A DNA stretch of 64,000 nt from Microbacterium schleiferi (GCF_020781975.1 NZ_JAJGNI010000002.1:62001-126000); one strand, 5' to 3'; counted from the stretch's first letter, positions 1 to 64,000 are shown. Translations and numbers: made by a program. The notes: generated by a model not told the origin, from the sequence alone.

Positions 1-740
1 GCTGTCGTCTTGGCGGGTTTCGCGCCCTCAGCCGGCGTGGCCGCCTCGAGCACCGTCGCGTAGCTTGCCGTGGTCGCGGTGGCGGCGGCGTAAGCACGCA
101 TCCACCGCCGCAGGGTGTCGGGTGCCCGTACGACGTGACCCTGTTGGGCGAACTCGCGGTGGATCACGTTCTCAATGTAGGCGTCGAGTTGCAGTCGTTG
201 ACCCCGCGGGGCGAGTGATCTGATGCCTGGAAAGCCGGATGCCGTGATTTCACGAACATACTCCGGGAACCCCACGCTGCTGATGCCCTCGACTGACGCT
301 TGGCTCGACAGCAGGCCGCCCAGCGATACGGTCGCCGTCCCAGGGAATCGTTCGGCGAGCGAGAGTGGCCGCATGCGAAGCGGAACGATTCGGCCGGCTC
401 CCGAGTGAATAGCCGCTCCGGCCGGATGTGCGCTCCCGGTAAGGATGACACTTCCGGTCGGTGCTCCGTCGTCCACCCATCGGCGAGCAACGTCCCACGC
501 CTGTGGTGATCGCTGCCATTCATCGATGAGCAGCGGCGATGCGAGCGACCTGATGCGGTTGGGGTCGGCTTCGAACGCCTGACGTTGCGAGTCATCGTCC
601 AACCGGATGACACTCACGGCCTGGCGAGTGGCCGCCGCTGTCTTTCCGACTCCCTTCGGACCCTCGACGGCTACCGCTGCCACCTCACCGAGCGCAGCGG
701 TCAGCTGCTGATCCATCAACCGAGGAAGGTAGCCGTCCAT
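1..740 (-). CDS. AAA ATPase with DUF4143-type C-terminus (3' end cut by window)
   Basis: The frame opens at ATG 740 and stays open to base 1, so only about 246 N-terminal codons are present. The start reads MDGYLPRLMDQQLTAALGEV, followed by a P-loop GPKGVGKT near residue 30, an acidic Walker B-like strand LLIDEWQ and a sensor-like strand VILTGSA. This order (P-loop, LIDEWQ, ILTGS, then RMRPLSLAERF) is typical of the AAA_14/DUF4143 family, whose members average about 400 residues. Family members are ATP-binding proteins of unclear role, often found among toxin-antitoxin and other accessory genes, which fits the vapBC pairs a few kb away. It is transcribed away from the helicase gene in the same direction, about 90 bp downstream of that gene's stop. 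The P-loop is directly visible; the DUF4143 assignment is from family resemblance. Confidence 0.8.
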   Translation of the reverse strand, partial: MDGYLPRLMDQQLTAALGEVAAVAVEGPKGVGKTAAATRQAVSVIRLDDDSQRQAFEADPNRIRSLASPLLIDEWQRSPQAWDVARRWVDDGAPTGSVILTGSAHPAGAAIHSGAGRIVPLRMRPLSLAERFPGTATVSLGGLLSSQASVEGISSVGFPEYVREITASGFPGIRSLAPRGQRLQLDAYIENVIHREFAQQGHVVRAPDTLRRWMRAYAAATATTASYATVLEAATPAEGAKPAKTT

Positions 741-830
741 GCGGTTAAACTACCATCAGCAGCACCCATACGCTACCAAACGCAGCACTTTCACGCTACC
801 AAACGCAGATTTCCGCGCCGGATTCGCGGT

Positions 831-3800
831 TCAGTCGACGAGGCTGCGGATGTCGTCGGCAGAGAGCCCGCCGCCGATGGCGTCGCCGTCGGTGTCGAGC
901 ACGCGGTCGAACAGTTGGGCTTTGGTGGTCTTGAGTGCCATGACTTTTTCTTCGATGGTTCCCTTCGAGACGAGCCGGTAGACGATGACGGGCCGGGTCT
1001 GACCGATTCGGTGGGCGCGGTCGATGGCCTGCGCCTCGACGGCCGGGTTCCACCACGGGTCGAGCAGGATGACGTAATCGGCCTCGACGAGGTTGAGCCC
1101 GACACCGCCCGCCTTGAGCGAGACAAAGAACGCTGGCGCGTCGCCGGTGCGGAACTGGTCGATGACGGCAGCGCGGTTGGTCGTTGAGCCGTCGAGGTAG
1201 AGCGAGGCGATCCCGGCATCCGTCGCAGCATCCCGCGCGCGGCCGAGGAAGCGGGTGAATTGGCTGAGCACGAGGGCGCGGTGCCCTTCGGCAGCTGCCT
1301 CGCGAAGCAGCTCGATGAGGGCGTCGAGCTTTGCCGAGGGCGCTTCGCCTTCGTCGACCAGGTCGGGCGAGAGCGAGAGTTGGCGAAGCAGAGTGAGCGA
1401 GCGGAAGATCTGGAACCGGTTCGCGTCGACGTCGTCGACCAGACCGAGCACTTTCTGGCGCTCACGTGCGAGCCTGCGGTCGTAGAGCCGCCGGTGGGTC
1501 GGGTGCAGATCGAGCACGAGTTGCTGCTCTTGCTTGGGCGGCAGTTCCGATGCGACAAGCTCTTTGGTGCGGCGCAGCAGGAAGGGGCGGATGCGGCGCT
1601 GCAGCGTCCGCAGCCGTTCGTTGTCGCGTTCTCGTTCGATGGGTGTGCGGTAGTACTCGGTGAAGCTGCGGCGCCCTCCCAGCAAACCCGGGCACGCGAG
1701 CGAGACGAGCGCCCACAGCTCGAGCAGGTTGTTCTCGAGCGGAGTGCCGGTGATGACCAGTGTGAAGGGAGCGTCCAGCATCCGGGCGCATTTGTAGCCC
1801 TGCGACGACGGGTTCTTGATCTGTTGAGCCTCGTCGAGAATGAGCCCCTGCCAGTCCAGGGTCGCGTAAGCGTCGAACTCGAGACGGAACAGCGCGTAGC
1901 TGGTCACGACGACGTGCGCCCCGGCGACCTCGTCGGCCAGTGCCGTGCCGCGCTTGTTTCCCATTGCGCTGATCGCAGCGACGCGCAGCTCGGGCGCGAA
2001 TCGCGCGCACTCGGCAGCCCAGTTGCCGACGACGCTGGTGGGGGCGACGATGAGAAACGGCGGATGCTGCTGGTCGCCCGTCTCAAGCGCATCGAGTCGT
2101 GCTTTCTCGATCATCGCGATGGTCTGCAGGGTCTTACCCAGGCCCATGTCGTCGGCGAGCACCCCGCCGAGTTGGTGAGTGCGCAGGAAGTGCAGCCAGG
2201 AGTACCCTGTGCGCTGGTAGTCGCGCAGCTCGGCGCGCAGCGTCGGTGGCGCATCAATGGGGGTGAGCTGATCGTGGTCGCTGAGCCCACGCACCCGCAT
2301 CCACCATTCGATCTCCTGGCGCGCGACGACGCCCAGCTCGACGAGCTCTTCCCAGAGGTCGGCTTGGTAGCGACTGACCTGCACCGAGGTGACGGGGCGG
2401 TCCGAGAGGGCACTGGCTTCGGCGATGATCTCGCGCAGGCGCTGCAGCTCGGGCGTATCGAGCGAGAAGTAGGTGCCGCTCGGCAGGACGAGGATCGGCT
2501 CGTTCTCGCTGAGTGCCCGGAACAGGGCAGCGAAGTCGACGTCCTCACCCTCGATGCGCACCTGCACGCTCAGGTCGAACCAGTCGTTGGTTCCGGGCTG
2601 GGCGGCGACCGAGACATCCGGCGCCTGGGATGCGGCACGGAAGCTGGGGGCCTCGACGTCTTCGACGACCCGCACGGTCTCGAGCGAGCGCAGGCCGGGC
2701 AGCACTTCGGCGACGAAAAGCACAGCAGCCGCGCCGCGCAGGGTTTGGTCGGGCGGCACCATCGCAGCATCCGGCCGCTCCCCCGGCAGGACGATGGAGG
2801 CGTGAGCACCTGCAGTGCTGCGAACGGAATCGAGGATGCCGGCCTCGCGATCCCGGTCGGGACGGATGCTGCCGCCGAGCCGGTCCCATCGCCAGGTGAG
2901 GTGGGCAAGCCCGTCGCCGTGGTCGACGCGCACTTCGAGCACGGTGCTCGGCGGTGCCGGCACCGTGTAGCTGGCATCGGGCGATACGACCGGCGCGATC
3001 GCCTGCAGCCGCGGGAGGTAGTGGCTCTCGAAGCGCTCTCTGCCTGCCGTGTCGACCGAGATGGGCTGGTCGGCGGCGAGCAGGTCGCGCATCGGCCCGG
3101 TGAGCGGCGGATCGAGGGGGTGCAGCACGATGCGTTCTTCGGCGGTGCCGGCTGCGGTGACCCGACCCACGGCGATCGGAGGATTGCCGACGGTCACGAT
3201 CGGCTCCGACGGTTCACTTTCCCTGTCGGCGCCGGCGCCGGCGTCGTCTCGCACCGGCACCAGCTCGCCGCGGACTGCGAGTCGCTTGCGGTTCTCGGTG
3301 ACCGAGATCTGCGGGGTCAGCGGCTCCCCGTCGAGCCGCACCGGATGCTGCGCTTTGCCGGGCGAGACGAGCGTGACCCCCGCCGCCTCGAGATCGGTCA
3401 ACAGCGACCAGAGCGTTCGCGAGGGCAGCCGGTCGAGCTGCATCCATTCGTCGTCGCGATAGGCGTAGCCCCACGAGTTCGCGGCAGGGTCGAGAACGTC
3501 GAGCTCGATCAGTAGTGCGAGTGCCGCGGGATCGGCCTGCAGCCCGTCGAGGTGCCCCCAGCGAGCCTGGCCCTTGATCCATGCGCCTCGCGCACCGCGC
3601 ATCCCGGGCCGGGCCGCGAGCCTCGGCTGCTGCGGAGCCCTGCTCCAGCGCGTCGCGCGCGGTGTCTGCAGGGTGATGAACAGACACAGTTCCACGGCGG
3701 CCGCATCGGATGCCGGCAGCAGCCCGTCGAGAGAGCGTTGCCACGGTGGAGTGCTGTCGCGCGGCGGGGATGACTGGCCCTTCGGCGCTCTCGCGTCCGA

Positions 3801-4094
3801 GTCCGTCCCTGCATCCGAGACGGCGAGCAGCACTGCAGCGACATGCGCGCAGTGCGGGGCGTGCTCGCAACTGCAGTAGGCGCTCATCGACCCGCGCGCA
3901 GGCTCGATGACGGCCGAGACGACCATGACGTCATCGCCCCCGTGGCCGCGATCGCGCACGACGGCATCGAGCGAGGTGCGCGTGTTGTCGGCATCCAGGT
4001 CGACGATCGTGACCCGCCCTGCCGCGTTCAGCGCCCATGCGCGGTCGTAGTTCGCACCCCCGAGTGATCGGGCAACCTCATGCCAGTAGTCCAC
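831..4094 (-). CDS. SWIM zinc-finger SNF2-family DEAD/DEAH helicase
   Basis: An ATP-dependent DNA translocase of the bacterial SNF2 (RapA/HepA-like) class, 1087 residues from a GTG start. A SWIM zinc-binding motif (Cys74, Cys76, Cys82, His84) lies at the N-terminus. The helicase core occupies the C-terminal half: motif I DDMGLGKTLQT near residue 650, motif II DEAQ near 755, motif III ITGTPLENN, and motif VI QAIDRAHRIGQTRPV near 1025, followed by the usual tail GTIEEKV. Length and domain order match actinobacterial SNF2 proteins with an N-terminal SWIM finger. The precise substrate is unknown for this group; nucleic-acid remodelling or repair is the general expectation. The gene appears monocistronic and reads toward the ATPase gene. 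The assignment to family is firm, the cellular role is not. Confidence 0.93.
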   Translation of the reverse strand: MDYWHEVARSLGGANYDRAWALNAAGRVTIVDLDADNTRTSLDAVVRDRGHGGDDVMVVSAVIEPARGSMSAYCSCEHAPHCAHVAAVLLAVSDAGTDSDARAPKGQSSPPRDSTPPWQRSLDGLLPASDAAAVELCLFITLQTPRATRWSRAPQQPRLAARPGMRGARGAWIKGQARWGHLDGLQADPAALALLIELDVLDPAANSWGYAYRDDEWMQLDRLPSRTLWSLLTDLEAAGVTLVSPGKAQHPVRLDGEPLTPQISVTENRKRLAVRGELVPVRDDAGAGADRESEPSEPIVTVGNPPIAVGRVTAAGTAEERIVLHPLDPPLTGPMRDLLAADQPISVDTAGRERFESHYLPRLQAIAPVVSPDASYTVPAPPSTVLEVRVDHGDGLAHLTWRWDRLGGSIRPDRDREAGILDSVRSTAGAHASIVLPGERPDAAMVPPDQTLRGAAAVLFVAEVLPGLRSLETVRVVEDVEAPSFRAASQAPDVSVAAQPGTNDWFDLSVQVRIEGEDVDFAALFRALSENEPILVLPSGTYFSLDTPELQRLREIIAEASALSDRPVTSVQVSRYQADLWEELVELGVVARQEIEWWMRVRGLSDHDQLTPIDAPPTLRAELRDYQRTGYSWLHFLRTHQLGGVLADDMGLGKTLQTIAMIEKARLDALETGDQQHPPFLIVAPTSVVGNWAAECARFAPELRVAAISAMGNKRGTALADEVAGAHVVVTSYALFRLEFDAYATLDWQGLILDEAQQIKNPSSQGYKCARMLDAPFTLVITGTPLENNLLELWALVSLACPGLLGGRRSFTEYYRTPIERERDNERLRTLQRRIRPFLLRRTKELVASELPPKQEQQLVLDLHPTHRRLYDRRLARERQKVLGLVDDVDANRFQIFRSLTLLRQLSLSPDLVDEGEAPSAKLDALIELLREAAAEGHRALVLSQFTRFLGRARDAATDAGIASLYLDGSTTNRAAVIDQFRTGDAPAFFVSLKAGGVGLNLVEADYVILLDPWWNPAVEAQAIDRAHRIGQTRPVIVYRLVSKGTIEEKVMALKTTKAQLFDRVLDTDGDAIGGGLSADDIRSLVD

Positions 4095-4242
4095 GAATCC
4101 ATCGTTGCAGCCGTCGCCGACATCCCGAACTCGGCCGACGCCGACTCGCTGACAACCGAGTTCTTCGGAGCGTTGTGGAGGAAAGGCTCCTCATCGTCCT
4201 GCGCGCAGCACAGCGGACGCCGTGCGCCAGCGTGTCGCGAGT

Positions 4243-4606
4243 CTAGGAGTCCAGCGCGCGCTTGATGAGAGCCGACACGTCGCGGTCGAGGTTGTCGATC
4301 CGGTGCTCGAGCGCGCTGAAGCGCACGTCGACCGCCGCGAACCGCGCATTCATCTCCCCCTGCAGCCCGTCGATACGCCCACTCAGCGCGTCGATTCGCC
4401 CGCTGACCTTTGATCCGCCCGAGGTCGGCGCGCACGCGGAAGCTGACGGTGTCGGGGCGGGGTGGATGCCGCAGCTCCGGCCGATCTCGATCGAGGTAGT
4501 CGGCGAGGCGAGTACGGCCGATCTGCTCCATGACACCGCGAAGGTCATCGATCGTCAGGCCGTCGGCGATCTCGGCGAACCGGCGCCGCACGTCCTCGTC
4601 ATCCAT
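4243..4606 (-). pseudogene. small coiled-coil protein gene broken by a frameshift
   Basis: The frame that opens at ATG 4606 (MDDEDVRRRFAEIADGLTID) runs in normal coding style to about base 4410 (RADLGRIK) and then degenerates into Arg-rich nonsense. At the same point another frame on the same strand picks up a clean coiled coil (SGRIDALSGRIDGLQGEMNA, then EHRIDNLDRDVSALIKR) and ends at 4243. The two halves differ by one base, so one indel near the AAA run at about 4410 separates them. Joined, they give about 120 residues: a helical N-terminal part and a C-terminal coiled coil resembling the tails of the genes at 42385 and 44749. It could be a real pseudogene, a programmed shift or a sequencing error. 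Confidence 0.6.
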
Positions 4607-4651
4607 CGATGATCACGCTACCGATGAGTTGATGGGAGCGACGAACGCCGA

Positions 4652-4918
4652 TTACTCGTCGCGCGGAGCTTCGCGCGCGGGCGCAAGACGCGGCGCGAGG
4701 CCCGCCGCGAGGGCATAGACACGGTCATCCAGCCGAGACAGCCGGTCATCTAGCCGCGAGAGTCGGTCGTCGAGGCGCGATACCTCCGTCGCGAATTCAG
4801 TCTTCAGCTCGGTGCGGGTTCGTCGCGCAGACGCCGTCACTGTTGTCGCGAGCCCGACGATGCCAACCGCGAGCGCAACGAGCACGGCAAGTGTGTCCAT
4901 TCCCACGACGACCTCCAT
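4652..4918 (-). CDS. small membrane-anchored coiled-coil protein
   Basis: About 88 residues with one N-terminal hydrophobic segment (LAVLVALAVGIVGLATTV) followed by a charged helix in which a seven-residue unit, SRLDDRL, is repeated three times, then a short Ala/Arg tail. This predicts a single-pass membrane protein with a short coiled coil facing the cytoplasm. Two starts are possible: ATG 4918 (MEVVVGMDTL) or ATG 4900 (MDTL), the latter having GGAGG 11 nt upstream. It belongs to the same general class as the small TM/coiled-coil genes at 42385 and 44749. No function is known; proteins of this layout are common in Microbacteriaceae near accessory genes. Confidence 0.65.
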   Translation of the reverse strand: MEVVVGMDTLAVLVALAVGIVGLATTVTASARRTRTELKTEFATEVSRLDDRLSRLDDRLSRLDDRVYALAAGLAPRLAPAREAPRDE

Positions 4919-5067
4919 GTTCTCCAGTGTGCGCTGGATCAGCGCACATATCCAGAACCGTACGCACGCACGAGCACTCGAGGTGTGCGATCTGCCCACG
5001 CGCGCAGGTCAGGTCGTTGCCGCGCCCTGGGGAGGAACGGCAGCAAATGTCGATTCCTAAGGATGAC

Positions 5068-5505
5068 TCAGCCGATGCCGAGCGCGGCGAGGAACCCCGT
5101 CGATGCGGGATCGTGGTGCGTGAGTCCGCCGGCGGTGGCGAAGGCGCGGTCGGCCGAAACCAATCCCTGCATCCCGTCACGGCGCATCGCGACCGACGCG
5201 AGTACGGAGTCGAACGCCCCGAGCGCATCGTGCGCGCGGTAGAGGTCTAGTCCGGCAGTGAGGTCGGCGGCGTCGACCGTGAGGAGTGGAGATAACAGCG
5301 CCGCGAACTGGGAGGTGAGTTCCGCGGCGTCGTCACGCCCACGCCGCCGCGCGCGGACGTGGGTGAACTCCTGAAGCACCTCGACGGTGGTCGTTGCCGC
5401 AATCCGTCCGTCACCGATCGCCGAGATCAGTGCCCGGCACGGTTCCCGCAGCGGATGCTCGGACCCGACCGCGTAGACGAGCGCCGTCGTATCAAGCAGG
5501 ATCAT
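5068..5505 (-). CDS. PIN-domain toxin, VapC family (first pair)
   Basis: A 145-residue PIN-domain protein, expected to be a magnesium-dependent endoribonuclease toxin. The acidic active-site residues are visible in order: the N-terminal Asp in MILLDTTALVYA, the Glu in TVEVLQEF, and the Asp pair around HDALGAFDSVLA. Its start overlaps the stop of the antitoxin gene by 4 bp (ATGA), so the two are translationally coupled in the usual antitoxin-first order. Length is normal for VapC. The RNA target cannot be read from sequence. This operon is divergent from a second, unrelated-looking vapBC pair that begins 65 bp away. Confidence 0.88.
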   Translation of the reverse strand: MILLDTTALVYAVGSEHPLREPCRALISAIGDGRIAATTTVEVLQEFTHVRARRRGRDDAAELTSQFAALLSPLLTVDAADLTAGLDLYRAHDALGAFDSVLASVAMRRDGMQGLVSADRAFATAGGLTHHDPASTGFLAALGIG

Positions 5506-5750
5506 GCGCGCCCACGGATGGTGTCGAGTTCGGCGCGCAGATCCTCGGGTTCGGGAACGTCCATCGGTTCCGCAGCAAGGATGCTGGCAGCAATTGCGGC
5601 ATTCTGCTCGAGGCCCGAGGGGTAGGCGACATCGATCGCTCGACGGACGAGCGAGGCAACCGACACTCCACGGCGAGCGGCGACCCGCTCAAGCCGTTCG
5701 CGCTGCTCCGTCTCGATGAGCACCTGAAGCCGCTCGGTCTTCATGCTCAT
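5502..5750 (-). CDS. ribbon-helix-helix antitoxin, VapB-like (first pair)
   Basis: An 82-residue protein (MSMKTERLQVLIETEQRERL) with the beta-strand plus two helices of a ribbon-helix-helix repressor in its first 50 residues (ERVAARRGVSVASLVRRAID) and an acidic C-terminal tail (PEPEDLRAELDTIRGRA) that would wrap the toxin. It is expected to neutralise the PIN toxin encoded downstream and to repress its own promoter. The start may be ATG 5750 or the ATG at 5744, which lies exactly 6 nt after a TACAGT box and would make a leaderless mRNA. A TATACT box lies a little further upstream inside the shared control region. Confidence 0.82.
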   Translation of the reverse strand: MSMKTERLQVLIETEQRERLERVAARRGVSVASLVRRAIDVAYPSGLEQNAAIAASILAAEPMDVPEPEDLRAELDTIRGRA

Positions 5751-5815
5751 ACTGTAGCAGGAGTATACTTCTCCCTATCCATCCCCCTTTCTTCCTTGAG
5801 AGGTAGAATCTCGTC
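5751..5815. promoter_or_regulatory. 65-bp divergent control region shared by two vapBC operons
   Basis: The only non-coding DNA between two divergent toxin-antitoxin operons. For the rightward operon a TAGAAT box (5804-5809) is followed by 6 nt and then the ATG, so the message should be leaderless; there is no Shine-Dalgarno sequence. For the leftward operon TATACT (5768-5763) and TACAGT (5755-5750) are candidate -10 boxes. An 8-bp perfect palindrome AGTATACT sits at 5762-5769, over the leftward -10, and is a natural operator candidate for one of the two antitoxins. No clear -35 box was seen on either side. Confidence 0.55.
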
Positions 5816-6070
5816 ATGGCTCTCAATATCAAGGACCCGGAAGCCGACCGTTTGGTGCGCGCTCTCGCTGATGCAACGGGCGAGAGCATCACGGTTGCCG
5901 CGCGGCGGGCGTTCGCCGAGCGCCTCGATCGAGTCAGGGCACAGAGCACGACACCTGACGTGCAGGCCGACCTCGAGGCGATCATCTCCCGAGGGCGCGA
6001 TCGGGCGACCCTGGATCCGCGGTCGGCCGACGAGATCCTCGGCTACGACGAGCACGGCCTGCCCCGATGA
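5816..6070 (+). CDS. VapB-type antitoxin, Rv0623-like (second pair)
   Basis: An 84-residue antitoxin (MALNIKDPEADRLVRALADA) of the PSK/VapB transcription-factor class seen in actinobacteria: a short N-terminal strand with the conserved NIKDPE sequence for DNA contact, then a helical pair (TGESITVAARRAFAERLDRV), then a disordered acidic tail that would block the toxin. It differs clearly from the antitoxin on the opposite strand. The start codon follows a TAGAAT promoter box by 6 nt, so translation is predicted from a leaderless message. Its stop overlaps the toxin start by 4 bp (ATGA). Confidence 0.88.
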   Translation: MALNIKDPEADRLVRALADATGESITVAARRAFAERLDRVRAQSTTPDVQADLEAIISRGRDRATLDPRSADEILGYDEHGLPR

Positions 6071-6465
6071 CGGTTGCACTCGATACGTCAGCATTGATGG
6101 CCATCGTCCTCGGCGAAGAGGATGCGTCGCATTTCGCCCACGTGATCGCCGAGAACGTTGGCGACCTGCACGTGAGCGCGGCAACGCTCGTGGAGGCGAC
6201 GATCGTGGCCGAAGCCCGTCAGGGGCCAGCAGCTACCCGGGATCTCGAAGCCCTCATCTCTCGCGCTCGCGTCACAGTCGACCCGTTCGACGCCGCTCGG
6301 GCGTCTATTGCAGCTGCAGCGTGGCGCCGATTCGGCAAGGGTCGCCACGCCGCATCACTGAACATGGGCGACTGCTACTCATATGCGCTCGCCCGCAGCC
6401 TGGGCGCGGCACTGCTGTTCAAGGGTGACGACTTCGCGCAGACCGACATCGGCGCTGCGATCTGA
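6067..6465 (+). CDS. PIN-domain toxin, VapC family (second pair)
   Basis: A 132-residue PIN protein (MTVALDTSALMAIVLGEEDA), predicted ribonuclease toxin of the second VapBC module. The acidic residues of the active site are visible: Asp in ALDTSA, Glu in LVEATIV, Asp in NMGDCYSYALA and Asp in FKGDDFAQTDI near the end. The NMGDCYSYALA and LLFKGDDF strings are characteristic of the actinobacterial and proteobacterial VapC subgroup that pairs with Rv0623-type antitoxins. It is coupled to its antitoxin by a 4-bp overlap. Target RNA is unknown. Confidence 0.9.
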   Translation: MTVALDTSALMAIVLGEEDASHFAHVIAENVGDLHVSAATLVEATIVAEARQGPAATRDLEALISRARVTVDPFDAARASIAAAAWRRFGKGRHAASLNMGDCYSYALARSLGAALLFKGDDFAQTDIGAAI

Positions 6466-6682
6466 GAGGTGCATTGCGACGCCTTGCCGCTGGCGCACAC
6501 GCCGCTCCTTCCCGCTGTCGAAGAGATGGCAGCGGCAAGGAGCGCTGCTGTGACGTGACGCCCCATCCCGGACCCGCGGGCGGTAGCGAGCGAACGCGCT
6601 TCACACAAGGCCCTCGGGGAGAGGCCAACCGACCTCATACTGTCGCGATCAGCGGCCCGGCGAGATCGGATGGGAGACGGCA

Positions 6683-7094
6683 GTGGGTGGTGATCGCTAT
6701 GTGGAGGCGTTCCGGACGATCCTCACCGGCAAGAACGTGAGGTTCCGCTGGACGGAGATCCTCTTCGTGGGCATCCGCGTGTTCGGCTAGCTGGCGCTGC
6801 TGTTCGTCGTGCTCCCGCCGCTGATGGCCATCTCGTTCGTGCTGGTGCAGGCCGCCGTGTTCGGCTTTCTGCTCGCCGGGGCGTTCTCGCCGAACCACAT
6901 CGGGATGCCGACCGCTCCCGCACGACGCCGATATCGACTTCCTGCGACGCCAGGTCCGCATGTCGCGCAACGTCCGGGGAGGACCGCATGTGCACTTCCT
7001 CAAGGGGGGCCTCGAGTACCAGATCGAGCATCACCTCTTCCCTCGGGCGCCGCGTCCGAATCTTCCCGCCCTGCAGAAACTGGTGCGAGCGCAT
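6683..7094 (+). pseudogene. acyl-CoA fatty acid desaturase remnant
   Basis: This stretch encodes the C-terminal part of a membrane fatty acid desaturase but is broken in three ways. The first block (VEAFRTILTGKNVRFRW, from about 6701) is cut off at its 5' side; a TAG interrupts it at 6788; after LAGAFSPNHIGMPT the reading frame shifts at about 6921, where the next frame continues HDADIDFLRRQVRMSRNV. The rest (LKGGLEYQIEHHLFPRAPRP) carries the last histidine box QIEHHLFP of the family. It stops matching at LVRAH, base 7094, where ferredoxin sequence begins in another frame. Intact relatives are about 350 residues; roughly the last 135 remain. It is not expected to be functional. Confidence 0.85.
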
Positions 7095-7281
7095 CAACCC
7101 GACCACGTGCAGCGCGTCCGGCACCTGTGGGCGTCGGGCGCCGAGCGCGTTCGCGAACCGCGACGAGGACGGCGGATTCGTCAGGGTTCTCGACGAGAAC
7201 CCCCCGCAGCCCGAATGGGCCGCCGCTCGGGAGGCCGAAGAGCTGTGCCCGTCCGCGACGATCCGGCTCCAGGAGGACTGA
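7087..7281 (+). pseudogene. 3Fe-4S ferredoxin remnant without start codon
   Basis: In the frame ending at TGA 7281 the sequence RINPTTCSASGTCGRRAPSA, then FANRDEDGGFVRVLDENPP and EELCPSATIRLQED, is a nearly complete small ferredoxin of the kind that serves actinobacterial P450s and desaturases. The cluster ligands are visible: Cys codons at 7108 and 7126 (C-x5-C) and the Cys of LCPSA. There is no usable start codon or ribosome-binding site just upstream; instead the frame runs straight into desaturase sequence in a different phase. The likely history is a deletion that fused the desaturase 3' part to the ferredoxin 5' end. Iron-sulfur protein identity is clear; expression is doubtful. Confidence 0.75.
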
Positions 7282-7323
7282 ACCGCGGACGACGCATCGT
7301 CCGGGCGACACTGGCCCGGATCG

Positions 7324-8514
7324 TTACCGCGAGTTCGATGACTCCCGTTGCCCGGACGACGAGCGCCCGACGAGGTCGGCAACCATTCGGTCGATGGCTT
7401 CGGGTGAGAGGAGTTCGTCGATGACCATGAGCGCTGCTCCGCGGACGCCGGCATCGATGCCGCCGCGAGCCGGCACAATGTTCAGGTATTGGGTGGACAG
7501 GGGGATAGACCGCTTGTACACGACTTCCCGCACGCCGGCGATGATCTCTTGCACGAGCACGCCGAGGCGACCGCCGACGACGACCGTCGAGGGGTTGAGC
7601 AGGCTCACACACATGGCCGCGACCTCGCCGATGGCTCGCCCCGCGTCTCGGGCCGCGGCGATGGCGACGGGGTCCCCGATCCGGATGCGCTCCGCGACGG
7701 CGCCCGGCGGCACCCTCTCGCCGGAGGCAGCTGAAAGCTCCTGCGCGATCGCGGGGGCGCTGGCGATCGCTTCGAGATCACGTTCGTCCAGCGAGTAGTG
7801 CGGAACCTGCACGTGACCGATGTCTCCCGCCGATCCCTGCGCTCCACGCTGCAGACTGCCACCCGAGATCACACCCGCTCCGATGCCCGTGGACACCTTG
7901 ATGAACAGCAGGTCGTCAACGTCGGGCCAGGATGTCGCCCGTTCACCGATCGCGAGGACGTTCACGTCGTTGTCCACGAACGTCGGCACATCGATCCGCT
8001 CCCGAACGAATGCCGGGATGTCGAATCCATCCCACCCCGGCATGATGGGCGGACGGATCGGCCTGCCTGTCGAGTGCTGCACCGGACCCGGCACCCCGAT
8101 CCCGACGCCGAGCACCGTGCTCGGGTCGACATCGAGATCGGCGAGCAGCCGTTGGGCAGCCTCGATCACCCAGTCGAGCGTGGCCTGGGGGCCAGCGGCG
8201 ATATCGAGCTCGCGGCGCTCGGTGATGCGCACCTCCCCGCGAAGATCGGTGATTCCGACGACACCATGGGTAGCGCCGAGGTCGACCGCGACGACCGTGC
8301 GCGCCGATGCGTCGAACGCGACGCGGGACGCGGGTCTTCCGCCTGACGACGCTGCGTTTCCGAGCGATGAGACCAGGCCGATCTCCTGCAGCGCCGCGAG
8401 ACGGACAACGACGGTCGTGCGCGCGAGTCCCGTCTCGTCGACGAGCTCCCCCCGGGTGCGGGGGCTCCCATCGCGGAGGATCCGAAAGAGGTCGCCGGCC
8501 CCGACCGTACCCAT
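7324..8514 (-). CDS. ROK-family transcriptional repressor
   Basis: About 396 residues. The N-terminus is a winged helix-turn-helix (RTRGELVDETGLARTTVVVR) and the remainder is a ROK sugar-kinase-like domain: the phosphate strand VDLGATHGVVGITD, the sugar-site region VGIGVPGP, FVDNDVNVLAIGE and STGIGAGVISGG. It is the likely sugar-responsive repressor of the divergent catabolic operon. The start at ATG 8514 has AAGGGAG at good spacing; an upstream in-frame ATG at 8544 has none. Oddly, the usual zinc-binding Cys-rich loop after GDIGHVQV (normally C-x-C-G-x2-G-C) is replaced by PHYSLDERDLEAIAS with no cysteine, so ligand or metal binding may differ from XylR/NagC-type members. Its promoter carries a dyad over the -35 box, which suggests autoregulation. 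Confidence 0.88.
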   Translation of the reverse strand: MGTVGAGDLFRILRDGSPRTRGELVDETGLARTTVVVRLAALQEIGLVSSLGNAASSGGRPASRVAFDASARTVVAVDLGATHGVVGITDLRGEVRITERRELDIAAGPQATLDWVIEAAQRLLADLDVDPSTVLGVGIGVPGPVQHSTGRPIRPPIMPGWDGFDIPAFVRERIDVPTFVDNDVNVLAIGERATSWPDVDDLLFIKVSTGIGAGVISGGSLQRGAQGSAGDIGHVQVPHYSLDERDLEAIASAPAIAQELSAASGERVPPGAVAERIRIGDPVAIAAARDAGRAIGEVAAMCVSLLNPSTVVVGGRLGVLVQEIIAGVREVVYKRSIPLSTQYLNIVPARGGIDAGVRGAALMVIDELLSPEAIDRMVADLVGRSSSGQRESSNSR

Positions 8515-8558
8515 CTCCGCTCCCTTGTCTCTTCGATGCCGCATCAGAGAATGCAGAA

Positions 8559-8652
8559 ATCATGTCATTGCGTCTTGAGAAGGTCAAAGTGCGGAACTTT
8601 ATAGCTCTTACGGTATCTACTATTGACTTGAAAAAGTCATAAGTGCTAACGT
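8559..8652. promoter_or_regulatory. divergent promoters and two operator-like dyads of the sugar locus
   Basis: Leftward promoter for the ROK gene: TTGACC (8587-8582) and CATGAT (8564-8559) with 17 bp between. Rightward promoter for the catabolic operon: TTGACT (8623-8628) and TAACGT (8647-8652), 18-bp spacing. Each is covered by an inverted repeat: AAAGT/ACTTT at 8586-8600 overlaps the leftward -35, and TGACTT/AAGTCA at 8624-8639 overlaps the rightward -35. The placement fits a repressor that controls both directions. Which dyad binds ROK is not known. Confidence 0.6.
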
Positions 8653-8687
8653 CGCTGCGACGATCCCCTACGAGGAGGTAGACAGCC

Positions 8688-9512
8688 GTGAAGCTCGCGT
8701 TCGAGATGAATGCCTGGGGCGGTGTGGTCGGCACTCCCGGCGCCGTGACCGACATCGGGTCCGGTTTCTATGTGACTCCGGGCGATGTGACGGTGGGTCT
8801 CGACGCGGCGGCTGCCGCCGGTTTCGCCGGCTTCGAACTGTTCGACGGCAACCTGCTCCCCTTCGAGGACGACATGCGGACGCTTCGCGCGGCTGCGGCC
8901 GACCGCGGGCTCACCCCCGTAGGCGTGTACTCGGGCGGACACTTCATCTACCGCGACGCGCACGCCGACGAGTTGGCGCGGTTCACGCGTTCGATCGCGC
9001 TCGCCTCGTCGCTGGGCGCCCGGCACTTCGTGCTCGGCGGCGGCGCGATCCGTCACACCGGCCGCCAGGAGGCCGACTACGAGATCATGGCCTCGCTGCT
9101 CGACGAGGTCGCTCGCCGGGCCGAGGATGCCGGGCTCATCCCCAGCTACCACCCGCACCTGGGCAGCATCGCCGAGAGCCCCGATCAGATCGATGCGCTG
9201 TTCGGGGCGAGCTCGATCGGGCTGTGCGCCGACGTCGCGCACATCGCAGGAGGGGGCGGCGATGCCGTTGCGGTCATCCAGCGCTATGCCGACCGCCTCG
9301 TCAACGTCCACCTGAAAGACCTCGACGCCGAGGCGGGCGGCTTCATGCCCCTCGGCGAGGGCGACCTGCCGATGAGCGCGATCATCCGGGCGGTCGTGGA
9401 TGCCGGGTATGACGACTGGATCACGGTCGAGCTCGACGGCTACGCCGGCGACGCGAGCGCGGCCGCGAAGCGAAGCTTCGAGTTCCTCTCCTCCGAGGGG
9501 CTCGTTTCCTGA
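8688..9512 (+). CDS. sugar phosphate isomerase/epimerase, TIM barrel (first)
   Basis: A 274-residue protein of the AP-endonuclease-2/xylose-isomerase-like TIM-barrel superfamily. The GTG start at 8688 is preceded by GAGGAGG. Metal-ligand candidates stand at the barrel strand ends: Glu in GFAGFELFDGN, His in SYHPHLGS, Asp and His in CADVAHIAGG, His in VNVHLKDLD and Glu in ITVELDGY. Such enzymes isomerise, epimerise or dehydrate keto-sugars and cyclitols. It is the first gene after the operator region and is followed by the solute-binding lipoprotein, so it should be induced with the importer. The substrate cannot be deduced; a keto-sugar produced by the Gfo/Idh enzymes downstream is the most reasonable guess. 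Confidence 0.85.
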   Translation: MKLAFEMNAWGGVVGTPGAVTDIGSGFYVTPGDVTVGLDAAAAAGFAGFELFDGNLLPFEDDMRTLRAAAADRGLTPVGVYSGGHFIYRDAHADELARFTRSIALASSLGARHFVLGGGAIRHTGRQEADYEIMASLLDEVARRAEDAGLIPSYHPHLGSIAESPDQIDALFGASSIGLCADVAHIAGGGGDAVAVIQRYADRLVNVHLKDLDAEAGGFMPLGEGDLPMSAIIRAVVDAGYDDWITVELDGYAGDASAAAKRSFEFLSSEGLVS

Positions 9513-9634
9513 TCCGTCGGGTCGGGAACGTCTCGGAACGCGAGGGACGAGACGGGTTCCGGAGCCAAGGCGGTTCCGGAGGAGGGGACGAAGCACCATT
9601 CGTCCCTCAATCACACGCAAGGGAGCACGTGACC

Positions 9635-10798
9635 ATGCACATCAAGAAGTCACTCGTGGCGGCCATGGCCGTCGTGGGCGTCCTCGCCTTCGCCGGATGC
9701 ACGCCGGCCGGCGGCGGGGACTCGGGCTCGGACGTCGATCCTGCGATCGCCGCAGAGATCGATGCCGCGCTGCAGGAGATCACGGGCCAGGTGCTGAGCA
9801 CCGGCCCCAACGGCGAGGAGCCGGCACCGGCGTCCGAGGCTGTCGTCACCGACGAGCAGGCGGCCCAGGTCGCCGAGATGGGGCTCACCGCGGCCATTGT
9901 CATGCACTACGGCGGCAACGACTGGGCCAACGCCCAGATCGCGGGCCTGAACGCGGAGTTCGAGCGCCTCGGCATCGAGGTCATCGCCACCACGGATGCC
10001 GGGTTCGACCCGGCCAAGCAGGTGTCCGACATCGAGACCGTTCTGGCCCAGAACCCCGACATCATCGTCTCGATCCCGACCGACACGGTCGCGACCGCAA
10101 GCGCATACCGCAAGGCCGCGGAGCAGGGCGTCAAGCTCGTCTTCATGGACAACGTCCCCGAGGGCTTCACCCCCGGCGTCGACTACGTCTCGATGGTGTC
10201 GGCCGACAACTACGGCAACGGCGTGACCTCCGCCTACCTGCTGGCGCGGGCACTGGGCGGCCAGGGCAAGATCGGTGCGATCTACCACGAGGCGGACTTC
10301 TTCGTGACCCAGCAGCGCTACGACGGCTTCGTCGACACGATCACCGAGCAGTTCCCCGACATCGAGATCGTTGAGCAGCAGGGCATCGCCGGTCCCGACT
10401 TCGCCGGTGATGCGCAGGCGGCGACCACGGCGATGCTCACCAAGCACGCCGACCTCGACGGCATCTGGGCCGTCTGGGACGTCCCCGCCGAGGGTGTCAT
10501 GGCTGCCGCTCGCGAGAACGGCCGCACCGACATCAAGATCGCGACCGAGGACCTCGGGACCAACGTGGCGATCGCTCTCGCCGAAAACGAGATGATCGTC
10601 GGTCTGGGTGCCCAGTTGCCCTACGACCAGGGCGTCGCTGAGGCGGGTCTGGCAGCCCTGTCGATCCTTGGCATCGAGGTGCCGCCGTACGTCGCACTGA
10701 GCTCGCTGCCGGTCGACCACGCGAACGTCCTCGAGGCGTGGGAGCTCGTGTACCACTCGGCTCCGCCGGCTTCGGTCACCGACGCATACGTCGACTGA
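9635..10798 (+). CDS. sugar ABC transporter substrate-binding lipoprotein
   Basis: A 387-residue extracytoplasmic solute receptor of the RbsB-like periplasmic-binding-protein-1 family. A lipoprotein signal is plain: MHIKKSLVAAMAVVG then the lipobox LAFAGC, with the Cys as acylation site. The mature part has the two-lobe pattern with GGNDWANAQIAGLNAEFERL near the N-lobe and IVSIPTDTVATA in the hinge region. The ATG at 9635 is preferred to a GTG at 9629 because AAGGGAG sits about 9 nt before it. The gene is followed by a strong hairpin before the next gene, a common device for making more receptor than transporter. Substrate is unknown, presumably a sugar, sugar acid or cyclitol. Confidence 0.92.
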   Translation: MHIKKSLVAAMAVVGVLAFAGCTPAGGGDSGSDVDPAIAAEIDAALQEITGQVLSTGPNGEEPAPASEAVVTDEQAAQVAEMGLTAAIVMHYGGNDWANAQIAGLNAEFERLGIEVIATTDAGFDPAKQVSDIETVLAQNPDIIVSIPTDTVATASAYRKAAEQGVKLVFMDNVPEGFTPGVDYVSMVSADNYGNGVTSAYLLARALGGQGKIGAIYHEADFFVTQQRYDGFVDTITEQFPDIEIVEQQGIAGPDFAGDAQAATTAMLTKHADLDGIWAVWDVPAEGVMAAARENGRTDIKIATEDLGTNVAIALAENEMIVGLGAQLPYDQGVAEAGLAALSILGIEVPPYVALSSLPVDHANVLEAWELVYHSAPPASVTDAYVD

Positions 10799-10811
10799 CC
10801 CAATCCCTTCC

Positions 10812-10840
10812 GGGGGTGGATGCCGCCCGCATCCACCCCC
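10812..10840 (+). terminator. intraoperon hairpin after the binding-protein gene
   Basis: A perfect 12-bp stem, GGGGGTGGATGC (10812-10823) and GCATCCACCCCC (10829-10840), with a 5-nt loop, is followed by a pyrimidine-rich stretch (ccttcttcctctt) rather than a pure U-tract. It lies between the solute-binding protein gene and the rest of the operon and probably stabilises the upstream message or attenuates transcription. Confidence 0.7.
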
Positions 10841-10883
10841 ACCATCCTTCTTCCTCTTACTGACCCCTGACATCGGAGACGAC

Positions 10884-12065
10884 ATGCAAGACATCAAGAT
10901 CGCCATGATCGGCGGCGGGTTCATGGGCAAGGCCCACTCGCTCGCGTACTCAGCCATGCCCATGTTCTTCTGGCCGGCCCCGGCACGCCCCGTCAAGCAC
11001 GTCGTCGTCGACGCCACCGAGGACCTGGCGCGCACCGCTGCGGACCGCTACGGCTGGAACACGTCGTCCAGTTCGTGGGAGGCCGTGATCAACGACCCCG
11101 AGGTCGACCTCGTCGACATCGCGACCCCCAACAACCTGCACGCCGAGATCGCAATCGCCGCCGCCGAGGCGGGCAAGCACGTGATCTGCGAGAAGCCCCT
11201 CGCGCCCACTTCCGCTGAGGCGCTACAGATGCTCGAAGCAGTTGAGCGCGCCGGTGTCGTCAGCGCCGTCGCCTTCAACTACCGTCGCACCCCGGCTGTC
11301 GCGCTGGCCAAGAAGTACATCGACGAGGGCGCGATCGGTCGCATCCTGAATTTCCGCGGCACGTATCTGCAGGACTGGAGCGCCGACCCCGACTCGCCGC
11401 TGAGCTGGCGCTTCCAGAAGAAGGTCGCCGGATCGGGTGCGGTGGGCGACATCGGCAGCCACGTCGTCGACATCGCCCGGTATCTCGTCGGCGAGATCTC
11501 CGCGGTGAACTCGATCACCTCGACCTACATCGCCGAGCGCCCGCTGCAGACCAGCGGTTTCGACGCCCTCGGCGGTGCGTCGAAGTCCGACGGGCCCCGC
11601 GGTGCGGTGGATGTCGACGACGAGGCCATCTCACTGGTGCGCTTCCACAACGGTGCCGTGGGCTCGATCGAGGCGACGCGCAACGCGTGGGGTCGGAACA
11701 ATTTCATCACCTTCGAGATCCACGGCACCGAGGGTTCGATCTTCTTCAACTACGAGAACCGTGACGAGCTGCAGGTCGCGTTCAAGAGCGACCCTGCCGA
11801 CCGCCGCGGCTTCCGCACCGTCTACACGGGACCGAACACGCCTTACGGTGAGGCCCTGTGGCCCATCCCCGCGCTGGGCATCGGGTACGGCGAGACGAAG
11901 ATCATTGAAGCCCACGACGTCATCAAGGCGATCGTCGACGGCAGCCGGGTGCGTCCCGACTTCGCCGACGGCTACGCCGCAGCATTGGTCGACGACGCGA
12001 TCCTCGAGTCGGGCCAGTCGGGCGAATGGGTGAAGATTCCTGCGCGCGACGGCGGCGATGTCTGA
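10884..12065 (+). CDS. Gfo/Idh/MocA-family oxidoreductase (first)
   Basis: A 393-residue NAD(P)-dependent dehydrogenase. The N-terminal Rossmann motif IGGGFMGKAHSLAY and the family hallmark CEKPLAPT (the catalytic-site EKP) are present, followed by the alpha/beta C-terminal domain (GDIGSHVVDIARYLVGEI, with the conserved Asp/His pair). The family oxidises or reduces carbon-bound hydroxyls of sugars and cyclitols; here it sits between the binding protein and the ATPase gene of an importer and so is likely the first catabolic step. The end overlaps the ATPase gene start by 8 bp. About 50 residues longer than the companion oxidoreductase at 14545, from which it differs enough to act on a different substrate. 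Confidence 0.92.
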   Translation: MQDIKIAMIGGGFMGKAHSLAYSAMPMFFWPAPARPVKHVVVDATEDLARTAADRYGWNTSSSSWEAVINDPEVDLVDIATPNNLHAEIAIAAAEAGKHVICEKPLAPTSAEALQMLEAVERAGVVSAVAFNYRRTPAVALAKKYIDEGAIGRILNFRGTYLQDWSADPDSPLSWRFQKKVAGSGAVGDIGSHVVDIARYLVGEISAVNSITSTYIAERPLQTSGFDALGGASKSDGPRGAVDVDDEAISLVRFHNGAVGSIEATRNAWGRNNFITFEIHGTEGSIFFNYENRDELQVAFKSDPADRRGFRTVYTGPNTPYGEALWPIPALGIGYGETKIIEAHDVIKAIVDGSRVRPDFADGYAAALVDDAILESGQSGEWVKIPARDGGDV

Positions 12066-13572
12066 TTCGTCCGCACCCGCGGTGCGGATGCGCCGCATCG
12101 TCAAGAGCTTCGGGCCCGTCGAGGTGCTCAAGGAGGTCGATCTCGACATCCATGCGGGTGAGGTTCACGCTCTGGCGGGCGAGAACGGTGCGGGCAAGTC
12201 GACCCTCATGAAGGTGCTGCAGGGCGTGCATCCGATCACCTCCGGTGAGATCGAGGTCAACGGCGAGCCGGTGAAGATCCGCAACCCCGCGGATGCCGAG
12301 AGGGTCGGGATCGGCATGGTGTTCCAGGAGTTCAGTCTCGTGCCGTCGATGACGGTCGCGCAGAACATCTTCTTGAACCGGGAGCTGCGCTCCAAGCTGG
12401 GCCTCATCGACGACCGCGCCGCCGAGCGCGAGGCTGCGCGGATCTTCGCCGACCTGGGCGTGAGCATCGACCCGGCGGCCCGTGTCGAGACTCTCGGCAC
12501 CGCGTACTGGCAGCTGGTCGAGATCGCGAAAGCAGTGGCCAAGAACGCCACCGTGCTCGTGATGGACGAGCCGACCGCAAGCCTGGCCAGCCACGAGGTG
12601 GAGCGCTTGTTCGAGCTCATCGAACGGCTGACGGCTCGTGGGATCGCGATCGTTTACATCTCGCACCGCATGGACGAGATCCGCCGCGTCGCCCAGCGCA
12701 TCACGGTGCTGCGCGATGGGCGGGTGGTCCTCAGCGACCGCGTGGCCGACGTCGAGGTGGCGCAGATCATCGAGGCGATCATCGGCCGGCGTCTGGCGAG
12801 CGACCTCGTCTACCGTGAGCGCGAGCGCGGCGTCGACGATCGCGTGATCCTCGCCGCCGAGCACGTCGCCAGCGACACGGGCCTCGTGGATGTCGACGTG
12901 ACGGTGCGTGCGGGCGAGATCGTCGGTCTCGCGGGCCTCATGGGGAGCGGTCGCACCGAGTTCGCCCGGGTCATCGCGGGCATCGATCGACCGTCGTCGG
13001 GCACCATCCGGATCGACGGGCGGACGGTCAGCTTCCGCAGCGCGCTTGCGGCGCAGCGGGCCGGCATCGCCCTGATCCCCGAGGACCGCCGCGAACAGGG
13101 CCTCGTGCTCGAACATTCGGTCTCGGCGAACCTCATGCTGCCGGTCCTCGACCGCCTCATGGCGGGAATCCTGGTGAGCACGGCACGGATGCGCGCCATG
13201 ACGCAGGACCTCGTCGAGCGCTTCTCGGTCAAGACAGCCGACCCGTACGCTCCCGTGAACCTGCTCTCGGGCGGCAACCAACAGAAGGTCGTCGTCGCGA
13301 AGTGGATCAACACCGATCCGAAGCTGCTCGTCATGGACGAGCCGACGGCGGGCGTCGACATCGGCACCAAGACCGAGATCCTCGACATCGTGCGCGACTA
13401 CGCCTCGCAGGGCAACGCCGTGCTGTTCATCTCTTCCGAGCTTCCCGAGCTGCTGGCCGTCGCCGACCGTGTCGTCGTCCTACGCGGCGGGCGCACGGAT
13501 CGCGAACTCACTCGCTCGCAGATCAGCAGCGAAGAACAACTCCAACTCATCATCCAAGGAGAGGCCGCATGA
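12058..13572 (+). CDS. sugar ABC transporter ATP-binding protein, RbsA type
   Basis: A 504-residue tandem ATPase. The first domain has Walker A GENGAGKSTLMKVL (near residue 40), Walker B LVMDEPTAS and the switch His in VYISHRMDE; its signature segment is unusual (LGTAYWQLVEIAKAV). The second domain has the degenerate Walker A GLMGSGRTEFARV, a good signature LSGGNQQKV and Walker B LVMDEPTAG. This asymmetric pair is standard for the ribose/multiple-sugar class, where one polypeptide supplies both ATPase sites. It overlaps the oxidoreductase gene before it by 8 bp and the permease gene after it by 4 bp, so all are co-translated. Confidence 0.95.
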   Translation: MSDSSAPAVRMRRIVKSFGPVEVLKEVDLDIHAGEVHALAGENGAGKSTLMKVLQGVHPITSGEIEVNGEPVKIRNPADAERVGIGMVFQEFSLVPSMTVAQNIFLNRELRSKLGLIDDRAAEREAARIFADLGVSIDPAARVETLGTAYWQLVEIAKAVAKNATVLVMDEPTASLASHEVERLFELIERLTARGIAIVYISHRMDEIRRVAQRITVLRDGRVVLSDRVADVEVAQIIEAIIGRRLASDLVYRERERGVDDRVILAAEHVASDTGLVDVDVTVRAGEIVGLAGLMGSGRTEFARVIAGIDRPSSGTIRIDGRTVSFRSALAAQRAGIALIPEDRREQGLVLEHSVSANLMLPVLDRLMAGILVSTARMRAMTQDLVERFSVKTADPYAPVNLLSGGNQQKVVVAKWINTDPKLLVMDEPTAGVDIGTKTEILDIVRDYASQGNAVLFISSELPELLAVADRVVVLRGGRTDRELTRSQISSEEQLQLIIQGEAA

Positions 13573-14540
13573 GCACCTCTGTGAGCGCCGAGAACACCTC
13601 GATGTGGCGGCGTCTGACCGCCCGCATGGACTGGCGCAGCAACATCATCTACATCGCGTTCGTCGTGGTGTTCATCCTCTTCGCCGTGATGCTCGGCAAC
13701 GACGGATTCCTATCAGGCAACAACCTGCTCAACATCGCGCGGCAGACGGCGACGATCTCGATCATGGCGATCGCGATGACGTTCGTCATCGCTGCCGCCG
13801 AGATCGACCTGAGCGTCGGCTCGATCGCGGGCTTGAGTTCGGTGGTGACGGCGATCACTGTGACCAACTTCGGGCTGGTGCCCGGCATCCTGGCGGGGCT
13901 CGCCTCGGGCGCGATCATCGGCGCCGTCAACGGCGGCCTGGTCGCGCTGCTGAACATCCCCTCATTCCTGGTGACCCTGGGCATGCTCGGGTTGGCGGCC
14001 GGTATCGCGCAGTGGATCACGGGCTCGGCCCCGCAACCGATCACCGACGACGTGTACGTCATGATCTTCGGCGGCGGCGACTTCGGCCCGGTCCCGGGTC
14101 TGCTGGTGTGGACGGCCGTGATCGTCGCGCTCGGATGGGTCATCATGAACCGCTCGCGCTACGGTCGGAAGGTGCTCGCGACGGGCGGTAACCCGACCGC
14201 GGCGCGCTTCACCGGCATCAACACCGCGCGCATCAAGTTCACGGTGCTGCTCGTGTCGGGCATCGTCGCCGCGTTCGCGGGGATGCTGTACGCGGGGCGC
14301 CTCGAGTCTGGCCGTTTCCAGTGGGGCCAGGGCGATGAGCTTACGGTAATCGCCGCGGTGATCCTCGGCGGCACGAGCCTGTTCGGCGGTCGCGGGGCGA
14401 TCATCGGCACCCTGTTCGGTTCGCTGTTCATGGGCCTGGTCAATAACGGCCTGATCCTTGCGGGGCTCGATGTGGCCCAGCAGCAGGTGGTTCGTGGCGC
14501 GATCATCATCGCGGCCGTCGCCCTCTCGAGAAAGAAGTAG
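13569..14540 (+). CDS. sugar ABC transporter permease, RbsC type
   Basis: A 323-residue integral membrane protein with about eight to ten hydrophobic segments, beginning after a short cytoplasmic N-terminus (MSTSVSAENTSMWRR). Family signatures include the AAEIDLSVGSIAGLSS segment near the third helix, NIPSFLVTLGML, and GGTSLFGGRGAIIGTLFG near the C-terminus, all typical of the BPD_transp_2 family. The ATG start overlaps the ATPase stop by 4 bp. One permease gene is enough since this class forms homodimers. It completes the importer with the lipoprotein and ATPase encoded upstream. Confidence 0.95.
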   Translation: MSTSVSAENTSMWRRLTARMDWRSNIIYIAFVVVFILFAVMLGNDGFLSGNNLLNIARQTATISIMAIAMTFVIAAAEIDLSVGSIAGLSSVVTAITVTNFGLVPGILAGLASGAIIGAVNGGLVALLNIPSFLVTLGMLGLAAGIAQWITGSAPQPITDDVYVMIFGGGDFGPVPGLLVWTAVIVALGWVIMNRSRYGRKVLATGGNPTAARFTGINTARIKFTVLLVSGIVAAFAGMLYAGRLESGRFQWGQGDELTVIAAVILGGTSLFGGRGAIIGTLFGSLFMGLVNNGLILAGLDVAQQQVVRGAIIIAAVALSRKK

Positions 14541-14544
14541 CGCG

Positions 14545-15654
14545 ATGGAGCCGATTCGCAGTGGGATCATCGGTACCGGGTTCATGGGTCGCGCGCACGC
14601 GCGAGCAGTGCGGTCGGCCGGCGGCACGGTCGTCGCGTTCGCGGGACGCGATCAGGACCGGACACGGGCTACCGCCCAGGACGAGGGCGTGCGGCGGGTC
14701 CTGACCCCCCAAGAACTCATCGACGACCCCGACGTCGATCTCGTGCACGTGTGCACCCCGAACGCCTTCCACGTGAAGTACGCCGAGGCGGCGATCGCGG
14801 CGGGCAAGCATGTGATCTGCGAGAAACCGTTGGCGTTGTCGCTGGCTGATGCGCAGCGCCTGCAGGATGCCGCAGACGCCGCCGGTGTCGTGCACGCCGT
14901 GCCCTTCGTCTACCGCTTCTACCCGACCGTGCGAGAGGCCCGTTCGCGGATCGCGGCCGGCGATGAGCGCATCTGGCTGGCGCACGGCCACTATCTGCAG
15001 GACTGGATGTCGGACCGTTCGAGCACGAACTGGCGTCTGGCAGATGGGGCGTCGCGCGCGTTCGCCGACATCGGTGTGCACTGGTGCGACCTGTTCGAGT
15101 TCGTTAGCGGGCACCGCATCGTGCGGCTCATCGCAACCCGCTCGCGGCTGCACGATTCGCGGATCTCGGCCGAGGGCGAGGTTCCGGTCCTCACCGAGGA
15201 CGGCGTGACGATGCTGTTCGAGACCGATCGCGGCGCATCCGGGTCGCTCGTGGTGTCTCAGGCCACACCGGGTCGCAAGAACCGCCTGTGGCTGTCGATC
15301 GACGGGGAGACGCAGTCGTACGCGTTCGATCAAGAGAACCCGAACGATCTGTGGATCGGCGCGCGTGAGCAGGTCACGATCGTTCCGAAGGGTGACGAGA
15401 CGTCGGCGGATGCCCGCGGACTGGATCCGTATCTGCTGGTTCCCTCCGGCCATCCGCAGGGGTACCTTGACTGTTTCGGGCTGTTTCTCGCCGACGTGCA
15501 CCGCAGCATCCGTGGTGAGCGCGTCGAGGGGCTGCCCTCGTTTGCCGACGGGGTGCGCGCAGCCCGTCTCACCGAAGCCGTGATCGCCTCGTCGGAGTCG
15601 GGCGATTGGGCTCACGCCACGGACTCCGCCCGCCGGGAGGCGAACGCAGCATGA
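14545..15654 (+). CDS. Gfo/Idh/MocA-family oxidoreductase (second)
   Basis: A 369-residue NAD(P)-dependent oxidoreductase. It shows the Rossmann motif IIGTGFMGRAHARAV and the hallmark CEKPLALSL, then the C-terminal substrate domain (AFADIGVHWCDLFEFVSG). The ATG at 14545 is 4 nt after the permease stop and has a purine-rich ribosome site inside the permease end. It overlaps the next gene by 4 bp. Together with the first Gfo/Idh protein and two TIM-barrel isomerases it suggests an oxidation-isomerisation (or elimination)-reduction route on the imported compound. The exact substrate is not deducible. Confidence 0.92.
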   Translation: MEPIRSGIIGTGFMGRAHARAVRSAGGTVVAFAGRDQDRTRATAQDEGVRRVLTPQELIDDPDVDLVHVCTPNAFHVKYAEAAIAAGKHVICEKPLALSLADAQRLQDAADAAGVVHAVPFVYRFYPTVREARSRIAAGDERIWLAHGHYLQDWMSDRSSTNWRLADGASRAFADIGVHWCDLFEFVSGHRIVRLIATRSRLHDSRISAEGEVPVLTEDGVTMLFETDRGASGSLVVSQATPGRKNRLWLSIDGETQSYAFDQENPNDLWIGAREQVTIVPKGDETSADARGLDPYLLVPSGHPQGYLDCFGLFLADVHRSIRGERVEGLPSFADGVRAARLTEAVIASSESGDWAHATDSARREANAA

Positions 15655-16673
15655 CATCGACGCACGAGGCACGGCATCCGGTCACCCTGTTCACGGGCCA
15701 GTGGGCGGATCTTCCCTTCGACGAGGTCGCGAGGCGTGCGGCGGAGTGGGGCTATGACGGGCTCGAGATCGCCGCGTCGGGTGACCACCTCGATCTGCGT
15801 CGCGCCGACGAGGACCCTGCGTATCTGCGCTCGCGCCTCGAGGTGCTCGACCGGTACGGGCTGAAAGTGTTCGCGATCTCGAACCACCTCGCCGGCCAGG
15901 CGGTGTGCGACTCCCCCATCGACTTCCGTCACCAGGCGATCGTGCGCGACTACGTGTGGGGCGACGGTGACCCTGAGGGGGTGCGTCAGCGCGCCGCCGA
16001 CGACATGAAGCGGGCCGCCCGGGTGGCGAGAGGCCTCGGCGCCGACACGGTGGTGGGTTTCACCGGCTCGTCGATCTGGCAGTATGTCGCGATGTTCCCG
16101 CCGGTGGATGCCACGGTGATCGACGCTGGTTACGAGGACTTCGCCCGCCGGTGGAACCCGATCCTGGACGTCTTCGACGCCGAGGGTGTGCGATTCGCGC
16201 ACGAGGTGCATCCGAGCGAGATCGCCTACGACTACTGGACGAGCGTGCGAACCCTCGAGGCGATCGATCGCCGCCCCGCGTTCGGGTTCAACTGGGATCC
16301 CAGCCACATGATGTGGCAGCGGGTCGACCCGGTCGGTTTCATCTGGGACTTCAAGGACCGGATCTACCACGTGGACTGCAAGGACACACGAGTGCGCGCG
16401 ACGAACGGTCGCGGCGGCACATTGGGCTCGCACCTCCCCTGGGGTGACCCACGCCGACCGTGGGACTTCGTCTCGACGGGGCGGGGCGATGTGCCCTGGG
16501 ACGATGCCTTCCGGGCGCTCGCGGCGATCGGCTACGCCGGTCCTATCTCGATCGAGTGGGAGGATGCCGGCATGGACCGACTCCACGGCGCCGCCGAGGC
16601 CGTGACGTACGTGCGCTCGCTGCTGTGGCAGCTTCCCGAGCAGTCGTTCGACGCCGCGTTCAGCAACCAGTAG
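15651..16673 (+). CDS. sugar phosphate isomerase/epimerase, TIM barrel (second)
   Basis: A 340-residue TIM-barrel protein of the same superfamily as the enzyme at 8688 but longer. Likely metal ligands are Glu in YDGLEIAASGDHLD, Glu and His in FAHEVHPSE, Asp and His in NWDPSHMMWQ, His and Asp in YHVDCKDT, and Glu in ISIEWEDAG. Start ATG 15651 overlaps the oxidoreductase stop by 4 bp and has GGGAGG at suitable distance. This is the last gene of the sugar operon. Proteins of this length accompany Gfo/Idh oxidoreductases in many actinobacterial sugar loci, including loci for 3-keto-sugar breakdown; that link is by analogy only. Confidence 0.88.
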   Translation: MTSTHEARHPVTLFTGQWADLPFDEVARRAAEWGYDGLEIAASGDHLDLRRADEDPAYLRSRLEVLDRYGLKVFAISNHLAGQAVCDSPIDFRHQAIVRDYVWGDGDPEGVRQRAADDMKRAARVARGLGADTVVGFTGSSIWQYVAMFPPVDATVIDAGYEDFARRWNPILDVFDAEGVRFAHEVHPSEIAYDYWTSVRTLEAIDRRPAFGFNWDPSHMMWQRVDPVGFIWDFKDRIYHVDCKDTRVRATNGRGGTLGSHLPWGDPRRPWDFVSTGRGDVPWDDAFRALAAIGYAGPISIEWEDAGMDRLHGAAEAVTYVRSLLWQLPEQSFDAAFSNQ

Positions 16674-16769
16674 GCACCGGTTTCCGCGGCCACACCGCCG
16701 AGATCGCCGCAGCGCACCGCACGGACTGCTCGCCGCGTTCGCGGTTGCCCGTGGAAGCAGCCCTTCGCC

Positions 16770-16798
16770 GGTCGTTGAGCAGCGAAGCGAGACGAAAC
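16770..16798 (-). repeat. dispersed REP-like sequence, copy 1
   Basis: A 29-bp sequence whose reverse complement reads gtttcgtctcgcttcgctgc followed by tcaacgacc. It matches, in opposite orientation, the sequence at 36571-36601 with one mismatch and one extra base. It sits in the gap between the sugar operon and the EPS autokinase gene. Such elements are frequent between genes in Microbacterium-like genomes. Confidence 0.5.
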
Positions 16799-16893
16799 CC
16801 CCCCTCCGCCGCCCCAACCGGATACCAGCCGGATACCAGCGCGAAATACCGGGTGTGTGAGGATAGTTCGAGGATCCCCAACCGAGAGGCACC

Positions 16894-18285
16894 ATGGAGC
16901 TCCGCGACTACCTACACATCCTGCGCAAGAACTGGCTCATCATTCTTGCGTTGACGCTCGTCGGTGTGGGTGCCGCCGCCGCATATTCCCTGACGCGCAC
17001 GCCGCTGTATGAGGCCGAGAGCTCTGTCTTCGTCTCGACGCAGGCGGGCTCGGGAACCATTCAGGACCTGAACCAGGGATCGAACTTCTCCCTCGATCGG
17101 GTGCCGTCGTATGTGCTCGTCGCGACATCTCCGGTCGTACTCAACCCCGTCATCGACGACCTCGGTCTCGACACGACGGCAAGTCAGCTCGCAAAGCAGA
17201 TCTCGGTCTCATCGCCGTTGAACTCCGCGATCATCAACGTGTCGGTGCAGGATGCCGACCCCCAGCTGGCCGCCGACATCGCGAACGCCACCGCCGCGAG
17301 CCTGTCGGATGCCGTGGAAGAGATCGAGACGACGGCGGGACTCACCGCGAGCCCCGTGCGCCTGTCCGTCATCCGCCCGGCGCTGCCGTCGAGCGCTCCC
17401 GTGAGCCCGAACGTTCCGCTGAACCTCGCGCTCGGTGGGCTCATCGGTCTGGCCTTGGGTGTCGCGTTCGCCATCCTGCGCACTGTGCTCGACACCAAGG
17501 TGCGTACGCCGCGCGATGTCGCTCAGCTGACCGATCGTCCGATGATCGGCGTCATCCCCTTCGACCCGAAGGCGGCCGAGCGCCCGATCATCCTCGAAGC
17601 CGACCCCACGAACCAGCGCGCCGAGGCGTTCCGAGCCCTGCGCACCAACCTGCAGTTCATCGAGTTGGATGGCGGCCAGACGTTCGTCATCACCTCGAGC
17701 ATTCCCAGCGAGGGTAAGTCGACGACCGCGGTGAACCTCGCGATCGCTCTCGCGGACGCCGGCAAGCGCGTGGCCCTGCTCGACACCGATCTGCGCAAGC
17801 CGAAGGTCGCCGATTACCTCGGTATCGAGGGCGCGGTCGGGTTGACGGACGTCTTGATCGGGCGCGCGAAGGTCACCGATGTGATGCTCCCCTGGGGTCG
17901 CCGCCCTCTGTACGTGCTTCCCGCGGGCAAGGTACCGCCGAACCCGTCCGAACTCCTCGGTTCGTCGCAGATGAAGGCGCTCCTCGACGACTTCGTCAAC
18001 ACGTTCGATGTTGTGATCTGCGACGCTCCGCCGCTTCTTCCGGTCACGGATGCCGCGGTGCTGTCCCGACTCACCGCTGGCGCGATCGTCGTCACCGCTG
18101 CGGGTCGCACGACGACGCATCAGCTTGACGGTGCTCTCGAAGCACTTGAGACGGTCGGGGCGAAGGTCGCCGGTCTCGTGATGACGATGGCGCCGACAAA
18201 GGGGCCCGACTCGTACATGTACGGCTATGGGTATGGCTACGGGTACGGATACGGCTACGGGTACGGCCACTCCGACAAGAAGTAG
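16894..18285 (+). CDS. polysaccharide biosynthesis tyrosine autokinase (Wzc-like)
   Basis: A 463-residue co-polymerase and BY-kinase fused in one chain. An N-terminal Wzz domain is bounded by two membrane helices (LIILALTLVGVGAAAAYSL near residue 15 and LALGGLIGLALGVAFAIL near 180). The cytoplasmic kinase follows with Walker A SIPSEGKSTTAVNLA, Walker A' VALLDTDLRKPKV and Walker B VVICDAPPLLP. The C-terminal tail is a run of about nine Tyr-Gly pairs, the autophosphorylation cluster. It controls EPS chain length and export through phosphorylation cycles. Start ATG 16894 follows GAGAGG. It opens the EPS locus and reads toward the convergent cysC gene; no separate tyrosine phosphatase gene was seen in the window. 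Confidence 0.93.
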   Translation: MELRDYLHILRKNWLIILALTLVGVGAAAAYSLTRTPLYEAESSVFVSTQAGSGTIQDLNQGSNFSLDRVPSYVLVATSPVVLNPVIDDLGLDTTASQLAKQISVSSPLNSAIINVSVQDADPQLAADIANATAASLSDAVEEIETTAGLTASPVRLSVIRPALPSSAPVSPNVPLNLALGGLIGLALGVAFAILRTVLDTKVRTPRDVAQLTDRPMIGVIPFDPKAAERPIILEADPTNQRAEAFRALRTNLQFIELDGGQTFVITSSIPSEGKSTTAVNLAIALADAGKRVALLDTDLRKPKVADYLGIEGAVGLTDVLIGRAKVTDVMLPWGRRPLYVLPAGKVPPNPSELLGSSQMKALLDDFVNTFDVVICDAPPLLPVTDAAVLSRLTAGAIVVTAAGRTTTHQLDGALEALETVGAKVAGLVMTMAPTKGPDSYMYGYGYGYGYGYGYGYGHSDKK

Positions 18286-18337
18286 ACCGGCCACAACCGA
18301 GCGCAACGGCGCCCGAGCGAGCAGCGTAATCCGGCCC

Positions 18338-19435
18338 TCAGCGCGGGAGTGCAGCGACGATCTGGTCGACGGCGTCCTCGGGGCTCACCACACTGGCGTC
18401 GATCGCCAGATCGGCGTCGGTGGGCGTTTCGTAGGGGTCGCTGATACCCGTGAACTGCGGAATCTCGCCAGCACGCGCCTTGGCATAGAGGCCTTTGCGG
18501 TCGCGCGCTTCGCAGACCTCCAGGGGCGTGGAGACGTGGACCAGCATGAAGCGCCCGACGTTCTCGGCTCGCTCTCGCATCTCGGCACGCATTTCCGCAT
18601 ACGGAGCGATCGGCGCGCAGACAGCGATCCCGCCGTGCTTCGCGATCAGCGCCGCGACCCAGCCGATGCGGCGGACGTTCATGAGGCGGTCTTCGCGCGA
18701 GAAGCCGAGCTTGGACGACAGGATGAGTCGCACCTCGTCGCCGTCGAGCAGTGTGACCGTGCGGTCGTCCACCTCGCCGAGGCGTTCGGCCAGGAGCTTC
18801 GCGATCGTGGACTTGCCCGAGCCTGAGAGGCCGGTGAGCAGGATGACGAGACCGTCGCCGACCGCGCGCTCGGTGTCCCAGACCTCCACCTCGTCAGCGA
18901 CAAGCGCGTGGGCGGCTGCGGCAACAGCGTCACTCCAGTCACCCCGGGGCCGCAGCGCCGCATCGGGCGCGGGAAGGACCCGAACGTCGTAACCGGCAGC
19001 GAGAGCACGACGCACATCCCGGCTGAGCGCTTCCGCGTAGTGGCCGGTGTCCAGCACGACGAGCGGTCGTTGATCGAGTGAATTCCAGCGCGGGTCGTCT
19101 TCGCCGGGAAGGTCGCCCAGGACGACCACTGCGCGGGGCGCGTGCGAAGTCTGGGCGCCAATGCGACGGTCACGGTGCAGTTGGTGCCCAAAGGGACGAA
19201 GCTGAGTTACGGGTCCGACGAGCCATTCGCCCGCGGCGGCGCCATCGACCTCGACCGCGGCGAGGGGTGTGCCCTCCTGGTCGAGCAGTTCCACGGTTCC
19301 GCTCACGAGGGCCTCAGACGTCCGCAGGCGGCCTCCGCCGTCCTCCGACGCATAGGCGACCGATCCGAGGCCGCCGGCGAGCACGAGTTCAAGCTCGGCA
19401 ACTCCGGCCGGGCTAAGCGTGACGCGGGCGGTCAC
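18338..19435 (-). CDS. cysC: adenylylsulfate (APS) kinase with N-terminal extension
   Basis: A 365-residue protein whose last 180 residues are APS kinase: P-loop LLTGLSGSGKSTIAKLL, the DGDEVR substrate motif, LGFSREDRLMNVRRIGW and the lid motif. It phosphorylates APS to PAPS, the universal sulfate donor. The first 180 or so residues (GSVAYASEDGGGRLRTSEAL, then GTVELLDQEGTPLAAVEV) resemble the PUA-like N-terminal part of single-chain ATP sulfurylases but no sulfurylase active-site motif is visible; ATP sulfurylase activity is supplied by cysDN on the other strand. The GTG start overlaps the TauE/SafE stop by 4 bp, so it is coupled to the transporter. No cysH or sulfite reductase gene is nearby, which points to use in sulfation. 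Confidence 0.9.
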   Translation of the reverse strand: MTARVTLSPAGVAELELVLAGGLGSVAYASEDGGGRLRTSEALVSGTVELLDQEGTPLAAVEVDGAAAGEWLVGPVTQLRPFGHQLHRDRRIGAQTSHAPRAVVVLGDLPGEDDPRWNSLDQRPLVVLDTGHYAEALSRDVRRALAAGYDVRVLPAPDAALRPRGDWSDAVAAAAHALVADEVEVWDTERAVGDGLVILLTGLSGSGKSTIAKLLAERLGEVDDRTVTLLDGDEVRLILSSKLGFSREDRLMNVRRIGWVAALIAKHGGIAVCAPIAPYAEMRAEMRERAENVGRFMLVHVSTPLEVCEARDRKGLYAKARAGEIPQFTGISDPYETPTDADLAIDASVVSPEDAVDQIVAALPR

Positions 19436-20397
19436 GAGGGCGACTCGGTGTCGCCGCTCGGGGTCTCTTGTAGTTCGCGGGCGCGCTTCTCTTGGCGCTG
19501 CGTGGGCTTGAGTCCGTGGCGGGTGCGCAGATACATCCAGCCCAGCGTACCGATCACGAAGGCACTGATGACGAGGATGAGGGTCCACTCGTTCGACACC
19601 TTGAGCATCTTGAGGCCCGCGGCCAAGAGCACCAGGGCCAGAGCGCGTCGAATGATCGTCCCCGACACGCGCGACGAGAGCCGGGCACCGAGATAGGCCC
19701 CGGGGATCGCACCGATGGTCAGCGGCCACACGATGCCCCAGTCGACATCGCCGTAGAGCAGGTGACCGGCGGCTGCAGCGATCACGAGTGGCACTGCCTG
19801 TACGAGGTCGGTGCCGACGAGGCGGTTGGCCGAGAGCATCGGGTAGAGCGCCATGAGCGTGATGATGATGAACGATCCCGAGCCCACCGAGGTGAGGCCG
19901 ACCATGAGGCCACCGACGATGCCGACGATCACGGTGGTGACGATCTTGACCTTGATGTCCTTGTCGGCGACCTCAGGGCGTGCGATCTCTTCGCCGCGCA
20001 TGATGCGGGCGTGTGTGCGCATCGCGATGTAGGCGCGCACGATAAGGAGCGCCGCAGCGATGAGCAGCACGACGCCGAGCGCGGTCTTGACGAAGTTGTT
20101 GACCTCTTCCATCGGGCCGATCGCGCTGATGATCAGGGCTCCCGAGAAGGCAGCAGGCACCGAGCCGGCCACGAGCCAGAGCACGATCTTCCAGTGCACA
20201 GTGCCGTGACGCATGTGCACGATCGAGCCGACGGGCTTCATGAACGCGCTCGTGATGAGGTCACTGGAGACGGCCGTGAGCGGCGAGACCCCGAAGAACA
20301 GCACGAGCACGGGCGTCATCAGGGCGCCACCGCCCATGCCGGTCAGACCGACGACGATGCCGATTCCGAGACCCGCAAGGGCAAGTCCCCAATCCAT
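19432..20397 (-). CDS. TauE/SafE (TSUP) anion transporter, first
   Basis: A 321-residue membrane protein with about eight hydrophobic helices, TauE/SafE family. Characteristic Gly-rich repeats are visible in both halves: GLTGMGGGALMTPVL near residue 20 and GLTSVGSGSFIIITL near 165. The family moves sulfite, sulfate, sulfoacetate or related anions. It is co-transcribed with cysC, to which it is translationally coupled, and its promoter carries the same dyad as the second TSUP gene, so it belongs to a sulfur-responsive group; uptake of sulfate for PAPS synthesis is the best guess, although export of sulfite cannot be excluded. An extended charged C-terminal tail follows the last helix. Confidence 0.9.
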   Translation of the reverse strand: MDWGLALAGLGIGIVVGLTGMGGGALMTPVLVLFFGVSPLTAVSSDLITSAFMKPVGSIVHMRHGTVHWKIVLWLVAGSVPAAFSGALIISAIGPMEEVNNFVKTALGVVLLIAAALLIVRAYIAMRTHARIMRGEEIARPEVADKDIKVKIVTTVIVGIVGGLMVGLTSVGSGSFIIITLMALYPMLSANRLVGTDLVQAVPLVIAAAAGHLLYGDVDWGIVWPLTIGAIPGAYLGARLSSRVSGTIIRRALALVLLAAGLKMLKVSNEWTLILVISAFVIGTLGWMYLRTRHGLKPTQRQEKRARELQETPSGDTESPS

Positions 20398-20413
20398 GCG
20401 GTGCCCCCTCGTA

Positions 20414-20437
20414 AATTCCGACCGGATTAGTCGGTAT
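20414..20437 (-). promoter_or_regulatory. Rrf2-type operator/promoter of the TSUP-cysC operon
   Basis: On the coding strand of the leftward operon the sequence reads ATACCGACTAATCCGGTCGG, with perfect arms CCGAC and GTCGG around 7 nt. A TTGAAT-like -35 precedes it and AATTTA follows it. The same element occurs at 21457-21480. Its form resembles IscR/CymR-class Rrf2 sites, and an Rrf2 gene lies 1.1 kb away. Confidence 0.65.
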
Positions 20438-20520
20438 TCAACGGCACGGATGCGGGTGAAGCAAGTTCAGGCGTGTTAACGGCTCGTCAATTCTTTGCGC
20501 ACGTCTCTTTGCGCACGTCG

Positions 20521-21438
20521 TCACTCGGCAGCCTCGGTGAGTGTTCGCTCAGGCTCCTGCTCGCGTCGGGCGATCCGACGGTCGGTGAGCACGGCTTGCA
20601 CCGAGATCCACACCGCAGCCACCCAGAGCACGAGGACCCCGCCGAGCACCCACCACGTGAGAAGTCCTCCGGCCTGGTCAACGCCGAGCATGATCGTGCG
20701 AGTGTTGGTGAAGATGATCATCCCGCCCACGAGCGAGCCGAGCAGGCGCGGCGGCATGATGCGCACGAGCCAGGCGGCGAGAGGAGCTGCGATCAGGCCG
20801 CCGATGAGCAGTGCGAGGACCCAACCGAGGTCGAATCCTTGCGAGCCGAGGCCGATGAAGAAGCCGACGCTGGCCGAGATGGCCACGAGGAACTCGCTCG
20901 TGTCGATGGTGCCGATCACCTTTCGGGGCTCCATCCGTCCGCTGGCGAGAAGCGCGGGGGTTCCGACCGGACCCCATCCGCCACCGCCGGTGGCATCGAT
21001 GAAGCCACCGAACAGGCCCAGTGGCGCGAGGAACCGCAGTCGAAGCGGCCTGGAGCCATCGGGCTTCGGGATCGCCCGGAAGGTGAACCGCACGAGCACA
21101 TAGAAGCCCAGAGCGAGCAGGATGCCGCTCATCAGAGGTCGCGCCGCATCGCTCGAGAGGTTCGAGAGCAGCGTCGCGCCGAGGAAGGCTCCGATCGCGC
21201 CGGGGATGCCGACCTTGGCGACGACTTTCCAGTCGACGTTGCCGAATCGCCAGTGAGACAGACCGGACGCGAGGGTCGTCCCGATCTCGGCAAGGTGCAC
21301 GGATGCGCTCGCTGCCGCGGGACTCGCGCCGATGAGCAGCAGAAGGGTCGTGGAGGTGACGCCGTAGGCCATGCCCAGCGCGCCGTCGACGAGTTGGGCG
21401 GCGAAACCGACGACCGCAAGCAGGAGCAGGGTTTGCAT
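20521..21438 (-). CDS. TauE/SafE (TSUP) anion transporter, second
   Basis: A 305-residue multi-helix membrane protein, TauE/SafE family, with the paired Gly-rich motifs VDGALGMAYGVTSTTLL (near residue 20) and FIDATGGGGWGPVGTPALL (near 145). It is only distantly like the first TSUP protein, so the two are not recent duplicates. Start ATG 21438 follows GGGAAGAGG. Its upstream region contains the dyad shared with the first TSUP gene. It is a single-gene unit between the Rrf2 gene and the TSUP-cysC operon, all read leftward. The probable cargo is sulfate, sulfite or an organosulfonate. Confidence 0.9.
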   Translation of the reverse strand: MQTLLLLAVVGFAAQLVDGALGMAYGVTSTTLLLLIGASPAAASASVHLAEIGTTLASGLSHWRFGNVDWKVVAKVGIPGAIGAFLGATLLSNLSSDAARPLMSGILLALGFYVLVRFTFRAIPKPDGSRPLRLRFLAPLGLFGGFIDATGGGGWGPVGTPALLASGRMEPRKVIGTIDTSEFLVAISASVGFFIGLGSQGFDLGWVLALLIGGLIAAPLAAWLVRIMPPRLLGSLVGGMIIFTNTRTIMLGVDQAGGLLTWWVLGGVLVLWVAAVWISVQAVLTDRRIARREQEPERTLTEAAE

Positions 21439-21456
21439 TCGATGCCTCTTCCCGAT

Positions 21457-21480
21457 AAATCCGACTGGATTAGTGGGTAT
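21457..21480 (-). promoter_or_regulatory. Rrf2-type operator/promoter of the second TSUP gene
   Basis: Coding-strand sequence ATACCCACTAATCCAGTCGG, 18 of 20 positions identical to the element upstream of the first TSUP gene. The left arm has one mismatch to a perfect dyad. It lies 19 bp before the ATG, so a bound protein would block transcription initiation. Confidence 0.65.
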
Positions 21481-21543
21481 TAAGACACACGAATGACCGC
21501 ACGCGCAAATGGACAGTTTGCGAACCGTTCAGTCGGCGCTGGC

Positions 21544-22014
21544 TCAGTCGCCGAGAGAAGAGGCGTTCAACCAGGCTCGTGGCTCGTCGGCCAGGGCTTG
21601 CACCGACGCCGGCAGGCTCCCCGCAGCAAGATCGGCGATCGTTGTCGCCTCGAGAACAGCACGCACGTTTGCCCGCAGTGCGACCCACAGGGCAGCGAGC
21701 GTTTCCTGCTCCTGGACGTAGTCGACATCCGAGGGTCGCGCGTCGCGCACGTACACGAGCGGTCCGTCAACGGCGCGGATGACGTCAGCCACCGAAACGG
21801 TCGAGGCGGGCAATGCGAGCCGATAGCCGCCGGCCGCTCCGCGACGACTGGTGACGATTCCAGCCCGCCGCAGCGAAGTCAGGATGCCTTCGAGGAAGCT
21901 GCCCGGAATCCCCTGCGCCTCGGCTACGGCATCTGCCGAAATGACCTCGTCGCCGGCCTGCGCGATCGCGACCGTCGCTCGGACGGCATAGTCCGCTCGG
22001 GCTGAGATGCGCAT
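21544..22014 (-). CDS. Rrf2-family transcriptional regulator, cysteine-free
   Basis: A 156-residue Rrf2 regulator. The winged helix fills the N-terminal half (MRISARADYAVRATVAIAQA, then GIPGSFLEGILTSLRRAGIV and SRRGAAGGYRLA with the family GGYRLA wing). It contains no cysteine at all, so it cannot ligate an iron-sulfur cluster like IscR or NsrR; it is more like CymR, the sulfur-metabolism repressor that senses cysteine supply through partner proteins. Being placed between the TSUP/cysC genes and cysQDN, it is the obvious candidate regulator of both arms. A CATAAT box ends 5 nt before its ATG, so its message is probably leaderless. Confidence 0.88.
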   Translation of the reverse strand: MRISARADYAVRATVAIAQAGDEVISADAVAEAQGIPGSFLEGILTSLRRAGIVTSRRGAAGGYRLALPASTVSVADVIRAVDGPLVYVRDARPSDVDYVQEQETLAALWVALRANVRAVLEATTIADLAAGSLPASVQALADEPRAWLNASSLGD

Positions 22015-22019
22015 ACCCG

Positions 22020-22045
22020 ATTATGGCCTGTTACGTACGCGTAAC
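22020..22045. promoter_or_regulatory. rrf2 -10 box and adjacent palindrome
   Basis: CATAAT on the minus strand (22025-22020) precedes the rrf2 start codon by 5 nt. Directly upstream is an inverted repeat GTTACG/CGTAAC (22030-22045, 4-nt spacer). It is unlike the dyad at the TSUP promoters, so it may be bound by another factor or be an autoregulatory site of different strength. Confidence 0.4.
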
Positions 22046-22129
22046 GCGGAAGAGACCCGGCGTTCGTTTGACGACACACGCTTACGGTAAGGTCGCTCAG
22101 CGTACGGTCAGCCACTGGGAAAGCGACCA

Positions 22130-22897
22130 ATGACACAAGCACCACTGAGCGATTCATCGCTCGCAGAATCCATCGCACGTACGGCCGCCGAAGTCCTGAT
22201 CACCACTCGCCGAGAGTTCCTCGGCGATGACCTTCGCGCGCTCAAAGACGCCGGGGATGCCGCGGCGCAGGCACATATCGCCGGGCGCCTGTACGACGCC
22301 GTGCCCGACGACGCGGTGCTGAGCGAAGAGGCCAAGGACTCAGCCGAGCGGCTCTCGGCTGAGCGTGTCTGGATCATCGATCCGCTCGACGGTACGCGGG
22401 AGTTCTCCGAGAGCCGTGACGACTGGGCAGTGCATGTCGCGCTGTGGCAAGACGGCGAGCTCGCTCTCGGGGCTGTCGCGCTCGGCGGGCCCGAGACTTT
22501 GCTCTCGAGCGCCACCGTTCCCGCTCCCCCGGCGCGCCCTGAAGGTCCGATCCGCATCGCGGTGAGCCGGTCGCGGCCGCCCGAGATCGTCAACGCCGTC
22601 GCCGAACAGCTCGGAGCAACCCTCGTGGCGATGGGGTCGGCGGGAGTCAAGGTGTGTGCCGTCGTGACCGGCGAAGTGGATGCTTATGTCCACGGCGGCG
22701 GACAATACGAGTGGGATTCAGCGGCGCCGGTCGCTGTCGCTCGCGCCGCCGGCCTGCACACGTCGCGGCTCGATGGAAGCCCTCTCGTCTACAACCAAGA
22801 AAATCCCTACCTCCCCGACCTCGTCGTCTGCCGCCCGGAGTTCGCGGCGCAGATTCTCGAGGCCATCGCGAACGCTGAACGGAAGGCATCGGAGTGA
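22130..22897 (+). CDS. cysQ: 3'(2'),5'-bisphosphate nucleotidase, CysQ-like
   Basis: A 255-residue member of the inositol monophosphatase-like family. The metal-binding motifs are present: Glu in LSEEAKD, the signature WIIDPLDGTREFSESRDDW near residue 85, and EWDSAAPVAVA near the C-terminus. CysQ hydrolyses PAP, the by-product of every PAPS-dependent sulfotransferase, to AMP and so relieves product inhibition. It is the first gene of the cysQ-cysD-cysN operon and overlaps cysD by 4 bp. The position directly upstream of ATP sulfurylase genes and near three sulfotransferase genes makes PAP recycling a more likely role than inositol phosphate hydrolysis. Confidence 0.9.
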   Translation: MTQAPLSDSSLAESIARTAAEVLITTRREFLGDDLRALKDAGDAAAQAHIAGRLYDAVPDDAVLSEEAKDSAERLSAERVWIIDPLDGTREFSESRDDWAVHVALWQDGELALGAVALGGPETLLSSATVPAPPARPEGPIRIAVSRSRPPEIVNAVAEQLGATLVAMGSAGVKVCAVVTGEVDAYVHGGGQYEWDSAAPVAVARAAGLHTSRLDGSPLVYNQENPYLPDLVVCRPEFAAQILEAIANAERKASE

Positions 22898-23805
22898 CAT
22901 CGCCTAATCAGTACGCGCTCAGCCAACTCCAGATTCTGGAAGCTGAGTCGATCCACATCATCCGCGAGGTTGTCGCGCAGATGGAGCGCCCCGCGCTGCT
23001 CTTCTCGGGCGGCAAGGACTCCATCGTGCTGCTGCACCTCGCGATGAAGGCCTTCCACCCGGCGCCGATCCCATTCCCGATCGTGCACGTCGACACGGGG
23101 CACAACTTCCCCGAGGTTCTCGAGTTCCGTGACTCGATCGTCGAGAAGCACGGCATCCGCCTCGTCGTGGGATCGGTGCAGGAGGCGATCGACAAGGGCA
23201 CGGTTCGCGAAGAGCCCAACGGTTCGCGCAACCGCATCCAGACTCCGGTGCTGCTCGACACGATCGAGAAGAACCAGTTCGACGCCTGCATGGGCGGCGC
23301 CCGCCGCGATGAAGAGAAGGCGCGCGCCAAGGAGCGCGTGTTCTCGTTCCGCGACGAGTTCGGCCAGTGGGACCCGAAGAACCAGCGCCCCGAGCTCTGG
23401 AGCCTTTACAACGGCCGCGTGCACCCGGGCGAGAACATCCGCGTGTTCCCCCTGTCGAACTGGACTGAGCTCGACATTTGGCAGTACATCGGAGAATACG
23501 AAGTCGACATCCCGTCGATCTACTTCGCTCACGACCGTGACGTGTTCGTGCGCAACGGCATGCTGTTCGCTGCGAACGAGTTCTGCGCTCCCAAGGACGA
23601 CGAGGTCGTCGAGACGCGCAAGGTGCGCTACCGCACCGTCGGTGACGCAACCTTGACGGCAGCGGTGGCATCGGATGCCGACACTGTCGAGCTCATCATC
23701 GAAGAAGTGGCAGCGACGCGCGTCACCGAACGCGGCGCGACCCGCGGTGACGACAAGGTCAGCGAGGCCGCGATGGAAGACCGGAAGAAGCAGGGGTACT
23801 TCTAA
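22894..23805 (+). CDS. cysD: sulfate adenylyltransferase subunit 2
   Basis: A 303-residue ATP pyrophosphatase subunit of ATP sulfurylase, which makes APS from sulfate and ATP. The PP-loop FSGGKDSIVLLHLAMKA stands near residue 30, followed by HVDTGHNFPEVLEFRD, the GGARRDEEKARAKER segment and RVFPLSNWTELDIWQYI, all diagnostic. GTG start at 22894 overlaps the cysQ stop (GTGA). The length is normal. It works as a heterodimer with the CysN GTPase encoded 2 nt downstream. Confidence 0.97.
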   Translation: MTSPNQYALSQLQILEAESIHIIREVVAQMERPALLFSGGKDSIVLLHLAMKAFHPAPIPFPIVHVDTGHNFPEVLEFRDSIVEKHGIRLVVGSVQEAIDKGTVREEPNGSRNRIQTPVLLDTIEKNQFDACMGGARRDEEKARAKERVFSFRDEFGQWDPKNQRPELWSLYNGRVHPGENIRVFPLSNWTELDIWQYIGEYEVDIPSIYFAHDRDVFVRNGMLFAANEFCAPKDDEVVETRKVRYRTVGDATLTAAVASDADTVELIIEEVAATRVTERGATRGDDKVSEAAMEDRKKQGYF

Positions 23806-23807
23806 AC

Positions 23808-25058
23808 ATGGACATGCTGCGATTTGCGACCGCTGGTTCGGTCGACGACGGCAAGAGCACGCTCATTGGCCGTCTGCTGTATGACTCGAAGTCGATCTTC
23901 GAAGACCAGCTCGAGAGTGTCGAAGCGACGAGCAAGGCCCGTGGCGACGAGTACGCCGACCTCTCCTTGCTGACTGATGGCCTGCGCGCAGAGCGCGAGC
24001 AGGGCATCACGATCGACGTCGCCTACCGCTACTTCGCCACCCCCAAGCGAAAGTTCATCATCGCCGACACCCCTGGCCACGCGCAGTACACGCGCAACAT
24101 GGTCACGGGAGCGTCGACGGCAGACCTCGCGATCGTGTTGGTGGATGCCCGCAAGGGTGTGCTTGAGCAGAGCCGCCGCCACGCGACGATCGCGTCGCTG
24201 CTGCGCGTGCCGCACATCGTGCTCGCCGTGAACAAGATGGACCTCGTCGACTGGTCTCAGGAGGTCTTCGAGTCGATCCGCGATGAGTTCTTCGCCTTCG
24301 CGTCGAAGCTCAACATAACCGACATGACGGCGATCCCCCTGTCGGCTCTCGCTGGCGACAATGTGGTGAACCGCTCCGAGAACATGCCCTGGTATGAGGG
24401 CACTTCTCTCATGCATCACCTCGAGAACGTCTACATCGCGAGCGACCGCAACCTGCAGGATGTTCGCTTCCCGGTGCAGTACGTCATTCGCCCCCAGCAG
24501 AGCGCGCACCGCGACTACCGCGGGTACGCCGGCCAGGTCGCGAGTGGTGTCATGAAGATCGGCGACGAGGTTCTCGTGCTGCCGAGCGGCCTCTCGTCGA
24601 AGATCGTCGGCATCGACACCGCCGACGGCCCGGTCGACGAGGCGTTCCCGCCGATGTCCGTGACCGTCCGCCTGGCTGACGACATCGACATCTCGCGCGG
24701 TGACGTGATCTGCCGCAAGGGCAACCACCCTGAGGTCAGTCAGGACATCGACGCGATGGTGTGCTGGATGGATGACGTCCCTCTTACTGTCGGCCAGAAG
24801 CTCTCGATCCTCCACACCACCCGCGCTGCGCGTGCCGTGGTGAAGGAGATCTCCTACGAGCTCGACGTGAACACCCTTCACCGCACGGAGATGGCGAGCG
24901 AACTCGGGCTCAACTCGATCGGTCGCGTGAAGCTCCGCACGACGACACCACTCGTAGCAGATGAGTACGTCCGTAACAGGACGATGGGGGCGTTCGTGCT
25001 GATCAACGAGGCAACGAACCGAACCGTCGGCGCCGGCACGATAACGGCGGCGGACTAG
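23808..25058 (+). CDS. cysN: sulfate adenylyltransferase subunit 1 (GTPase)
   Basis: A 416-residue translation-factor-like GTPase. G1 is AGSVDDGKSTLIGRLLYDSK, G3 is DTPGHAQYTRNMVTGAS and G4 is NKMDLVD; the beta-barrel domains follow. GTP hydrolysis drives APS formation by CysD. There is no C-terminal APS kinase fusion as in many CysNC proteins, in accord with the separate cysC gene on the other strand. The gene ends only 4 nt before the first glycosyltransferase gene, so sulfate activation and EPS assembly genes may share a transcript. Confidence 0.97.
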   Translation: MDMLRFATAGSVDDGKSTLIGRLLYDSKSIFEDQLESVEATSKARGDEYADLSLLTDGLRAEREQGITIDVAYRYFATPKRKFIIADTPGHAQYTRNMVTGASTADLAIVLVDARKGVLEQSRRHATIASLLRVPHIVLAVNKMDLVDWSQEVFESIRDEFFAFASKLNITDMTAIPLSALAGDNVVNRSENMPWYEGTSLMHHLENVYIASDRNLQDVRFPVQYVIRPQQSAHRDYRGYAGQVASGVMKIGDEVLVLPSGLSSKIVGIDTADGPVDEAFPPMSVTVRLADDIDISRGDVICRKGNHPEVSQDIDAMVCWMDDVPLTVGQKLSILHTTRAARAVVKEISYELDVNTLHRTEMASELGLNSIGRVKLRTTTPLVADEYVRNRTMGAFVLINEATNRTVGAGTITAAD

Positions 25059-25062
25059 AGCA

Positions 25063-26253
25063 GTGGCCGGGCCCACCGGGAGCCGCGACATTCAAAGCAA
25101 GAGCGGCTCCCGAAAGGTTGTGATCAACGGCAGGTTTCTCTGTCAGCCGGTAACTGGCGTGCAACGGGTCGCGATCGAGTATCTCCACGCGATCGACTCC
25201 CTGCTCGCAGCGGGCGAACTCGGTGATATTGATGTCGAGGTTGTCGTGCCTGCCTCCTCACCTCTTCTAACGACGCCCGCGCTCAGGCAAATCAAGGTCA
25301 CGCCCCACGGTCGCTATTCAGGCCACCTCTGGGAACAGCTTGAACTAGCCCGGTACGCCCGCGGTAGCGACCTCATCTGCTTCGGGAACGTCGCACCGGC
25401 TCTTTCGCTCTTCTCTACCCGCACCAGAGTCCTAACGATGGTCCACGACCTGTCCTTCGTCTACTTCCCGAAGGCATACAACTGGCGATTCCGTTGGTTG
25501 TACCGAGTTCTCGTCCCGCTAGCGCTAAGACGCTCCGACGTGACAGTCACAGTTGCCGAAGTCGAAAGAGAATCAATACTCCGCCACTACAAGCTTGAAC
25601 GGAAGTCCGCGGATCTCCACGTTCTCCAGAACGGTGCACTGCGAGAGGGCGTCTCGAAAAACACGCCGCTGCAGGCGTATGCCGAACGCGCTCCCGAGAT
25701 TCTTTATGTGGGGTCGCTGACTCGACGCAAGAACGCGGAGAATCTCCTCATCGCGGCAAGCACCCTTGTAGAGCAGGAAGACACGGATTTCGTTGTCATC
25801 GGCGCCAATGGGCACAATTTTTCATCTGCTGTTGGAGGGGCCGCCTACCCGCCCGAGTTCCGATTCCTTGGGCAGATCGACGACGCATCAGCGGTATACG
25901 CCCACATGCGTAGCGCCCGCCTCTTCCTTTTCCCTTCCCTCTACGAGGCCTCCCCGTTGCCTCCGATCGAGGCGATGGCAAATGGCTGCCCGGTCGTCGC
26001 GGCCGATATCCCGAGCATTCGTGAGCGCTGTGGGGATGCCGTGCTGTACTGCGATCCGCATCGCCCCGAGTCAATCGCTCACGTCGCGACTGAGCTGTTG
26101 ACGGATCATGCACTCTGGAATCAGATGCAGCAGAGGGGGCTCGAGAAAGCATCACAGTACTCATGGAGCAAGCAAGCTCAGAGGCTGATGGCCTTCCTCG
26201 ATGACGCCGCTCACCCCGCAGGCGCTCCCCGCTCGAGTCCAACCGGAGCCTAG
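25063..26253 (+). CDS. glycosyltransferase, GT4-like (first)
   Basis: A 396-residue GT-B glycosyltransferase. The N-lobe starts VVINGRFLCQPVTGVQRVAI, a form seen in GT4 enzymes of O-antigen and EPS loci. The C-lobe has ILYVGSLTRRKNAENLLIAA and the E-x7-E nucleotide-sugar motif around YEASPLPPIEAMANGCPVV. It should add one sugar to the lipid-linked EPS repeat unit on the cytoplasmic side. The GTG start 4 nt after cysN couples it to the PAPS genes. From this gene on the DNA is visibly less GC-rich than before. The donor sugar cannot be told. Confidence 0.88.
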   Translation: MAGPTGSRDIQSKSGSRKVVINGRFLCQPVTGVQRVAIEYLHAIDSLLAAGELGDIDVEVVVPASSPLLTTPALRQIKVTPHGRYSGHLWEQLELARYARGSDLICFGNVAPALSLFSTRTRVLTMVHDLSFVYFPKAYNWRFRWLYRVLVPLALRRSDVTVTVAEVERESILRHYKLERKSADLHVLQNGALREGVSKNTPLQAYAERAPEILYVGSLTRRKNAENLLIAASTLVEQEDTDFVVIGANGHNFSSAVGGAAYPPEFRFLGQIDDASAVYAHMRSARLFLFPSLYEASPLPPIEAMANGCPVVAADIPSIRERCGDAVLYCDPHRPESIAHVATELLTDHALWNQMQQRGLEKASQYSWSKQAQRLMAFLDDAAHPAGAPRSSPTGA

Positions 26254-26255
26254 CT

Positions 26256-27374
26256 ATGGCGAGCGATGCAGTGCCCCAAGTTCGAATCATCCACGAGACG
26301 GACCCACGAAAGTACTACCCGGCGATCTTCCGTCTCGCAGCCGAGGGAAGAATCACGATCGTCGGCGCCAACCGTTACAGCGTCGTGAAGGACTTCGTAC
26401 GAACCTCGGTGCGAACCAAAGACTCGCTCATTACCCGTCTGCGACGGACAGCTTCGGATCTTGCGCTCCGCCTCAAGCTTCCCTTCCTCCGGGACGAAGT
26501 CATCGTCATCGGATTCGCTCCGTGGGACTGGCGCATCCTGCTCTACGGCGCGCTTCCGCGGAAAAACAGAGTCGTCTACCACACGTCCCGCATACGCTGG
26601 GAGCGCCACACGACCCCGCACCAGTATGGCCCGCTGACGGGATTGTTCCAGCGGCTCTGGATCAGGTTTCTTCGCCACGCGAACGTGCAGATCGTTGCGG
26701 TCCTGGACGAAGTGCGCGACGACATCGTCACCCGTTTCGGCGTCGATGCCAGGGTCATACCCCACGCGGTTCCGGACGAGTTCTTCGAGGCGAGAAAGCC
26801 TTCGGCCCCCTCAACCCTACCGCTGCGAATCATCTACGTCGGTGAGCTGTCCGAGAAGAAGGGTGTGCGCGATCTTCTCGAGGCAGCACCCACGTGGACA
26901 AGTACACACGTCACCGTCGTAGGCGACGGGCCGTTACGGCCACTCTGCGAGGCGGCCGCAACCCAGGGCGCCATAACCCTGCTCGACCCCATCTGGGAGC
27001 GTTCGAGGCTCGCCCAGGTGATGGCGGAGCACGACCTCCTCGTCCTGCTCTCAAAGCGGGAAGGCGTCTGGGAGGAACTGTTCGGGATCGTTCTGACGGA
27101 AGCAATGGCCGCTGGGTTAGGCGTTATCGCAACCGACCATGTGGGGCCGCGGTCAATCTTGCACAAGAGCAACCTTGGTAACCTGTTCACTGAAGGAGAT
27201 AGTGCCGGCGTTGCCGAGCTCATCACGCGACTTGCGCGAGATCCTGCCGAGCTAGAGCGCTTCAAGTCCCAGCACTACGCCATGGCAGATGATTACCGAA
27301 TCAACCACATTGCCGCAGAATGGCAGTCAGTGATGCTGGGCGAGACGGTGTTGCAGGAGCCCCGCAGTGACTGA
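26256..27374 (+). CDS. glycosyltransferase, GT4-like (second)
   Basis: A 372-residue GT-B protein. The C-terminal half carries LRIIYVGELSEKKGVRDLLE and the E-x7-E motif in LFGIVLTEAMAAGLGVIAT, typical of GT4. The N-lobe is less conserved (VRIIHETDPRKYYPAIFRLA). It starts 3 nt after the previous gene's stop and overlaps the polymerase gene by 8 bp, so it is firmly in the EPS operon. Predicted to extend the repeat unit; specificity unknown. Confidence 0.85.
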   Translation: MASDAVPQVRIIHETDPRKYYPAIFRLAAEGRITIVGANRYSVVKDFVRTSVRTKDSLITRLRRTASDLALRLKLPFLRDEVIVIGFAPWDWRILLYGALPRKNRVVYHTSRIRWERHTTPHQYGPLTGLFQRLWIRFLRHANVQIVAVLDEVRDDIVTRFGVDARVIPHAVPDEFFEARKPSAPSTLPLRIIYVGELSEKKGVRDLLEAAPTWTSTHVTVVGDGPLRPLCEAAATQGAITLLDPIWERSRLAQVMAEHDLLVLLSKREGVWEELFGIVLTEAMAAGLGVIATDHVGPRSILHKSNLGNLFTEGDSAGVAELITRLARDPAELERFKSQHYAMADDYRINHIAAEWQSVMLGETVLQEPRSD

Positions 27375-28848
27375 TGTGATCGCGCGAGTCCTGCAAGGCT
27401 GCGGGGTCGTTCTACTCGTTGTGACGCTGTTGGCTTCGACCATCAGCGATTCATATGGCAGCCTCGGGGTTGCCAGCGGCGCATACTTGGCCGCCAATGT
27501 GGCCCTATTCGCGTACATTGTTCTGCATTCTCGACGCGGTGGCGTTTCGCTGATAACCGGCTTCTTCTTCCTCTTCTTCATCGCGATACCCGCATACCTG
27601 CAAATCGACGCAGGCGTGTTTCCCTTCAACTCGAGCTACGCCTGGCAACAGCTACTCACCGGTTTCGCGATTTTTTCCGTCGCGCAACTCGCATATCTCG
27701 TCGCCGAAATGCAGGTCGACAGCTCCCGCCCCACTCGGATTCGGGCGCTCGGTCAAGAGATGAGGGCACCGTTCTTCCGCAAAGCCAGCGTCGCAATCCT
27801 TCTCGCGAATGTGGCAATCATTGCCTTCGTCGGCTCACGCCTCTTTCTCACCCGGACGGAGCGTGGGGGCGAGATCGCGAGTGCCGAGGGTGGGTGGCTG
27901 CAGTTGCTGTTCATCGGCCGGTCAATCAGTCTCGTCGGCGTGCTCATCTGCCTTCAGCTCTTGATCGGCGACACAGAAAGCCGGAGAAGCAGCGGATTTC
28001 GGCTCGTGGCACTACTCAGCTTTGCAACCTTCCTAATGCTCAACTATCCGCCCGGACTCTCTCGCTTTCAGCTGCTCGGCTCTGTGATTGCAATCGTGGC
28101 CGTGCTCACGTCGTTCTTCCGCAGATCACGCAAAGTGCTATTCGCATTGATAGCACCTGTCTTTCTCTTGCTGTTCTTCCCGACGATCAAAGCGCTAGGC
28201 AACGGCGGCGAGATTGACATTGCTGGAGCAGTCGGGCGTGACGTCGGCAATTACTTGCTGGGCGTCGATTTCGATGGCTTCAAACAGACCGTCGACTCCT
28301 GGATCTACGTCGACCGCTTCGACGTCCTCAGATGGGGAGAGAACTTCCTCGGCGCCGCACTCTTCTGGGTGCCGCGTGACCTCTGGCCAGGCAAGCCTGT
28401 GGACTCGGGGGGTATCGTCTCAGGCGCGCTGGGCTACAGGTATACCAACGTCTCCAACCCGCTACCCGCCGAGGCCTACCTCAGTTTCGGATACGTCGGA
28501 GTGCTCCTGGTTTTTATCCTTCTCGGGCTCATCGTCACGCGAGTCGAGCGCCGCGCCCTCGTCGCAGGGACAGCTGGCATCATGACGAGCAGCGCCCTCC
28601 TTCTAGCGCTGATGATGGGCTTCGCAACGATCGTGCTACGCGGAGCCCTCAACGGAGTCGCACCCATGTTTCTATCCGCGTTCCTCTTGTACGCGATGTT
28701 GATGGCGCTACAATCCATGACTTCAGAGCGGCCCCGCAGCCGGGCAACGACCCGAGCGGGAAGAGATACGAACTCACTGTTCGGGGACGCACGCAGCCCC
28801 CAGCTGAAATCAGAAAGAGCCGAACTGGCTAGTTGGAACAGACGGTAG
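27367..28848 (+). CDS. Wzy-like repeat-unit polymerase
   Basis: A 493-residue integral membrane protein with about twelve hydrophobic segments and a long extracytoplasmic loop between roughly residues 285 and 370 (including WGENFLGAALFWVPRDLWPG). This topology, and the RDLWPGKPVDSGG loop with Arg and Asp residues, is that of O-antigen/EPS polymerases, which join undecaprenyl-linked repeat units outside the membrane. The GTG start overlaps the preceding glycosyltransferase. The 3' end overlaps the convergent gene by 20 bp. Sequence is too variable in this family for more than a functional class call. Confidence 0.82.
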   Translation: MTDVIARVLQGCGVVLLVVTLLASTISDSYGSLGVASGAYLAANVALFAYIVLHSRRGGVSLITGFFFLFFIAIPAYLQIDAGVFPFNSSYAWQQLLTGFAIFSVAQLAYLVAEMQVDSSRPTRIRALGQEMRAPFFRKASVAILLANVAIIAFVGSRLFLTRTERGGEIASAEGGWLQLLFIGRSISLVGVLICLQLLIGDTESRRSSGFRLVALLSFATFLMLNYPPGLSRFQLLGSVIAIVAVLTSFFRRSRKVLFALIAPVFLLLFFPTIKALGNGGEIDIAGAVGRDVGNYLLGVDFDGFKQTVDSWIYVDRFDVLRWGENFLGAALFWVPRDLWPGKPVDSGGIVSGALGYRYTNVSNPLPAEAYLSFGYVGVLLVFILLGLIVTRVERRALVAGTAGIMTSSALLLALMMGFATIVLRGALNGVAPMFLSAFLLYAMLMALQSMTSERPRSRATTRAGRDTNSLFGDARSPQLKSERAELASWNRR

Positions 28849-29944
28849 CGGCCAGTGATGCTGCGAACTCTGCGGGTCCGGCGAGCTCGATAGGTTCGCG
28901 AGGGTGCTCCTGCGAAGACGTCACCGCCTCCGTAAGCGCCGCACGGAGCCCCGTAAGCGACAACTCGGAGTAAATCGCCCGGTACCCGAGAGGCGCAATC
29001 GCCTCACGAAGAGACTGGTTCCCGGCCGCGACAACGTAAGTACCAACCGAAGCCGCCTTGCCAAAGATACCGCTCGGCGCGTCATGGGAATATGCAGTGA
29101 CCGCCACGTCAACCGCAGCGATGGCGAAATCGAGCTCCGCATCGGTCAGAAAGCGGTCCTCAAGATGGACCGTCACCCCCCGGGCACGCGCAGCATCCAG
29201 GGACACAGCAAGCTCAGCGCTGTATGCGGGCGCGACGCGTCCAGCGAGAAGGACTCCAATGCGCTGCGGGTCTTCGATCGCCGCCGCGGCATCGAGCACT
29301 CGTGTGACGTTCTTGCGCGCATTCAGAGCACCGAGAAGCCCGATCCAGACGCGACCATCCGATGAACCGACGACGGGCTCGAGAAACCCTGGCGTTCCAG
29401 AGTCCGCCCGATGCGTTAGCTCGACGGGGTCAGGCGCTGCCTGGAAGCCTCTCCACACGTAGTTGTCAGCGGGCGGCCGCGATGGTGCGAGGACTCGAAC
29501 TCTCCCCCCCTGTGACGAGAGAGAGACGACAGTACGCTTCAACCGCGAGCCAAGCCCCCCTCCCGGTCCCGGCACCCGCATCACCAAGACTCCGACTCGC
29601 CTGGACGCTCGTCCAAGCGTCCAGAGGAGCGCGAGCGTCTTGTCCCCTTCCGGCAGAAGCACGCGAGCCTCGGGGTGCTCCTTGAGCACCTGACGAAGGC
29701 ACTGCAGTACCCAGAGCTGGTAGCGCAGGGTCCCCACATGCTGCCGAACCCCGAGATCGACAACTGCAGGATGAGGGACATCCGCAAATCTCGCCTGGAA
29801 CTCGTCCGAGACGAGAGCTTTGCTTGCGGTAGCAAGAGCGAACCGTTTGCCTTCAGCGAGACACCAGTCGTACAGCCAACGCGCGTACTGCATTCGGTGC
29901 CCTGTGTGATTCGGTTCGACGACGATCACCATCTCGGACGTCAT
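28829..29944 (-). CDS. glycosyltransferase, GT-B fold (third)
   Basis: About 371 residues from ATG 29944 (MTSEMVIVVEPNHTGHRMQY), chosen because GGGAG lies 7 nt upstream; longer starts exist. The C-terminal half shows WIGLLGALNARKNVTRVLDA and APSGIFGKAASVGTYVVAAG, the usual GT4-like nucleotide-sugar site in a divergent form (Gly-Lys in place of the second Glu). It lies in reverse orientation inside the EPS block, convergent with and overlapping wzy by 20 bp. Probable role: addition of a side or branch sugar. Confidence 0.78.
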   Translation of the reverse strand: MTSEMVIVVEPNHTGHRMQYARWLYDWCLAEGKRFALATASKALVSDEFQARFADVPHPAVVDLGVRQHVGTLRYQLWVLQCLRQVLKEHPEARVLLPEGDKTLALLWTLGRASRRVGVLVMRVPGPGGGLGSRLKRTVVSLSSQGGRVRVLAPSRPPADNYVWRGFQAAPDPVELTHRADSGTPGFLEPVVGSSDGRVWIGLLGALNARKNVTRVLDAAAAIEDPQRIGVLLAGRVAPAYSAELAVSLDAARARGVTVHLEDRFLTDAELDFAIAAVDVAVTAYSHDAPSGIFGKAASVGTYVVAAGNQSLREAIAPLGYRAIYSELSLTGLRAALTEAVTSSQEHPREPIELAGPAEFAASLAATVCSN

Positions 29945-30120
29945 CGACATTCTCCCTAGGTTTGGCAAGTAGCTGACGGCTACCTCGGCACCAGATACTC
30001 CGCGATTCTTAGAATGCTTCTATGACCATGCTACGAGACTCGGCGTGGGGCCAGTCCCGCCGCCGAACTCGCGGTATTCAGGAAATACGGGCGTTACGAC
30101 GCAGCCAATAGAATCACCGG

Positions 30121-31293
30121 GTGTCGCATGATCAGGACCAAGACAGAAGCCTCGCCCCCGAGCTGAACGGGGAGCGAACTGCCGCACTCGCTGGCTCAGC
30201 CCGTGGTGACGACCGGCACCGCGCTTCCGTCACGATCGCGCACGACTATTTGACTCAATCGGGTGGCGCGGAGCGCGTCGCGTTGGAACTGGCGCGAATT
30301 TTCAAGCCGGAGGAGTTCGTTACTTCCGTCTATACGCCCAACACCACATTCCAAGGGTTTGACGACTTCCGAATTCGGCAGTCCTTCCTGAGGCGTCTCC
30401 GAGCGCTCCACAGCGACGTAAGAAGGGCGCTGCCGCTTCTCCCGGTTGCTTGGTCGACGCTGGCACCAATCGAAACACAACTCGTGATCTGCAGCTCATC
30501 GGGGTGGTCGCATGGGGTTCGAACTCGATCAGGAGGAGCAAAGATCGTGTACTGCCATAATCCAGCACGATGGCTCTACCAGCGAGAAGACTACGTCCTG
30601 GATCAGTCGCGGCTAGTGCGAGTTGCGCTCTCTGTGTTGCGACCATTCCTGCTCTTCTGGGACCGGCGGAGCGCCCGTTCGGCGGATCTTTACATCGCGA
30701 ACTCCAGTTCGGTAGCAGCACGGGTTAAGGAGGCGTACGGCATCACGCCACAGGTGATACACCCGCCAGTCGCCATTGACCCGTCGGGTGAGCGTCAGGC
30801 AGTTGCCGTCGAGCCAGGCTACTTTCTCTCGGTGGGTCGCGCGCGCGGCTACAAAGGCGCCGATCTCCTCGTGTCGGCGTTCCGGAACCTCCCTTCGCAC
30901 CGACTTGTGCTCGTCGGCGCGCGCTCGGATACCGATCTTCCCGCAAACGTAGAAGCCGTAGGACGGGTGTCGGAAGCTGAACTGCGGTGGCTCTACGCGA
31001 ACGCGCGAGCCCTCGTATCCGTGTCCCACGAGGACTTCGGCCTTACACCGATCGAAGCTAACTCGCTTGGCACCCCCGCACTGTTGCTAAGGAGCGGCGG
31101 CTTCCTGGACTCAACTGCCGAGGGCGTGTCGGGGTCGTTCATCGACCAACCCACTGTTGAGTCGATTGTTGATGCGGTGGAGTCTTTTCCAGAGACATGG
31201 GACCACGAGGAGATTAAACGCCACGCGGAGAAGTTCTCGCCCGAGAGCTTCGCCGAGCAGATTAAGGCTGCGGTCGCCTCGGTTGCTCGTTGA
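30121..31293 (+). CDS. glycosyltransferase, GT4 mannosyltransferase-like (fourth)
   Basis: A 390-residue GT4 enzyme. Close to the N-terminus, after an extra hydrophilic stretch of about 35 residues, is IAHDYLTQSGGAERVALELA, typical of WbaZ-like mannosyl- or rhamnosyl-transferases. CHNPARWLYQREDYV, FLSVGRARGYKGADLLVSAF and the E-x7-E motif in SHEDFGLTPIEANSLGTPAL follow. GTG start at 30121. It overlaps the next gene region (sulfotransferase) closely and starts a rightward unit after a 176-bp gap. GDP-mannose or GDP-fucose are plausible donors given gmd and fcl, but this is inference. Confidence 0.87.
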   Translation: MSHDQDQDRSLAPELNGERTAALAGSARGDDRHRASVTIAHDYLTQSGGAERVALELARIFKPEEFVTSVYTPNTTFQGFDDFRIRQSFLRRLRALHSDVRRALPLLPVAWSTLAPIETQLVICSSSGWSHGVRTRSGGAKIVYCHNPARWLYQREDYVLDQSRLVRVALSVLRPFLLFWDRRSARSADLYIANSSSVAARVKEAYGITPQVIHPPVAIDPSGERQAVAVEPGYFLSVGRARGYKGADLLVSAFRNLPSHRLVLVGARSDTDLPANVEAVGRVSEAELRWLYANARALVSVSHEDFGLTPIEANSLGTPALLLRSGGFLDSTAEGVSGSFIDQPTVESIVDAVESFPETWDHEEIKRHAEKFSPESFAEQIKAAVASVAR

Positions 31294-31316
31294 ATCACCA
31301 CTTGCGCAGGAAGAAG

Positions 31317-32303
31317 ATGATGGCTACTGAGATTTCCGACGAGAACGAGGAGCGTAGCCCGCTCCGCACCGGGCACAAGAAGCGGTTTGTGCTCGTGACG
31401 GGTATGCCTCGGTCGGGCACTACCCCGATCGGCACCATTCTCAGTGCAGCCCCCCGCGCGTCCTACGTGTACGAACCGTTCAACGCCGACAGCGGCATGC
31501 GCGGAATCGACGTGTACTTCCAAGGCCCGATCGCGTCAACGGCGGAGAGTGACTTGCTCACCCAGATCCGCAGCGTTCTGCGGCTCCAGATGAAGCTGAA
31601 ACCGGGTGCTTACGAGACCGACCGAGGCGTCCGCGCCCTGGCGAAGAATGTCATCGGTGGGCACACGAAGCTTTCTTACCTCCGGTGCAAGCTGGACCCC
31701 CGCGTGTCCACGGTCATATGGAAAGACCCCTTCGCGTCCCTCCTCGTGCCGTACCTAACTCGGGTCGAGCGGGTGCCCGCTGTGATCACCGTTCGATCGC
31801 CGTATGCCGTCGCCGCAAGCTTCAAGCGACTCGGTTGGGGGTTCGACCTGCGTCATCTCCACGATCAGATTCGACTCGATGCACCCACAATCCCCCTGCC
31901 TCCGGAGAGCGTGGTTGTAGACCCCAAGGCGGACAGCGTGGCCAACGCAGCTGGCCTTTGGACGCTTCTTTACGGCTATCTTGCGCGGGCGACCGCCGAC
32001 GATCCCTTGGTGTCGTGGGTCGATGTGGCCGCAGTTATCCGCGACCCGATGCCCGCATACCGCAAAGTCTTCGCGCGCGCGGGTCTCGAGTTCACCGCCC
32101 GCGTCGAGGCAAAGATTCATGACACCTATAAGGACGAGGGCACGGACGAACCAGCCGTGGGTCGCGCCCATGACCGTCACCGGAACGTCCAGAGTTCGAG
32201 CGAATACTGGAGAGGTCTCCTCTCGGACGAGGATATTCGGAAGGTTGACGCAATAACCCTGGGGACGACAGATCTCGTCAATGAGCGGATCAGGTCGGCG
32301 TAA
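31317..32303 (+). CDS. PAPS-dependent sulfotransferase (first)
   Basis: About 328 residues. Near the N-terminus is the PAPS 5'-phosphosulfate loop VLVTGMPRSGTTPIGTIL, and ITVRSPYAVAASFKRLGW supplies the 3'-phosphate-binding Arg/Ser region, so both halves of the cofactor site are recognisable. Such enzymes move sulfate from PAPS to a sugar hydroxyl. The start is ATG 31317 or 31320 after AGGAAG; a TTG at 31290 overlapping the previous gene is possible but has no ribosome site. It directly follows a glycosyltransferase, as expected if it modifies the sugar added by that enzyme or the finished repeat unit. Location is cytoplasmic since PAPS is cytosolic. Confidence 0.85.
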   Translation: MMATEISDENEERSPLRTGHKKRFVLVTGMPRSGTTPIGTILSAAPRASYVYEPFNADSGMRGIDVYFQGPIASTAESDLLTQIRSVLRLQMKLKPGAYETDRGVRALAKNVIGGHTKLSYLRCKLDPRVSTVIWKDPFASLLVPYLTRVERVPAVITVRSPYAVAASFKRLGWGFDLRHLHDQIRLDAPTIPLPPESVVVDPKADSVANAAGLWTLLYGYLARATADDPLVSWVDVAAVIRDPMPAYRKVFARAGLEFTARVEAKIHDTYKDEGTDEPAVGRAHDRHRNVQSSSEYWRGLLSDEDIRKVDAITLGTTDLVNERIRSA

Positions 32304-32328
32304 TTCTGCGGGGCAAGAACCGCGCAGG

Positions 32329-33213
32329 TTACGAGAAGTCCCAGTCAACCGCGGACGCCGGAGCAACCCTGTCCAGAAGCGCCCGGTCAGCAGAGTATAT
32401 GTCCGATAGGTACTGGGCGATGTCGGGCTCAAGTTCCGCGGGACGCCGGCCGTGATCGGCCAGCAACTCCGCAGATCGCGTGATCGCATTGCCCGCGGCG
32501 CGCCTCAAACGGCTGTTCGCGGGAAGCCGTCGCGTTGAGTCTGGTACGGCTTGGGTCTTCAACCGGTGCCCGGCCGCATACATCGCGATGAAGCGGTCGT
32601 CGTAGAGCCCCACGTTGCGGTCAGCAATCGTGCTCGGCAAGCCGTGGCCCGGATTGTCAACTCCCAGGTGGGCGCAGCAAGCCGCAAGCGCTCCGGCAAG
32701 GTCCCTTCGTACAAAAGACTGTGAAAGCACGAGGAACCGCTCCGATGGAAACCGCTCGTGCCAGGCTCCGAGATACTTCCCATACTGGCCGTAGGTTATT
32801 AGCGATCGAGACTGGCTCTTGACACCCCGGTCGAAGTCCTCGAGTGATCTACGGAGACCCGCATTGAGTCCCTCCGCCGGCACGTGGGCGTGTCTGGCGA
32901 GGTGATAATAGGCCGAGACCGCTCGCGAAATCGGCTCGCGAAGAACCACAATCAATTTCACATCTGGGCAAGCGCTAGCGACGCGGTTGATGATGTCCGA
33001 GCGACACAATGCGTCTGGCCTCTTGATCCCCGCCACTCGCTGCCGGACGCCTTTGCCTGGGAAGCTGAGCCAGGGTTTGGACGCGTAGTCCGGGTCCTCG
33101 AAGAACGGGCTCTCGCCGACCGGAAGGAACACGTCCGGTACGGCAGATAGAGCAGCCTGCAACGAAGAAGTTGCCGCCTTCTGAGCGCCAATAATAAAGA
33201 AGTCCAGTGTCAT
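32329..33213 (-). CDS. sulfotransferase, heparan-type domain (second)
   Basis: A 294-residue Sulfotransfer_1 protein. MTLDFFIIGAQKAATSSLQA contains the PAPS loop (GAQKAATSSL) seen in heparan/chondroitin-type sulfotransferases, and VVLREPISRAVSAYYHLARH is the conserved 3'-phosphate motif (R-x7-S). SERFLVLSQSF (the LLSyE-like region) follows. It is clearly different from the other two sulfotransferases in this locus. It lies 15 bp downstream of the flippase gene in the same leftward unit and converges on the first sulfotransferase. Substrate is predicted to be a sugar of the EPS repeat. Confidence 0.9.
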   Translation of the reverse strand: MTLDFFIIGAQKAATSSLQAALSAVPDVFLPVGESPFFEDPDYASKPWLSFPGKGVRQRVAGIKRPDALCRSDIINRVASACPDVKLIVVLREPISRAVSAYYHLARHAHVPAEGLNAGLRRSLEDFDRGVKSQSRSLITYGQYGKYLGAWHERFPSERFLVLSQSFVRRDLAGALAACCAHLGVDNPGHGLPSTIADRNVGLYDDRFIAMYAAGHRLKTQAVPDSTRRLPANSRLRRAAGNAITRSAELLADHGRRPAELEPDIAQYLSDIYSADRALLDRVAPASAVDWDFS

Positions 33214-33228
33214 CTCGTCTCGTCTCCG

Positions 33229-34506
33229 TTAGGAATGCCGCTCTATGTCCTTCGACTGTCTAAGCCAAATCAAGTGGAGCGAGACTAGCGTCACAATTGC
33301 GACGAGTGGCAACGTCACCGCCAGTCCCCACGCACCCCACAGATACCCTGCGAAGGCACACAAAAAAAGTCGGAGCAGCGCTGAAGCGATCATGCTTACC
33401 CCGACCCCGAGTGGCACGCTCGTCGCATAGAACCAACCCAGATAGGTCTGGCTGACTGCGATGAGCGCGGCGGCAGCGATTACACCCCCGATAATCGGGG
33501 CCGCGGCGCGGAACTCGTCACCGAGCACGATCTGGGTAACCCAAGGGGAAGCCGGCACCGCAGCCAAGAAGACCGCAGCCAAAACCAGCGCTACTCTTCG
33601 CGAACCCTTGAAAATCGCCAGTCGGCGGCTGCTCGGGCCTTCGCCTGCCATCTCTGGCACGAATACTTGCATCAAAGTTGTGATGACGAGGTTCATCGGC
33701 GCTGCGAGCCGCGTCGATGCGCCGTAGAGACCAGCGAGAACGGCCCCGCTGGTCGCGCCAACAACCGCCGTGCCAAGCTGTGAGAGATTCGGGCCGAGTC
33801 CTGCGAGGAACATCGTGTGGTTCGACCTGAGCAGTAGGGGAAGTGAGGTGGGTCTCCCTGCGCGGCGGAAGAGCAGCGCGAAGCAGGCAACAACTCCGAT
33901 GAGCCCACCGACGAGCAGACAGACGATTGCAGCCTCGAACGTAAGGCCGAATGCAAACGGAACGAGCGCGAGCAGCCTGCGAGTGAGAAGGAGAGTATTG
34001 GCAGCGATCGTACGCTTCTCACCTTGTTGAATAGAAAGCGATGTGTCGCCCAGCGCGTCCCCGGCGGCAGCAAGGACACTGACGACAACGAGGAGACGCG
34101 CGAAGACATCCAGACCCATCACTGCCGTAACTGCGAGGGCGACCGCAAGCGAGCCCAACAGGGCGATGCTCTTCGACACCACCAAGGCGCCGAAAAGTCC
34201 CCGCGTGTCAGTGAGGTTTGCTGCGGCAAGAGCCCTCGTCGTGAGTCCGTAGTCGAGAACTCCAAAGGCGAACATGCACGTCGCATATGTGGCTGCATAC
34301 ACGCCGAAATCGGCCACACCAAGCGAACGAGCGAGGAATGCGAGAAGAAGCGCCTGGGCTAGAGAAGCAGAAACTCGTCCACTCAGGGAGATGGCGGTTC
34401 GACGGAAGATGCGCTTGCGGCCTACCACTCGCGCACTCGTTCCGTCGCGCTGAGGCGCCCCGCACGGTGGGAACGGGGGCTGCTCCGCATCCCCAGTCGT
34501 GTGCAC
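33229..34506 (-). CDS. Wzx-like flippase (polysaccharide biosynthesis protein)
   Basis: A 425-residue membrane protein of the MATE/MOP-type polysaccharide exporters with about twelve hydrophobic helices. The N-terminal helix pattern SGRVSASLAQALLLAFLARS followed by LGVADFGVYAATYATCMFAF is characteristic of Wzx proteins. It would move the lipid-linked repeat unit across the membrane for Wzy to polymerise. The first 35 residues are hydrophilic and poorly conserved, so the true start may be a little downstream. It is the first gene of a leftward pair with a sulfotransferase, which suggests sulfation before flipping. Confidence 0.87.
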   Translation of the reverse strand: MHTTGDAEQPPFPPCGAPQRDGTSARVVGRKRIFRRTAISLSGRVSASLAQALLLAFLARSLGVADFGVYAATYATCMFAFGVLDYGLTTRALAAANLTDTRGLFGALVVSKSIALLGSLAVALAVTAVMGLDVFARLLVVVSVLAAAGDALGDTSLSIQQGEKRTIAANTLLLTRRLLALVPFAFGLTFEAAIVCLLVGGLIGVVACFALLFRRAGRPTSLPLLLRSNHTMFLAGLGPNLSQLGTAVVGATSGAVLAGLYGASTRLAAPMNLVITTLMQVFVPEMAGEGPSSRRLAIFKGSRRVALVLAAVFLAAVPASPWVTQIVLGDEFRAAAPIIGGVIAAAALIAVSQTYLGWFYATSVPLGVGVSMIASALLRLFLCAFAGYLWGAWGLAVTLPLVAIVTLVSLHLIWLRQSKDIERHS

Positions 34507-34722
34507 TGACTCATCGGCGCCTTCAATCTGCAGCCAGCTAGAGGAACAAGCGACGCACTGGGTCGATCTGAGACTGGCGCCTAGTAGTTGAGTCTATGGG
34601 GACTGACCTTTCCCACTCGCAACCGGGAGGTTACGACCCGGAGACAGAAACAGCCCGGCAACAGAGACGCTGTACCATCGGCGAATACAGGCCAGCACCA
34701 CTAACATCGAACAGGAATCGCC

Positions 34723-35406
34723 TTGCTTTCCGAGCAGTACCGATGGATATTCATCCACCCACCAAAGACCGCCGGTACCTCTATTTCCGAGGCATTGTTC
34801 CCGTACTCAGAGGACAAGAGGCTTCGGATGCCGGGACAGGCATCCGACGACAACTTCGAGATTCGCGGTCCGATCACCCCGCATAAGCACGTCACGGTTC
34901 GGTTCTACGAGACAATGCTCGGTCACCGCGCCGCGGACTTCCTGCTAATCGGCGGCCTCCGGCACCCTTTGGATCGCATGCTGAGCCTGTACTACTACCC
35001 AGGCAACTGGATTAAGGACCGGATTATCGGCGGGAAACGGCTTAGCGCGCGCGGCCTGCATCGATTGGACCCCCTGCTAATTCGTAGGGAGACCCCTTAC
35101 TGGGACGAGAGCCGCTTCCTGCGTATGGTTGCCGAGAAGCCCACGATGAGTGATTTCTACCGGAGGGCTGACGGATCGGTTCGGTTGCCCGATGTCCGGC
35201 TAACCGCTAGCACCATGACGACTGCCACCAGGACAATCGCTCAACATCTGGGAATCGATGATCTGCGGATTCCTCACATCAATCGATCGCTTCGGCCGGG
35301 CGAGGTGGCGCGACTGTCGAAGAGCCGGGAACTGGCTGAGCTCGTCGCCACAGCTCACGCTGAGGACTATAACCTGTTCGACTACTCCCTCTTGCCTGGT
35401 AACTAG
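34723..35406 (+). CDS. Sulfotransfer_2-family protein (third sulfotransferase)
   Basis: A 227-residue protein from a TTG start at 34723 preceded by AGGAA. The PAPS loop WIFIHPPKTAGTSISEALF and the 3'-phosphate motif LIGGLRHPLDRMLSLYYY are those of the Sulfotransfer_2 family (carbohydrate sulfotransferases such as chondroitin 4- and heparan 2-O-types). The C-terminal part is a helical domain ending LFDYSLL. It stands alone between the flippase and gmd, with 216 and 132 bp gaps. It is the third non-homologous sulfotransferase within 4 kb. Confidence 0.82.
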   Translation: MLSEQYRWIFIHPPKTAGTSISEALFPYSEDKRLRMPGQASDDNFEIRGPITPHKHVTVRFYETMLGHRAADFLLIGGLRHPLDRMLSLYYYPGNWIKDRIIGGKRLSARGLHRLDPLLIRRETPYWDESRFLRMVAEKPTMSDFYRRADGSVRLPDVRLTASTMTTATRTIAQHLGIDDLRIPHINRSLRPGEVARLSKSRELAELVATAHAEDYNLFDYSLLPGN

Positions 35407-35538
35407 CAGGGACGCCGGGCCGAGCGTGCACATCGGGTGCGTGCTCAGCCAATCACCATAATCCGGAGCAAGCTCCAAGCTCGGCCAATCACATCGCCAA
35501 GCCCCTAACCCTTAGACCGCATCGAGAACCGGGGAATC

Positions 35539-36567
35539 ATGACAAAGCGCGCACTCATCACTGGAATTACAGGACAGGACGGTTCGTACCTCGCGGAACT
35601 CCTGCTCTCGAAGGGCTACGAAGTGCACGGCATTATCCGCCGAGCCTCGACGTTCAACACGCATCGGATCGACCACCTCTACACCGACCCCCACAACCCC
35701 GATGCGAAGCTCTTCCTGCACTACGGCGACCTGAGCGACGGAGCACGGCTCGTCACACTGCTCATGGAGATCGAGCCCGACGAGGTCTACAACCTGGCGG
35801 CTCAGTCACACGTGCGCGTATCCTTCGATGAACCCGAGCACACCGCCGACACCACAGGGACCGGCACGATCCGTCTCCTCGAGGCGGTCCGTATGGCTGG
35901 CATCCGTCCTCGGTTCTACCAGGCATCCACTTCCGAGCTTTACGGCGCAACCCCGCCGCCGCAGTCCGAAACAACGCCGTTCTACCCGCGGTCCCCTTAC
36001 GCAGCGGCAAAGCTTTACAGCTTCTGGATCACGAAGAACTACCGCGAGGCATACGACATGTTCGCGGTGAACGGCATCCTTTTCAACCACGAATCCCCCC
36101 GCCGTGGTGAGACCTTCGTGACCCGCAAGATCACGCGCGCCGTCGCCCGCATCAAGGCAGGACTCCAGAAGGACATCTACCTCGGCAACCTCGACTCCAT
36201 CCGCGACTGGGGCTATGCCGCCGAGTACGTCGAAGGAATGTGGCGGATGCTGCAGGTCGACGAGCCCGAGGACTTCGTACTCGCCACGGGTGTCGGCTAC
36301 ACCATCAAGGACTTCCTCGAGACCGCCTTCGGTCACGTTGGACTCGACTGGCAGGAGTACGTCAAGTTCGACGAGCGCTACCTGCGCCCGACCGAAGTCG
36401 ACGCGCTGATCGGCGACCCGACGAAGGCAGGCGAGAAACTCGGCTGGACTCCCACGATCGATGGGAAGGAACTGGCCAAGTTGATGGTTGATGCCGACGT
36501 GGAAGCACTGGAAAAGGGCGCCGACTGGATCGACACCGTCAAGCTCGCGTCGTGGGGGACGAAGTGA
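35539..36567 (+). CDS. gmd: GDP-mannose 4,6-dehydratase
   Basis: A 342-residue short-chain dehydrogenase-type enzyme that converts GDP-mannose to GDP-4-keto-6-deoxymannose. The N-terminal motif [20 protein letters not shown], the catalytic [14 protein letters not shown] region and the Y-x3-K of [12 protein letters not shown] are all present, and the length equals the family norm. It begins about 130 bp after the third sulfotransferase gene and precedes the GDP-fucose synthase, so together they supply GDP-L-fucose. The downstream gap holds a dispersed repeat. Confidence 0.97.
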
Positions 36568-36570
36568 TGC

Positions 36571-36601
36571 GTTTCGCCTCGCTTCGCTCGCTCAACGACC
36601 G
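36571..36601 (+). repeat. dispersed REP-like sequence, copy 2
   Basis: gtttcgcctcgcttcgctcg followed by ctcaacgaccg, in the gap between gmd and the GDP-fucose synthase gene; matches the reverse complement of 16770-16798. A degenerate half copy (ggcttcgctcgttcaacggc) follows at about 36606-36626. Confidence 0.5.
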
Positions 36602-36643
36602 GACGGGGCTTCGCTCGTTCAACGGCCGGGGAATGGCTTACTG

Positions 36644-37627
36644 ATGGGGACTGCGGTGGACGGAGTCCAGTACGCGCCGGGGGAACTCGACCGCGACGCG
36701 ACGTTCTACGTCGCGGGGCACCGAGGGCTCGTTGGGTCCGCGATCTGGCGCAAGCTTGAGGCATCCGGGTTCGAGAACATCGTCGGCAAGACATCAGCCG
36801 AACTCGACCTCAAGGATCGGGATGCGGTGTTCGGGTACATGAGCGAGGTTAAGCCGAAGTACGTCGTGCTTGCAGCTGCGAAGGTTGGCGGCATCCTGGC
36901 GAACTCCACCTACCCGGTCGATTTCTTGAGCGACAACATGCGCATTCAGACCAATGTGCTGGATGCCGCGCTCGCGAACGATGTGGAGCGCGTGCTGTTC
37001 CTTGGGTCGTCGTGCATCTATCCGAAGCTCGCCGAGCAGCCCATCCGCGAGGACTCGCTGCTCACCGGGCATCTCGAGCCGACCAATGACGCGTATGCGA
37101 TCGCGAAGATCGCGGGCATCCTGCACACGCAGGCCGTGCGCCGTCAGTATGGCCTACCGTGGATCTCGGCCATGCCCACCAACCTCTATGGGCCGAACGA
37201 CAACTTTTCGCCGAAGGGGTCGCACGTGCTGCCGGCGCTGATCCGCCGGTATGACGAGGCAGCCAAGTCGGGCGCGGCAACCGTGACCAACTGGGGCACG
37301 GGCACACCGCGCCGTGAGTTCTTGCACGCCGATGACATGGCGGACGCGTGCCTCCATCTGATGGAGCACTACGACGGGCCTGACCAGGTCAACGTCGGCA
37401 CAGGTTCAGATATCACGATCCGCGAGATCTCGGAGACGATCGCATCCGTCACGGGCTTTGACGGTGAGACGGAGTGGGACACTTCTAAACCCGATGGCAC
37501 ACCGCAGAAGCTGCTGGATGTCTCCAAGCTCGCCGAGGCAGGCTGGACAGCTCAGATCTCCCTGGAAGAAGGCCTCGAGCGCACTGTGGCTTGGTATCAC
37601 GATCACGTCGAGTCGATCCGCGAGTAG
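36644..37627 (+). CDS. fcl: GDP-L-fucose synthase
   Basis: A 327-residue epimerase-reductase. Motifs are FYVAGHRGLVGSAIWRKL (NADP site), VLFLGSSCIYPKLAEQP (catalytic Ser and Cys), the Y-x3-K in NDAYAIAKIAGI and the catalytic His region in DNFSPKGSHVLPALI. It converts GDP-4-keto-6-deoxymannose to GDP-L-fucose, completing the path begun by Gmd. The ATG at 36644 gives a 15-residue N-terminal extension before the first strand. It ends 2 nt before a small Dabb gene. Confidence 0.95.
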   Translation: MGTAVDGVQYAPGELDRDATFYVAGHRGLVGSAIWRKLEASGFENIVGKTSAELDLKDRDAVFGYMSEVKPKYVVLAAAKVGGILANSTYPVDFLSDNMRIQTNVLDAALANDVERVLFLGSSCIYPKLAEQPIREDSLLTGHLEPTNDAYAIAKIAGILHTQAVRRQYGLPWISAMPTNLYGPNDNFSPKGSHVLPALIRRYDEAAKSGAATVTNWGTGTPRREFLHADDMADACLHLMEHYDGPDQVNVGTGSDITIREISETIASVTGFDGETEWDTSKPDGTPQKLLDVSKLAEAGWTAQISLEEGLERTVAWYHDHVESIRE

Positions 37628-37629
37628 AC

Positions 37630-37920
37630 GTGTTCCGGCACATTGTGCTCTTCCGGGTGCACGACGATGCTTCCGATGCCGAGCTAGAACAGGCGGTTTC
37701 GGCTTTACGGGGACTCGGCGACGAGGCCGAGGCTGTGTCGTGGAACGTTGAAGTCTCGCTGGACTCACGCAAGGGTCGGGTGATCGTCGAAGACACGACC
37801 TTCGCGGATGCCGCAGCCTTCGACCGCTTCCGCGCGCATCCGGCACACATCGCTATCGCTGACCAGATGGCGCGGATCTCGGACTGGTGGGTCGGTGAGT
37901 ATCACACGCGCGACAACTGA
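37630..37920 (+). CDS. Dabb-family (stress-responsive A/B barrel) protein
   Basis: A 96-residue dimeric alpha/beta-barrel protein. FRHIVLFRVHDDASDAELEQ at the start and FDRFRAHPAHIAIADQMARI in the second half match the Dabb domain, which has the typical HIVLF strand and the HP-x-H segment. The GTG start lies 2 nt after the fucose synthase stop. Members have varied or unknown functions; a role in EPS synthesis is not implied beyond co-transcription. Confidence 0.85.
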   Translation: MFRHIVLFRVHDDASDAELEQAVSALRGLGDEAEAVSWNVEVSLDSRKGRVIVEDTTFADAAAFDRFRAHPAHIAIADQMARISDWWVGEYHTRDN

Positions 37921-37983
37921 GCGAAACACAGGAGTGGTATCTTCACCTCCGGGTGGAATCGGGACCACGACGAAGGGCACTCT

Positions 37984-39549
37984 GTGACGGCTGACGTTCA
38001 GCACGGCACGAATGCAACGGGGCATCGCGCACACGGCGAAGAAACTTCCGCGGGGCCGCGCCCCGTAACGACCTCAACAGGTTCGGTCGTCATCCCTGCG
38101 AGGCGTGCCGACGCGAGGTGGCAGCTGCTCTTCAGCCGACGCTTGTGGATCAGTGACGCCGTCGTGCTCATCTGGGTCGTGTTCGGCACTCAGATCTTCT
38201 GGTTCGGCACAGGCAACGCCGAACTCGCGCTTCTGCAAGACCACCGCTTCAGCGATGTTTCCTACTGGGCGCTTTCCACGATTCTTGTCGTGGTGTGGTT
38301 CTGGGCGCTCTCGCTCGCCGACTCGCGAAGCCACCGTGTCATCGGGGCCGGAAGCGCAGAATACATCCGAATTGTGGACTCGAGCGTCCGGCTGTTCGGG
38401 GTGATCGCGATCATCGCGTTCCTCTTCCAGATCAACATCGCCCGCGGCTTCCTCTTGATCAGCCTGCCCCTCGGTGTCGCCGTGCTCATTCTCGTGCGGT
38501 GGCTGTGGCGGCAGTGGCTGATTGCCAAGCGCCGGAGCGGTGCCTATATGCACCGCGTCCTTCTGGTCGGCTCGGAGAGCTCCGTGGCGCAGATCGCGCA
38601 CGAGCTGCAGCGCACGCCCCGCGCTGGCTACCTCGTCGCCGGCGCATGCGTGCCGAGCGGCAAGGTCGGTGACACGATCTCGGGAACCACGATCCCGATC
38701 ATGGGCAACGTCAACGCCGTCGAGAGGGCGCTGCTGGCGACCGGCGCCGACACCGTTGCGGTCACGAGCGCCGACGATCTTCCGCCCGCGAAGGTCAAGC
38801 AGATTTCGTGGGGACTCGAGGCAGGCAAGCAGCACCTCGTGATCGCCCCCAGCATCGCCGACATCGCCGGCCCACGCATCCACATTCGTCCCGTATCGGG
38901 CCTCCCCTTGATTCACGTCGAGACGCCTCGGTTTTCGCTCGGTCAGCGGGTCACGAAGCGAGCCTTCGATCTCGTCGCATCTGTTCTGGGCGTCATTGTC
39001 ATCAGCCCACTCCTACTTCTGCTGACCGTGGCAATCATGCTGACCTCGCCCGGGCCCGTACTGTTCCGTCAGGAGCGAGTCGGGCGCGGCGGCAAGACGT
39101 TCAAGATGATCAAGTTCCGTTCGATGGTGCCCAACGCCGAACAACTGCTCGAGAGGCTGCTGCAAGAGCAACGCGACTCGGGCAACGAGGTGCTGTTCAA
39201 GATGAAGAACGATCCGCGCGTGACACGCGTCGGACGTTTCATGCGCAAGTACAGCCTCGACGAGCTGCCGCAGCTGTTCAATGTCATCGGTGGGTCGATG
39301 TCGCTCGTCGGGCCGCGACCGCCGCTACCCCGTGAGGTCGAGCAGTACGCCGAGCACGTCCACCGCCGATTCCTGATGAAGCCCGGTATCACCGGCCTCT
39401 GGCAGGTCAGTGGTCGATCGTCTCTGTCATGGGACGAGAGCGTTCGTCTCGACCTTTCTTATGTCGAGAACTGGACGCTCGTGGGAGATCTCACCATCCT
39501 GCTCAAGACGGCCCGGGCCGCGCTTGCGCCAGGCGAGACGGCTCACTGA
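37984..39549 (+). CDS. undecaprenyl-phosphate sugar-1-phosphate transferase (WbaP-like)
   Basis: A 521-residue polyprenyl glycosylphosphotransferase that starts each EPS repeat unit by moving a hexose-1-phosphate to undecaprenyl phosphate. Four N-terminal membrane helices are followed by a Rossmann-like CoA-binding-type domain (VLLVGSESSVAQIAHELQ) and the catalytic C-terminal domain, with the membrane re-entrant helix near residue 330, RQERVGRGGKTFKMIKFRSM, the catalytic Asp-Glu in SLDELPQLFNVIGG (near 425) and SLVGPRPPLPREVEQY. GTG start. It overlaps the convergent Nudix-like gene by 7 bp. A second, degenerate copy is at 50730. Confidence 0.93.
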   Translation: MTADVQHGTNATGHRAHGEETSAGPRPVTTSTGSVVIPARRADARWQLLFSRRLWISDAVVLIWVVFGTQIFWFGTGNAELALLQDHRFSDVSYWALSTILVVVWFWALSLADSRSHRVIGAGSAEYIRIVDSSVRLFGVIAIIAFLFQINIARGFLLISLPLGVAVLILVRWLWRQWLIAKRRSGAYMHRVLLVGSESSVAQIAHELQRTPRAGYLVAGACVPSGKVGDTISGTTIPIMGNVNAVERALLATGADTVAVTSADDLPPAKVKQISWGLEAGKQHLVIAPSIADIAGPRIHIRPVSGLPLIHVETPRFSLGQRVTKRAFDLVASVLGVIVISPLLLLLTVAIMLTSPGPVLFRQERVGRGGKTFKMIKFRSMVPNAEQLLERLLQEQRDSGNEVLFKMKNDPRVTRVGRFMRKYSLDELPQLFNVIGGSMSLVGPRPPLPREVEQYAEHVHRRFLMKPGITGLWQVSGRSSLSWDESVRLDLSYVENWTLVGDLTILLKTARAALAPGETAH

Positions 39550-40037
39550 CGGGCGACGATTCCGAGCTTCGCGAACAGGTGCTCGCAGCCGGGCCAGACA
39601 TCTGCGGGGATGGATTCACTGGTGAACCAGGCGAAGTCGAGAGCTTCATTTCGTGGAGACGGGTCGCCTGTGAGTTCGGCAAGAAACGCCATACCGATCG
39701 AGTGCTTTCTTTCGTCACGGCCGAACGGCGTTCCATCGGTCGGGGCATCGGCCGCCGGGAACGACTGGTAGGTGTAGACGGGCTGCGGATCGATTGAAAG
39801 GTCGAGACCGGCGTCGAGGGCGTCGTTGGCGTGGCGCTGAAGAGCCTGAGCGATCGTCTCCCCCCGCTGAATGCGGCCACCCAGGTGACACCAGACCTCG
39901 CCGTACGGTGAGTGACGCAGAATCAGACCGTACTCGCGCGCACCGTCGGGGGCGGTGCGCGTCGCGACGAAGTCGACGCATGCGATCGGCATCGACTGCT
40001 CGATCTGGCGATACAGGTCATCGGGCAGGTAGGCCAT
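39543..40037 (-). CDS. Nudix-fold protein with degenerate Nudix box
   Basis: A 164-residue protein, MAYLPDDLYRQIEQSMPIAC, with a beta-grasp Nudix fold. The Nudix box aligns as GGRIQRGETIAQALQRHAND, so the Gly and first Glu are kept but the metal-binding R-E-x2-E-E is replaced by R-H-x2-N-D. Actinobacterial relatives with this altered box (DUF4916-like) are common and their activity is not established. It converges on the WbaP-like gene with a 7-bp overlap and is divergent from ugd. A GDP-mannose hydrolase role would fit the neighbourhood but the missing residues argue against normal catalysis. Confidence 0.75.
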   Translation of the reverse strand: MAYLPDDLYRQIEQSMPIACVDFVATRTAPDGAREYGLILRHSPYGEVWCHLGGRIQRGETIAQALQRHANDALDAGLDLSIDPQPVYTYQSFPAADAPTDGTPFGRDERKHSIGMAFLAELTGDPSPRNEALDFAWFTSESIPADVWPGCEHLFAKLGIVARQ

Positions 40038-40121
40038 GACTTCATTGTCTCGCGACCGCTCTCGAGTTTCACGGCGCCCATGCGTCACTTTCACGTCACA
40101 TACGCCCCCTAGGCTTGGCGC

Positions 40122-41432
40122 GTGAAGCTTTCTGTCATCGGATGCGGATACCTCGGAGCCGTCCACGCAGCGGCCATGGCCTCCATCGGACACGAGGTCG
40201 TCGGTATCGACGTAGACCAGCGCAAGATCGATGCCCTCTCGAAAGGTGAAGCTCCGTTCTTCGAGCCCGGACTGCCTGAGATTCTTGCCGAAGGTGTGGC
40301 ATCCGGTCGCCTGCGCTTCACGACCGACATGGCCGAAGCTCGCGGCGCGAAGGTGCACTTCATTGGCGTCGGCACCCCTCAGCAGCGGGACGGATACGGC
40401 GCCGACCTCACCTACGTGAACGCGGCTGTCGATGGGCTCATCCCCTACCTCAGCGAGGGCGACATCGTCGCGGGCAAGTCGACGGTTCCCGTCGGCACCG
40501 CAGCTGAGCTGACGCCTCGCGTTGAAGCCGCAGGCGCGACGCTCGTGTGGAACCCCGAGTTCCTGCGCGAAGGCTGGGCCGTACAAGACACAATCGATCC
40601 CGACAGGCTCGTCGTGGGCGTTCCGTCAACGGATGTTGGAACCGCCGCTGTCGATATCCTGAAAGAGGTGTACGCGCCGCCGGTCGCGAAGGGCACGCCG
40701 TTCATCGTCACCGACCTCGCCACCGCTGAACTCGTGAAGGTTTCGGCCAACGCGTTCCTGGCGACCAAGATCTCGTTCATCAACGCGATGGCTGAGATCG
40801 CCGAGGCCGTCGGCGCTGACGTCACGCAGCTCGCCGACGCGATCGGTCATGACGACCGGATCGGGCGCAAGTTCCTCGGCGCAGGAATCGGTTTCGGTGG
40901 CGGATGCCTCCCCAAAGACATCCGCGCCTTCTCCGCCCGCGCCGAAGAACTCGGCCGCGGCGAATCGATCGCGTTCCTGCGCCAGATCGACGAGATCAAC
41001 ATGCGGCGTCGCGACCGGGCGGTGCAGCTCGTGGTCGACGGACTTGGCGGATCCGTGTTCAAGAAGAACGTCACCGTACTCGGTGCCGCGTTCAAGCCGC
41101 ACAGTGACGACATCCGCGACTCCCCCGCACTCGACGTCGCCGTGCGCCTGCACGGCCTCGGCGCATGGGTCACGGTCACTGACCCCGAGGCGATCGCGAA
41201 CGCTCAGGCGAAGCATCCGCAGCTCAACTACGTCGCCGACCGCGACGAAGCCCTGCGCGCAGCCGACGCCGTGGTTGTCGTCACCGAGTGGGACGAGTAC
41301 CGTCGGCAGATGCCGCCCGAGCACGTCTCGACCCTCACCGAGGGACGCGTGATCGTCGACGGACGCAACTGCCTGGATGCCGCCGCCTGGCGCGCCGCCG
41401 GCTGGACCTACTACGGCATGGGGCGCCCGTAG
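40122..41432 (+). CDS. ugd: UDP-glucose 6-dehydrogenase
   Basis: A 436-residue UDP-glucose/GDP-mannose dehydrogenase. The NAD-binding start is LSVIGCGYLGAVHAAAMASI, the central helix has LVKVSANAFLATKISFINAM, and the catalytic Cys is in GFGGGCLPKDIRAF; the C-terminal UDP-binding domain begins at VLGAAFKPHSDDIRDSPA. It makes UDP-glucuronate for the EPS. The GTG start is 6 nt after a TAGGCT promoter box, so the transcript is probably leaderless. It closes the EPS block; a toxin-antitoxin pair follows. Confidence 0.96.
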   Translation: MKLSVIGCGYLGAVHAAAMASIGHEVVGIDVDQRKIDALSKGEAPFFEPGLPEILAEGVASGRLRFTTDMAEARGAKVHFIGVGTPQQRDGYGADLTYVNAAVDGLIPYLSEGDIVAGKSTVPVGTAAELTPRVEAAGATLVWNPEFLREGWAVQDTIDPDRLVVGVPSTDVGTAAVDILKEVYAPPVAKGTPFIVTDLATAELVKVSANAFLATKISFINAMAEIAEAVGADVTQLADAIGHDDRIGRKFLGAGIGFGGGCLPKDIRAFSARAEELGRGESIAFLRQIDEINMRRRDRAVQLVVDGLGGSVFKKNVTVLGAAFKPHSDDIRDSPALDVAVRLHGLGAWVTVTDPEAIANAQAKHPQLNYVADRDEALRAADAVVVVTEWDEYRRQMPPEHVSTLTEGRVIVDGRNCLDAAAWRAAGWTYYGMGRP

Positions 41433-41606
41433 ATCAGATTCCTCCACAGCACACCGCGAGGCCCGACTGTGCACGACTGTGACCCACGCCACCGCCTAGA
41501 CGGTTCGTCCTGGCATCCTGGGCGCCGCTGCGGGCCAGCGCGCGTGCCGAACACCGGGTCCAATCACCGGTGTTCTCATGTGCTACAGCGCGCTACACTG
41601 CTCGCC

Positions 41607-41873
41607 ATGGACATCGTGAGCCACCGGGAGCTGCGCAACCGCAGCGGCGAGATCCTGCGCCGGGTTGAAGCTGGCGAGACCATACAGATCAGCAACCGTG
41701 GCAAGGTCATTGCACTCCTGACACCCCTTACCTCCCGGGGCCTCGAAGCCCTCGTGTCTGAGGGGGGTGCGAGGCGAGCTACCGCAGCGGTATCGACGCT
41801 CTCCGGCATCCGTCGAGCCGCATCTGCGCGGGATACAACCGAGATCATCCGCTACACCCGGGGCAGCTGGTGA
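41607..41873 (+). CDS. Phd/YefM-type antitoxin (third TA pair)
   Basis: An 88-residue antitoxin: MDIVSHRELRNRSGEILRRV followed by EAGETIQISNRGKVIALLTP is the classic Phd/YefM N-terminal domain (ELR-x2-SGEIL, then G-x-x-ISN-x-G-K). The C-terminal half is a disordered, basic-acidic tail. A TACACT box stands 7 nt before the ATG with no ribosome site between, so a leaderless message is likely. It overlaps the toxin gene by 4 bp. It would neutralise the PIN toxin and repress the operon. Confidence 0.88.
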   Translation: MDIVSHRELRNRSGEILRRVEAGETIQISNRGKVIALLTPLTSRGLEALVSEGGARRATAAVSTLSGIRRAASARDTTEIIRYTRGSW

Positions 41874-42256
41874 CCGTCACCTACCTCGACACCTCAGCCG
41901 CGATGAAGCTGCTCATCGACGAGGCAGAATCCGACGCACTCCTCCACGAACTGACCACCACAGCGCGCGATCTGGTCGCCTCATGGCTCCTGCACGCCGA
42001 GTTGCACTGCGCTGCCGGACGAAACCCCAGCCTGATCGAATTTGACGCCATCACCACTGTGCTCGACGCAGTGACGCTGATCGACGTCACGCGCGGCGAC
42101 CTTCTCTCAGCGGGGACGCATGCACCGTTGCGCCCGAACGACGCGATTCACCTAGCGACTGCTCTTCGCGTGGGCGTCGACGAGGTGCTCACCTACGACG
42201 GGGAGCTTTCGGCCGCAGCCAAACGGTCGGGGCTGCGCGTGCTCGCACCGGCCTAG
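41870..42256 (+). CDS. PIN-domain toxin, VapC-like (third TA pair)
   Basis: A 128-residue PIN-domain protein starting with GTG. Active-site acids: Asp in TYLDTSAAMKLLIDE, Glu in HAELHCAAG, Asp in RPNDAIHLATAL and Asp in LTYDGELSAAA. Predicted ribonuclease toxin. Pairing of a Phd-type antitoxin with a PIN toxin is a common actinobacterial combination. It is the third PIN module of the window and follows the EPS block directly. Confidence 0.9.
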   Translation: MTVTYLDTSAAMKLLIDEAESDALLHELTTTARDLVASWLLHAELHCAAGRNPSLIEFDAITTVLDAVTLIDVTRGDLLSAGTHAPLRPNDAIHLATALRVGVDEVLTYDGELSAAAKRSGLRVLAPA

Positions 42257-42384
42257 AGCCGCACTTCCGCTCCCCAGGCGGTTCTCGCGCGGGGACGTCT
42301 GCCAGGTGCGGCACCATTCGTCCGCGCGAGGGCGAAGCGATGGCATCCTGAATCGCGATACCGCACACTAGGAGGGTGACCATC

Positions 42385-42645
42385 GTGACCGAACCGCAGA
42401 GCTGGGTGCTCATCGGCATCTTCGCGACCATCATGCTCGGCGGGCTCACGCTGTCTACGAACCTCATCATGCGCACAGTGACCGCCAGCATCTCGGGCGT
42501 CGAGGGCCGGCTCGAGGGGAAGATCGATGGCCTTCGTGCTGAGATGAACGCCCGCTTCGACGCGATGGGAACCCGCATCGACCACCTCGACCGCGACATC
42601 TCCGCCCTCAGCCGCCGCGTCTGGGGCGAGCCCTCCGGCGAGTAG
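42385..42645 (+). CDS. small TM/coiled-coil protein, copy 1 flanking the HNH gene
   Basis: An 86-residue protein: short N-terminus (TEPQSWVLIGIFATIMLGGL, one membrane helix), then a coiled coil ending MGTRIDHLDRDISALSRRVW. GTG 42385 is preferred because AGGAGG is 9 nt before it; GTG 42376 would be too close. The gene at 44749 is nearly the same at both ends, and the two lie as direct repeats on either side of a DUF222/HNH gene. Function unknown. Confidence 0.75.
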   Translation: MTEPQSWVLIGIFATIMLGGLTLSTNLIMRTVTASISGVEGRLEGKIDGLRAEMNARFDAMGTRIDHLDRDISALSRRVWGEPSGE

Positions 42646-43047
42646 GCATCCGTCGCGATCCACCACGGGGCGCGTCGGTCAGAGATTCGAAGCGGCCGTC
42701 CACGCCGTCGAGGAGGTGCTCGCGGGCCGTTGCACCAACGACGCTCTGGGCGACGGGGCGCACGCTGTCGTGAGGGCAACATGTGCGGAGCGGAGCGGGT
42801 CGAGCAGGCAATCGCAGGCCTCGATGTCACCGACGAACTCGATCGGCTCGCGACGAATGTCCGTGAGCGTGCCTTCACGCCACGGGAGTTCACGGACTGA
42901 CGAAGCCGGGATCCGATATTCGTATTTTTGTTCTATTGAGCTTCGAGTCGAACCATCATGCACTCGCATGTAGATCAATTTCTGAGGGTTTTCCACAGGC
43001 GCGCCCCTCTGGGACTCAATGTCGGAGGGTGATGTCATAATTAGTAC
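42646..43047. other. 402-bp gap between coiled-coil gene and HNH gene
   Basis: No convincing long gene was found here. It contains one small open frame with a ribosome site (42781-42900) and, at the right end, an AT-richer stretch with the CATAAT box of the HNH gene. The part from 42900 to 43047 is poorer in GC than its surroundings. Confidence 0.4.
42781..42900 (+). CDS. hypothetical small ORF (39 aa) or gene remnant
   Basis: ATG 42781 preceded by GAGGG at 5-nt spacing opens a 39-residue frame, MCGAERVEQAIAGLDVTDEL then DRLATNVRERAFTPREFTD. It is amphipathic and acidic-basic in the style of a small helical antitoxin or the C-terminal end of a larger protein. Nothing related was recognised. 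It may be a remnant. Confidence 0.3.
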   Translation: MCGAERVEQAIAGLDVTDELDRLATNVRERAFTPREFTD

Positions 43048-44460
43048 ATGCTTTCGAACGGGGTTATCGAGTTCAGCGAGGCGCAGACCGCCGAGCTGAC
43101 CTCGATCGTCGCTGCCGTTCAGCAGGCGGATGCGGCGCTTGCCGCCGCCGAAGCCGCCCGCGTCCGCGCTCTCGCTCGCGCGGGCGAACTGGCGCGCGAA
43201 CTCGCGGCGGGCAAGCCGTCCCGGGTGCGCGAGCACGACATGGCGCTTCGCAGCATCGCCGCCACGATCGGAGTGCCGGCGCGCGTGTCCGATCGGTCGA
43301 TGCAACGCCAGATCGGCGACGCTGAACGGCTCGCCGAGCGCTACCCCGGCACCCTCGAAGCCCGCGCTCAAGGTGAGATCACCCGCCAGCACGTGTACGC
43401 GATTCAGGATGCTGCCGCCGACCTCCCCGATGAAGTCATCCCCGCCTTCGAAGCCGAGGCACTCGATCGGTGCCGGCGCGACACCGTCGGTCGGGTGAAA
43501 GCTGAGCTCGAAATCCTCGCCCAGCGGATGCATCCCCGCAGCTTCGTCGAACGACACGCCTCCGCGCGCGAACGCCGCGACATCACCACCCGCGCGCTGC
43601 CCGACGGGATGTCATCGCTACTCCTGGTCGCGCCCACCCCGGTCATCGCGGGCATCGACGACCGCATGAACCAGATGACCACCGTTGTCATCGACGTGCG
43701 CAACGCCGCGAAGGCTGCAGTCGGTTCTCCGGCAGACGATGACGCCCGAATTCCGGCTGACATCCTCGCCACCGACATCCGCACCCGGGCTCAGATCCGC
43801 GCCGATATCGCCGCCGACATCCTTCTCACCGGATCCCCCTTCGCCGACCCCACCATCACCGGCGACGGACCCGGCACACTCGGCGCGATCCGCGCGAAGA
43901 TCCAGGTCGTCGTTCCAGCCCTCAGCCTCCTCAAGCCCGACGGCGACGAGAACGGCCACGCAGAGCCCGCTGACCTCGTCGGCTACTCCCCCATCGACGC
44001 CGAAACCGCCCGCGCCATCGCCGAAGCCTGCGACACCTGGTGGGAACGCCTCGTCACCCACCCCGTCACCGGTCAGGTGCTCCACACCAACGGCTACCAG
44101 CGCACCGCCGCGATCGACCGCCACCTGAGGGCCCGCGACCGCCACTGCCGGTTCCCCGGATGCCGCCTCCCCGCCATCCGCTGCGAAGTCGACCACACGA
44201 TCGATCACGCGCTCGGCGGCAAAACGGATGTCTGCAACCTCGCCCACCTCTGTCAAAGACATCATTCGATGAAACAGTTCGCCGGCTGGAAAGTCAGACA
44301 GCTCGAGGGCGGCATCCTCGAATGGACCTCACCGGTCGGAACCACCTACACCGACTATCCACCCACGCCCGGGGTCCACTTCGCGCCCGACCCATACGTC
44401 GCGGACGATCCACTACCCCCGGATGCCGCACCCGCCGACGCCTCCGACGCACCGTTCTGA
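43042..44460 (+). CDS. DUF222/HNH endonuclease, 13E12 family
   Basis: The coding frame begins at ATG 43048, giving 470 residues; the six bases before it are the spacer from a CATAAT box (43036-43041), so the transcript is likely leaderless. The N-terminal DUF222 domain is long, helical and Ala/Arg-rich. Near the C-terminus is the HNH nuclease: CRFPGCRLPAIRCEVDHTID, then HALGGKTDVCNLAHLCQRHH, with the Cys pairs and the DH/N/H residues in place. This is the multi-copy 13E12 REP family of actinobacteria; members behave like mobile or phage-attachment-linked repeats in mycobacteria. Two direct copies of a small gene bracket it here. Confidence 0.9.
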
Positions 44461-44748
44461 CACACCTCACGCGCCGACACTCCGCGCTGCCCACCCGGCG
44501 TACCGCGCCTCCCGGAGCCACGTGCCGACGCGCCGTGCCCGCACCCCCGCGCTGCCCACCCGGCTCACGTGCCCTGAAGCACCCGCCCGTGGACCGCACT
44601 GAGACCCGGTCCGACTCACCCCGCGCACCGCTCCTCCCCAGCGCCGCCCAGTTCGCCGAACAGTCCCAGGCCGCCCGCGCCAGCGATCGGCGGCGCGAGA
44701 ACCTTGGCATCCTGAAGTGACCTGCCGCACACTGGAAAGGTGACCACC

Positions 44749-45063
44749 GTGACCGAACCACAGAGCTGGGTGCTCATCGGCCTCTTCGCCACGCTCATGC
44801 TCGGCGGCATGACCGTCATGACAACCCTCCTCACCCGCACCATGACCGCATCCATCAACGGACTACGCGGCGAGATGAACGGCCGCTTCGACGGACTCCG
44901 CGGCGAAATGGATGCATCGATCAGCGGACTGCGCGCAGAAATGAACGGACTCCGCGGCGAGATGAACGCCCGGTTCGATGCGATGGGCACCCGCATCGAC
45001 CATCTCGACAAAGACATCGCCGCACTCAGCCGCCGCGTCTGGGGCGAACCCTCGGGCGAGTGA
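44749..45063 (+). CDS. small TM/coiled-coil protein, copy 2 flanking the HNH gene
   Basis: A 104-residue relative of the gene at 42385: the membrane segment (TEPQSWVLIGLFATLMLGGM) and the C-terminal part (MGTRIDHLDKDIAALSRRVW) are almost identical, while the coiled coil is lengthened by several copies of a GLRGEMN-type unit. GTG 44749 has GGAAAG about 9 nt before it; GTG 44740 is the alternative. The upstream DNA (gcatcctgaa, ccgcacact) also matches that of copy 1, so the duplicated block includes the promoter region. Confidence 0.75.
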   Translation: MTEPQSWVLIGLFATLMLGGMTVMTTLLTRTMTASINGLRGEMNGRFDGLRGEMDASISGLRAEMNGLRGEMNARFDAMGTRIDHLDKDIAALSRRVWGEPSGE

Positions 45064-45209
45064 CCCCGAAGCCTCCACGTCACAGTCTGTCCTTCGACGA
45101 CCGCAGGGTCACCCCAGCGCACCCACAACGGCCGGCATCTCGCCACTCGAAGACGTTCTCGTGGCGCGCAATAGCGTCGACGCCGTAACCTACCCGAGGG
45201 GGTATCTGG

Positions 45210-46847
45210 ATGGCTCGAAGCGGCACCAAGATCGACCGCGGTCAGTGGGTAGCGAAGCTTGGGATGCTCACCGGCGCCGCTCTGCTGGCCGCGGGACTGC
45301 TCACAGCACCACCGGCACAGGCCGCAACCGACGACGGCATCCCGCCGACGGTGATCATCCTCGACGCTTCCGGTTCGATGATCCGCGAAACCTCGCCGGG
45401 GGTCACACGGATGGATGTCGCCAAGCAAGCCACCATCGCGGCCCTGGAGGCCCTCTCCCAGAACGCAGAAGTCGGCCTCCTCGTCTTCGGGACAGGCACA
45501 GGCAACTCGGATGCCGAGCGCGCATCGGGGTGCCAAGACGTCAAGACCCTCTCTTCCCTTCAGCCGATGGACCTCGGCTCGCTCCGGGCGTCCGTCAACG
45601 GCGTCACCCAATCCGGTTTCACCCCTATCGGGCCGGCATTGGGTGTTGCGATGTCGATGCTCCCACCCGGCCAACCCGGAAATATCGTGCTGATCTCCGA
45701 CGGCGTCGACACGTGCGCACCACCGACCTCGTGCGACGTCGCAGCCGACCTGCACCGCGAGAATCCGCTTGTGAACATCAACGTCGTGGCATTCGGCGTC
45801 GACCAAGACGAAGAGGCGCAGCAGCAGATGACGTGCATCGGCGGCGTCGGAGGCGGAACAGCGGTCGCTGCATCCAACCCTGACGAACTCTTCGCCCGAC
45901 TGAAAGCGGCAACCCTCAACGACGCGACAGTGCTCAGCGCGCGCGGATTCCACGGCGTGCAGCTGGGCATGACCTTCTCGGAAGTCCGCAGCAACGTCGA
46001 CGACATCCGAATCATCGAGTCCACGCTGCGTAACGGCGTGCGAATCATCGTGATCGACTGCGGGTGGGGAACTGTCGAGCTGCACGATGATCGGGTCTAC
46101 GCGATCACCCCCGCCGATGAGACAACAGTCACCGCGGAACGCTTCGGCCCGGGAAGCTCACGTGCATCCCTCGAAGCAACCTATGGCGCTCCCGTCGCAA
46201 GCGACGATGAAGCGCCGGGCACAGCCATCTATCGAGCCCAGCCGGGCAGCCCGGTCGGCTACCGGGTCACATACGATCCCACGACCGACACGGTGCGAAC
46301 CATCGTCGTCTGCCGATGCATCATCGGGTCATCCTCGGTGATCGACGCCGGCCTGTGGCAGATCGACTTCGACGGCATCGGCCCGCTCACCCTCGGCATG
46401 ACCGAATCCGAAGCGTCCGCCGCGGCGCCCGACCTCACGAAGATCCGAGACGGCGAGTGGCAAATCCTCGAGATCGGACTGTCAGCCGTCTTCCACGACG
46501 GCACGCTGTGGTCGATCTCCGTGTCACGGGCCCCGTCCAGCTTCGGAGAGAGCATTTCGGGCGCGTTCCTCCCCAACGCCCGCGGCATCCGCCTCGGCAA
46601 CCTCAGCGGAAACCTCGGAGCCGTGTTCCCCGGCGGGATGTACCGGTCGTACGTCGTCGCAGGCTGGACGCAGTACCTGGTCGCCGATCGCTCCGGGCAT
46701 CTCATCACGTTCACCGCCGACGGCGCCTCCGTCTACGGTGACGAATCGATTGAGAACACGATGCCGGGCCTTGAACTCACCGGCGTCACGGTCGAGGATG
46801 CCGCTCGCACCCTCTCCGCGGCTACCCACGCCGAGATCTTCGGCTGA
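45210..46847 (+). CDS. secreted von Willebrand factor A-domain protein
   Basis: A 545-residue protein with a Sec signal peptide (LGMLTGAALLAAGLLTAPPA, cleavage after AQA) and a VWA domain at about residues 45-235. The metal-ion-dependent adhesion site is seen as DASGS (near residue 52), the Thr of SGFTPIGPAL and the Asp of LISDGVDTC. After the VWA domain are three copies of a unit of the form LGMT-x2-E-x-x (GVQLGMTFSEVRSNVDD, IGPLTLGMTESEASAAAP and GIRLGNLSGNLGAVFPG), each heading a small repeat of about 100 residues. An extracellular adhesion or binding role is likely. The gene stands alone after a 146-bp gap. Confidence 0.82.
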   Translation: MARSGTKIDRGQWVAKLGMLTGAALLAAGLLTAPPAQAATDDGIPPTVIILDASGSMIRETSPGVTRMDVAKQATIAALEALSQNAEVGLLVFGTGTGNSDAERASGCQDVKTLSSLQPMDLGSLRASVNGVTQSGFTPIGPALGVAMSMLPPGQPGNIVLISDGVDTCAPPTSCDVAADLHRENPLVNINVVAFGVDQDEEAQQQMTCIGGVGGGTAVAASNPDELFARLKAATLNDATVLSARGFHGVQLGMTFSEVRSNVDDIRIIESTLRNGVRIIVIDCGWGTVELHDDRVYAITPADETTVTAERFGPGSSRASLEATYGAPVASDDEAPGTAIYRAQPGSPVGYRVTYDPTTDTVRTIVVCRCIIGSSSVIDAGLWQIDFDGIGPLTLGMTESEASAAAPDLTKIRDGEWQILEIGLSAVFHDGTLWSISVSRAPSSFGESISGAFLPNARGIRLGNLSGNLGAVFPGGMYRSYVVAGWTQYLVADRSGHLITFTADGASVYGDESIENTMPGLELTGVTVEDAARTLSAATHAEIFG

Positions 46848-46866
46848 TCAGCGTAGCGCCGGCAGA

Positions 46867-47868
46867 TCAGCGCAACGCCATCTGATCAGCGAGTGCCACG
46901 AACGCCTCGTCGCGCTGCTCAACGACCGCGGCGACGATCTTCGAGAGCTCCGACGCCTCGGAGAACCGGTCATCCCACACGACGCTGACCGTGGTCACGG
47001 TGTTTCCCTCGAGGCTGAGCAGCTCGAGCGTGTCGTCGCCCGATTCCGGTGGCATCTCGCCGCCCTCGGTTCGGCGAACAGCGACCAGGGATTCTGTCCC
47101 TGCGGGCACGTCGAGCGACTCAATGAAAACTCGACCATACTCCGCCTCATCAGGGCCGAGAATCGCGAAGTCCGCACACGAGTCGATGGTCTCGCTATAT
47201 CCGCCGAAGTAGTGCTCGGCTTCGTCATCCGTCGGGAACCCGCGGACCGCGACTGCGCCGTTGTCCCACGAAGCGGTGCGCAGCCCCACGACGGCCCAGT
47301 CATCGCCCCAGAACCACATGGAACACTCCTCAGGCCCCGTGTGCACGCCCTCGCCCTCACCGATACCGCCGAGCTCGGCGCCGCGGGAGACTGAACCCAC
47401 ACCCGGGAACAACACTCGCAACTGGCTATCCTCCGGCAGGAACCACTCCAGCTCGTCGCCGACGTAGACCTCAGGCCCGTCGAGCTCGGGTCGTTCCGCA
47501 TCCGCCGCCGTTCCGGCATCCAAGGGCGACCCCACCCCATTGCCCAACACACCCGACGCCATGAGCCCCCACACCCCACCACCGACTGCGATGACAGCTA
47601 CCGCTCCCGCCGCGATCCCGATCCAGACGCCAGGACGAAGGCCCGAGCCACCCGCATCTTCAGCGGGTGACGATGCGGACGCGCTGTCTGTCTCCGCCGC
47701 AGCACCCGTCGCAGCGACCGATCGAGCCCACAATGCGAGTTCGTCATAGCACTGAGGATGAGACGCGATCTGCAGCGCGAACTCCGGATACTCACCGGCA
47801 ATTCGAGCGAGAGTCTCGGCATCCGTATCGGCTGAATGGAGCGCCTGCCACGCGACTGTGCGATCCAT
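46867..47868 (-). CDS. membrane protein with variant leucine-rich-repeat N-terminus
   Basis: A 333-residue protein. The N-terminus (ADTDAETLARIAGEYPEFAL, then QIASHPQCYDELALWA) is the LRV-type helical repeat found at the start of many actinobacterial membrane proteins. A single membrane helix (GVWIGIAAGAVAVIAVGGGV) near residue 85 separates it from an extracytoplasmic domain of about 220 residues with few cysteines. ATG 47868 follows GGGGGAGGA. It converges on the VWA gene with a 19-bp gap made of three gatcagcg-containing units. Function unknown. Confidence 0.7.
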   Translation of the reverse strand: MDRTVAWQALHSADTDAETLARIAGEYPEFALQIASHPQCYDELALWARSVAATGAAAETDSASASSPAEDAGGSGLRPGVWIGIAAGAVAVIAVGGGVWGLMASGVLGNGVGSPLDAGTAADAERPELDGPEVYVGDELEWFLPEDSQLRVLFPGVGSVSRGAELGGIGEGEGVHTGPEECSMWFWGDDWAVVGLRTASWDNGAVAVRGFPTDDEAEHYFGGYSETIDSCADFAILGPDEAEYGRVFIESLDVPAGTESLVAVRRTEGGEMPPESGDDTLELLSLEGNTVTTVSVVWDDRFSEASELSKIVAAVVEQRDEAFVALADQMALR

Positions 47869-47897
47869 CAGCCGTCCTCCCCCACGATGCCCTCACC

Positions 47898-49118
47898 CTA
47901 TCGTCGCGTTGCGACTACCGCGTCCCACACGGCTTCCGCAACCTCACGCTTCGACCCCGAAGCCTCCGCTGCGACCTCGCCCGACCGATCGATCACGACG
48001 ACCTCATTGTCGGCCGACTCGAACCCGCGAGCCCAGCCAACCTCGTTCACCACGAGCAGATCGACATCCTTGCGCTCCCGCTTACGCTTGGCCCGCTCCA
48101 ACAACTCATCCCCCGACGAGGTCTCTGCCGCGAACGCCACCACCGTCTGTCCCGACAGCCTGCCGGCTGCCAACGCCGCCACGATGTCGGGATTCTCGAC
48201 GAGCTCCAGCGTCAGACGATCGCCCTGGGCTTCCTTCGTGAGCTTCGCCTTCGCCACCTCGGCGGGCCGATAGTCGGCAACCGCCGCCGCCATCACGACG
48301 ACATCCGCAGCGGATGCCGCCTCCGTCACGGCATCCTGCATCTCCAGCGCCGTCCCCACCGACACGACCTTCACGCCATCGCCCACCCCACCGAGCACCT
48401 CACCGTCGATGTGCGCGGCGACGAGCGTCACCTCCGCACCCCGGTCAGCGGCAGCTGCCGCGAGCGCGACACCCTGCCGCCCGCTCGACCGATTGCCGAG
48501 GAACCGCACCGGATCCAGCGGCTCCCGCGTCCCACCCGCCGACACGACAACCCGCAGCCCGGCAAGATCCTGAACCCGACGCGGCCCCGCCGCCGCAGCG
48601 ACCACGGCGAGCGCAGCATCCGCGATCTCATCCGGCTCACTCATCCGCCCCGGCCCCGAATCGCCACCGGCCAACGGCCCATCAGCCGGCCCGACCACGT
48701 GCACGCCACGAGACCGCAGCACCCGCATGTTCTCTTGCGTCGCCGAATGCCGCCACATCTCCGTGTGCATCGCAGGCGCCACAACGACCGGCGCGGTCGT
48801 CGCGAGCAGCGTCGTCCCCAGCAGATCGTCGGCGAGCCCGGCAGCCATCTTCGCCAGCGTGTTCGCGGTGGCCGGCGCGACGATCACGAGATCGGCCCGC
48901 TGCCCGAGCGACACGTGCCGCACCGTCGCGACATCCTCATGCACCGATGTCGTGACGGGATTGCGACTGATTGCCTCCCACGTCGGCTGCCCGACGAACC
49001 GCAGCGCGTCCTCGGTCGGCACGACGTGCACCTCATGGCCCTCGCCGATCAGGCGCCTGACCAGATGTACCGTCTTGTATGCGGCGATTCCGCCCGTGAC
49101 CCCGACGACAACGAACAC
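47898..49118 (-). CDS. coaBC: phosphopantothenoylcysteine decarboxylase / phosphopantothenate-cysteine ligase
   Basis: A 406-residue bifunctional enzyme of coenzyme A synthesis. The N-terminal flavoprotein half (CoaC) starts VVVGVTGGIAAYKTVHLVRR and has the active-site His region HEDVATVRHVSLGQRAD and PAMHTEMWRH. The C-terminal ligase half (CoaB) has VVVSAGGTREPLDPVRFLGN with RSSGRQGVALA. A normal length for the fused protein. Housekeeping gene; GTG start. It is divergent from the NRDE gene. Its presence shows that chromosomal backbone resumes here. Confidence 0.96.
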   Translation of the reverse strand: MFVVVGVTGGIAAYKTVHLVRRLIGEGHEVHVVPTEDALRFVGQPTWEAISRNPVTTSVHEDVATVRHVSLGQRADLVIVAPATANTLAKMAAGLADDLLGTTLLATTAPVVVAPAMHTEMWRHSATQENMRVLRSRGVHVVGPADGPLAGGDSGPGRMSEPDEIADAALAVVAAAAGPRRVQDLAGLRVVVSAGGTREPLDPVRFLGNRSSGRQGVALAAAAADRGAEVTLVAAHIDGEVLGGVGDGVKVVSVGTALEMQDAVTEAASAADVVVMAAAVADYRPAEVAKAKLTKEAQGDRLTLELVENPDIVAALAAGRLSGQTVVAFAAETSSGDELLERAKRKRERKDVDLLVVNEVGWARGFESADNEVVVIDRSGEVAAEASGSKREVAEAVWDAVVATRR

Positions 49119-49153
49119 GCGGCCAGTCTTCCACGACTTGAGCAGGAACCCCC

Positions 49154-49879
49154 ATGTGCACTGTGATCATCGATGTCCCGACCGACCCGGGCACACCCGT
49201 GCGCCTCCTCGCGATCCGCGACGAAGACCCCACCCGCCCGTGGAACCCGCTCGGACACTGGTGGCCGCAGCACCCGTCGATCCTCGGCGTGCAAGACGTC
49301 CGCGCCGGCGGCGCGTGGCTGGCAGCGGATGCCGACACCCACCGCCTGGCCGTCCTCCTCAACCGCGCCGGCGGCGACGACCTGCCCGACTCCGCCGTCG
49401 TCTCGCGAGGAACCCTCCCCCTCGACTCGGTCCTCGGCACCTCACCCGGCGAGCACCCCGCAATGCGCGGCTTCAACCTGCTCGAGGTCGACGCCACCTC
49501 CGCACACGTCATCTCGTGGGACGGCGCCAACCGCCGCGAGACACAGATCGAAGCCGGCATCCACATGATCGCCCACGACGACGTCGACGACCCGGCCACC
49601 GCCCGCATCTCGCACTGGCTCGAACACTTCCGCCTCGCCGAGCCCGAATCGGGCGAGCGCTGGTATCGGCCCTGGCTAGAGGTGCTCGAACGCAGCACCG
49701 ACCTCGGCCCCGTCGATGAACGAGCGATCATTCGCGACAACCGCCCCCTCGGCTATCCCACCCTGTCGCTCCTCGTCTGCGCAGCATCCGTGGGACTGGA
49801 CGGGATCGACGTGAGCTACGCCGAACTTCCCGCACCCGGCGAGTGGGGCCACCTCGACCTGCACGCTCCGCGGAGCTAG
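49154..49879 (+). CDS. NRDE (TANGO2-like) family protein
   Basis: A 241-residue protein starting MCTVIIDVPTDPGTPVRLLA, then IRDEDPTRPWNPLGHWWP. The family's N-terminal Cys-2 and the NRDE motif (here IRDE) are present, together with GGAWLAADADTHRLAVLLNR. Cys-2 suggests an N-terminal nucleophile-type fold. Substrate and role are not established for bacterial members; haem trafficking has been suggested for TANGO2 relatives. Ribosome site AGGAAC precedes the ATG. Confidence 0.85.
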   Translation: MCTVIIDVPTDPGTPVRLLAIRDEDPTRPWNPLGHWWPQHPSILGVQDVRAGGAWLAADADTHRLAVLLNRAGGDDLPDSAVVSRGTLPLDSVLGTSPGEHPAMRGFNLLEVDATSAHVISWDGANRRETQIEAGIHMIAHDDVDDPATARISHWLEHFRLAEPESGERWYRPWLEVLERSTDLGPVDERAIIRDNRPLGYPTLSLLVCAASVGLDGIDVSYAELPAPGEWGHLDLHAPRS

Positions 49880-49966
49880 AGCCCCCAACCCGGGGGATAG
49901 CCCCCTGACGCGGCGTCCGGCACCGACCTAGAGTGGGGCACGGAACTCGCGAACGGGAGGACACCC

Positions 49967-50662
49967 ATGTCGACACCAGAGCAGCCGTCAGCCGGCTGGT
50001 ACCCCGACCCGTCTACCCCCGGCATCCTGCGCTTCTGGGACGGCACCGCCTGGACAGCGCACACGTCAGCGCCCAACGCAGCGTCCAACCCAGTGGCGCA
50101 GCCGCCAGCAGCTCCCGCCGCCGCACCCGAACCACGCAAGAGCCCCGGCGTCGACACGAACACCGTCTGGATCTGGCTCATCGTGCTGCTGCCGCTGGTC
50201 TCGACGCTGGCCGCTCTCCTCGTGCCGTGGCGCTCGATGTTCACGATGCACGGCTGGATGGCGATCAACTCCTACTCGCAACCCGGGACCCCGCCCCAGA
50301 TCCACAACTTCATGCAGCCGTTCGACATCTTCTTCTCGCCGTGGTGGTGGGGGATCATGCTCCTCGGCTGGGCGGTCTACGGCTTCAGCGTCTGGTTCGC
50401 GTACCTCGACCACCGCGAACTCCGTAACCGCGGCATCGACCGCCCGTTCCCCTGGCCATGGATGTTCCTCTCGCTCGTCTACCCCATCGGACGGATCGTC
50501 GTCACGATCCGCCGCACCGGCACCGGCTGGGGACCCCTGTGGGGCCTCATCGCCACCCAGGTCGTCGGCATCATCGTCGCGGTCGTCATCTCGGCCCAGA
50601 TCACCCTCGCAACCTTCCAGTTCCTCAGCACGATCGCCCGCTACGGCGGCTACTCGGGCTGA
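49967..50662 (+). CDS. DUF2510 membrane protein
   Basis: A 231-residue protein. The DUF2510 motif AGWYPDPSTPGILRFWDG lies at residues 10-27, followed by a Pro/Ala linker and four membrane helices from about residue 65 on. DUF2510 is a short actinobacterial domain at the cytoplasmic N-terminus of many membrane proteins. The gap between the third and fourth helix contains a basic loop (LDHRELRNRGIDRPF). GGGAGG precedes the ATG. Function unknown. Confidence 0.82.
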   Translation: MSTPEQPSAGWYPDPSTPGILRFWDGTAWTAHTSAPNAASNPVAQPPAAPAAAPEPRKSPGVDTNTVWIWLIVLLPLVSTLAALLVPWRSMFTMHGWMAINSYSQPGTPPQIHNFMQPFDIFFSPWWWGIMLLGWAVYGFSVWFAYLDHRELRNRGIDRPFPWPWMFLSLVYPIGRIVVTIRRTGTGWGPLWGLIATQVVGIIVAVVISAQITLATFQFLSTIARYGGYSG

Positions 50663-50729
50663 GGCACCTCTCTCTCGCAAACCCACGGTGTCGCGCCGGT
50701 GAACGACCGGCGTGTGCAAGGCTGGGTGA

Positions 50730-52121
50730 GTGCGCTCCACGGGTGAGCCACGACCGTGGCATGAGAGTTACCGCACACGACTGCTGATCAGCGACGCCGT
50801 CGTTCTGGTGTGGGTCGTTTACGGTACCCAGATCGTGTGGTTCGGCACCGGCAACGCCCAGCTCTCACTCCTGCGAGACCTGCGCTTCACCGCCGTGTCG
50901 TACTGGTTGACCTCCGCGATCCTCGTCGCCCTGTGGCTGCTCGCCCTGAGCCTGGCCGACACCCGAACGCCCGGCGTCGTCGGCACCGGCATGACCGAAT
51001 ACGTCCGCGTCATCGACTCCTCCCTCGTCCTGTTCGGGGTCATCGCGATCGTCGCATTCCTCTTCCGCGTCGACATCGCCCGCGGCTACCTGCTCATCAG
51101 CCTGCCCGCCGGCATCCTGCTGCTCCTGCTCGTCAGATGGCTGTGGCGCCAGTGGCTCGTCGCCAAACGACGCGTCGGAAAGTGCGCCTCCGGCGTCATC
51201 CTCATCGGATCGCCGGCATCAGTCGCCCAGGTCGGCCACGAACTGCAGCAGCGCCGCGACACCGGCTACCTCGTCGTCGGAGCCTGCCTCCCGCCCGACG
51301 ACCACGAAGCAGGCATCCCGACGACGGATGCCGACATCCCCGTCCTCGGCACCTTCGACGACCTCACCCGCGTCCTCGCCGACACCGGCGCCGACACCGT
51401 GCTGGTCACCAGCAGCGACGCTCTCCCGCCCGAGAAGGTCAAGCAGATCTCGTGGAGCCTCGAAGCCGGCCGCCAGCACCTGCTGCTCGCACCCGGCATC
51501 GCCGACGTCGCAGGACCCCGCATCCACACCCGACCCGTCTCGGGCCTGCCCCTCGTCCACGTCGAGACACCGCGGTTCTCGCCCGGCCAACGCTTCGGCA
51601 AGCGCATGTCCGACCTCATCGTGTCGCTTGTCGCCGTCGTCGTGATCAGCCCACTTCTCGGCATCCTCGCTGTCGCCGTGAAGCTCTCGTCGCCGGGCCC
51701 CGTCTGCGTCCGCGAAACCCGCATCGGCTATCACGGCCGCCCGTTCACGATGCTCGCGTTCCGCACGGCTCGCGAGGACGACGACGGCACCGTGCCGACG
51801 GCCCTCGGCGGGTGGATGCACCGCCACACCCTCGACGACCTTCCGCAACTGTTCAACGTCATCGGCGGAACCATGTCGCTCGTCGGCCCCCGCCCACCCC
51901 TGCCGGGCGAAGTCGAGACCTACACCGACGCCTCACTGCGTCGGTTCCTGGTCAAACCAGGCATCACGGGCCTGTCGCAGATCAGTGGCCGCGAGAACCT
52001 CGCGTGGGAGGACGCCGTGCGCCTCGACCTCTCCTACGTCGAGAACTGGAGCCTCGCCGGCGACGTCGCGATCGTCATCAAGTCGGCCAAGGCAGCGCTC
52101 CTCGGCCGCGCAGCCCGCTAG
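50730..52121 (+). CDS. WbaP-like sugar transferase paralog with altered active site
   Basis: A 463-residue paralog of the protein at 37984, alike along the whole length: four helices (LLISDAVVLVWVVYGTQIVW), a Rossmann-like domain (VILIGSPASVAQVGHELQ) and a catalytic-type domain. In the latter the stretch between FRTAREDD and WMHRHTLDDLPQLFNVIGG is about 35 residues shorter than in the 37984 protein, and the catalytic Asp-Glu has become Asp-Asp (HTLDDLPQ). MSLVGPRPPLPGEVETY is kept. It may be inactive, use a different sugar, or regulate the active paralog. GTG start. It lies outside the main EPS block. Confidence 0.82.
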   Translation: MRSTGEPRPWHESYRTRLLISDAVVLVWVVYGTQIVWFGTGNAQLSLLRDLRFTAVSYWLTSAILVALWLLALSLADTRTPGVVGTGMTEYVRVIDSSLVLFGVIAIVAFLFRVDIARGYLLISLPAGILLLLLVRWLWRQWLVAKRRVGKCASGVILIGSPASVAQVGHELQQRRDTGYLVVGACLPPDDHEAGIPTTDADIPVLGTFDDLTRVLADTGADTVLVTSSDALPPEKVKQISWSLEAGRQHLLLAPGIADVAGPRIHTRPVSGLPLVHVETPRFSPGQRFGKRMSDLIVSLVAVVVISPLLGILAVAVKLSSPGPVCVRETRIGYHGRPFTMLAFRTAREDDDGTVPTALGGWMHRHTLDDLPQLFNVIGGTMSLVGPRPPLPGEVETYTDASLRRFLVKPGITGLSQISGRENLAWEDAVRLDLSYVENWSLAGDVAIVIKSAKAALLGRAAR

Positions 52122-52136
52122 AGCGCCGTAAATCCC

Positions 52137-52271
52137 TCAGTTCAGTAGCAGCGCATACGTGATCCAATACGCCGCGAGACCCAGTGCGACAAGACCGATG
52201 CCGGCCAGCACGATCCGCCCCACCGTCCACTTCTTCTCAGCTGGCTGATTCTGTGCAGGCTGCTCGCTCAC
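52137..52271 (-). CDS. 44-residue single-pass membrane protein
   Basis: A GTG at 52271 with an excellent GAGGAGG site 4 nt before it opens a 44-residue frame: a hydrophilic N-terminus (EQPAQNQPAEKKWTVGR) and one membrane helix (IVLAGIGLVALGLAAYWITY). It converges on the sugar transferase gene and is divergent from the HTH gene. A protein of the same plan and size is encoded at 60946. No function is known. Confidence 0.6.
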   Translation of the reverse strand: MSEQPAQNQPAEKKWTVGRIVLAGIGLVALGLAAYWITYALLLN

Positions 52272-52382
52272 GGTTCCTCCTCGACGGTCCACATGCCACG
52301 CGGGCGCGTGCGCCTGGCCGACGTTACCCACCGGACGTGGCACATTAATGCCATTGGCCATAACGCGCCTCAAGGAGGACCG

Positions 52383-53357
52383 ATGACCGACAAACGAGCT
52401 CTCATCGTGCTCGCCGCTGCCCTCCACGACCCGGGCGCCGACCCGGCCACACTCGCGACCAGGCTGAGCCTCGACGAGGCGGACTTGCGAGAACAACTCG
52501 CACTCCTCGAGCGCCGCGGACTCCTCAGAGTCACCGGCGACACCATCGCTCACCGACGACCCGACTTCACGGTAGCCACCGCCATCCAGCAGATCATCGA
52601 CGACGGCGTGCGCGAACTCACGGATGCCGCAGCCGCCGCGCATGCCCTGGCTGCCAGCATCCCGGAGCTCCTCCAGGCCTGGAATGCCGGCGAGACGGGT
52701 GACGGAACCGGAACCTCGACACCGCCCACCACGGTTCAGGGCACCTGGGCGCTGGCCGACATGTGGCGCGCACAGTCCTCACGCCGGGCGCCCCGATCAG
52801 CACAGCTGTGCATCCCTTCGACGCAGATCCTGCGCGACGCCGGCCTCGACTACGCCGAAACGCTCTGGGCCGCCAGGCCACTCGACGGCGAGAGCCGCAT
52901 CCGCGTCATCCTCTCCGACGAAGACGCCCTCGATCCCATCAACCGGTGGCACCTCGATAACGAACTGGCAGCAGGCACCTGGATCCGAACCCACCCGTCG
53001 CCGCCCAGCTTCTTCTGGATCATCGACGATGACACCGTCACCCTCCCCTCTGTTTGGGGTGATCCCCATCCGACCCGCGTGCTCGCCACGAGCGCGCAAG
53101 AAGTCGTCTCTCTCGCATCCTGGGTCTTCGAGAAACTGTGGGGCGAGGCAACCGCTGTCGACCAGAGCGACGAGCCGTGGGCGCCGATGCTCGCCCTGAT
53201 GAGCCGGGGCATGACCGTCGAGGCCGCCGCTCACACGCTGGGCCTGAGCCCTCGAACCGGCAGGCGCCGCGTGGACCAGGCGATGCGCCACTTCGGCGTG
53301 ACCGGCCAGTTCGCGCTCGGCGCCGTCTGGGGCGCACAACAGGCAGGGCGCGGATGA
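52383..53357 (+). CDS. two-HTH transcriptional regulator (TrmB/LuxR-like)
   Basis: A 324-residue regulator. The N-terminal winged helix (DPATLATRLSLDEADLREQL, then LLERRGLLRVTGD) resembles TrmB/MarR DNA-binding domains. A middle region of about 190 residues resembles the sensor part of actinobacterial transcription factors. The C-terminus ends with a LuxR/sigma-like helix-turn-helix (GMTVEAAAHTLGLSPRT, then GRRRVDQAMRHFG). AAGGAGG precedes the ATG at 52383. The target genes are unknown; it is alone in its transcription unit. Confidence 0.8.
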   Translation: MTDKRALIVLAAALHDPGADPATLATRLSLDEADLREQLALLERRGLLRVTGDTIAHRRPDFTVATAIQQIIDDGVRELTDAAAAAHALAASIPELLQAWNAGETGDGTGTSTPPTTVQGTWALADMWRAQSSRRAPRSAQLCIPSTQILRDAGLDYAETLWAARPLDGESRIRVILSDEDALDPINRWHLDNELAAGTWIRTHPSPPSFFWIIDDDTVTLPSVWGDPHPTRVLATSAQEVVSLASWVFEKLWGEATAVDQSDEPWAPMLALMSRGMTVEAAAHTLGLSPRTGRRRVDQAMRHFGVTGQFALGAVWGAQQAGRG

Positions 53358-53460
53358 CCGCCCGGGTCGCCTTAGCCGAGGAGGCAGCCGCACCACAAGC
53401 CCTGCGCCACCCCGCCTCCATTCGCTAGGGTCGGTCGGGACCGCCGACCTGGGAGGCCCC

Positions 53461-54357
53461 GTGACCGAAACACGACGTGACAGTTTCGCCGGCGCAATGC
53501 GCGAAGCGCAGCGACCGACCGGGCCGCTTGTCGGCTCGATCGTCGCGGTGGTCCTGTTCGCGTCGGTCATGGCCACCAGCATCCTGCTCGCCCTCATCCC
53601 CGGCATCACAGCCCTCGGCCTCACCAACATCAGCAGCCTGGCCTTTCTGTCGGTCTGGATCCTGCTGTGGGTCTGGCTGCGATTCAAGGAACGGCGGGCA
53701 TTCGCGAGTATCGGCTTCCGTTCCCCCTCCCGCGCCCCGCTGCAGATCGCGCGAGGAGCCGCGATCGCACTCGGCGCGATGTCCCTCGCCGTCGCCGTGG
53801 CAGTCCTCACCGGCAACATGGAGTTCCTCCAGACTCCCGACGGCAGCTACGCCGCCTGGACCGCACTCGGATGGGTGATCTTCGCGTTAGTCGGGTTCTC
53901 GATCCAGAGCGGCGCCGAAGAGCTCATCTCCCGCGGGTACCTCATCCAGTCCTGGATGCCGCGCTTCGGCATCCTCGCCGCGATGATCGCCCAGACCGTC
54001 TTCTTCACGCTCGCGCACTCCCTCAACACGGGGATGAACATCCTCTCGGTCCTCTCGCTCATTCTCGTCTCCCTGCTGCTCGGGTTCTGGGCGCTCAGCG
54101 AAGGCGGCCTCTGGGGGGTCATCGCGTTCCACGCCGTGTGGAACTGGGCACAGAACAGCCTCTTCGGCATCCCGGTGTCGGGCATCCCCGCAGAGAACTC
54201 GCTCTTGGCGGTCGTCGAGACGACGGATGCCAACCCCCTCGTCTCGGGCGGCCTGTTCGGCCTGGAGGCCAGCCTCACCACGGTCGTGATGCTCGCGATC
54301 ATGGCCGCTGCCACCATCGCGTACTGGGCTCGCGGTCGTAACAGTCGCACCGCCTAA
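53461..54357 (+). CDS. CPBP-family intramembrane metalloprotease
   Basis: A 298-residue membrane protein with about eight helices. The CPBP (CaaX protease/bacteriocin-processing, Abi) motifs are present: EELISRGYLIQSW (E-E-x3-R), FFTLAHSLNTG (F-x3-H) and FHAVWNW (H-x3-N). This set forms the membrane-embedded metal site. GTG start at 53461 after GGAGG. Roles in this family range from bacteriocin self-immunity to protein processing; no peptide gene was seen beside it. Confidence 0.9.
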   Translation: MTETRRDSFAGAMREAQRPTGPLVGSIVAVVLFASVMATSILLALIPGITALGLTNISSLAFLSVWILLWVWLRFKERRAFASIGFRSPSRAPLQIARGAAIALGAMSLAVAVAVLTGNMEFLQTPDGSYAAWTALGWVIFALVGFSIQSGAEELISRGYLIQSWMPRFGILAAMIAQTVFFTLAHSLNTGMNILSVLSLILVSLLLGFWALSEGGLWGVIAFHAVWNWAQNSLFGIPVSGIPAENSLLAVVETTDANPLVSGGLFGLEASLTTVVMLAIMAAATIAYWARGRNSRTA

Positions 54358-54552
54358 CCCGGCGAAACGACGTCGTCCGACGTAGCTTTCACGTCCGGAA
54401 TCGTCCGGAAACGACGCAAAAGCCGGGGATCTCTCGTGCGCTAGATGAGAGTTCGCACAGTTTGTCGTGCCGCACTACGCGGATCGCAGACAATAGTGGT
54501 CAACCCGAGAGCGTGCAACATGGCTCACCCTGACTCAGCACCAGGTTCGAAC

Positions 54553-55536
54553 ATGGACAGTAATTCACTCATCACCCTCATGATCGGCTTCGGCGTCGTT
54601 GCCGTGCTGGGACTCGTCGTGGGCTGGGCGATGTGGGAGAGCAACAAAGCAGAAGCGACCTCCGATCGTCATGAGCCCGCACAGCGCATGCCGCGGTACC
54701 CCGACATGAGCACCCCCGCTGTCACGACGGGCACGGTCCGCACCGTAACCGCGCCGCGAAACACTGTCGGCACGCCGATGTCGCATCCCTACACGGCACC
54801 CACCGCGGCGTACCAGCAGCAGCCGCAGGCACCTCAGTTCACTGCTCCCCCGGTTACCGCGCCCCCTGTCACCGCGCCGCCTGCCACCGCGCCACAGGCA
54901 CCGCGGGTCGACGAGGGCACCATCGAGTACGTCTTCGCCCCCAACCCGTCAGCGCAACCGGTCACCGTGGCAAGCGCCGCCTTCGGCCCCGCTCCGACCG
55001 CGCTCGCGCCCACGCCGGCTCCGGAGCAGCAACCTCCCTCCCCTCCCGTGGATGAGCCCATCCCGGCAGCATCCCTGAGCCCGGAGGCCGCACCGACCCC
55101 CGACCCGCCGCAACAGGCGGCGGGCGTCCCCCAGCAGCCCTACGTCGCGCCGCCGCGCGCGCCGCAGAAGTCGGTCTTCCGTCTCGGCCGCGTGCTCTGG
55201 GTCGACGACGATCCCGACAGCCACGTCCCCGACGTCGTCGCCCTGCACCGCATGGGCCTCACCGTCACCGTCGCGCGGCACTGCGAAGCTGCGCTGGCAT
55301 ACCTCGCAGCAGAGAAGTACCTCCTAGTCGTCACCGACTGCGGCCGCGAGGGCGACGTGATGACCGCCGCGGACTTCATCCGCACGGTACGCCGCAACTA
55401 TCCGGGGGTCCCGACGATTGCGTACGCCCCCGGCACCATCGTGACCGGACCCGGTGCACCCGAGCTGCCTCACGACCAGGTGGTCACCACCCCGGGAGAG
55501 CTTCCGAGCGTGGTCGGTAGGCTGCTCGGCCGCTGA
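54553..55536 (+). CDS. membrane-tethered receiver-like protein, long linker
   Basis: A 327-residue protein: N-terminal membrane helix (LITLMIGFGVVAVLGLVVGW), a Pro/Ala/Thr-rich linker of about 190 residues including APPVTAPPVTAPPATAP, then a receiver-like domain LGRVLWVDDDPDSHVPDVVA. The acid pocket (VDDDP) and a possible phospho-acceptor Asp (LLVVTDCGREGD) are kept, but the Lys/Thr end of the domain is not evident. It resembles the protein at 56800, which has the same layout without the linker. ATG 54553 has no good ribosome site, and ATG 54520 is an alternative. It could be a signalling or scaffold component; no histidine kinase is next to it. Confidence 0.72.
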   Translation: MDSNSLITLMIGFGVVAVLGLVVGWAMWESNKAEATSDRHEPAQRMPRYPDMSTPAVTTGTVRTVTAPRNTVGTPMSHPYTAPTAAYQQQPQAPQFTAPPVTAPPVTAPPATAPQAPRVDEGTIEYVFAPNPSAQPVTVASAAFGPAPTALAPTPAPEQQPPSPPVDEPIPAASLSPEAAPTPDPPQQAAGVPQQPYVAPPRAPQKSVFRLGRVLWVDDDPDSHVPDVVALHRMGLTVTVARHCEAALAYLAAEKYLLVVTDCGREGDVMTAADFIRTVRRNYPGVPTIAYAPGTIVTGPGAPELPHDQVVTTPGELPSVVGRLLGR

Positions 55537-55690
55537 CCCACCTGCCCGCGCGGCGGATTATGGCATCCGGGACGCGCAGTTGACAATCCCCCGGCACGAA
55601 GTCGCGAACCGTGCCATTCTCATCGTGGCAAGACCGCGCGCTGAGTGTTTCGGGTCACTCATCCGCCGCGAAGGTACGCGTCTCGCGTAC

Positions 55691-55732
55691 AGCCCCCGGC
55701 TCGACAGCCCCCCAGATCGAGCCGGGGGCTTT
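55691..55732. terminator. strong hairpin terminator
   Basis: A 14-bp perfect stem (AGCCCCCGGCTCGA at 55691-55704 with TCGAGCCGGGGGCT at 55717-55730), loop 12 nt, followed by TTT. It separates the receiver-like gene from the convergent universal stress protein gene, whose stop is 5 nt away, and probably works in both directions. Confidence 0.85.
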
Positions 55733-55736
55733 GCCG

Positions 55737-56615
55737 TTAGCGGACCGCTGCAGTGACCGTCGTCAGGTGGTCAAGCACCTGGGTGCTGACCGACCCGAGA
55801 AGGAACCGGGCCAGCCCGGTACGCCCGTGCGTCCCGACGACGGCAAGACGAGCGGATGCCGCCACTTCCGTGATCACGGCAGCGGGGTCCCCCTCGTCGA
55901 CGTGCACGACGATCTCGAGGTTCGGGTGGTCCTTTCGCACCTCATCGGCCATCGACTGCGCGAACGCCTCGGTTGTGCCCTGCAGATCAGTGAGGTACAT
56001 GTCGGGGTACGGGGCGATATCGCCGGTGTAGACGACAGGCATCCACGTCGACACGACGGTCAGCGGCTCGGCGAATCGTGCGGCCTCGGCGGCGGCGAAC
56101 GCCAGAGCCGCGTGCGAAACCTCCGAACCATCGACGCCGACAACCACGCCCGTGCGTCCGGTCGTGTCGATGTCGGGCACGACGACGACGGGGCAGTGCG
56201 CTCCTGCCACGATTCGCGTCCCGTGCGGCCCGCGGTGCTTGTCGGTGCCGCCGGTGTGATCACTGCCGATCACGAGAAGCCCGGCATCCGCTGACGCCTC
56301 GACGAGCTCCTTCGTCGGGTTTCCGTTCGTCACCCGAACCGCAACATCGATGCCGCGGGCAGACAGGCTCGCCGCCTCGTTACGAAGAAAGGCCTCTTCG
56401 TAGTCCACGGCGCGCTGCACGACCTCCTGTTCACCGACAGCACCCACGGCGCCGCCGATCACCGAGAACAGTTCCAGGCGAGCACCGGTGCTCACCGCGC
56501 GCTCGACAGCCCACTCGATGGCGCGCCGCGAGCCAGGCTTGCTCGTCGCACCCACAACGATCGTCGCGGAAGTTCCGGGGGAGGATGGCTCGCCGTTCGC
56601 AGCATTCTCGGTCAT
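55737..56615 (-). CDS. tandem-domain universal stress protein
   Basis: A 292-residue protein made of two UspA domains. Domain 1 starts IVVGATSKPGSRRAIEWAV, domain 2 GVVVGVDGSEVSHAALAFAA. The ATP-binding motif G-x2-G-x9-G-S is complete in domain 2 (GTHGRTGLARFLLGSVS). Such proteins respond to dormancy, hypoxia and other stresses in actinobacteria. A TAGGGT box lies 6 nt before the ATG. Upstream is the 20-bp tandem repeat array shared with the divergent gene. Confidence 0.94.
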   Translation of the reverse strand: MTENAANGEPSSPGTSATIVVGATSKPGSRRAIEWAVERAVSTGARLELFSVIGGAVGAVGEQEVVQRAVDYEEAFLRNEAASLSARGIDVAVRVTNGNPTKELVEASADAGLLVIGSDHTGGTDKHRGPHGTRIVAGAHCPVVVVPDIDTTGRTGVVVGVDGSEVSHAALAFAAAEAARFAEPLTVVSTWMPVVYTGDIAPYPDMYLTDLQGTTEAFAQSMADEVRKDHPNLEIVVHVDEGDPAAVITEVAASARLAVVGTHGRTGLARFLLGSVSTQVLDHLTTVTAAVR

Positions 56616-56633
56616 GCCCTCACCCTATTCATG

Positions 56634-56763
56634 CGAGTTGTCCCTCGTCCACGCGAGTTGTCCCTCATCCAGGCGAGTTGTCCTTCATCCAGGCGAGTTG
56701 TCCTTCATCCACGCGAGTTGTCCTTCATCCAGGCGAGTTGTCCTTCCCACGCCCGAGTTGTCC
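56634..56763. repeat. seven-copy 20-bp tandem repeat in a divergent promoter region
   Basis: The unit cgagttgtccttcatccagg (with c/t, a/g and c/g variation at three positions) recurs with an exact period of 20 bp; its core cgagttgtcc begins at 56634, 56654, 56674, 56694, 56714, 56734 and 56754, the last unit being partial. The array fills nearly the whole gap between the universal stress protein gene (left) and the receiver-like gene (right). A 20-bp period places all copies close to the same face of the helix, as in arrayed binding sites. Confidence 0.9.
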
Positions 56764-56799
56764 CCGCGCACCGCACGACCGACCGGGCATACTGACCTC

Positions 56800-57393
56800 A
56801 TGCAGATCGACACCGGCTTCGTGACGCTCGCCCTCGGCTTCGTCGGGGTGATCATCGTGATGGCTCTCGTGGGCGTCATCCTCTGGATCCGCCGCACCTC
56901 CACCGTCCGCGTCCCGGCCCAGCGACTCTCGACGATCGAGATCACCCTCGCACCCGAAGACCGCGAAGCGGTCGCGACGCAGCTGCGCGAAGCCCATGCA
57001 GCCCGCGGCCAGGGCCCCGGCGTCACACCGAAGCTCCCCGAGCGCGTGCACCCGGGACGCGTGCTGTGGGTCGACGACGACCCCGACACGAGCATGTCCG
57101 AGACCATCGCGCTGCAAAAGCTCGGCACCACCGTCACCAAGACGAATCACGCGGATGCCGCTCTGGCCTACCTGTCGGCTGACACCTACACCGCGCTGGT
57201 GTTCGGCATCGTCCCCGACAGTGACCTTGCCGCGATCGAAGCGTTCGTCTCGCGAGCCCGCACGAGCCAGCCGGGTATCGTCACGCTGGGGTACGCCGCG
57301 CCTGGCGTCGTTCCGGATGCCGGGGACTTCACGCTCGTTCGCGATCCGAGCGAACTCGTGGCCGCCGTCATCGCGCCGCTCACCATCGCCTGA
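56800..57393 (+). CDS. membrane-tethered receiver-like protein, short
   Basis: A 197-residue protein with an N-terminal membrane helix (VTLALGFVGVIIVMALVGVI), a short linker and a receiver-like domain starting GRVLWVDDDPDTSMSETIAL. Unlike true response regulators the strand that should carry the phospho-acceptor Asp reads ALVFGIVPDSD, so phosphorylation in the normal way is doubtful. It is a shorter relative of the protein at 54553. The ATG is 6 nt after CATACT, hence probably leaderless, and lies next to the 20-bp repeat array. It is convergent with the HipA-like gene. Confidence 0.75.
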   Translation: MQIDTGFVTLALGFVGVIIVMALVGVILWIRRTSTVRVPAQRLSTIEITLAPEDREAVATQLREAHAARGQGPGVTPKLPERVHPGRVLWVDDDPDTSMSETIALQKLGTTVTKTNHADAALAYLSADTYTALVFGIVPDSDLAAIEAFVSRARTSQPGIVTLGYAAPGVVPDAGDFTLVRDPSELVAAVIAPLTIA

Positions 57394-57412
57394 TCCGTCG
57401 GCGCGGGCCAGC

Positions 57413-58708
57413 TCACGCCAGCAGCGCGGCGAGCGCGTCCCGGCGATGACCGATCGCGGCATCCATCGCGGCGAACTCGTCCTCGGCAAGGCCCACCCGC
57501 CTCGCGACATCCGGCCACGACTCCACGGCGACAAGCACCTGAGCCAGCGACCGCCGCCACGACGACGCCTTGATCCCGAGCTCCCCGGCGAGCGCGACCA
57601 GGGCCGCCGGCGCGGCATCCGGATCGACCACCCCGACGATCGCGGTCGAACGCAGCCGCTCCTGCACCGGATCGGGCTCGACATCGAACACTGGACACAG
57701 CCGCCATGCCGCCTCGCGCCGCAGGAATCCCAGGTTGCGGAGGTGGTCGTCGGTGCAGTGCACGGCGACGGCGAACGCCACCCGCCGCCACAGGTCCCGC
57801 AGCTGGGCACGGATGACGTCGCGAGGCGCGTCCATGCCACGGATGACTCGCGCGACATCCAGGTAGTCCCGCCCATCGCCGGTCGCGGTCCGCGCCGACC
57901 AGTAGGGGATCCGCAACTCCCCTGCCGTCGGATCCGGCGCCGCGGAATCGACCTTCCCGACGCGATCGAATCGATCGACCAGCAACACCGCATGCTCTCC
58001 GATCTCGATCGTGCGCACCCGGGAGGTGGCAAGCCCGGCGGCATGAGCGAGGTGCAGCGACACCGCCTCCCACCGGATCGCGTCGTGTTCGTCATCCGGT
58101 GCCGGAAACTTCGCAAGCAGCGCCCGACCCTTCCGCCGCACGAGGGCCTTGGGCCTTGCCCCTCCGAGCACCGCCGTGCCGGCATCCAGAAGCTCGGCGA
58201 TCGCCTGCTCGCTCGAGGAGACACCTGCGCGCGTCCGATCCGCAGCCGACCGCAGGTCGCGCAGGTCGAGGACGACCGGAACCCGGGCGGCACGGTCGGC
58301 GACGTACGCTTCTTCCTCGCCCGTACCCGCATGCTCACGGAACCGGAACGCGCCAGTGCGCGCCTCATCCGACACCGCCACGAGAGCATCGACCTCCGAG
58401 AGGAAGGTCGCCCCCTCGGCGCGCAGCTGCCTGCGGATCAGCTTCTGTCCCCACGAATCTGCGCTGGAATCCACGAACGCTCCGGGCATCGACCCGAGCG
58501 CCCGAGGGCCTGACTCCAGCGGCAATTCCGGCGACACCGCGTACGCGTCCGGTCGGGCGAGGTAGGACGGATCGTAGGAGAAGGTCACGCCGACTGCCTT
58601 CTCGGCCAGGGTCACGACATCCATCCAGCCGACAGGCCCGGCGGCCGTGTCTGGGGTCGCCGCCGCGTCCACCCAGACACGCTGGGTCGTCGCGTTCGCC
58701 GTCACCAT
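57413..58708 (-). CDS. HipA-like serine/threonine kinase, solitary
   Basis: A 431-residue HipA-family protein. The N-terminal subdomain has GPRALGSMPGAFVDSSADSW; the kinase core shows ALLAKFPAPDDEHDAIRWE, VLLVDRFDRVG and the catalytic loop CTDDHLRNLGFL (Asp and Asn) with the metal Asp in CPVFDVEPDP. In classical systems HipA phosphorylates a tRNA synthetase and is held by a HipB antitoxin; here no small helix-turn-helix gene lies on either side. It may therefore be a non-toxic or self-controlled member. ATG 58708 follows AAGGGA at a longish distance. Confidence 0.87.
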   Translation of the reverse strand: MVTANATTQRVWVDAAATPDTAAGPVGWMDVVTLAEKAVGVTFSYDPSYLARPDAYAVSPELPLESGPRALGSMPGAFVDSSADSWGQKLIRRQLRAEGATFLSEVDALVAVSDEARTGAFRFREHAGTGEEEAYVADRAARVPVVLDLRDLRSAADRTRAGVSSSEQAIAELLDAGTAVLGGARPKALVRRKGRALLAKFPAPDDEHDAIRWEAVSLHLAHAAGLATSRVRTIEIGEHAVLLVDRFDRVGKVDSAAPDPTAGELRIPYWSARTATGDGRDYLDVARVIRGMDAPRDVIRAQLRDLWRRVAFAVAVHCTDDHLRNLGFLRREAAWRLCPVFDVEPDPVQERLRSTAIVGVVDPDAAPAALVALAGELGIKASSWRRSLAQVLVAVESWPDVARRVGLAEDEFAAMDAAIGHRRDALAALLA

Positions 58709-58853
58709 GGGCCCCGATCCCTTCGTCAGTCAGCTCGTCGCCCAGCTCCCCACCCTAGGGGGCGCCTGGGACGGCGCGTCATGCGGTTGCCTCTCATCGT
58801 GTACTCGGGTACGGACGAATAGGCTTCCCTGAGGACAGGAGGGCACGCGACCC

Positions 58854-60887
58854 ATGCATGACGAGCCGGCCACCCCCGCGGGCGCGGACCCCGACCCGAC
58901 CCTCGGCGAGGACAACAGCACCGCCGCGCCTGGGCGCGCCGACAACGACACCGCCGCGCCTAGGCGCGCCGACAACAACACCGCCGCCAGCGACGATTCC
59001 GAGATCGCTGCGACCCGCCGTGCGGTGGATGCCGAGAAGTCCCGCCGCGCACGGTCTCGCAAACGTCACCGCCGCGAACGCACGGCCGGCATCGTGTTCG
59101 CCTCGGTCCTTGGCGCCATCCTGATCCTCGGCGTCGCGGGGGCGGCGTGGATCGGCGTCCGAGGCGCGCTCGCGTACGGCCACGTGGCTGACGCCCAGCG
59201 CGCAGCCGCGAGTCTCGGAGACTCCCTCACCGACCCTGCCGCGGCAGCCGAGATCGTACCGGCCCTGACCGCCGACACTTCGGCGGCCCGCTCGCTCACC
59301 TCCGACCCGGTGTGGGGCGCCGCCGAGCACCTGCCGTGGATCGGACCGCAACTGGCCGCCACGGCGACAGTCATCGCATCCGTCGACGATGTCGCCACCA
59401 CCGCCGTCGAACCGCTCGCGCAAGCGGCGTCGAGCTTCTCGCTCGACACGCTGCGGCCCGCGGGCGGGGCGTTCGACGTCGCCGCCATCGCGAGCCTCTC
59501 GGACGTCGCGACCACGGCGACCGACAGCCTGCGGCAGGCGTCGGCATCGGTCAACGCGATCGATACGACGGAACTCCTGGCTCCCCTCGCAGCCCCTGTC
59601 ACCGAGGTGCGCAACCTCTTGACGAGCGGTCTCACCGCGGCTGACGCGCTGCGCCGCACCTCCCAGCTCCTCCCCCTCGCTCTCGGCGCGGAGGGCCCCC
59701 GCAACTACCTCGTCATGTTCCAGAACAACGCGGAGTGGCGGTCGCTCGGCGGCATCGTCGGAGCAATGGCGATGATCCACACGGATGGCGGCCGCATGGA
59801 CCTGACCGGACAGGGCTCCTCGTCCGACTTCACGCGATACGCCGACCCCGTGCTTCCCCTGTCGGACGAGATCCTCGGCATCTTCGTTGACAAGCCCGGC
59901 GTCTACATCCAGAACGTGACCCAGATCCCCGATTACACGATCGACGGCCCTTTGGCCCGCGAAATGTGGCTCCGAGAGACGGGCGTGGCTGTCGACGGCG
60001 TCTTCGCCCTGGACCCCGTCACCCTCTCGTACCTGCTTGAGGCCACCGGCCCCATCACGCTCCCGACCGGCGAACAGCTCACGAGCGAGAACGCCGTGCC
60101 GCTGCTACTCAACGAGGTGTACCAGCGGTACCCCGACCCCCGCGACCAGGACGCGTTCTTCGCCGCCACAGCCGCCGTCGTCTTCGAAACGATCGCCGAC
60201 GGCGCAGCAGAGCCGGCGGGGCTCATCCAGGCGCTCGCCCGCGCCGGCAGCGAACGCCGACTGTTCATGTGGAGCGCCGACCCGGCCGAGCAGGCGATCC
60301 TCGACGGCGCAACCATCCAGGGCGGCCTGCCCGTCACCGACGACACCCGCACACAGTTCGGCGTGTACTTGAACGACGGCACGGGCTCCAAGATGGACTA
60401 CTACACCGAGGCCACGGCGTCAGTCGGCTGGTGCGCAGCGAGCACCGCCTTCACGCAGAACCTCCGTCCCGGTGAATACCTCCGCGAAAACCCCCTCGCC
60501 ACGGTGTCGGTCACCCTCCACAGCACGGCTCCCGCGGATGCCGCGACCAGCCTCCCCGAATACATCACCGGCGGCGGAAACTTCGGCGTACCTGCCGGGA
60601 TCACGAGAACCATCGCCTACCTGTACCTTCCGACCGGATCCGAGGTCATCTCGAGCGTCGCCGGTGACGAGGGAGCAGCGACAGTGTTCGGAACCGGCAC
60701 CCACGACGGTCGCGACGTGCTGATCTGGGAGACCAACCTCAACCCCGGCGAAGCGGCTACCGCGACCATCCAGGTCCGCACACCGCCGACCCCGACGCTC
60801 GAAGCCCTCATGACACCGACGATCGGTGGCACGGGCCTCGTGGCTGCGGGAGCATGCCCGCTCACGGGCTCGACAGACGAGGGATAA
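58854..60887 (+). CDS. DUF4012-domain membrane protein
   Basis: A 677-residue protein. A cytoplasmic N-terminus with short repeats (DNDTAAPRRADNNTAA) is followed by one membrane helix (IVFASVLGAILILGVAGAAW near residue 85) and a large extracytoplasmic DUF4012 domain (GPRNYLVMFQNNAEWRSLGG, then GALAMIHTDGG-like and PDYTIDGPLAREMWL segments). DUF4012 proteins usually sit in exopolysaccharide or glycan gene groups in actinobacteria; function is unproven. GGAGGG lies 12 nt before the ATG. Confidence 0.9.
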   Translation: MHDEPATPAGADPDPTLGEDNSTAAPGRADNDTAAPRRADNNTAASDDSEIAATRRAVDAEKSRRARSRKRHRRERTAGIVFASVLGAILILGVAGAAWIGVRGALAYGHVADAQRAAASLGDSLTDPAAAAEIVPALTADTSAARSLTSDPVWGAAEHLPWIGPQLAATATVIASVDDVATTAVEPLAQAASSFSLDTLRPAGGAFDVAAIASLSDVATTATDSLRQASASVNAIDTTELLAPLAAPVTEVRNLLTSGLTAADALRRTSQLLPLALGAEGPRNYLVMFQNNAEWRSLGGIVGAMAMIHTDGGRMDLTGQGSSSDFTRYADPVLPLSDEILGIFVDKPGVYIQNVTQIPDYTIDGPLAREMWLRETGVAVDGVFALDPVTLSYLLEATGPITLPTGEQLTSENAVPLLLNEVYQRYPDPRDQDAFFAATAAVVFETIADGAAEPAGLIQALARAGSERRLFMWSADPAEQAILDGATIQGGLPVTDDTRTQFGVYLNDGTGSKMDYYTEATASVGWCAASTAFTQNLRPGEYLRENPLATVSVTLHSTAPADAATSLPEYITGGGNFGVPAGITRTIAYLYLPTGSEVISSVAGDEGAATVFGTGTHDGRDVLIWETNLNPGEAATATIQVRTPPTPTLEALMTPTIGGTGLVAAGACPLTGSTDEG

Positions 60888-60945
60888 CCCTCCTGTAACA
60901 CGCACGTCACTCGCGCTCGGCTCGATCTGGCTAGGATCGGGCATC

Positions 60946-61083
60946 ATGAGCAGCCCCTACGAACCGCGAGGCCCCCGCAAGTCCCGCAACTGGCTCCTCT
61001 ATATCGGTGTCGCGCTCCTGGCCTCGGGAGTCGGCGTCCTCGTCTACGCAGCCTTCATGCACTACGCGGCAGCGATCCGCTGA
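60946..61083 (+). CDS. 45-residue single-pass membrane protein
   Basis: ATG 60946 opens a short frame with a basic N-terminus (SSPYEPRGPRKSRN) and one membrane helix (WLLYIGVALLASGVGVLVYA). A TAGGAT box lies 8 nt before it. It resembles in plan the 44-residue protein at 52137-52271. It follows the DUF4012 gene by 58 bp, so it may be a partner subunit. Function unknown. Confidence 0.55.
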   Translation: MSSPYEPRGPRKSRNWLLYIGVALLASGVGVLVYAAFMHYAAAIR

Positions 61084-61125
61084 GCACGCGCCGGCGTGAG
61101 CCGCGCGCCACGTCACGCGCCTGTG

Positions 61126-61839
61126 TCAGGCGACGCCGCTCGCGGCATCCGTCGACGCTGCACCCGAACCCGGTGTCGGCTCGGCCGTCACGAGGATCGG
61201 CAGGTGGTCGCTGAGCCCCTGCGGCAGCGTCCGTACGGTATCGATCGTGAAACCGACGGATGTCGCGAAGTCGTAGTGTCCGCGAAAGAACCGATACCGC
61301 GTATACGTGCGGGAGTCGCTGAGATTCAGCTCGTACCCCTGGTCTCGAACGTGCTGCCCGAGGCGTTCCTTGAACACGGGGTAGTTGTAGTCGCCGACCA
61401 TGAGCTTCGGAAGCCCCTCCCCCAACAGGTCGAGCTCGGTCAGAGCCGTGCGGATCTGATGCCGACGCAACGAGTTCAGGGCCGTCAGCGGCGCCGCATG
61501 GAAGGACGCGATGACGATGTCGTTGCCGGTGTCGATGTCGTGCAGACGAACCCCCAGCATCCGTTCCTCGGCGGGCTTGAGAACCCGATCGTGCAGCGAC
61601 TTCTTCAGCGCGATCGCTCGCACATCGACGGCGCGATACGTGTTCTGGCGGTAGTAGACGGCAAGACCCAGGCGATTGCGCTGGGTCGAGTCGGCGAGCA
61701 CGAGCCCACCGATGTCATCGGGGATGTCGGTCGTGTCGGCCTCCTGCAGGCACAGCAGATCGGCACCGTGGCGCTCGACGAGCTCTCGCAGCTCGGTTGC
61801 CGCACGGTGCTTGCGCAGGTTGTACGAGATGACCTTCAT
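61126..61839 (-). CDS. endonuclease/exonuclease/phosphatase-family protein
   Basis: A 237-residue EEP-superfamily hydrolase. Motifs in order: VISYNLRKH (Asn), LLCLQEAD (metal Glu), IASFHAAPLTAL, LMVGDYNYPVF (Asp/Asn) and GLSDHLPILV (catalytic Asp-His). Substrates range from DNA to phospholipids and inositol phosphates, so only the class can be named. No signal peptide, hence cytoplasmic. ATG 61839 has GGGGAG 4-5 nt upstream. It converges on the small membrane-protein gene and is divergent from the GH6 gene. Confidence 0.88.
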   Translation of the reverse strand: MKVISYNLRKHRAATELRELVERHGADLLCLQEADTTDIPDDIGGLVLADSTQRNRLGLAVYYRQNTYRAVDVRAIALKKSLHDRVLKPAEERMLGVRLHDIDTGNDIVIASFHAAPLTALNSLRRHQIRTALTELDLLGEGLPKLMVGDYNYPVFKERLGQHVRDQGYELNLSDSRTYTRYRFFRGHYDFATSVGFTIDTVRTLPQGLSDHLPILVTAEPTPGSGAASTDAASGVA

Positions 61840-61973
61840 GCCACTCCCCACGATAGAGGGGCACGGATGCCGACCGCGTGCGCTCCGCTGGACATATCCC
61901 CAGCGTTTGCGATCTCTTCACCGCAGGAGGGGGTTCACGGGGATCCTCCGAAGCCCTCCGCTAGAGTTTGGTC

Positions 61974-63044
61974 GTGCCCTCCCGACGCGCCCACGTGGTG
62001 CAAGAACAGCCCGAGTCCGCCGCGGCGCGCCCGGAATCACAGCCGAAGATCCTGCCCGGGTGGGCTATCGCGACGATCGTGTCGGTCGGCGTCGTTCTCG
62101 TGGCAGCCATCGCCGCCACCGTCTGGATGTTCCTGAATCACTGGGTGCGTGATTTGACCGCTACCGCTCCGGCAGTCGGGACGACGATCATCGCCCCGGA
62201 GGAGTCGAAAGCCGCCCTCGCACTGCCGGGCCTCGCCGAGGGGACCGACGAGTTCGCCGCTACCGACTACCTGGCAGCCCAGCCCACCGCCTACTGGTTG
62301 ACCCCCGAGATCGATCCGGTGAGTGAGATCGGCGCGCGGATGACGAATCTCCTGAGCGAGGCCCGCACGCAGGGCAAGGCGCTGGCGATCGTGGTCTACG
62401 GGCTTCCCGAGCGCGACTGCAGCGCCGGCCTCTCCGCGGGCGGACTGGACGATGCAGCCTACGCCGAGTGGACGCAGATCATCGGCGAGGCCCTGCACTC
62501 GGCCCCCGACATCCAGAAAACCGTCGTCCTCGAACCCGACAGCCTGGCCCTCGCCCCCGAGTGCGGAAACACCGCCGAGCGCACGGAGCAGCTGCGGAAT
62601 GCGATCACCCGACTTGCCTCGACGAACACCTGGATCTATGTGGACGGCGGTCACTCGACCTGGCTGCCGGCCTCGCAGATGGCCGAGCTCATCAACGGCA
62701 TCGGCATGAACGATGTCATCCGCGGCTTCGCGACGAACGTCTCGAACTACAACGACACGGCGATCGAGTTCGACTACGCCCACCAGCTCTCTGGCCTGAC
62801 CGGCGGTCTCCACGCGATCGTTGACACCTCTCGCAACGGAGCCGGCTCCAACGGCGAGTGGTGCAACCCCCCGGGCAGGCTCATCGGCGCTCCCGGCGGC
62901 ACCTACGGCGACGACGTCGTCGACACGAACCTCTGGATCAAGCCGCCAGGCGAAAGCGACGGCACCTGCAACGGCGGACCGGTAGCCGGCGCATGGTGGC
63001 CCCAGTCCGCGGTCGAGCTGACCCGCAACGTCACGCTCCCCTGA
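61974..63044 (+). CDS. membrane-anchored glycoside hydrolase family 6 (endoglucanase-like)
   Basis: A 356-residue GH6 enzyme. After a cytoplasmic N-terminus comes one membrane helix (WAIATIVSVGVVLVAAIAAT near residue 35), which anchors the enzyme outside. GH6 motifs: VVYGLPERDCSAGLSAGG with the catalytic Asp, VLEPDSLAL, DTSRNGAGSNGEWCNPPG and DTNLWIKPPGESDGTC. The family cleaves beta-1,4-glucans. Anchored GH6 or GH8 glucanases often accompany polysaccharide-synthesis genes, where they trim the polymer. GTG 61974 follows a TAGAGT box by 6 nt (leaderless); a TTG at 61968 would add two residues. Confidence 0.93.
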   Translation: MPSRRAHVVQEQPESAAARPESQPKILPGWAIATIVSVGVVLVAAIAATVWMFLNHWVRDLTATAPAVGTTIIAPEESKAALALPGLAEGTDEFAATDYLAAQPTAYWLTPEIDPVSEIGARMTNLLSEARTQGKALAIVVYGLPERDCSAGLSAGGLDDAAYAEWTQIIGEALHSAPDIQKTVVLEPDSLALAPECGNTAERTEQLRNAITRLASTNTWIYVDGGHSTWLPASQMAELINGIGMNDVIRGFATNVSNYNDTAIEFDYAHQLSGLTGGLHAIVDTSRNGAGSNGEWCNPPGRLIGAPGGTYGDDVVDTNLWIKPPGESDGTCNGGPVAGAWWPQSAVELTRNVTLP

Positions 63045-63202
63045 GGGCGGCGCGCTCAGCACGCAGGCCACCGTGGCACGCCGACGGATGACCGCGCCCC
63101 CGGTCTGCCCGCCTGTGTACGATCAAGAGGGTCGGCCGCGCATGCCTGGGATTGCGCGGCTCGGATACTCGACCCAGCCCGACGCGAAAGAGACAATCGA
63201 GC

Positions 63203-64000
63203 ATGAGCACTGACGCGGGGGTGAGCAAGACCGCCGTCATCGTCGAGGATGATCCGCAGATCCGGCATATCCTCGCCGAAACACTCGAGGCGGCCGGGTT
63301 CTCGACGGTCTCGGTGGGCAATGGCATCGACGGTGTCCGTGCCGTCCTCTCCTACCAGCCACTGATCACGACCCTCGATGTGAACATGCCCGGTATCGAC
63401 GGGTTCGAGGCAGCCCGCCGCATCCGCGCCCAGAGCGACACCTACATCATCATGCTCACGGGCCTCGAAGACGAGGCTGACGTCGTCCTGGGTTTGGGAG
63501 CCGGCGCCGACGAGTACATCGTCAAGCCGTTCCGCCCGCGGGAACTGCGGGCACGGATCGAAGCGCTGTTGCGCCGCCCGCGCCAGACACCGACTGCAGC
63601 CCAGCCGCCCGCGCAGGCACCCTCGGGGCCCTCGTTCCCGGGCGCGCGACCCGCCATCGTTACCCAGCCCGCTGCGCCCAGCGCCGTGCCGCCGGCAGCG
63701 CAGCAACCGTTCGCCACTATCGATGCGACCGGAGCCGTCACGCCCGGCGACCCCGCCCAGGCCCCGGGCCAGCATCCGGCACAGGCTCCCTACCCGGCAG
63801 GGCAACAGCCGACCCAGGCCCCACCCCAGCCCGGCTACCCCGCTCAGCACCCCGGTTATCCGCAGCCCGGAGGCGCACAGCCGTACTATCCGCCGACGCC
63901 GCAGGCTCCGGTCGACCCGCCGGGGGCCGGCGGCAACCAGCAGCCTCCCGGATCTCAGTTGGTGGCACGCACACCACCGAACGCCCCGGCCCCAGGTCCC
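63203..64000 (+). CDS. response regulator with Pro/Gln-rich tail (3' end cut by window)
   Basis: 266 codons are present and the frame is open at the window end. Residues 10-125 form a complete receiver domain: acid pair in AVIVEDDPQIRHILAETL, phospho-acceptor Asp in ITTLDVNMPGIDGFE, Thr in IIMLTGLEDEADVV and Lys in EYIVKPFRPREL. Instead of a DNA-binding domain the receiver is followed by a long tail rich in Pro, Gln, Ala and Tyr (QPGYPAQHPGYPQPGGAQ). The output domain, if any, lies beyond base 64000. ATG 63203 chosen by the receiver start. Confidence 0.88.
   Translation, partial: MSTDAGVSKTAVIVEDDPQIRHILAETLEAAGFSTVSVGNGIDGVRAVLSYQPLITTLDVNMPGIDGFEAARRIRAQSDTYIIMLTGLEDEADVVLGLGAGADEYIVKPFRPRELRARIEALLRRPRQTPTAAQPPAQAPSGPSFPGARPAIVTQPAAPSAVPPAAQQPFATIDATGAVTPGDPAQAPGQHPAQAPYPAGQQPTQAPPQPGYPAQHPGYPQPGGAQPYYPPTPQAPVDPPGAGGNQQPPGSQLVARTPPNAPAPGP

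What the first reader, a model, noticed from the sequence alone, without database searches (positions are those of the whole stretch)
16894..41432. Wzx/Wzy exopolysaccharide locus with a built-in PAPS module and three sulfotransferases: a probable sulfated EPS of an actinobacterium
Seen: APS kinase, both ATP sulfurylase subunits, PAP phosphatase, two TauE/SafE transporters and an Rrf2 regulator lie between the EPS tyrosine autokinase and the first glycosyltransferase, and cysN ends only 4 nt before that glycosyltransferase. Three sulfotransferases of different type (31317, 32329, 34723) lie among the glycosyltransferases, the polymerase and the flippase. Known: PAPS is the donor for carbohydrate sulfation and PAP must be removed by CysQ. 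Inference: the whole set makes, uses and recycles PAPS to sulfate the repeat unit. Sulfated EPS is well known in algae and marine animals but is rarely described in Gram-positive soil bacteria.
Basis: partly seen in the sequence, partly recalled or inferred. Interest (0 to 1): 0.88.

Follow-up and report, generated by a model that had tools for sequence, protein, structure and literature searches.

The report
Sulfated slime locus, Gram-positive bacterium
In this likely Microbacteriaceae bacterium one gene cluster joins the machinery for exporting a sugar polymer to a full sulfate-activation set and three predicted sulfotransferases, and searches of its whole genome found no sulfate-reduction genes, so the activated sulfate likely serves only to decorate the polymer, which probably carries fucose and glucuronic acid.

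Summary
The locus (16894-41432) encodes a Wzz/tyrosine kinase, Wzy, Wzx, a priming transferase, three glycosyltransferases and a likely fourth, Gmd+Fcl (GDP-fucose), Ugd (UDP-glucuronate), CysC, CysD, CysN, CysQ, two TauE permeases, an Rrf2 regulator and three sulfotransferases. The 3.02 Mb genome (listed 100% complete) has one PF01507 protein (this CysD, no CysH), no sulfite reductase, and its PF13469/PF00685 sulfotransferase matches all lie in this locus. Among 100 genomes of the same family, this one included, PF13469 sulfotransferases (6) occur only where a sulfate-activation set is not tied to CysH (6 of 10; 0 of 90 others). Microbacterium sp. HD4P20 has a matching locus plus a separate assimilatory set. 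Best reading: a built-in PAPS cycle likely sulfates the lipid-linked repeat unit before Wzx/Wzy. Gram-negative sulfated-capsule clusters carry the same PAPS genes, and a 2026 paper proposes a sulfated polysaccharide in Actinoplanes. New here is a self-contained version in a Gram-positive without detectable sulfate assimilation. No chemistry exists for this strain.

The parts
16894..18285 (+). Wzz-type chain-length determinant fused to tyrosine autokinase (C-terminal YG repeats)
   Evidence: PF02706 40 bits, TIGR01007 164 bits (cut-off 108); 67% identical in HD4P20 locus
18338..19435 (-). CysC, APS kinase, with ~200-aa N-terminal part without a Pfam match seen; likely start GTG overlapping the TauE1 stop
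   Evidence: TIGR00455 185 bits (cut-off 138.7); P-loop GLSGSGKST, DGDEVR, FTGI present; the one strong APS kinase of the genome
19432..20397 (-). TauE/SafE permease 1, predicted sulfate/sulfur-anion transporter
   Evidence: PF01925 170 bits; found beside CysC/CysQDN in several relatives
20521..21438 (-). TauE/SafE permease 2
   Evidence: PF01925 150 bits; no match in the HD4P20 locus
21544..22014 (-). Rrf2-family regulator, nearest equivalog model CymR (under its cut-off)
   Evidence: PF02082 114 bits; CymR model 85 bits, cut-off 195; no match in the HD4P20 locus
22015..22129 (.). divergent intergenic region, likely shared promoter region; inverted repeat GTTACG-4-CGTAAC at 22030-22045
   Evidence: the repeat was not found in 12 relatives' upstream regions, so its role is untested
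22130..22897 (+). CysQ, predicted PAP (3'-phosphoadenosine-5'-phosphate) phosphatase
   Evidence: PF00459 113 bits; CysQ model TIGR01331 4.4e-32, under its cut-off; SEE, DPLDGTREF and WDSAA motifs
22894..23805 (+). CysD, ATP sulfurylase small subunit
   Evidence: TIGR02039 445 bits (cut-off 396.6); the only PF01507 match of the genome
23808..25058 (+). CysN, ATP sulfurylase GTPase subunit
   Evidence: TIGR02034 580 bits (cut-off 336); G-box motifs intact
25063..26253 (+). GT4-type glycosyltransferase 1
   Evidence: PF00534 89 bits
26256..27374 (+). GT4-type glycosyltransferase 2
   Evidence: PF00534 79 bits
27367..28848 (+). Wzy repeat-unit polymerase
   Evidence: TIGR04370 42 bits (cut-off 40); PF14296 21.0 bits, under cut-off; 11 hydrophobic segments; 50% in HD4P20
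28829..29968 (-). likely GT-B glycosyltransferase without Pfam match
   Evidence: only one chance-level Pfam row (UvrD_C_2, 13.4 bits); fold search top hit WaaG, E 2.1e-10, but model mean pLDDT 58.6 and TM ~0.36; 52-53% in HD4P20
30121..31293 (+). GT4-type glycosyltransferase 3
   Evidence: PF00534 71 bits
31317..32303 (+). ST1, sulfotransferase (Sulfotransfer_3-like)
   Evidence: PF13469 26.0 bits, just under the cut-off 27; 202 homologues, many of the 120 listed with PF13469; PxSGTT and RxP...S motifs near-invariant
32329..33213 (-). ST2, sulfotransferase, heparan 3-O-sulfotransferase-like
   Evidence: PF13469 40.7 and PF00685 36.7 bits, both over cut-off; PDB: heparan 3-O-sulfotransferase 3A1 1.5e-11; 49% in HD4P20; E34 invariant in 16 aligned sequences, itself included
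33229..34506 (-). Wzx-type flippase
   Evidence: PF01943 25.8 bits, under the cut-off 28.2; 60% in HD4P20
34723..35406 (+). ST3, sulfotransferase (Sulfotransfer_2-like), rare family
   Evidence: PF03567 23.3 bits, cut-off 22; 2 relatives found by the word-based protein search; HPPKTAGTS and RHPLDRMLS motifs in the window protein; fold model failed
35539..36567 (+). Gmd, GDP-mannose 4,6-dehydratase
   Evidence: TIGR01472 515 bits (cut-off 415); 88% in HD4P20
36488..37627 (+). Fcl, GDP-L-fucose synthase (frame listed from its first start)
   Evidence: NF047922 453 bits, next model 66; cut-off 500; 85% in HD4P20
37591..37920 (+). Dabb-domain protein, role unknown
   Evidence: PF07876 47 bits; 51% in HD4P20
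37984..39549 (+). polyprenyl-phosphate sugar-phosphotransferase (priming enzyme)
   Evidence: TIGR03025 427 bits (cut-off 296); 69% in HD4P20
40122..41432 (+). Ugd, UDP-glucose 6-dehydrogenase (UDP-glucuronate)
   Evidence: TIGR03026 403 bits (cut-off 190), the UDP-glucose-specific models under cut-off; 82% in HD4P20

Best explanation
This locus likely makes a sulfated exopolysaccharide by the Wzx/Wzy route, fed by its own sulfate-activation (PAPS) cycle. Predicted steps: TauE permeases bring in sulfate; CysDN turns sulfate and ATP into APS; CysC phosphorylates APS to PAPS; ST1-ST3, in which a crude scan finds no membrane segment, move sulfate from PAPS to sugars of the undecaprenyl-linked repeat unit in the cytoplasm; CysQ removes the product PAP; Wzx flips, Wzy polymerises, and the Wzz/tyrosine kinase sets chain length. 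Gmd/Fcl and Ugd would supply GDP-fucose and UDP-glucuronate, so the polymer probably carries fucose, glucuronate and sulfate. Shown by search: gene content and motifs; no CysH or sulfite reductase match; no PF13469/PF00685 sulfotransferase match elsewhere in the genome. Inferred: enzyme activities, substrates, sulfation sites, order of steps, transporter substrate and regulation.
For: Gene content. Own genome: one PF01507 match = this CysD, 0 PF01077, one strong APS kinase = this CysC, the 2 PF13469 and 1 PF00685 matches all in the locus. 100 genomes of the same family, the window's own included: cysD in 16, cysH in 7, the same 7 have sulfite reductase; PF13469 in 6, all 6 among the 10 genomes with a cysD not tied to cysH, 0 of the 6 with only the assimilatory set, 0 of the 84 without cysD; Fisher 6.7e-6 (cysD or not), 1.8e-7 (untied cysD or not), 4.2e-5 and 1.8e-6 with the own genome left out; in 5 of 6 the sulfotransferase lies within about 10 kb of cysD. 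HD4P20: matching locus Wzz-PGT-CysC-TauE-CysQDN-Wzy-ST2-Wzx-GTs-second ST-Gmd-Fcl-Ugd and a separate CysD+CysH+sulfite reductase on another contig. 36 named genomes: sulfotransferase within 25 kb of this cysD type in 18, 1.2 expected. Post hoc: where this cysD is free of assimilation, because cysH is absent (4) or another cysD sits next to cysH (5), 9 of 9 have one nearby, against 9 of 27 of the rest (p = 0.001). ST2 resembles heparan 3-O-sulfotransferases. Literature: Cobetia cluster with cysN/C, cysD, cysQ, permease and sulfotransferase plus a solved sulfated structure (passages); in Actinoplanes, deleting one of two sulfotransferase genes (wpsH) or the neighbouring sulfate adenylyltransferase/APS-kinase-family gene deforms sporangia; marine Microbacterium aurantiacum EPS contains Glc, Man, Fuc, GlcA and is said to contain sulfate (passages of reviews).
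Against: No chemistry for this strain. ST1 and Wzx score just below Pfam cut-offs, ST3 just above; ST3's fold could not be modelled. The same CysDN clade is the only cysD in Microbacterium indicum, halotolerans and suaedae, which have cysH, sulfite reductase and no PF13469 match, so there it must serve assimilation. 4 of the 10 family genomes with untied cysD have no PF13469 match (G008, G030, G094, G097) and in G016 it is 113 kb away. In the 36 named genomes, absence of cysH alone against a nearby sulfotransferase is not significant (4/4 against 14/32, p = 0.10); G116 has extra cysD matches not next to cysH and no sulfotransferase near. Deleting the other Actinoplanes sulfotransferase gene (wpsB) left sporangia normal by SEM, with fewer spores released. 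Another Microbacterium EPS ('Microbactan') is described without fucose or sulfate in the passages read. The PF03567 search of the genome missed even ST3 and rang in no control, so other type-2 sulfotransferases elsewhere are not excluded. The donor could sulfate something else, such as a glycolipid.
Confidence: 0.83

Rival explanations
1. The cys genes are an ordinary assimilatory module that happens to sit inside an EPS locus; the sulfotransferases are minor or inactive.
For: CysC-TauE-CysQDN of the same clade occurs without any PF13469 match in M. indicum, M. halotolerans and M. suaedae, which have cysH and sulfite reductase. The Rrf2 regulator resembles CymR of cysteine metabolism, under that model's cut-off.
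Against: No CysH and no sulfite reductase match in the window's own genome. CysN of the family's cysH-linked operons falls in a separate clade. HD4P20 keeps both an assimilatory set and the EPS-locus set.
Confidence: 0.06
2. PAPS is made for sulfating something other than the secreted polymer, for instance a glycolipid, a wall-linked glycan or a small metabolite; the EPS genes are only neighbours.
For: Substrates of ST1 and ST3 are unknown; neither has a convincing relative among solved structures. Mycobacterial and rhizobial sulfotransferases act on lipo-oligosaccharides (named in PMC8205485, passage).
Against: The three genes lie between glycosyltransferase, Wzx and sugar-nucleotide genes; ST2 is heparan-sulfotransferase-like and directly follows Wzy in HD4P20.
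Confidence: 0.08
3. A decayed or mosaic locus: sulfation genes present but the polymer is not sulfated under any condition.
For: The glycosyltransferase/sulfotransferase part has lower GC (60.9%, 25063-35406) than its flanks (67-68%), as in recently acquired cassettes.
Against: All frames are open and the motifs looked for are intact; 15 of the window's proteins have a match of 49-90% identity in the HD4P20 locus.
Confidence: 0.03

Closest known systems
Cobetia marina KMM 1449 sulfated capsule cluster (PMC11766843; passages read)
   Same: Sulfotransferase gene plus cysN/C, cysD, cysQ and a sulfate permease inside a polysaccharide cluster; sulfated structure solved
   Different: Gram-negative, ABC-transporter (Kps) export; CysN/CysC fused; rhamnose/mannose polymer
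Vibrio sp. KMM 8419 sulfated capsule cluster (PMC11641403; passages read)
   Same: Second copies of cysC, cysN, cysD plus sulfotransferases in the cluster; that paper calls PAPS genes plus sulfotransferases in a polysaccharide cluster a hallmark
   Different: Gram-negative, ABC transporter; the cys genes are second copies, whereas the window genome has one set and no reduction pathway found
Actinoplanes missouriensis wps-1 (PMC13390465, June 2026; outline, passages and section 16 read)
   Same: Actinomycete Wzx/Wzy cluster with two sulfotransferases and, next to it, a sulfate adenylyltransferase/APS kinase-family gene whose deletion severely harms sporangia
   Different: In the passages read, that neighbour is the only sulfate-activation gene named; studied for sporangium formation; sulfation also awaits proof
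Synechan xss cluster, Synechocystis 6803 (PMC8205485; passages read)
   Same: Wzx/Wzy cluster with two sulfotransferases of different subfamilies; sulfated EPS shown chemically
   Different: Cyanobacterium; the words PAPS and cysC do not occur in its main text; rhamnose, mannose, galactose, glucose
Microbacterium aurantiacum FSW-25 EPS (Sran 2019, original not read; passages of reviews PMC7024282, PMC9409974, PMC10381399)
   Same: Anionic EPS of a related genus with Glc, Man, Fuc, GlcA, and sulfate mentioned by one review
   Different: Chemistry without genes in what I read; not shown to come from a locus of this type

Membership tests
Wzx/Wzy-dependent polysaccharide pathway | Priming phosphotransferase, GTs, Wzx flippase, Wzy polymerase, Wzz/co-polymerase | tested here: met
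   TIGR03025, TIGR04370 and TIGR01007 over cut-off; GTs; Wzx only by a sub-cut-off PF01943 match, seven hydrophobic segments in a crude scan and 60% identity to the HD4P20 counterpart
Sulfated-polysaccharide gene cluster (PAPS genes plus sulfotransferases in a polysaccharide cluster, as worded in PMC11641403) | PAPS synthesis genes within the cluster | tested here: met
   CysC, CysD, CysN over cut-off, CysQ by best match, at 18338-25058
Sulfated-polysaccharide gene cluster (PAPS genes plus sulfotransferases in a polysaccharide cluster, as worded in PMC11641403) | Sulfotransferase genes within the cluster | tested here: met
   ST2 over cut-off in PF13469 and PF00685, ST3 over cut-off in PF03567, ST1 just under PF13469
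Sulfated-polysaccharide gene cluster (PAPS genes plus sulfotransferases in a polysaccharide cluster, as worded in PMC11641403) | Product carries ester sulfate | not testable with these tools
   needs purified EPS
PAPS-dependent carbohydrate sulfotransferase | 5'-phosphosulfate loop and 3'-phosphate site (motif roles recalled) | tested here: met
   ST1 PxSGTT: S 117/118, G 117/118, T 118/118; R 120/120, S 120/120. ST2 K12 42/42, R 45/45, S 45/45 (gapped rows left out). ST3: motifs read in the window protein; of its 2 relatives one lacks the N-terminus
PAPS-dependent carbohydrate sulfotransferase | Catalytic base of 3-O-sulfotransferases (Glu in an ExxFF motif; identity of the base recalled) | tested here: inconclusive
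   E34 invariant in 16 aligned ST2-type sequences picked from 53 hits plus HD4P20; matches the Glu of 3rnl (KEAHFF); shifted by one residue against 1t8t in the HMMER alignment
Assimilatory sulfate reduction operon | CysH (APS/PAPS reductase) | tested here: not met
   Only one PF01507 match in the genome, which is CysD; controls rang in 14 of 14
Assimilatory sulfate reduction operon | Sulfite reductase | tested here: not met
   0 PF01077 matches; controls rang in 11 of 14

The most novel reading that the evidence does not exclude
In this bacterial family sulfate activation has been cut loose from sulfur nutrition: the cell cannot reduce sulfate at all, yet keeps a complete PAPS cycle whose only use is to build a fucoidan- or glycosaminoglycan-like sulfated coat. 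Related CysQDN-plus-sulfotransferase cassettes across actinomycetes would make sulfated surface glycans a widespread, overlooked trait of Gram-positive bacteria.
Probability: 0.45. Interest if true: 0.78.

Novelty: new variant of a known kind. Interest (0 to 1): 0.62.

Why it matters
Two papers seen here still state that bacterial sulfated polysaccharides are exclusive to cyanobacteria (PMC13390465, PMC8205485; passages), although marine Gram-negatives are now shown to make them (PMC11641403, PMC11766843). A Gram-positive locus with its own PAPS cycle, in a genome without detectable sulfate reduction, makes the question directly testable: sulfate taken up by such a strain should appear in the polymer and not in protein. 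It also gives a genomic marker (sulfate activation not tied to CysH, sulfotransferase nearby) for finding more producers, and an enzyme set (CysC/D/N/Q, heparan-type ST2) that might help to make sulfated glycans in Gram-positive hosts.

Tried and rejected
Structure prediction of ST3 with 3 sequences gave pLDDT 36 and was not searched. The ORF 28829 model was weak (pLDDT 58.6) and its GT-B matches have TM ~0.36, so it is named only as likely. ST1 and ST3 found no convincing solved relative. An Rrf2 operator was looked for in the divergent region: one 6+6 inverted repeat in the window, nothing alike in 12 relatives; dropped. Promoter scan: 0 sigma-70-like sites, 2.9 expected; uninformative. The idea that this CysDN clade is itself sulfation-specific was rejected: three Microbacterium genomes with cysH and sulfite reductase have it as their only cysD without a PF13469 match. 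The PF03567 search of the genome was uninformative. Strain name HD4P20 found no paper. Passages of PMC12736910, PMC11430787, PMC5858383 and PMC4189415 added nothing for the case.

What was left out of counts. None of the 5 Micromonospora genomes tested had a sulfotransferase near cysD, so 18 of 36 would probably fall with the full set. In one search the coordinates were typed in; split matches of one frame were only partly merged by hand, so the 119 sulfotransferase places are approximate; the genome count is not affected. The 9-of-9 test was thought of after seeing the data. For one search 39 loci were chosen by hand; L097 gave no full CysN and was dropped, so 38 loci plus the window are in the tree. 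In one search, 18 of the 36 genomes were chosen. cysD and cysH were told apart by match length and neighbours, not by an experiment or a tree. Literature searches; searches found nothing.

Full report
What is there. The region 16894-41432 holds a complete-looking Wzx/Wzy exopolysaccharide set with a sulfate-activation module inside it. Minus strand: Rrf2 regulator, TauE2, TauE1, CysC. Plus strand, diverging from the same 115-nt gap: CysQ, CysD, CysN, GT1, GT2, Wzy, with overlaps or gaps of a few nucleotides (CysN to GT1 4 nt). Then a likely GT-B transferase (28829-29968, minus), GT3, ST1, ST2 and Wzx (minus), ST3, Gmd, Fcl, Dabb, the priming phosphotransferase and Ugd. Gmd passes its NCBIfam cut-off; Fcl is by far best matched by the GDP-L-fucose synthase model (453 bits, cut-off 500; next model 66). 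GC falls to 60.9% over 25063-35406 against 67-68% in the flanks, as is common for exchangeable polysaccharide cassettes.

Organism. The nearest CysN in named genomes is that of Microbacterium sp. HD4P20 (90%), and CysN of same-family genome G076 groups tightly with that of a Frigoribacterium MAG, so the family is very likely Microbacteriaceae.

The genome (3,018,995 bases, 34 contigs, completeness listed as 100) has one PF01507 match, the CysD here, no PF01077 match while 11 of 14 controls ring, and one strong APS kinase, the CysC here; a second APS-kinase match of 20.4 bits covers 44 of 152 positions and is probably another P-loop protein. Hence no CysH and no sulfite reductase were found: sulfate activated here cannot be reduced by the known assimilatory route. 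Both PF13469 matches (ST2 over the cut-off, ST1 under it) and the one PF00685 match of the genome lie in this locus. The PF03567 search missed even ST3 and rang in no control, so it says nothing.

Family-wide test. In 100 genomes of the same family, the window's own included, PF01507 occurs in 16 and PF01077 in 27. By match strength and two repeats in one frame, 7 of the 27 hold a sulfite reductase; the other 20 have only weaker matches (79-94 bits), all but one in frames of about 860-975 aa, which I take for nitrite reductase NirB (label recalled). The 7 genomes with sulfite reductase are exactly the 7 with cysH. Nine genomes have cysD without cysH, and G028 has a second cysD about 28 kb from its cysH operon: 10 'untied' sets. 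PF13469 sulfotransferases occur in 6 of 100, all 6 within those 10; 0 of 6 in genomes with only the assimilatory set; 0 of 84 without cysD. Fisher p = 6.7e-6 for cysD against none, 1.8e-7 for untied against the rest, 0.034 for untied against assimilatory-only; without the window's own genome 4.2e-5, 1.8e-6 and 0.044. The genomes span 85 genera, but relatedness is not corrected for. In 5 of 6 the sulfotransferase is within about 10 kb of cysD; in G016 it is 113 kb away. Four untied genomes (G008, G030, G094, G097) show no PF13469 match, so their PAPS use is unexplained.

Wider actinomycetes. A PF13469 sulfotransferase lies within 25 kb of cysD in 18 of 36, against 1.2 expected from the number of sulfotransferases and genome size. 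Four of the 36 have cysD but no cysH; all four have a nearby sulfotransferase, three lack any PF01077 match and one has a single NirB-like one; against 14 of 32 with cysH this is not significant (p = 0.10). Five further genomes (G100, G125, G127, G130, G135) have another cysD within 1 kb of cysH, so that the window-type cysD is a spare set; all five have a nearby sulfotransferase. Together 9 of 9 'free' sets against 9 of 27 others (p = 0.001), a comparison chosen after the fact; G116, with extra cysD matches not next to cysH, has none nearby. The four without cysH are MAGs of unstated completeness. A priming phosphotransferase lies just upstream of CysQDN in many of these loci, for example in Kineosporia, Microbispora, Kribbella and Arthrobacter.

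The matching locus. Microbacterium sp. HD4P20 carries, in one stretch, Wzz (67%), priming enzyme (69%), CysC (56%), TauE1 (74%), CysQ (66%), CysD (89%), CysN (90%), Wzy (50%), ST2 (49%), Wzx (60%), two glycosyltransferases, the GT-B ORF (52%), another PF13469 sulfotransferase (106 bits), Gmd (88%), Fcl (85%), Dabb (51%) and Ugd (82%). ST1, ST3, TauE2 and Rrf2 gave no match there. On another contig it has CysD, CysH and sulfite reductase side by side. So one species keeps two sets, and the window's species keeps only the one in the EPS locus.

History of the module. In a CysN tree of 38 chosen loci plus the window, the cysH-linked CysN of seven family genomes form a clade apart from the window type (no support values examined). 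But M. indicum, M. halotolerans and M. suaedae carry the window type as their only cysD, together with cysH and sulfite reductase and without PF13469. The module thus probably serves assimilation in some lineages and sulfation in others; its presence alone does not prove sulfation. What does the work here is the absence of the reductive half.

Sulfotransferases. ST2 matches heparan sulfate 3-O-sulfotransferase 3A1 at 1.5e-11 and N-sulfotransferase more weakly; its K12, R92, S100 and E34 are conserved. ST1 belongs to a large family with PxSGTT and RxP...S motifs near-invariant. ST3 is a rare protein (2 relatives in a search limited to shared words) with IHPPKTAGTS and RHPLDRMLS motifs; its assignment rests on 23.3 bits against a cut-off of 22 and these motifs. 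None of the three shows a hydrophobic segment in a crude scan, which suggests cytoplasmic action on the lipid-linked repeat unit before flipping; this order is inferred, and signal peptides were not tested by a dedicated program.

Known work. PMC11641403 (Vibrio) and PMC11766843 (Cobetia) describe sulfated capsules with solved structures and clusters holding PAPS genes plus sulfotransferases; the first calls this combination a hallmark (passages). PMC13390465 (June 2026; outline, passages and one section read) proposes that Actinoplanes wps-1 makes a sulfated polysaccharide, with two sulfotransferases: deleting wpsH deforms sporangia, deleting wpsB leaves them normal by SEM but lowers spore release, and deleting the adjacent sulfate adenylyltransferase/APS-kinase-family gene severely damages sporangia. 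PMC8205485 describes synechan (passages). [quoted passage not shown] original not read). Another Microbacterium EPS, Microbactan, is described with glucose, uronic acids and N-acetylglucosamine, with no word of fucose or of sulfate in it in the passages read (PMC5858383). No title listed in the searches is on genes for sulfated EPS in Microbacteriaceae; they cover only the held open-licence library.

Verdict. It is a new variant of a known kind: the Gram-negative 'PAPS genes plus sulfotransferases in a capsule cluster' design, here in a Gram-positive Wzx/Wzy locus of an organism in which no other use for activated sulfate was found.

Noticed in passing
L098 (G046:C2:11900-31899) 7641-11520: In a small (2.0 Mb) family member a different, long CysN (637 aa) and CysD lie next to a Gmd 76% identical to the window's, with a PF13469 sulfotransferase about 10 kb away and no cysH: possibly an independent sulfated-fucose locus.
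   Followed up: partly
L095, L096, L097, L101, L102 (genomes G008, G016, G030, G094, G097): cysD without cysH or a PF01077 match; no sulfotransferase found near it (G016 has one 113 kb away, the other four show no PF13469 match). What their activated sulfate is for is unexplained.
   Followed up: partly
L100 11726-17200, L099, L103, L032, L051: A second conserved arrangement in the family: CysQ-CysD-CysN directly followed by a sulfotransferase; in four of the five (not L103) a Wzz/tyrosine-kinase-like gene lies nearby. In L100 there are also an APH-like kinase, an acyltransferase-SGNH protein and a Wzy_C-like protein.
   Followed up: partly
window 9629-16673: Sugar-type ABC transporter (binding protein, ATPase, permease) with two GFO/IDH/MocA dehydrogenases and a xylose-isomerase-like protein, likely an inositol or sugar uptake operon just upstream.
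   Followed up: no
window 28829-29968 (-): Protein without Pfam match, 52-53% identical in HD4P20, with a GT-B-like model: probably an undescribed branch of glycosyltransferases.
   Followed up: partly
window 22030-22045: Inverted repeat GTTACG-4-CGTAAC in the gap between the Rrf2 and CysQ genes; a candidate regulator site, not conserved in 12 relatives.
   Followed up: partly
L113 (G109:C261:1-20000): A 29-kb MAG contig (Actinomycetes, Prado026) with CysQDN, a priming enzyme, and five PF13469 sulfotransferase matches, in a genome with no cysH or PF01077 match.
   Followed up: partly
window 41870-46847: PIN-domain, DUF222 and VWA-domain genes right after the EPS locus.
   Followed up: no
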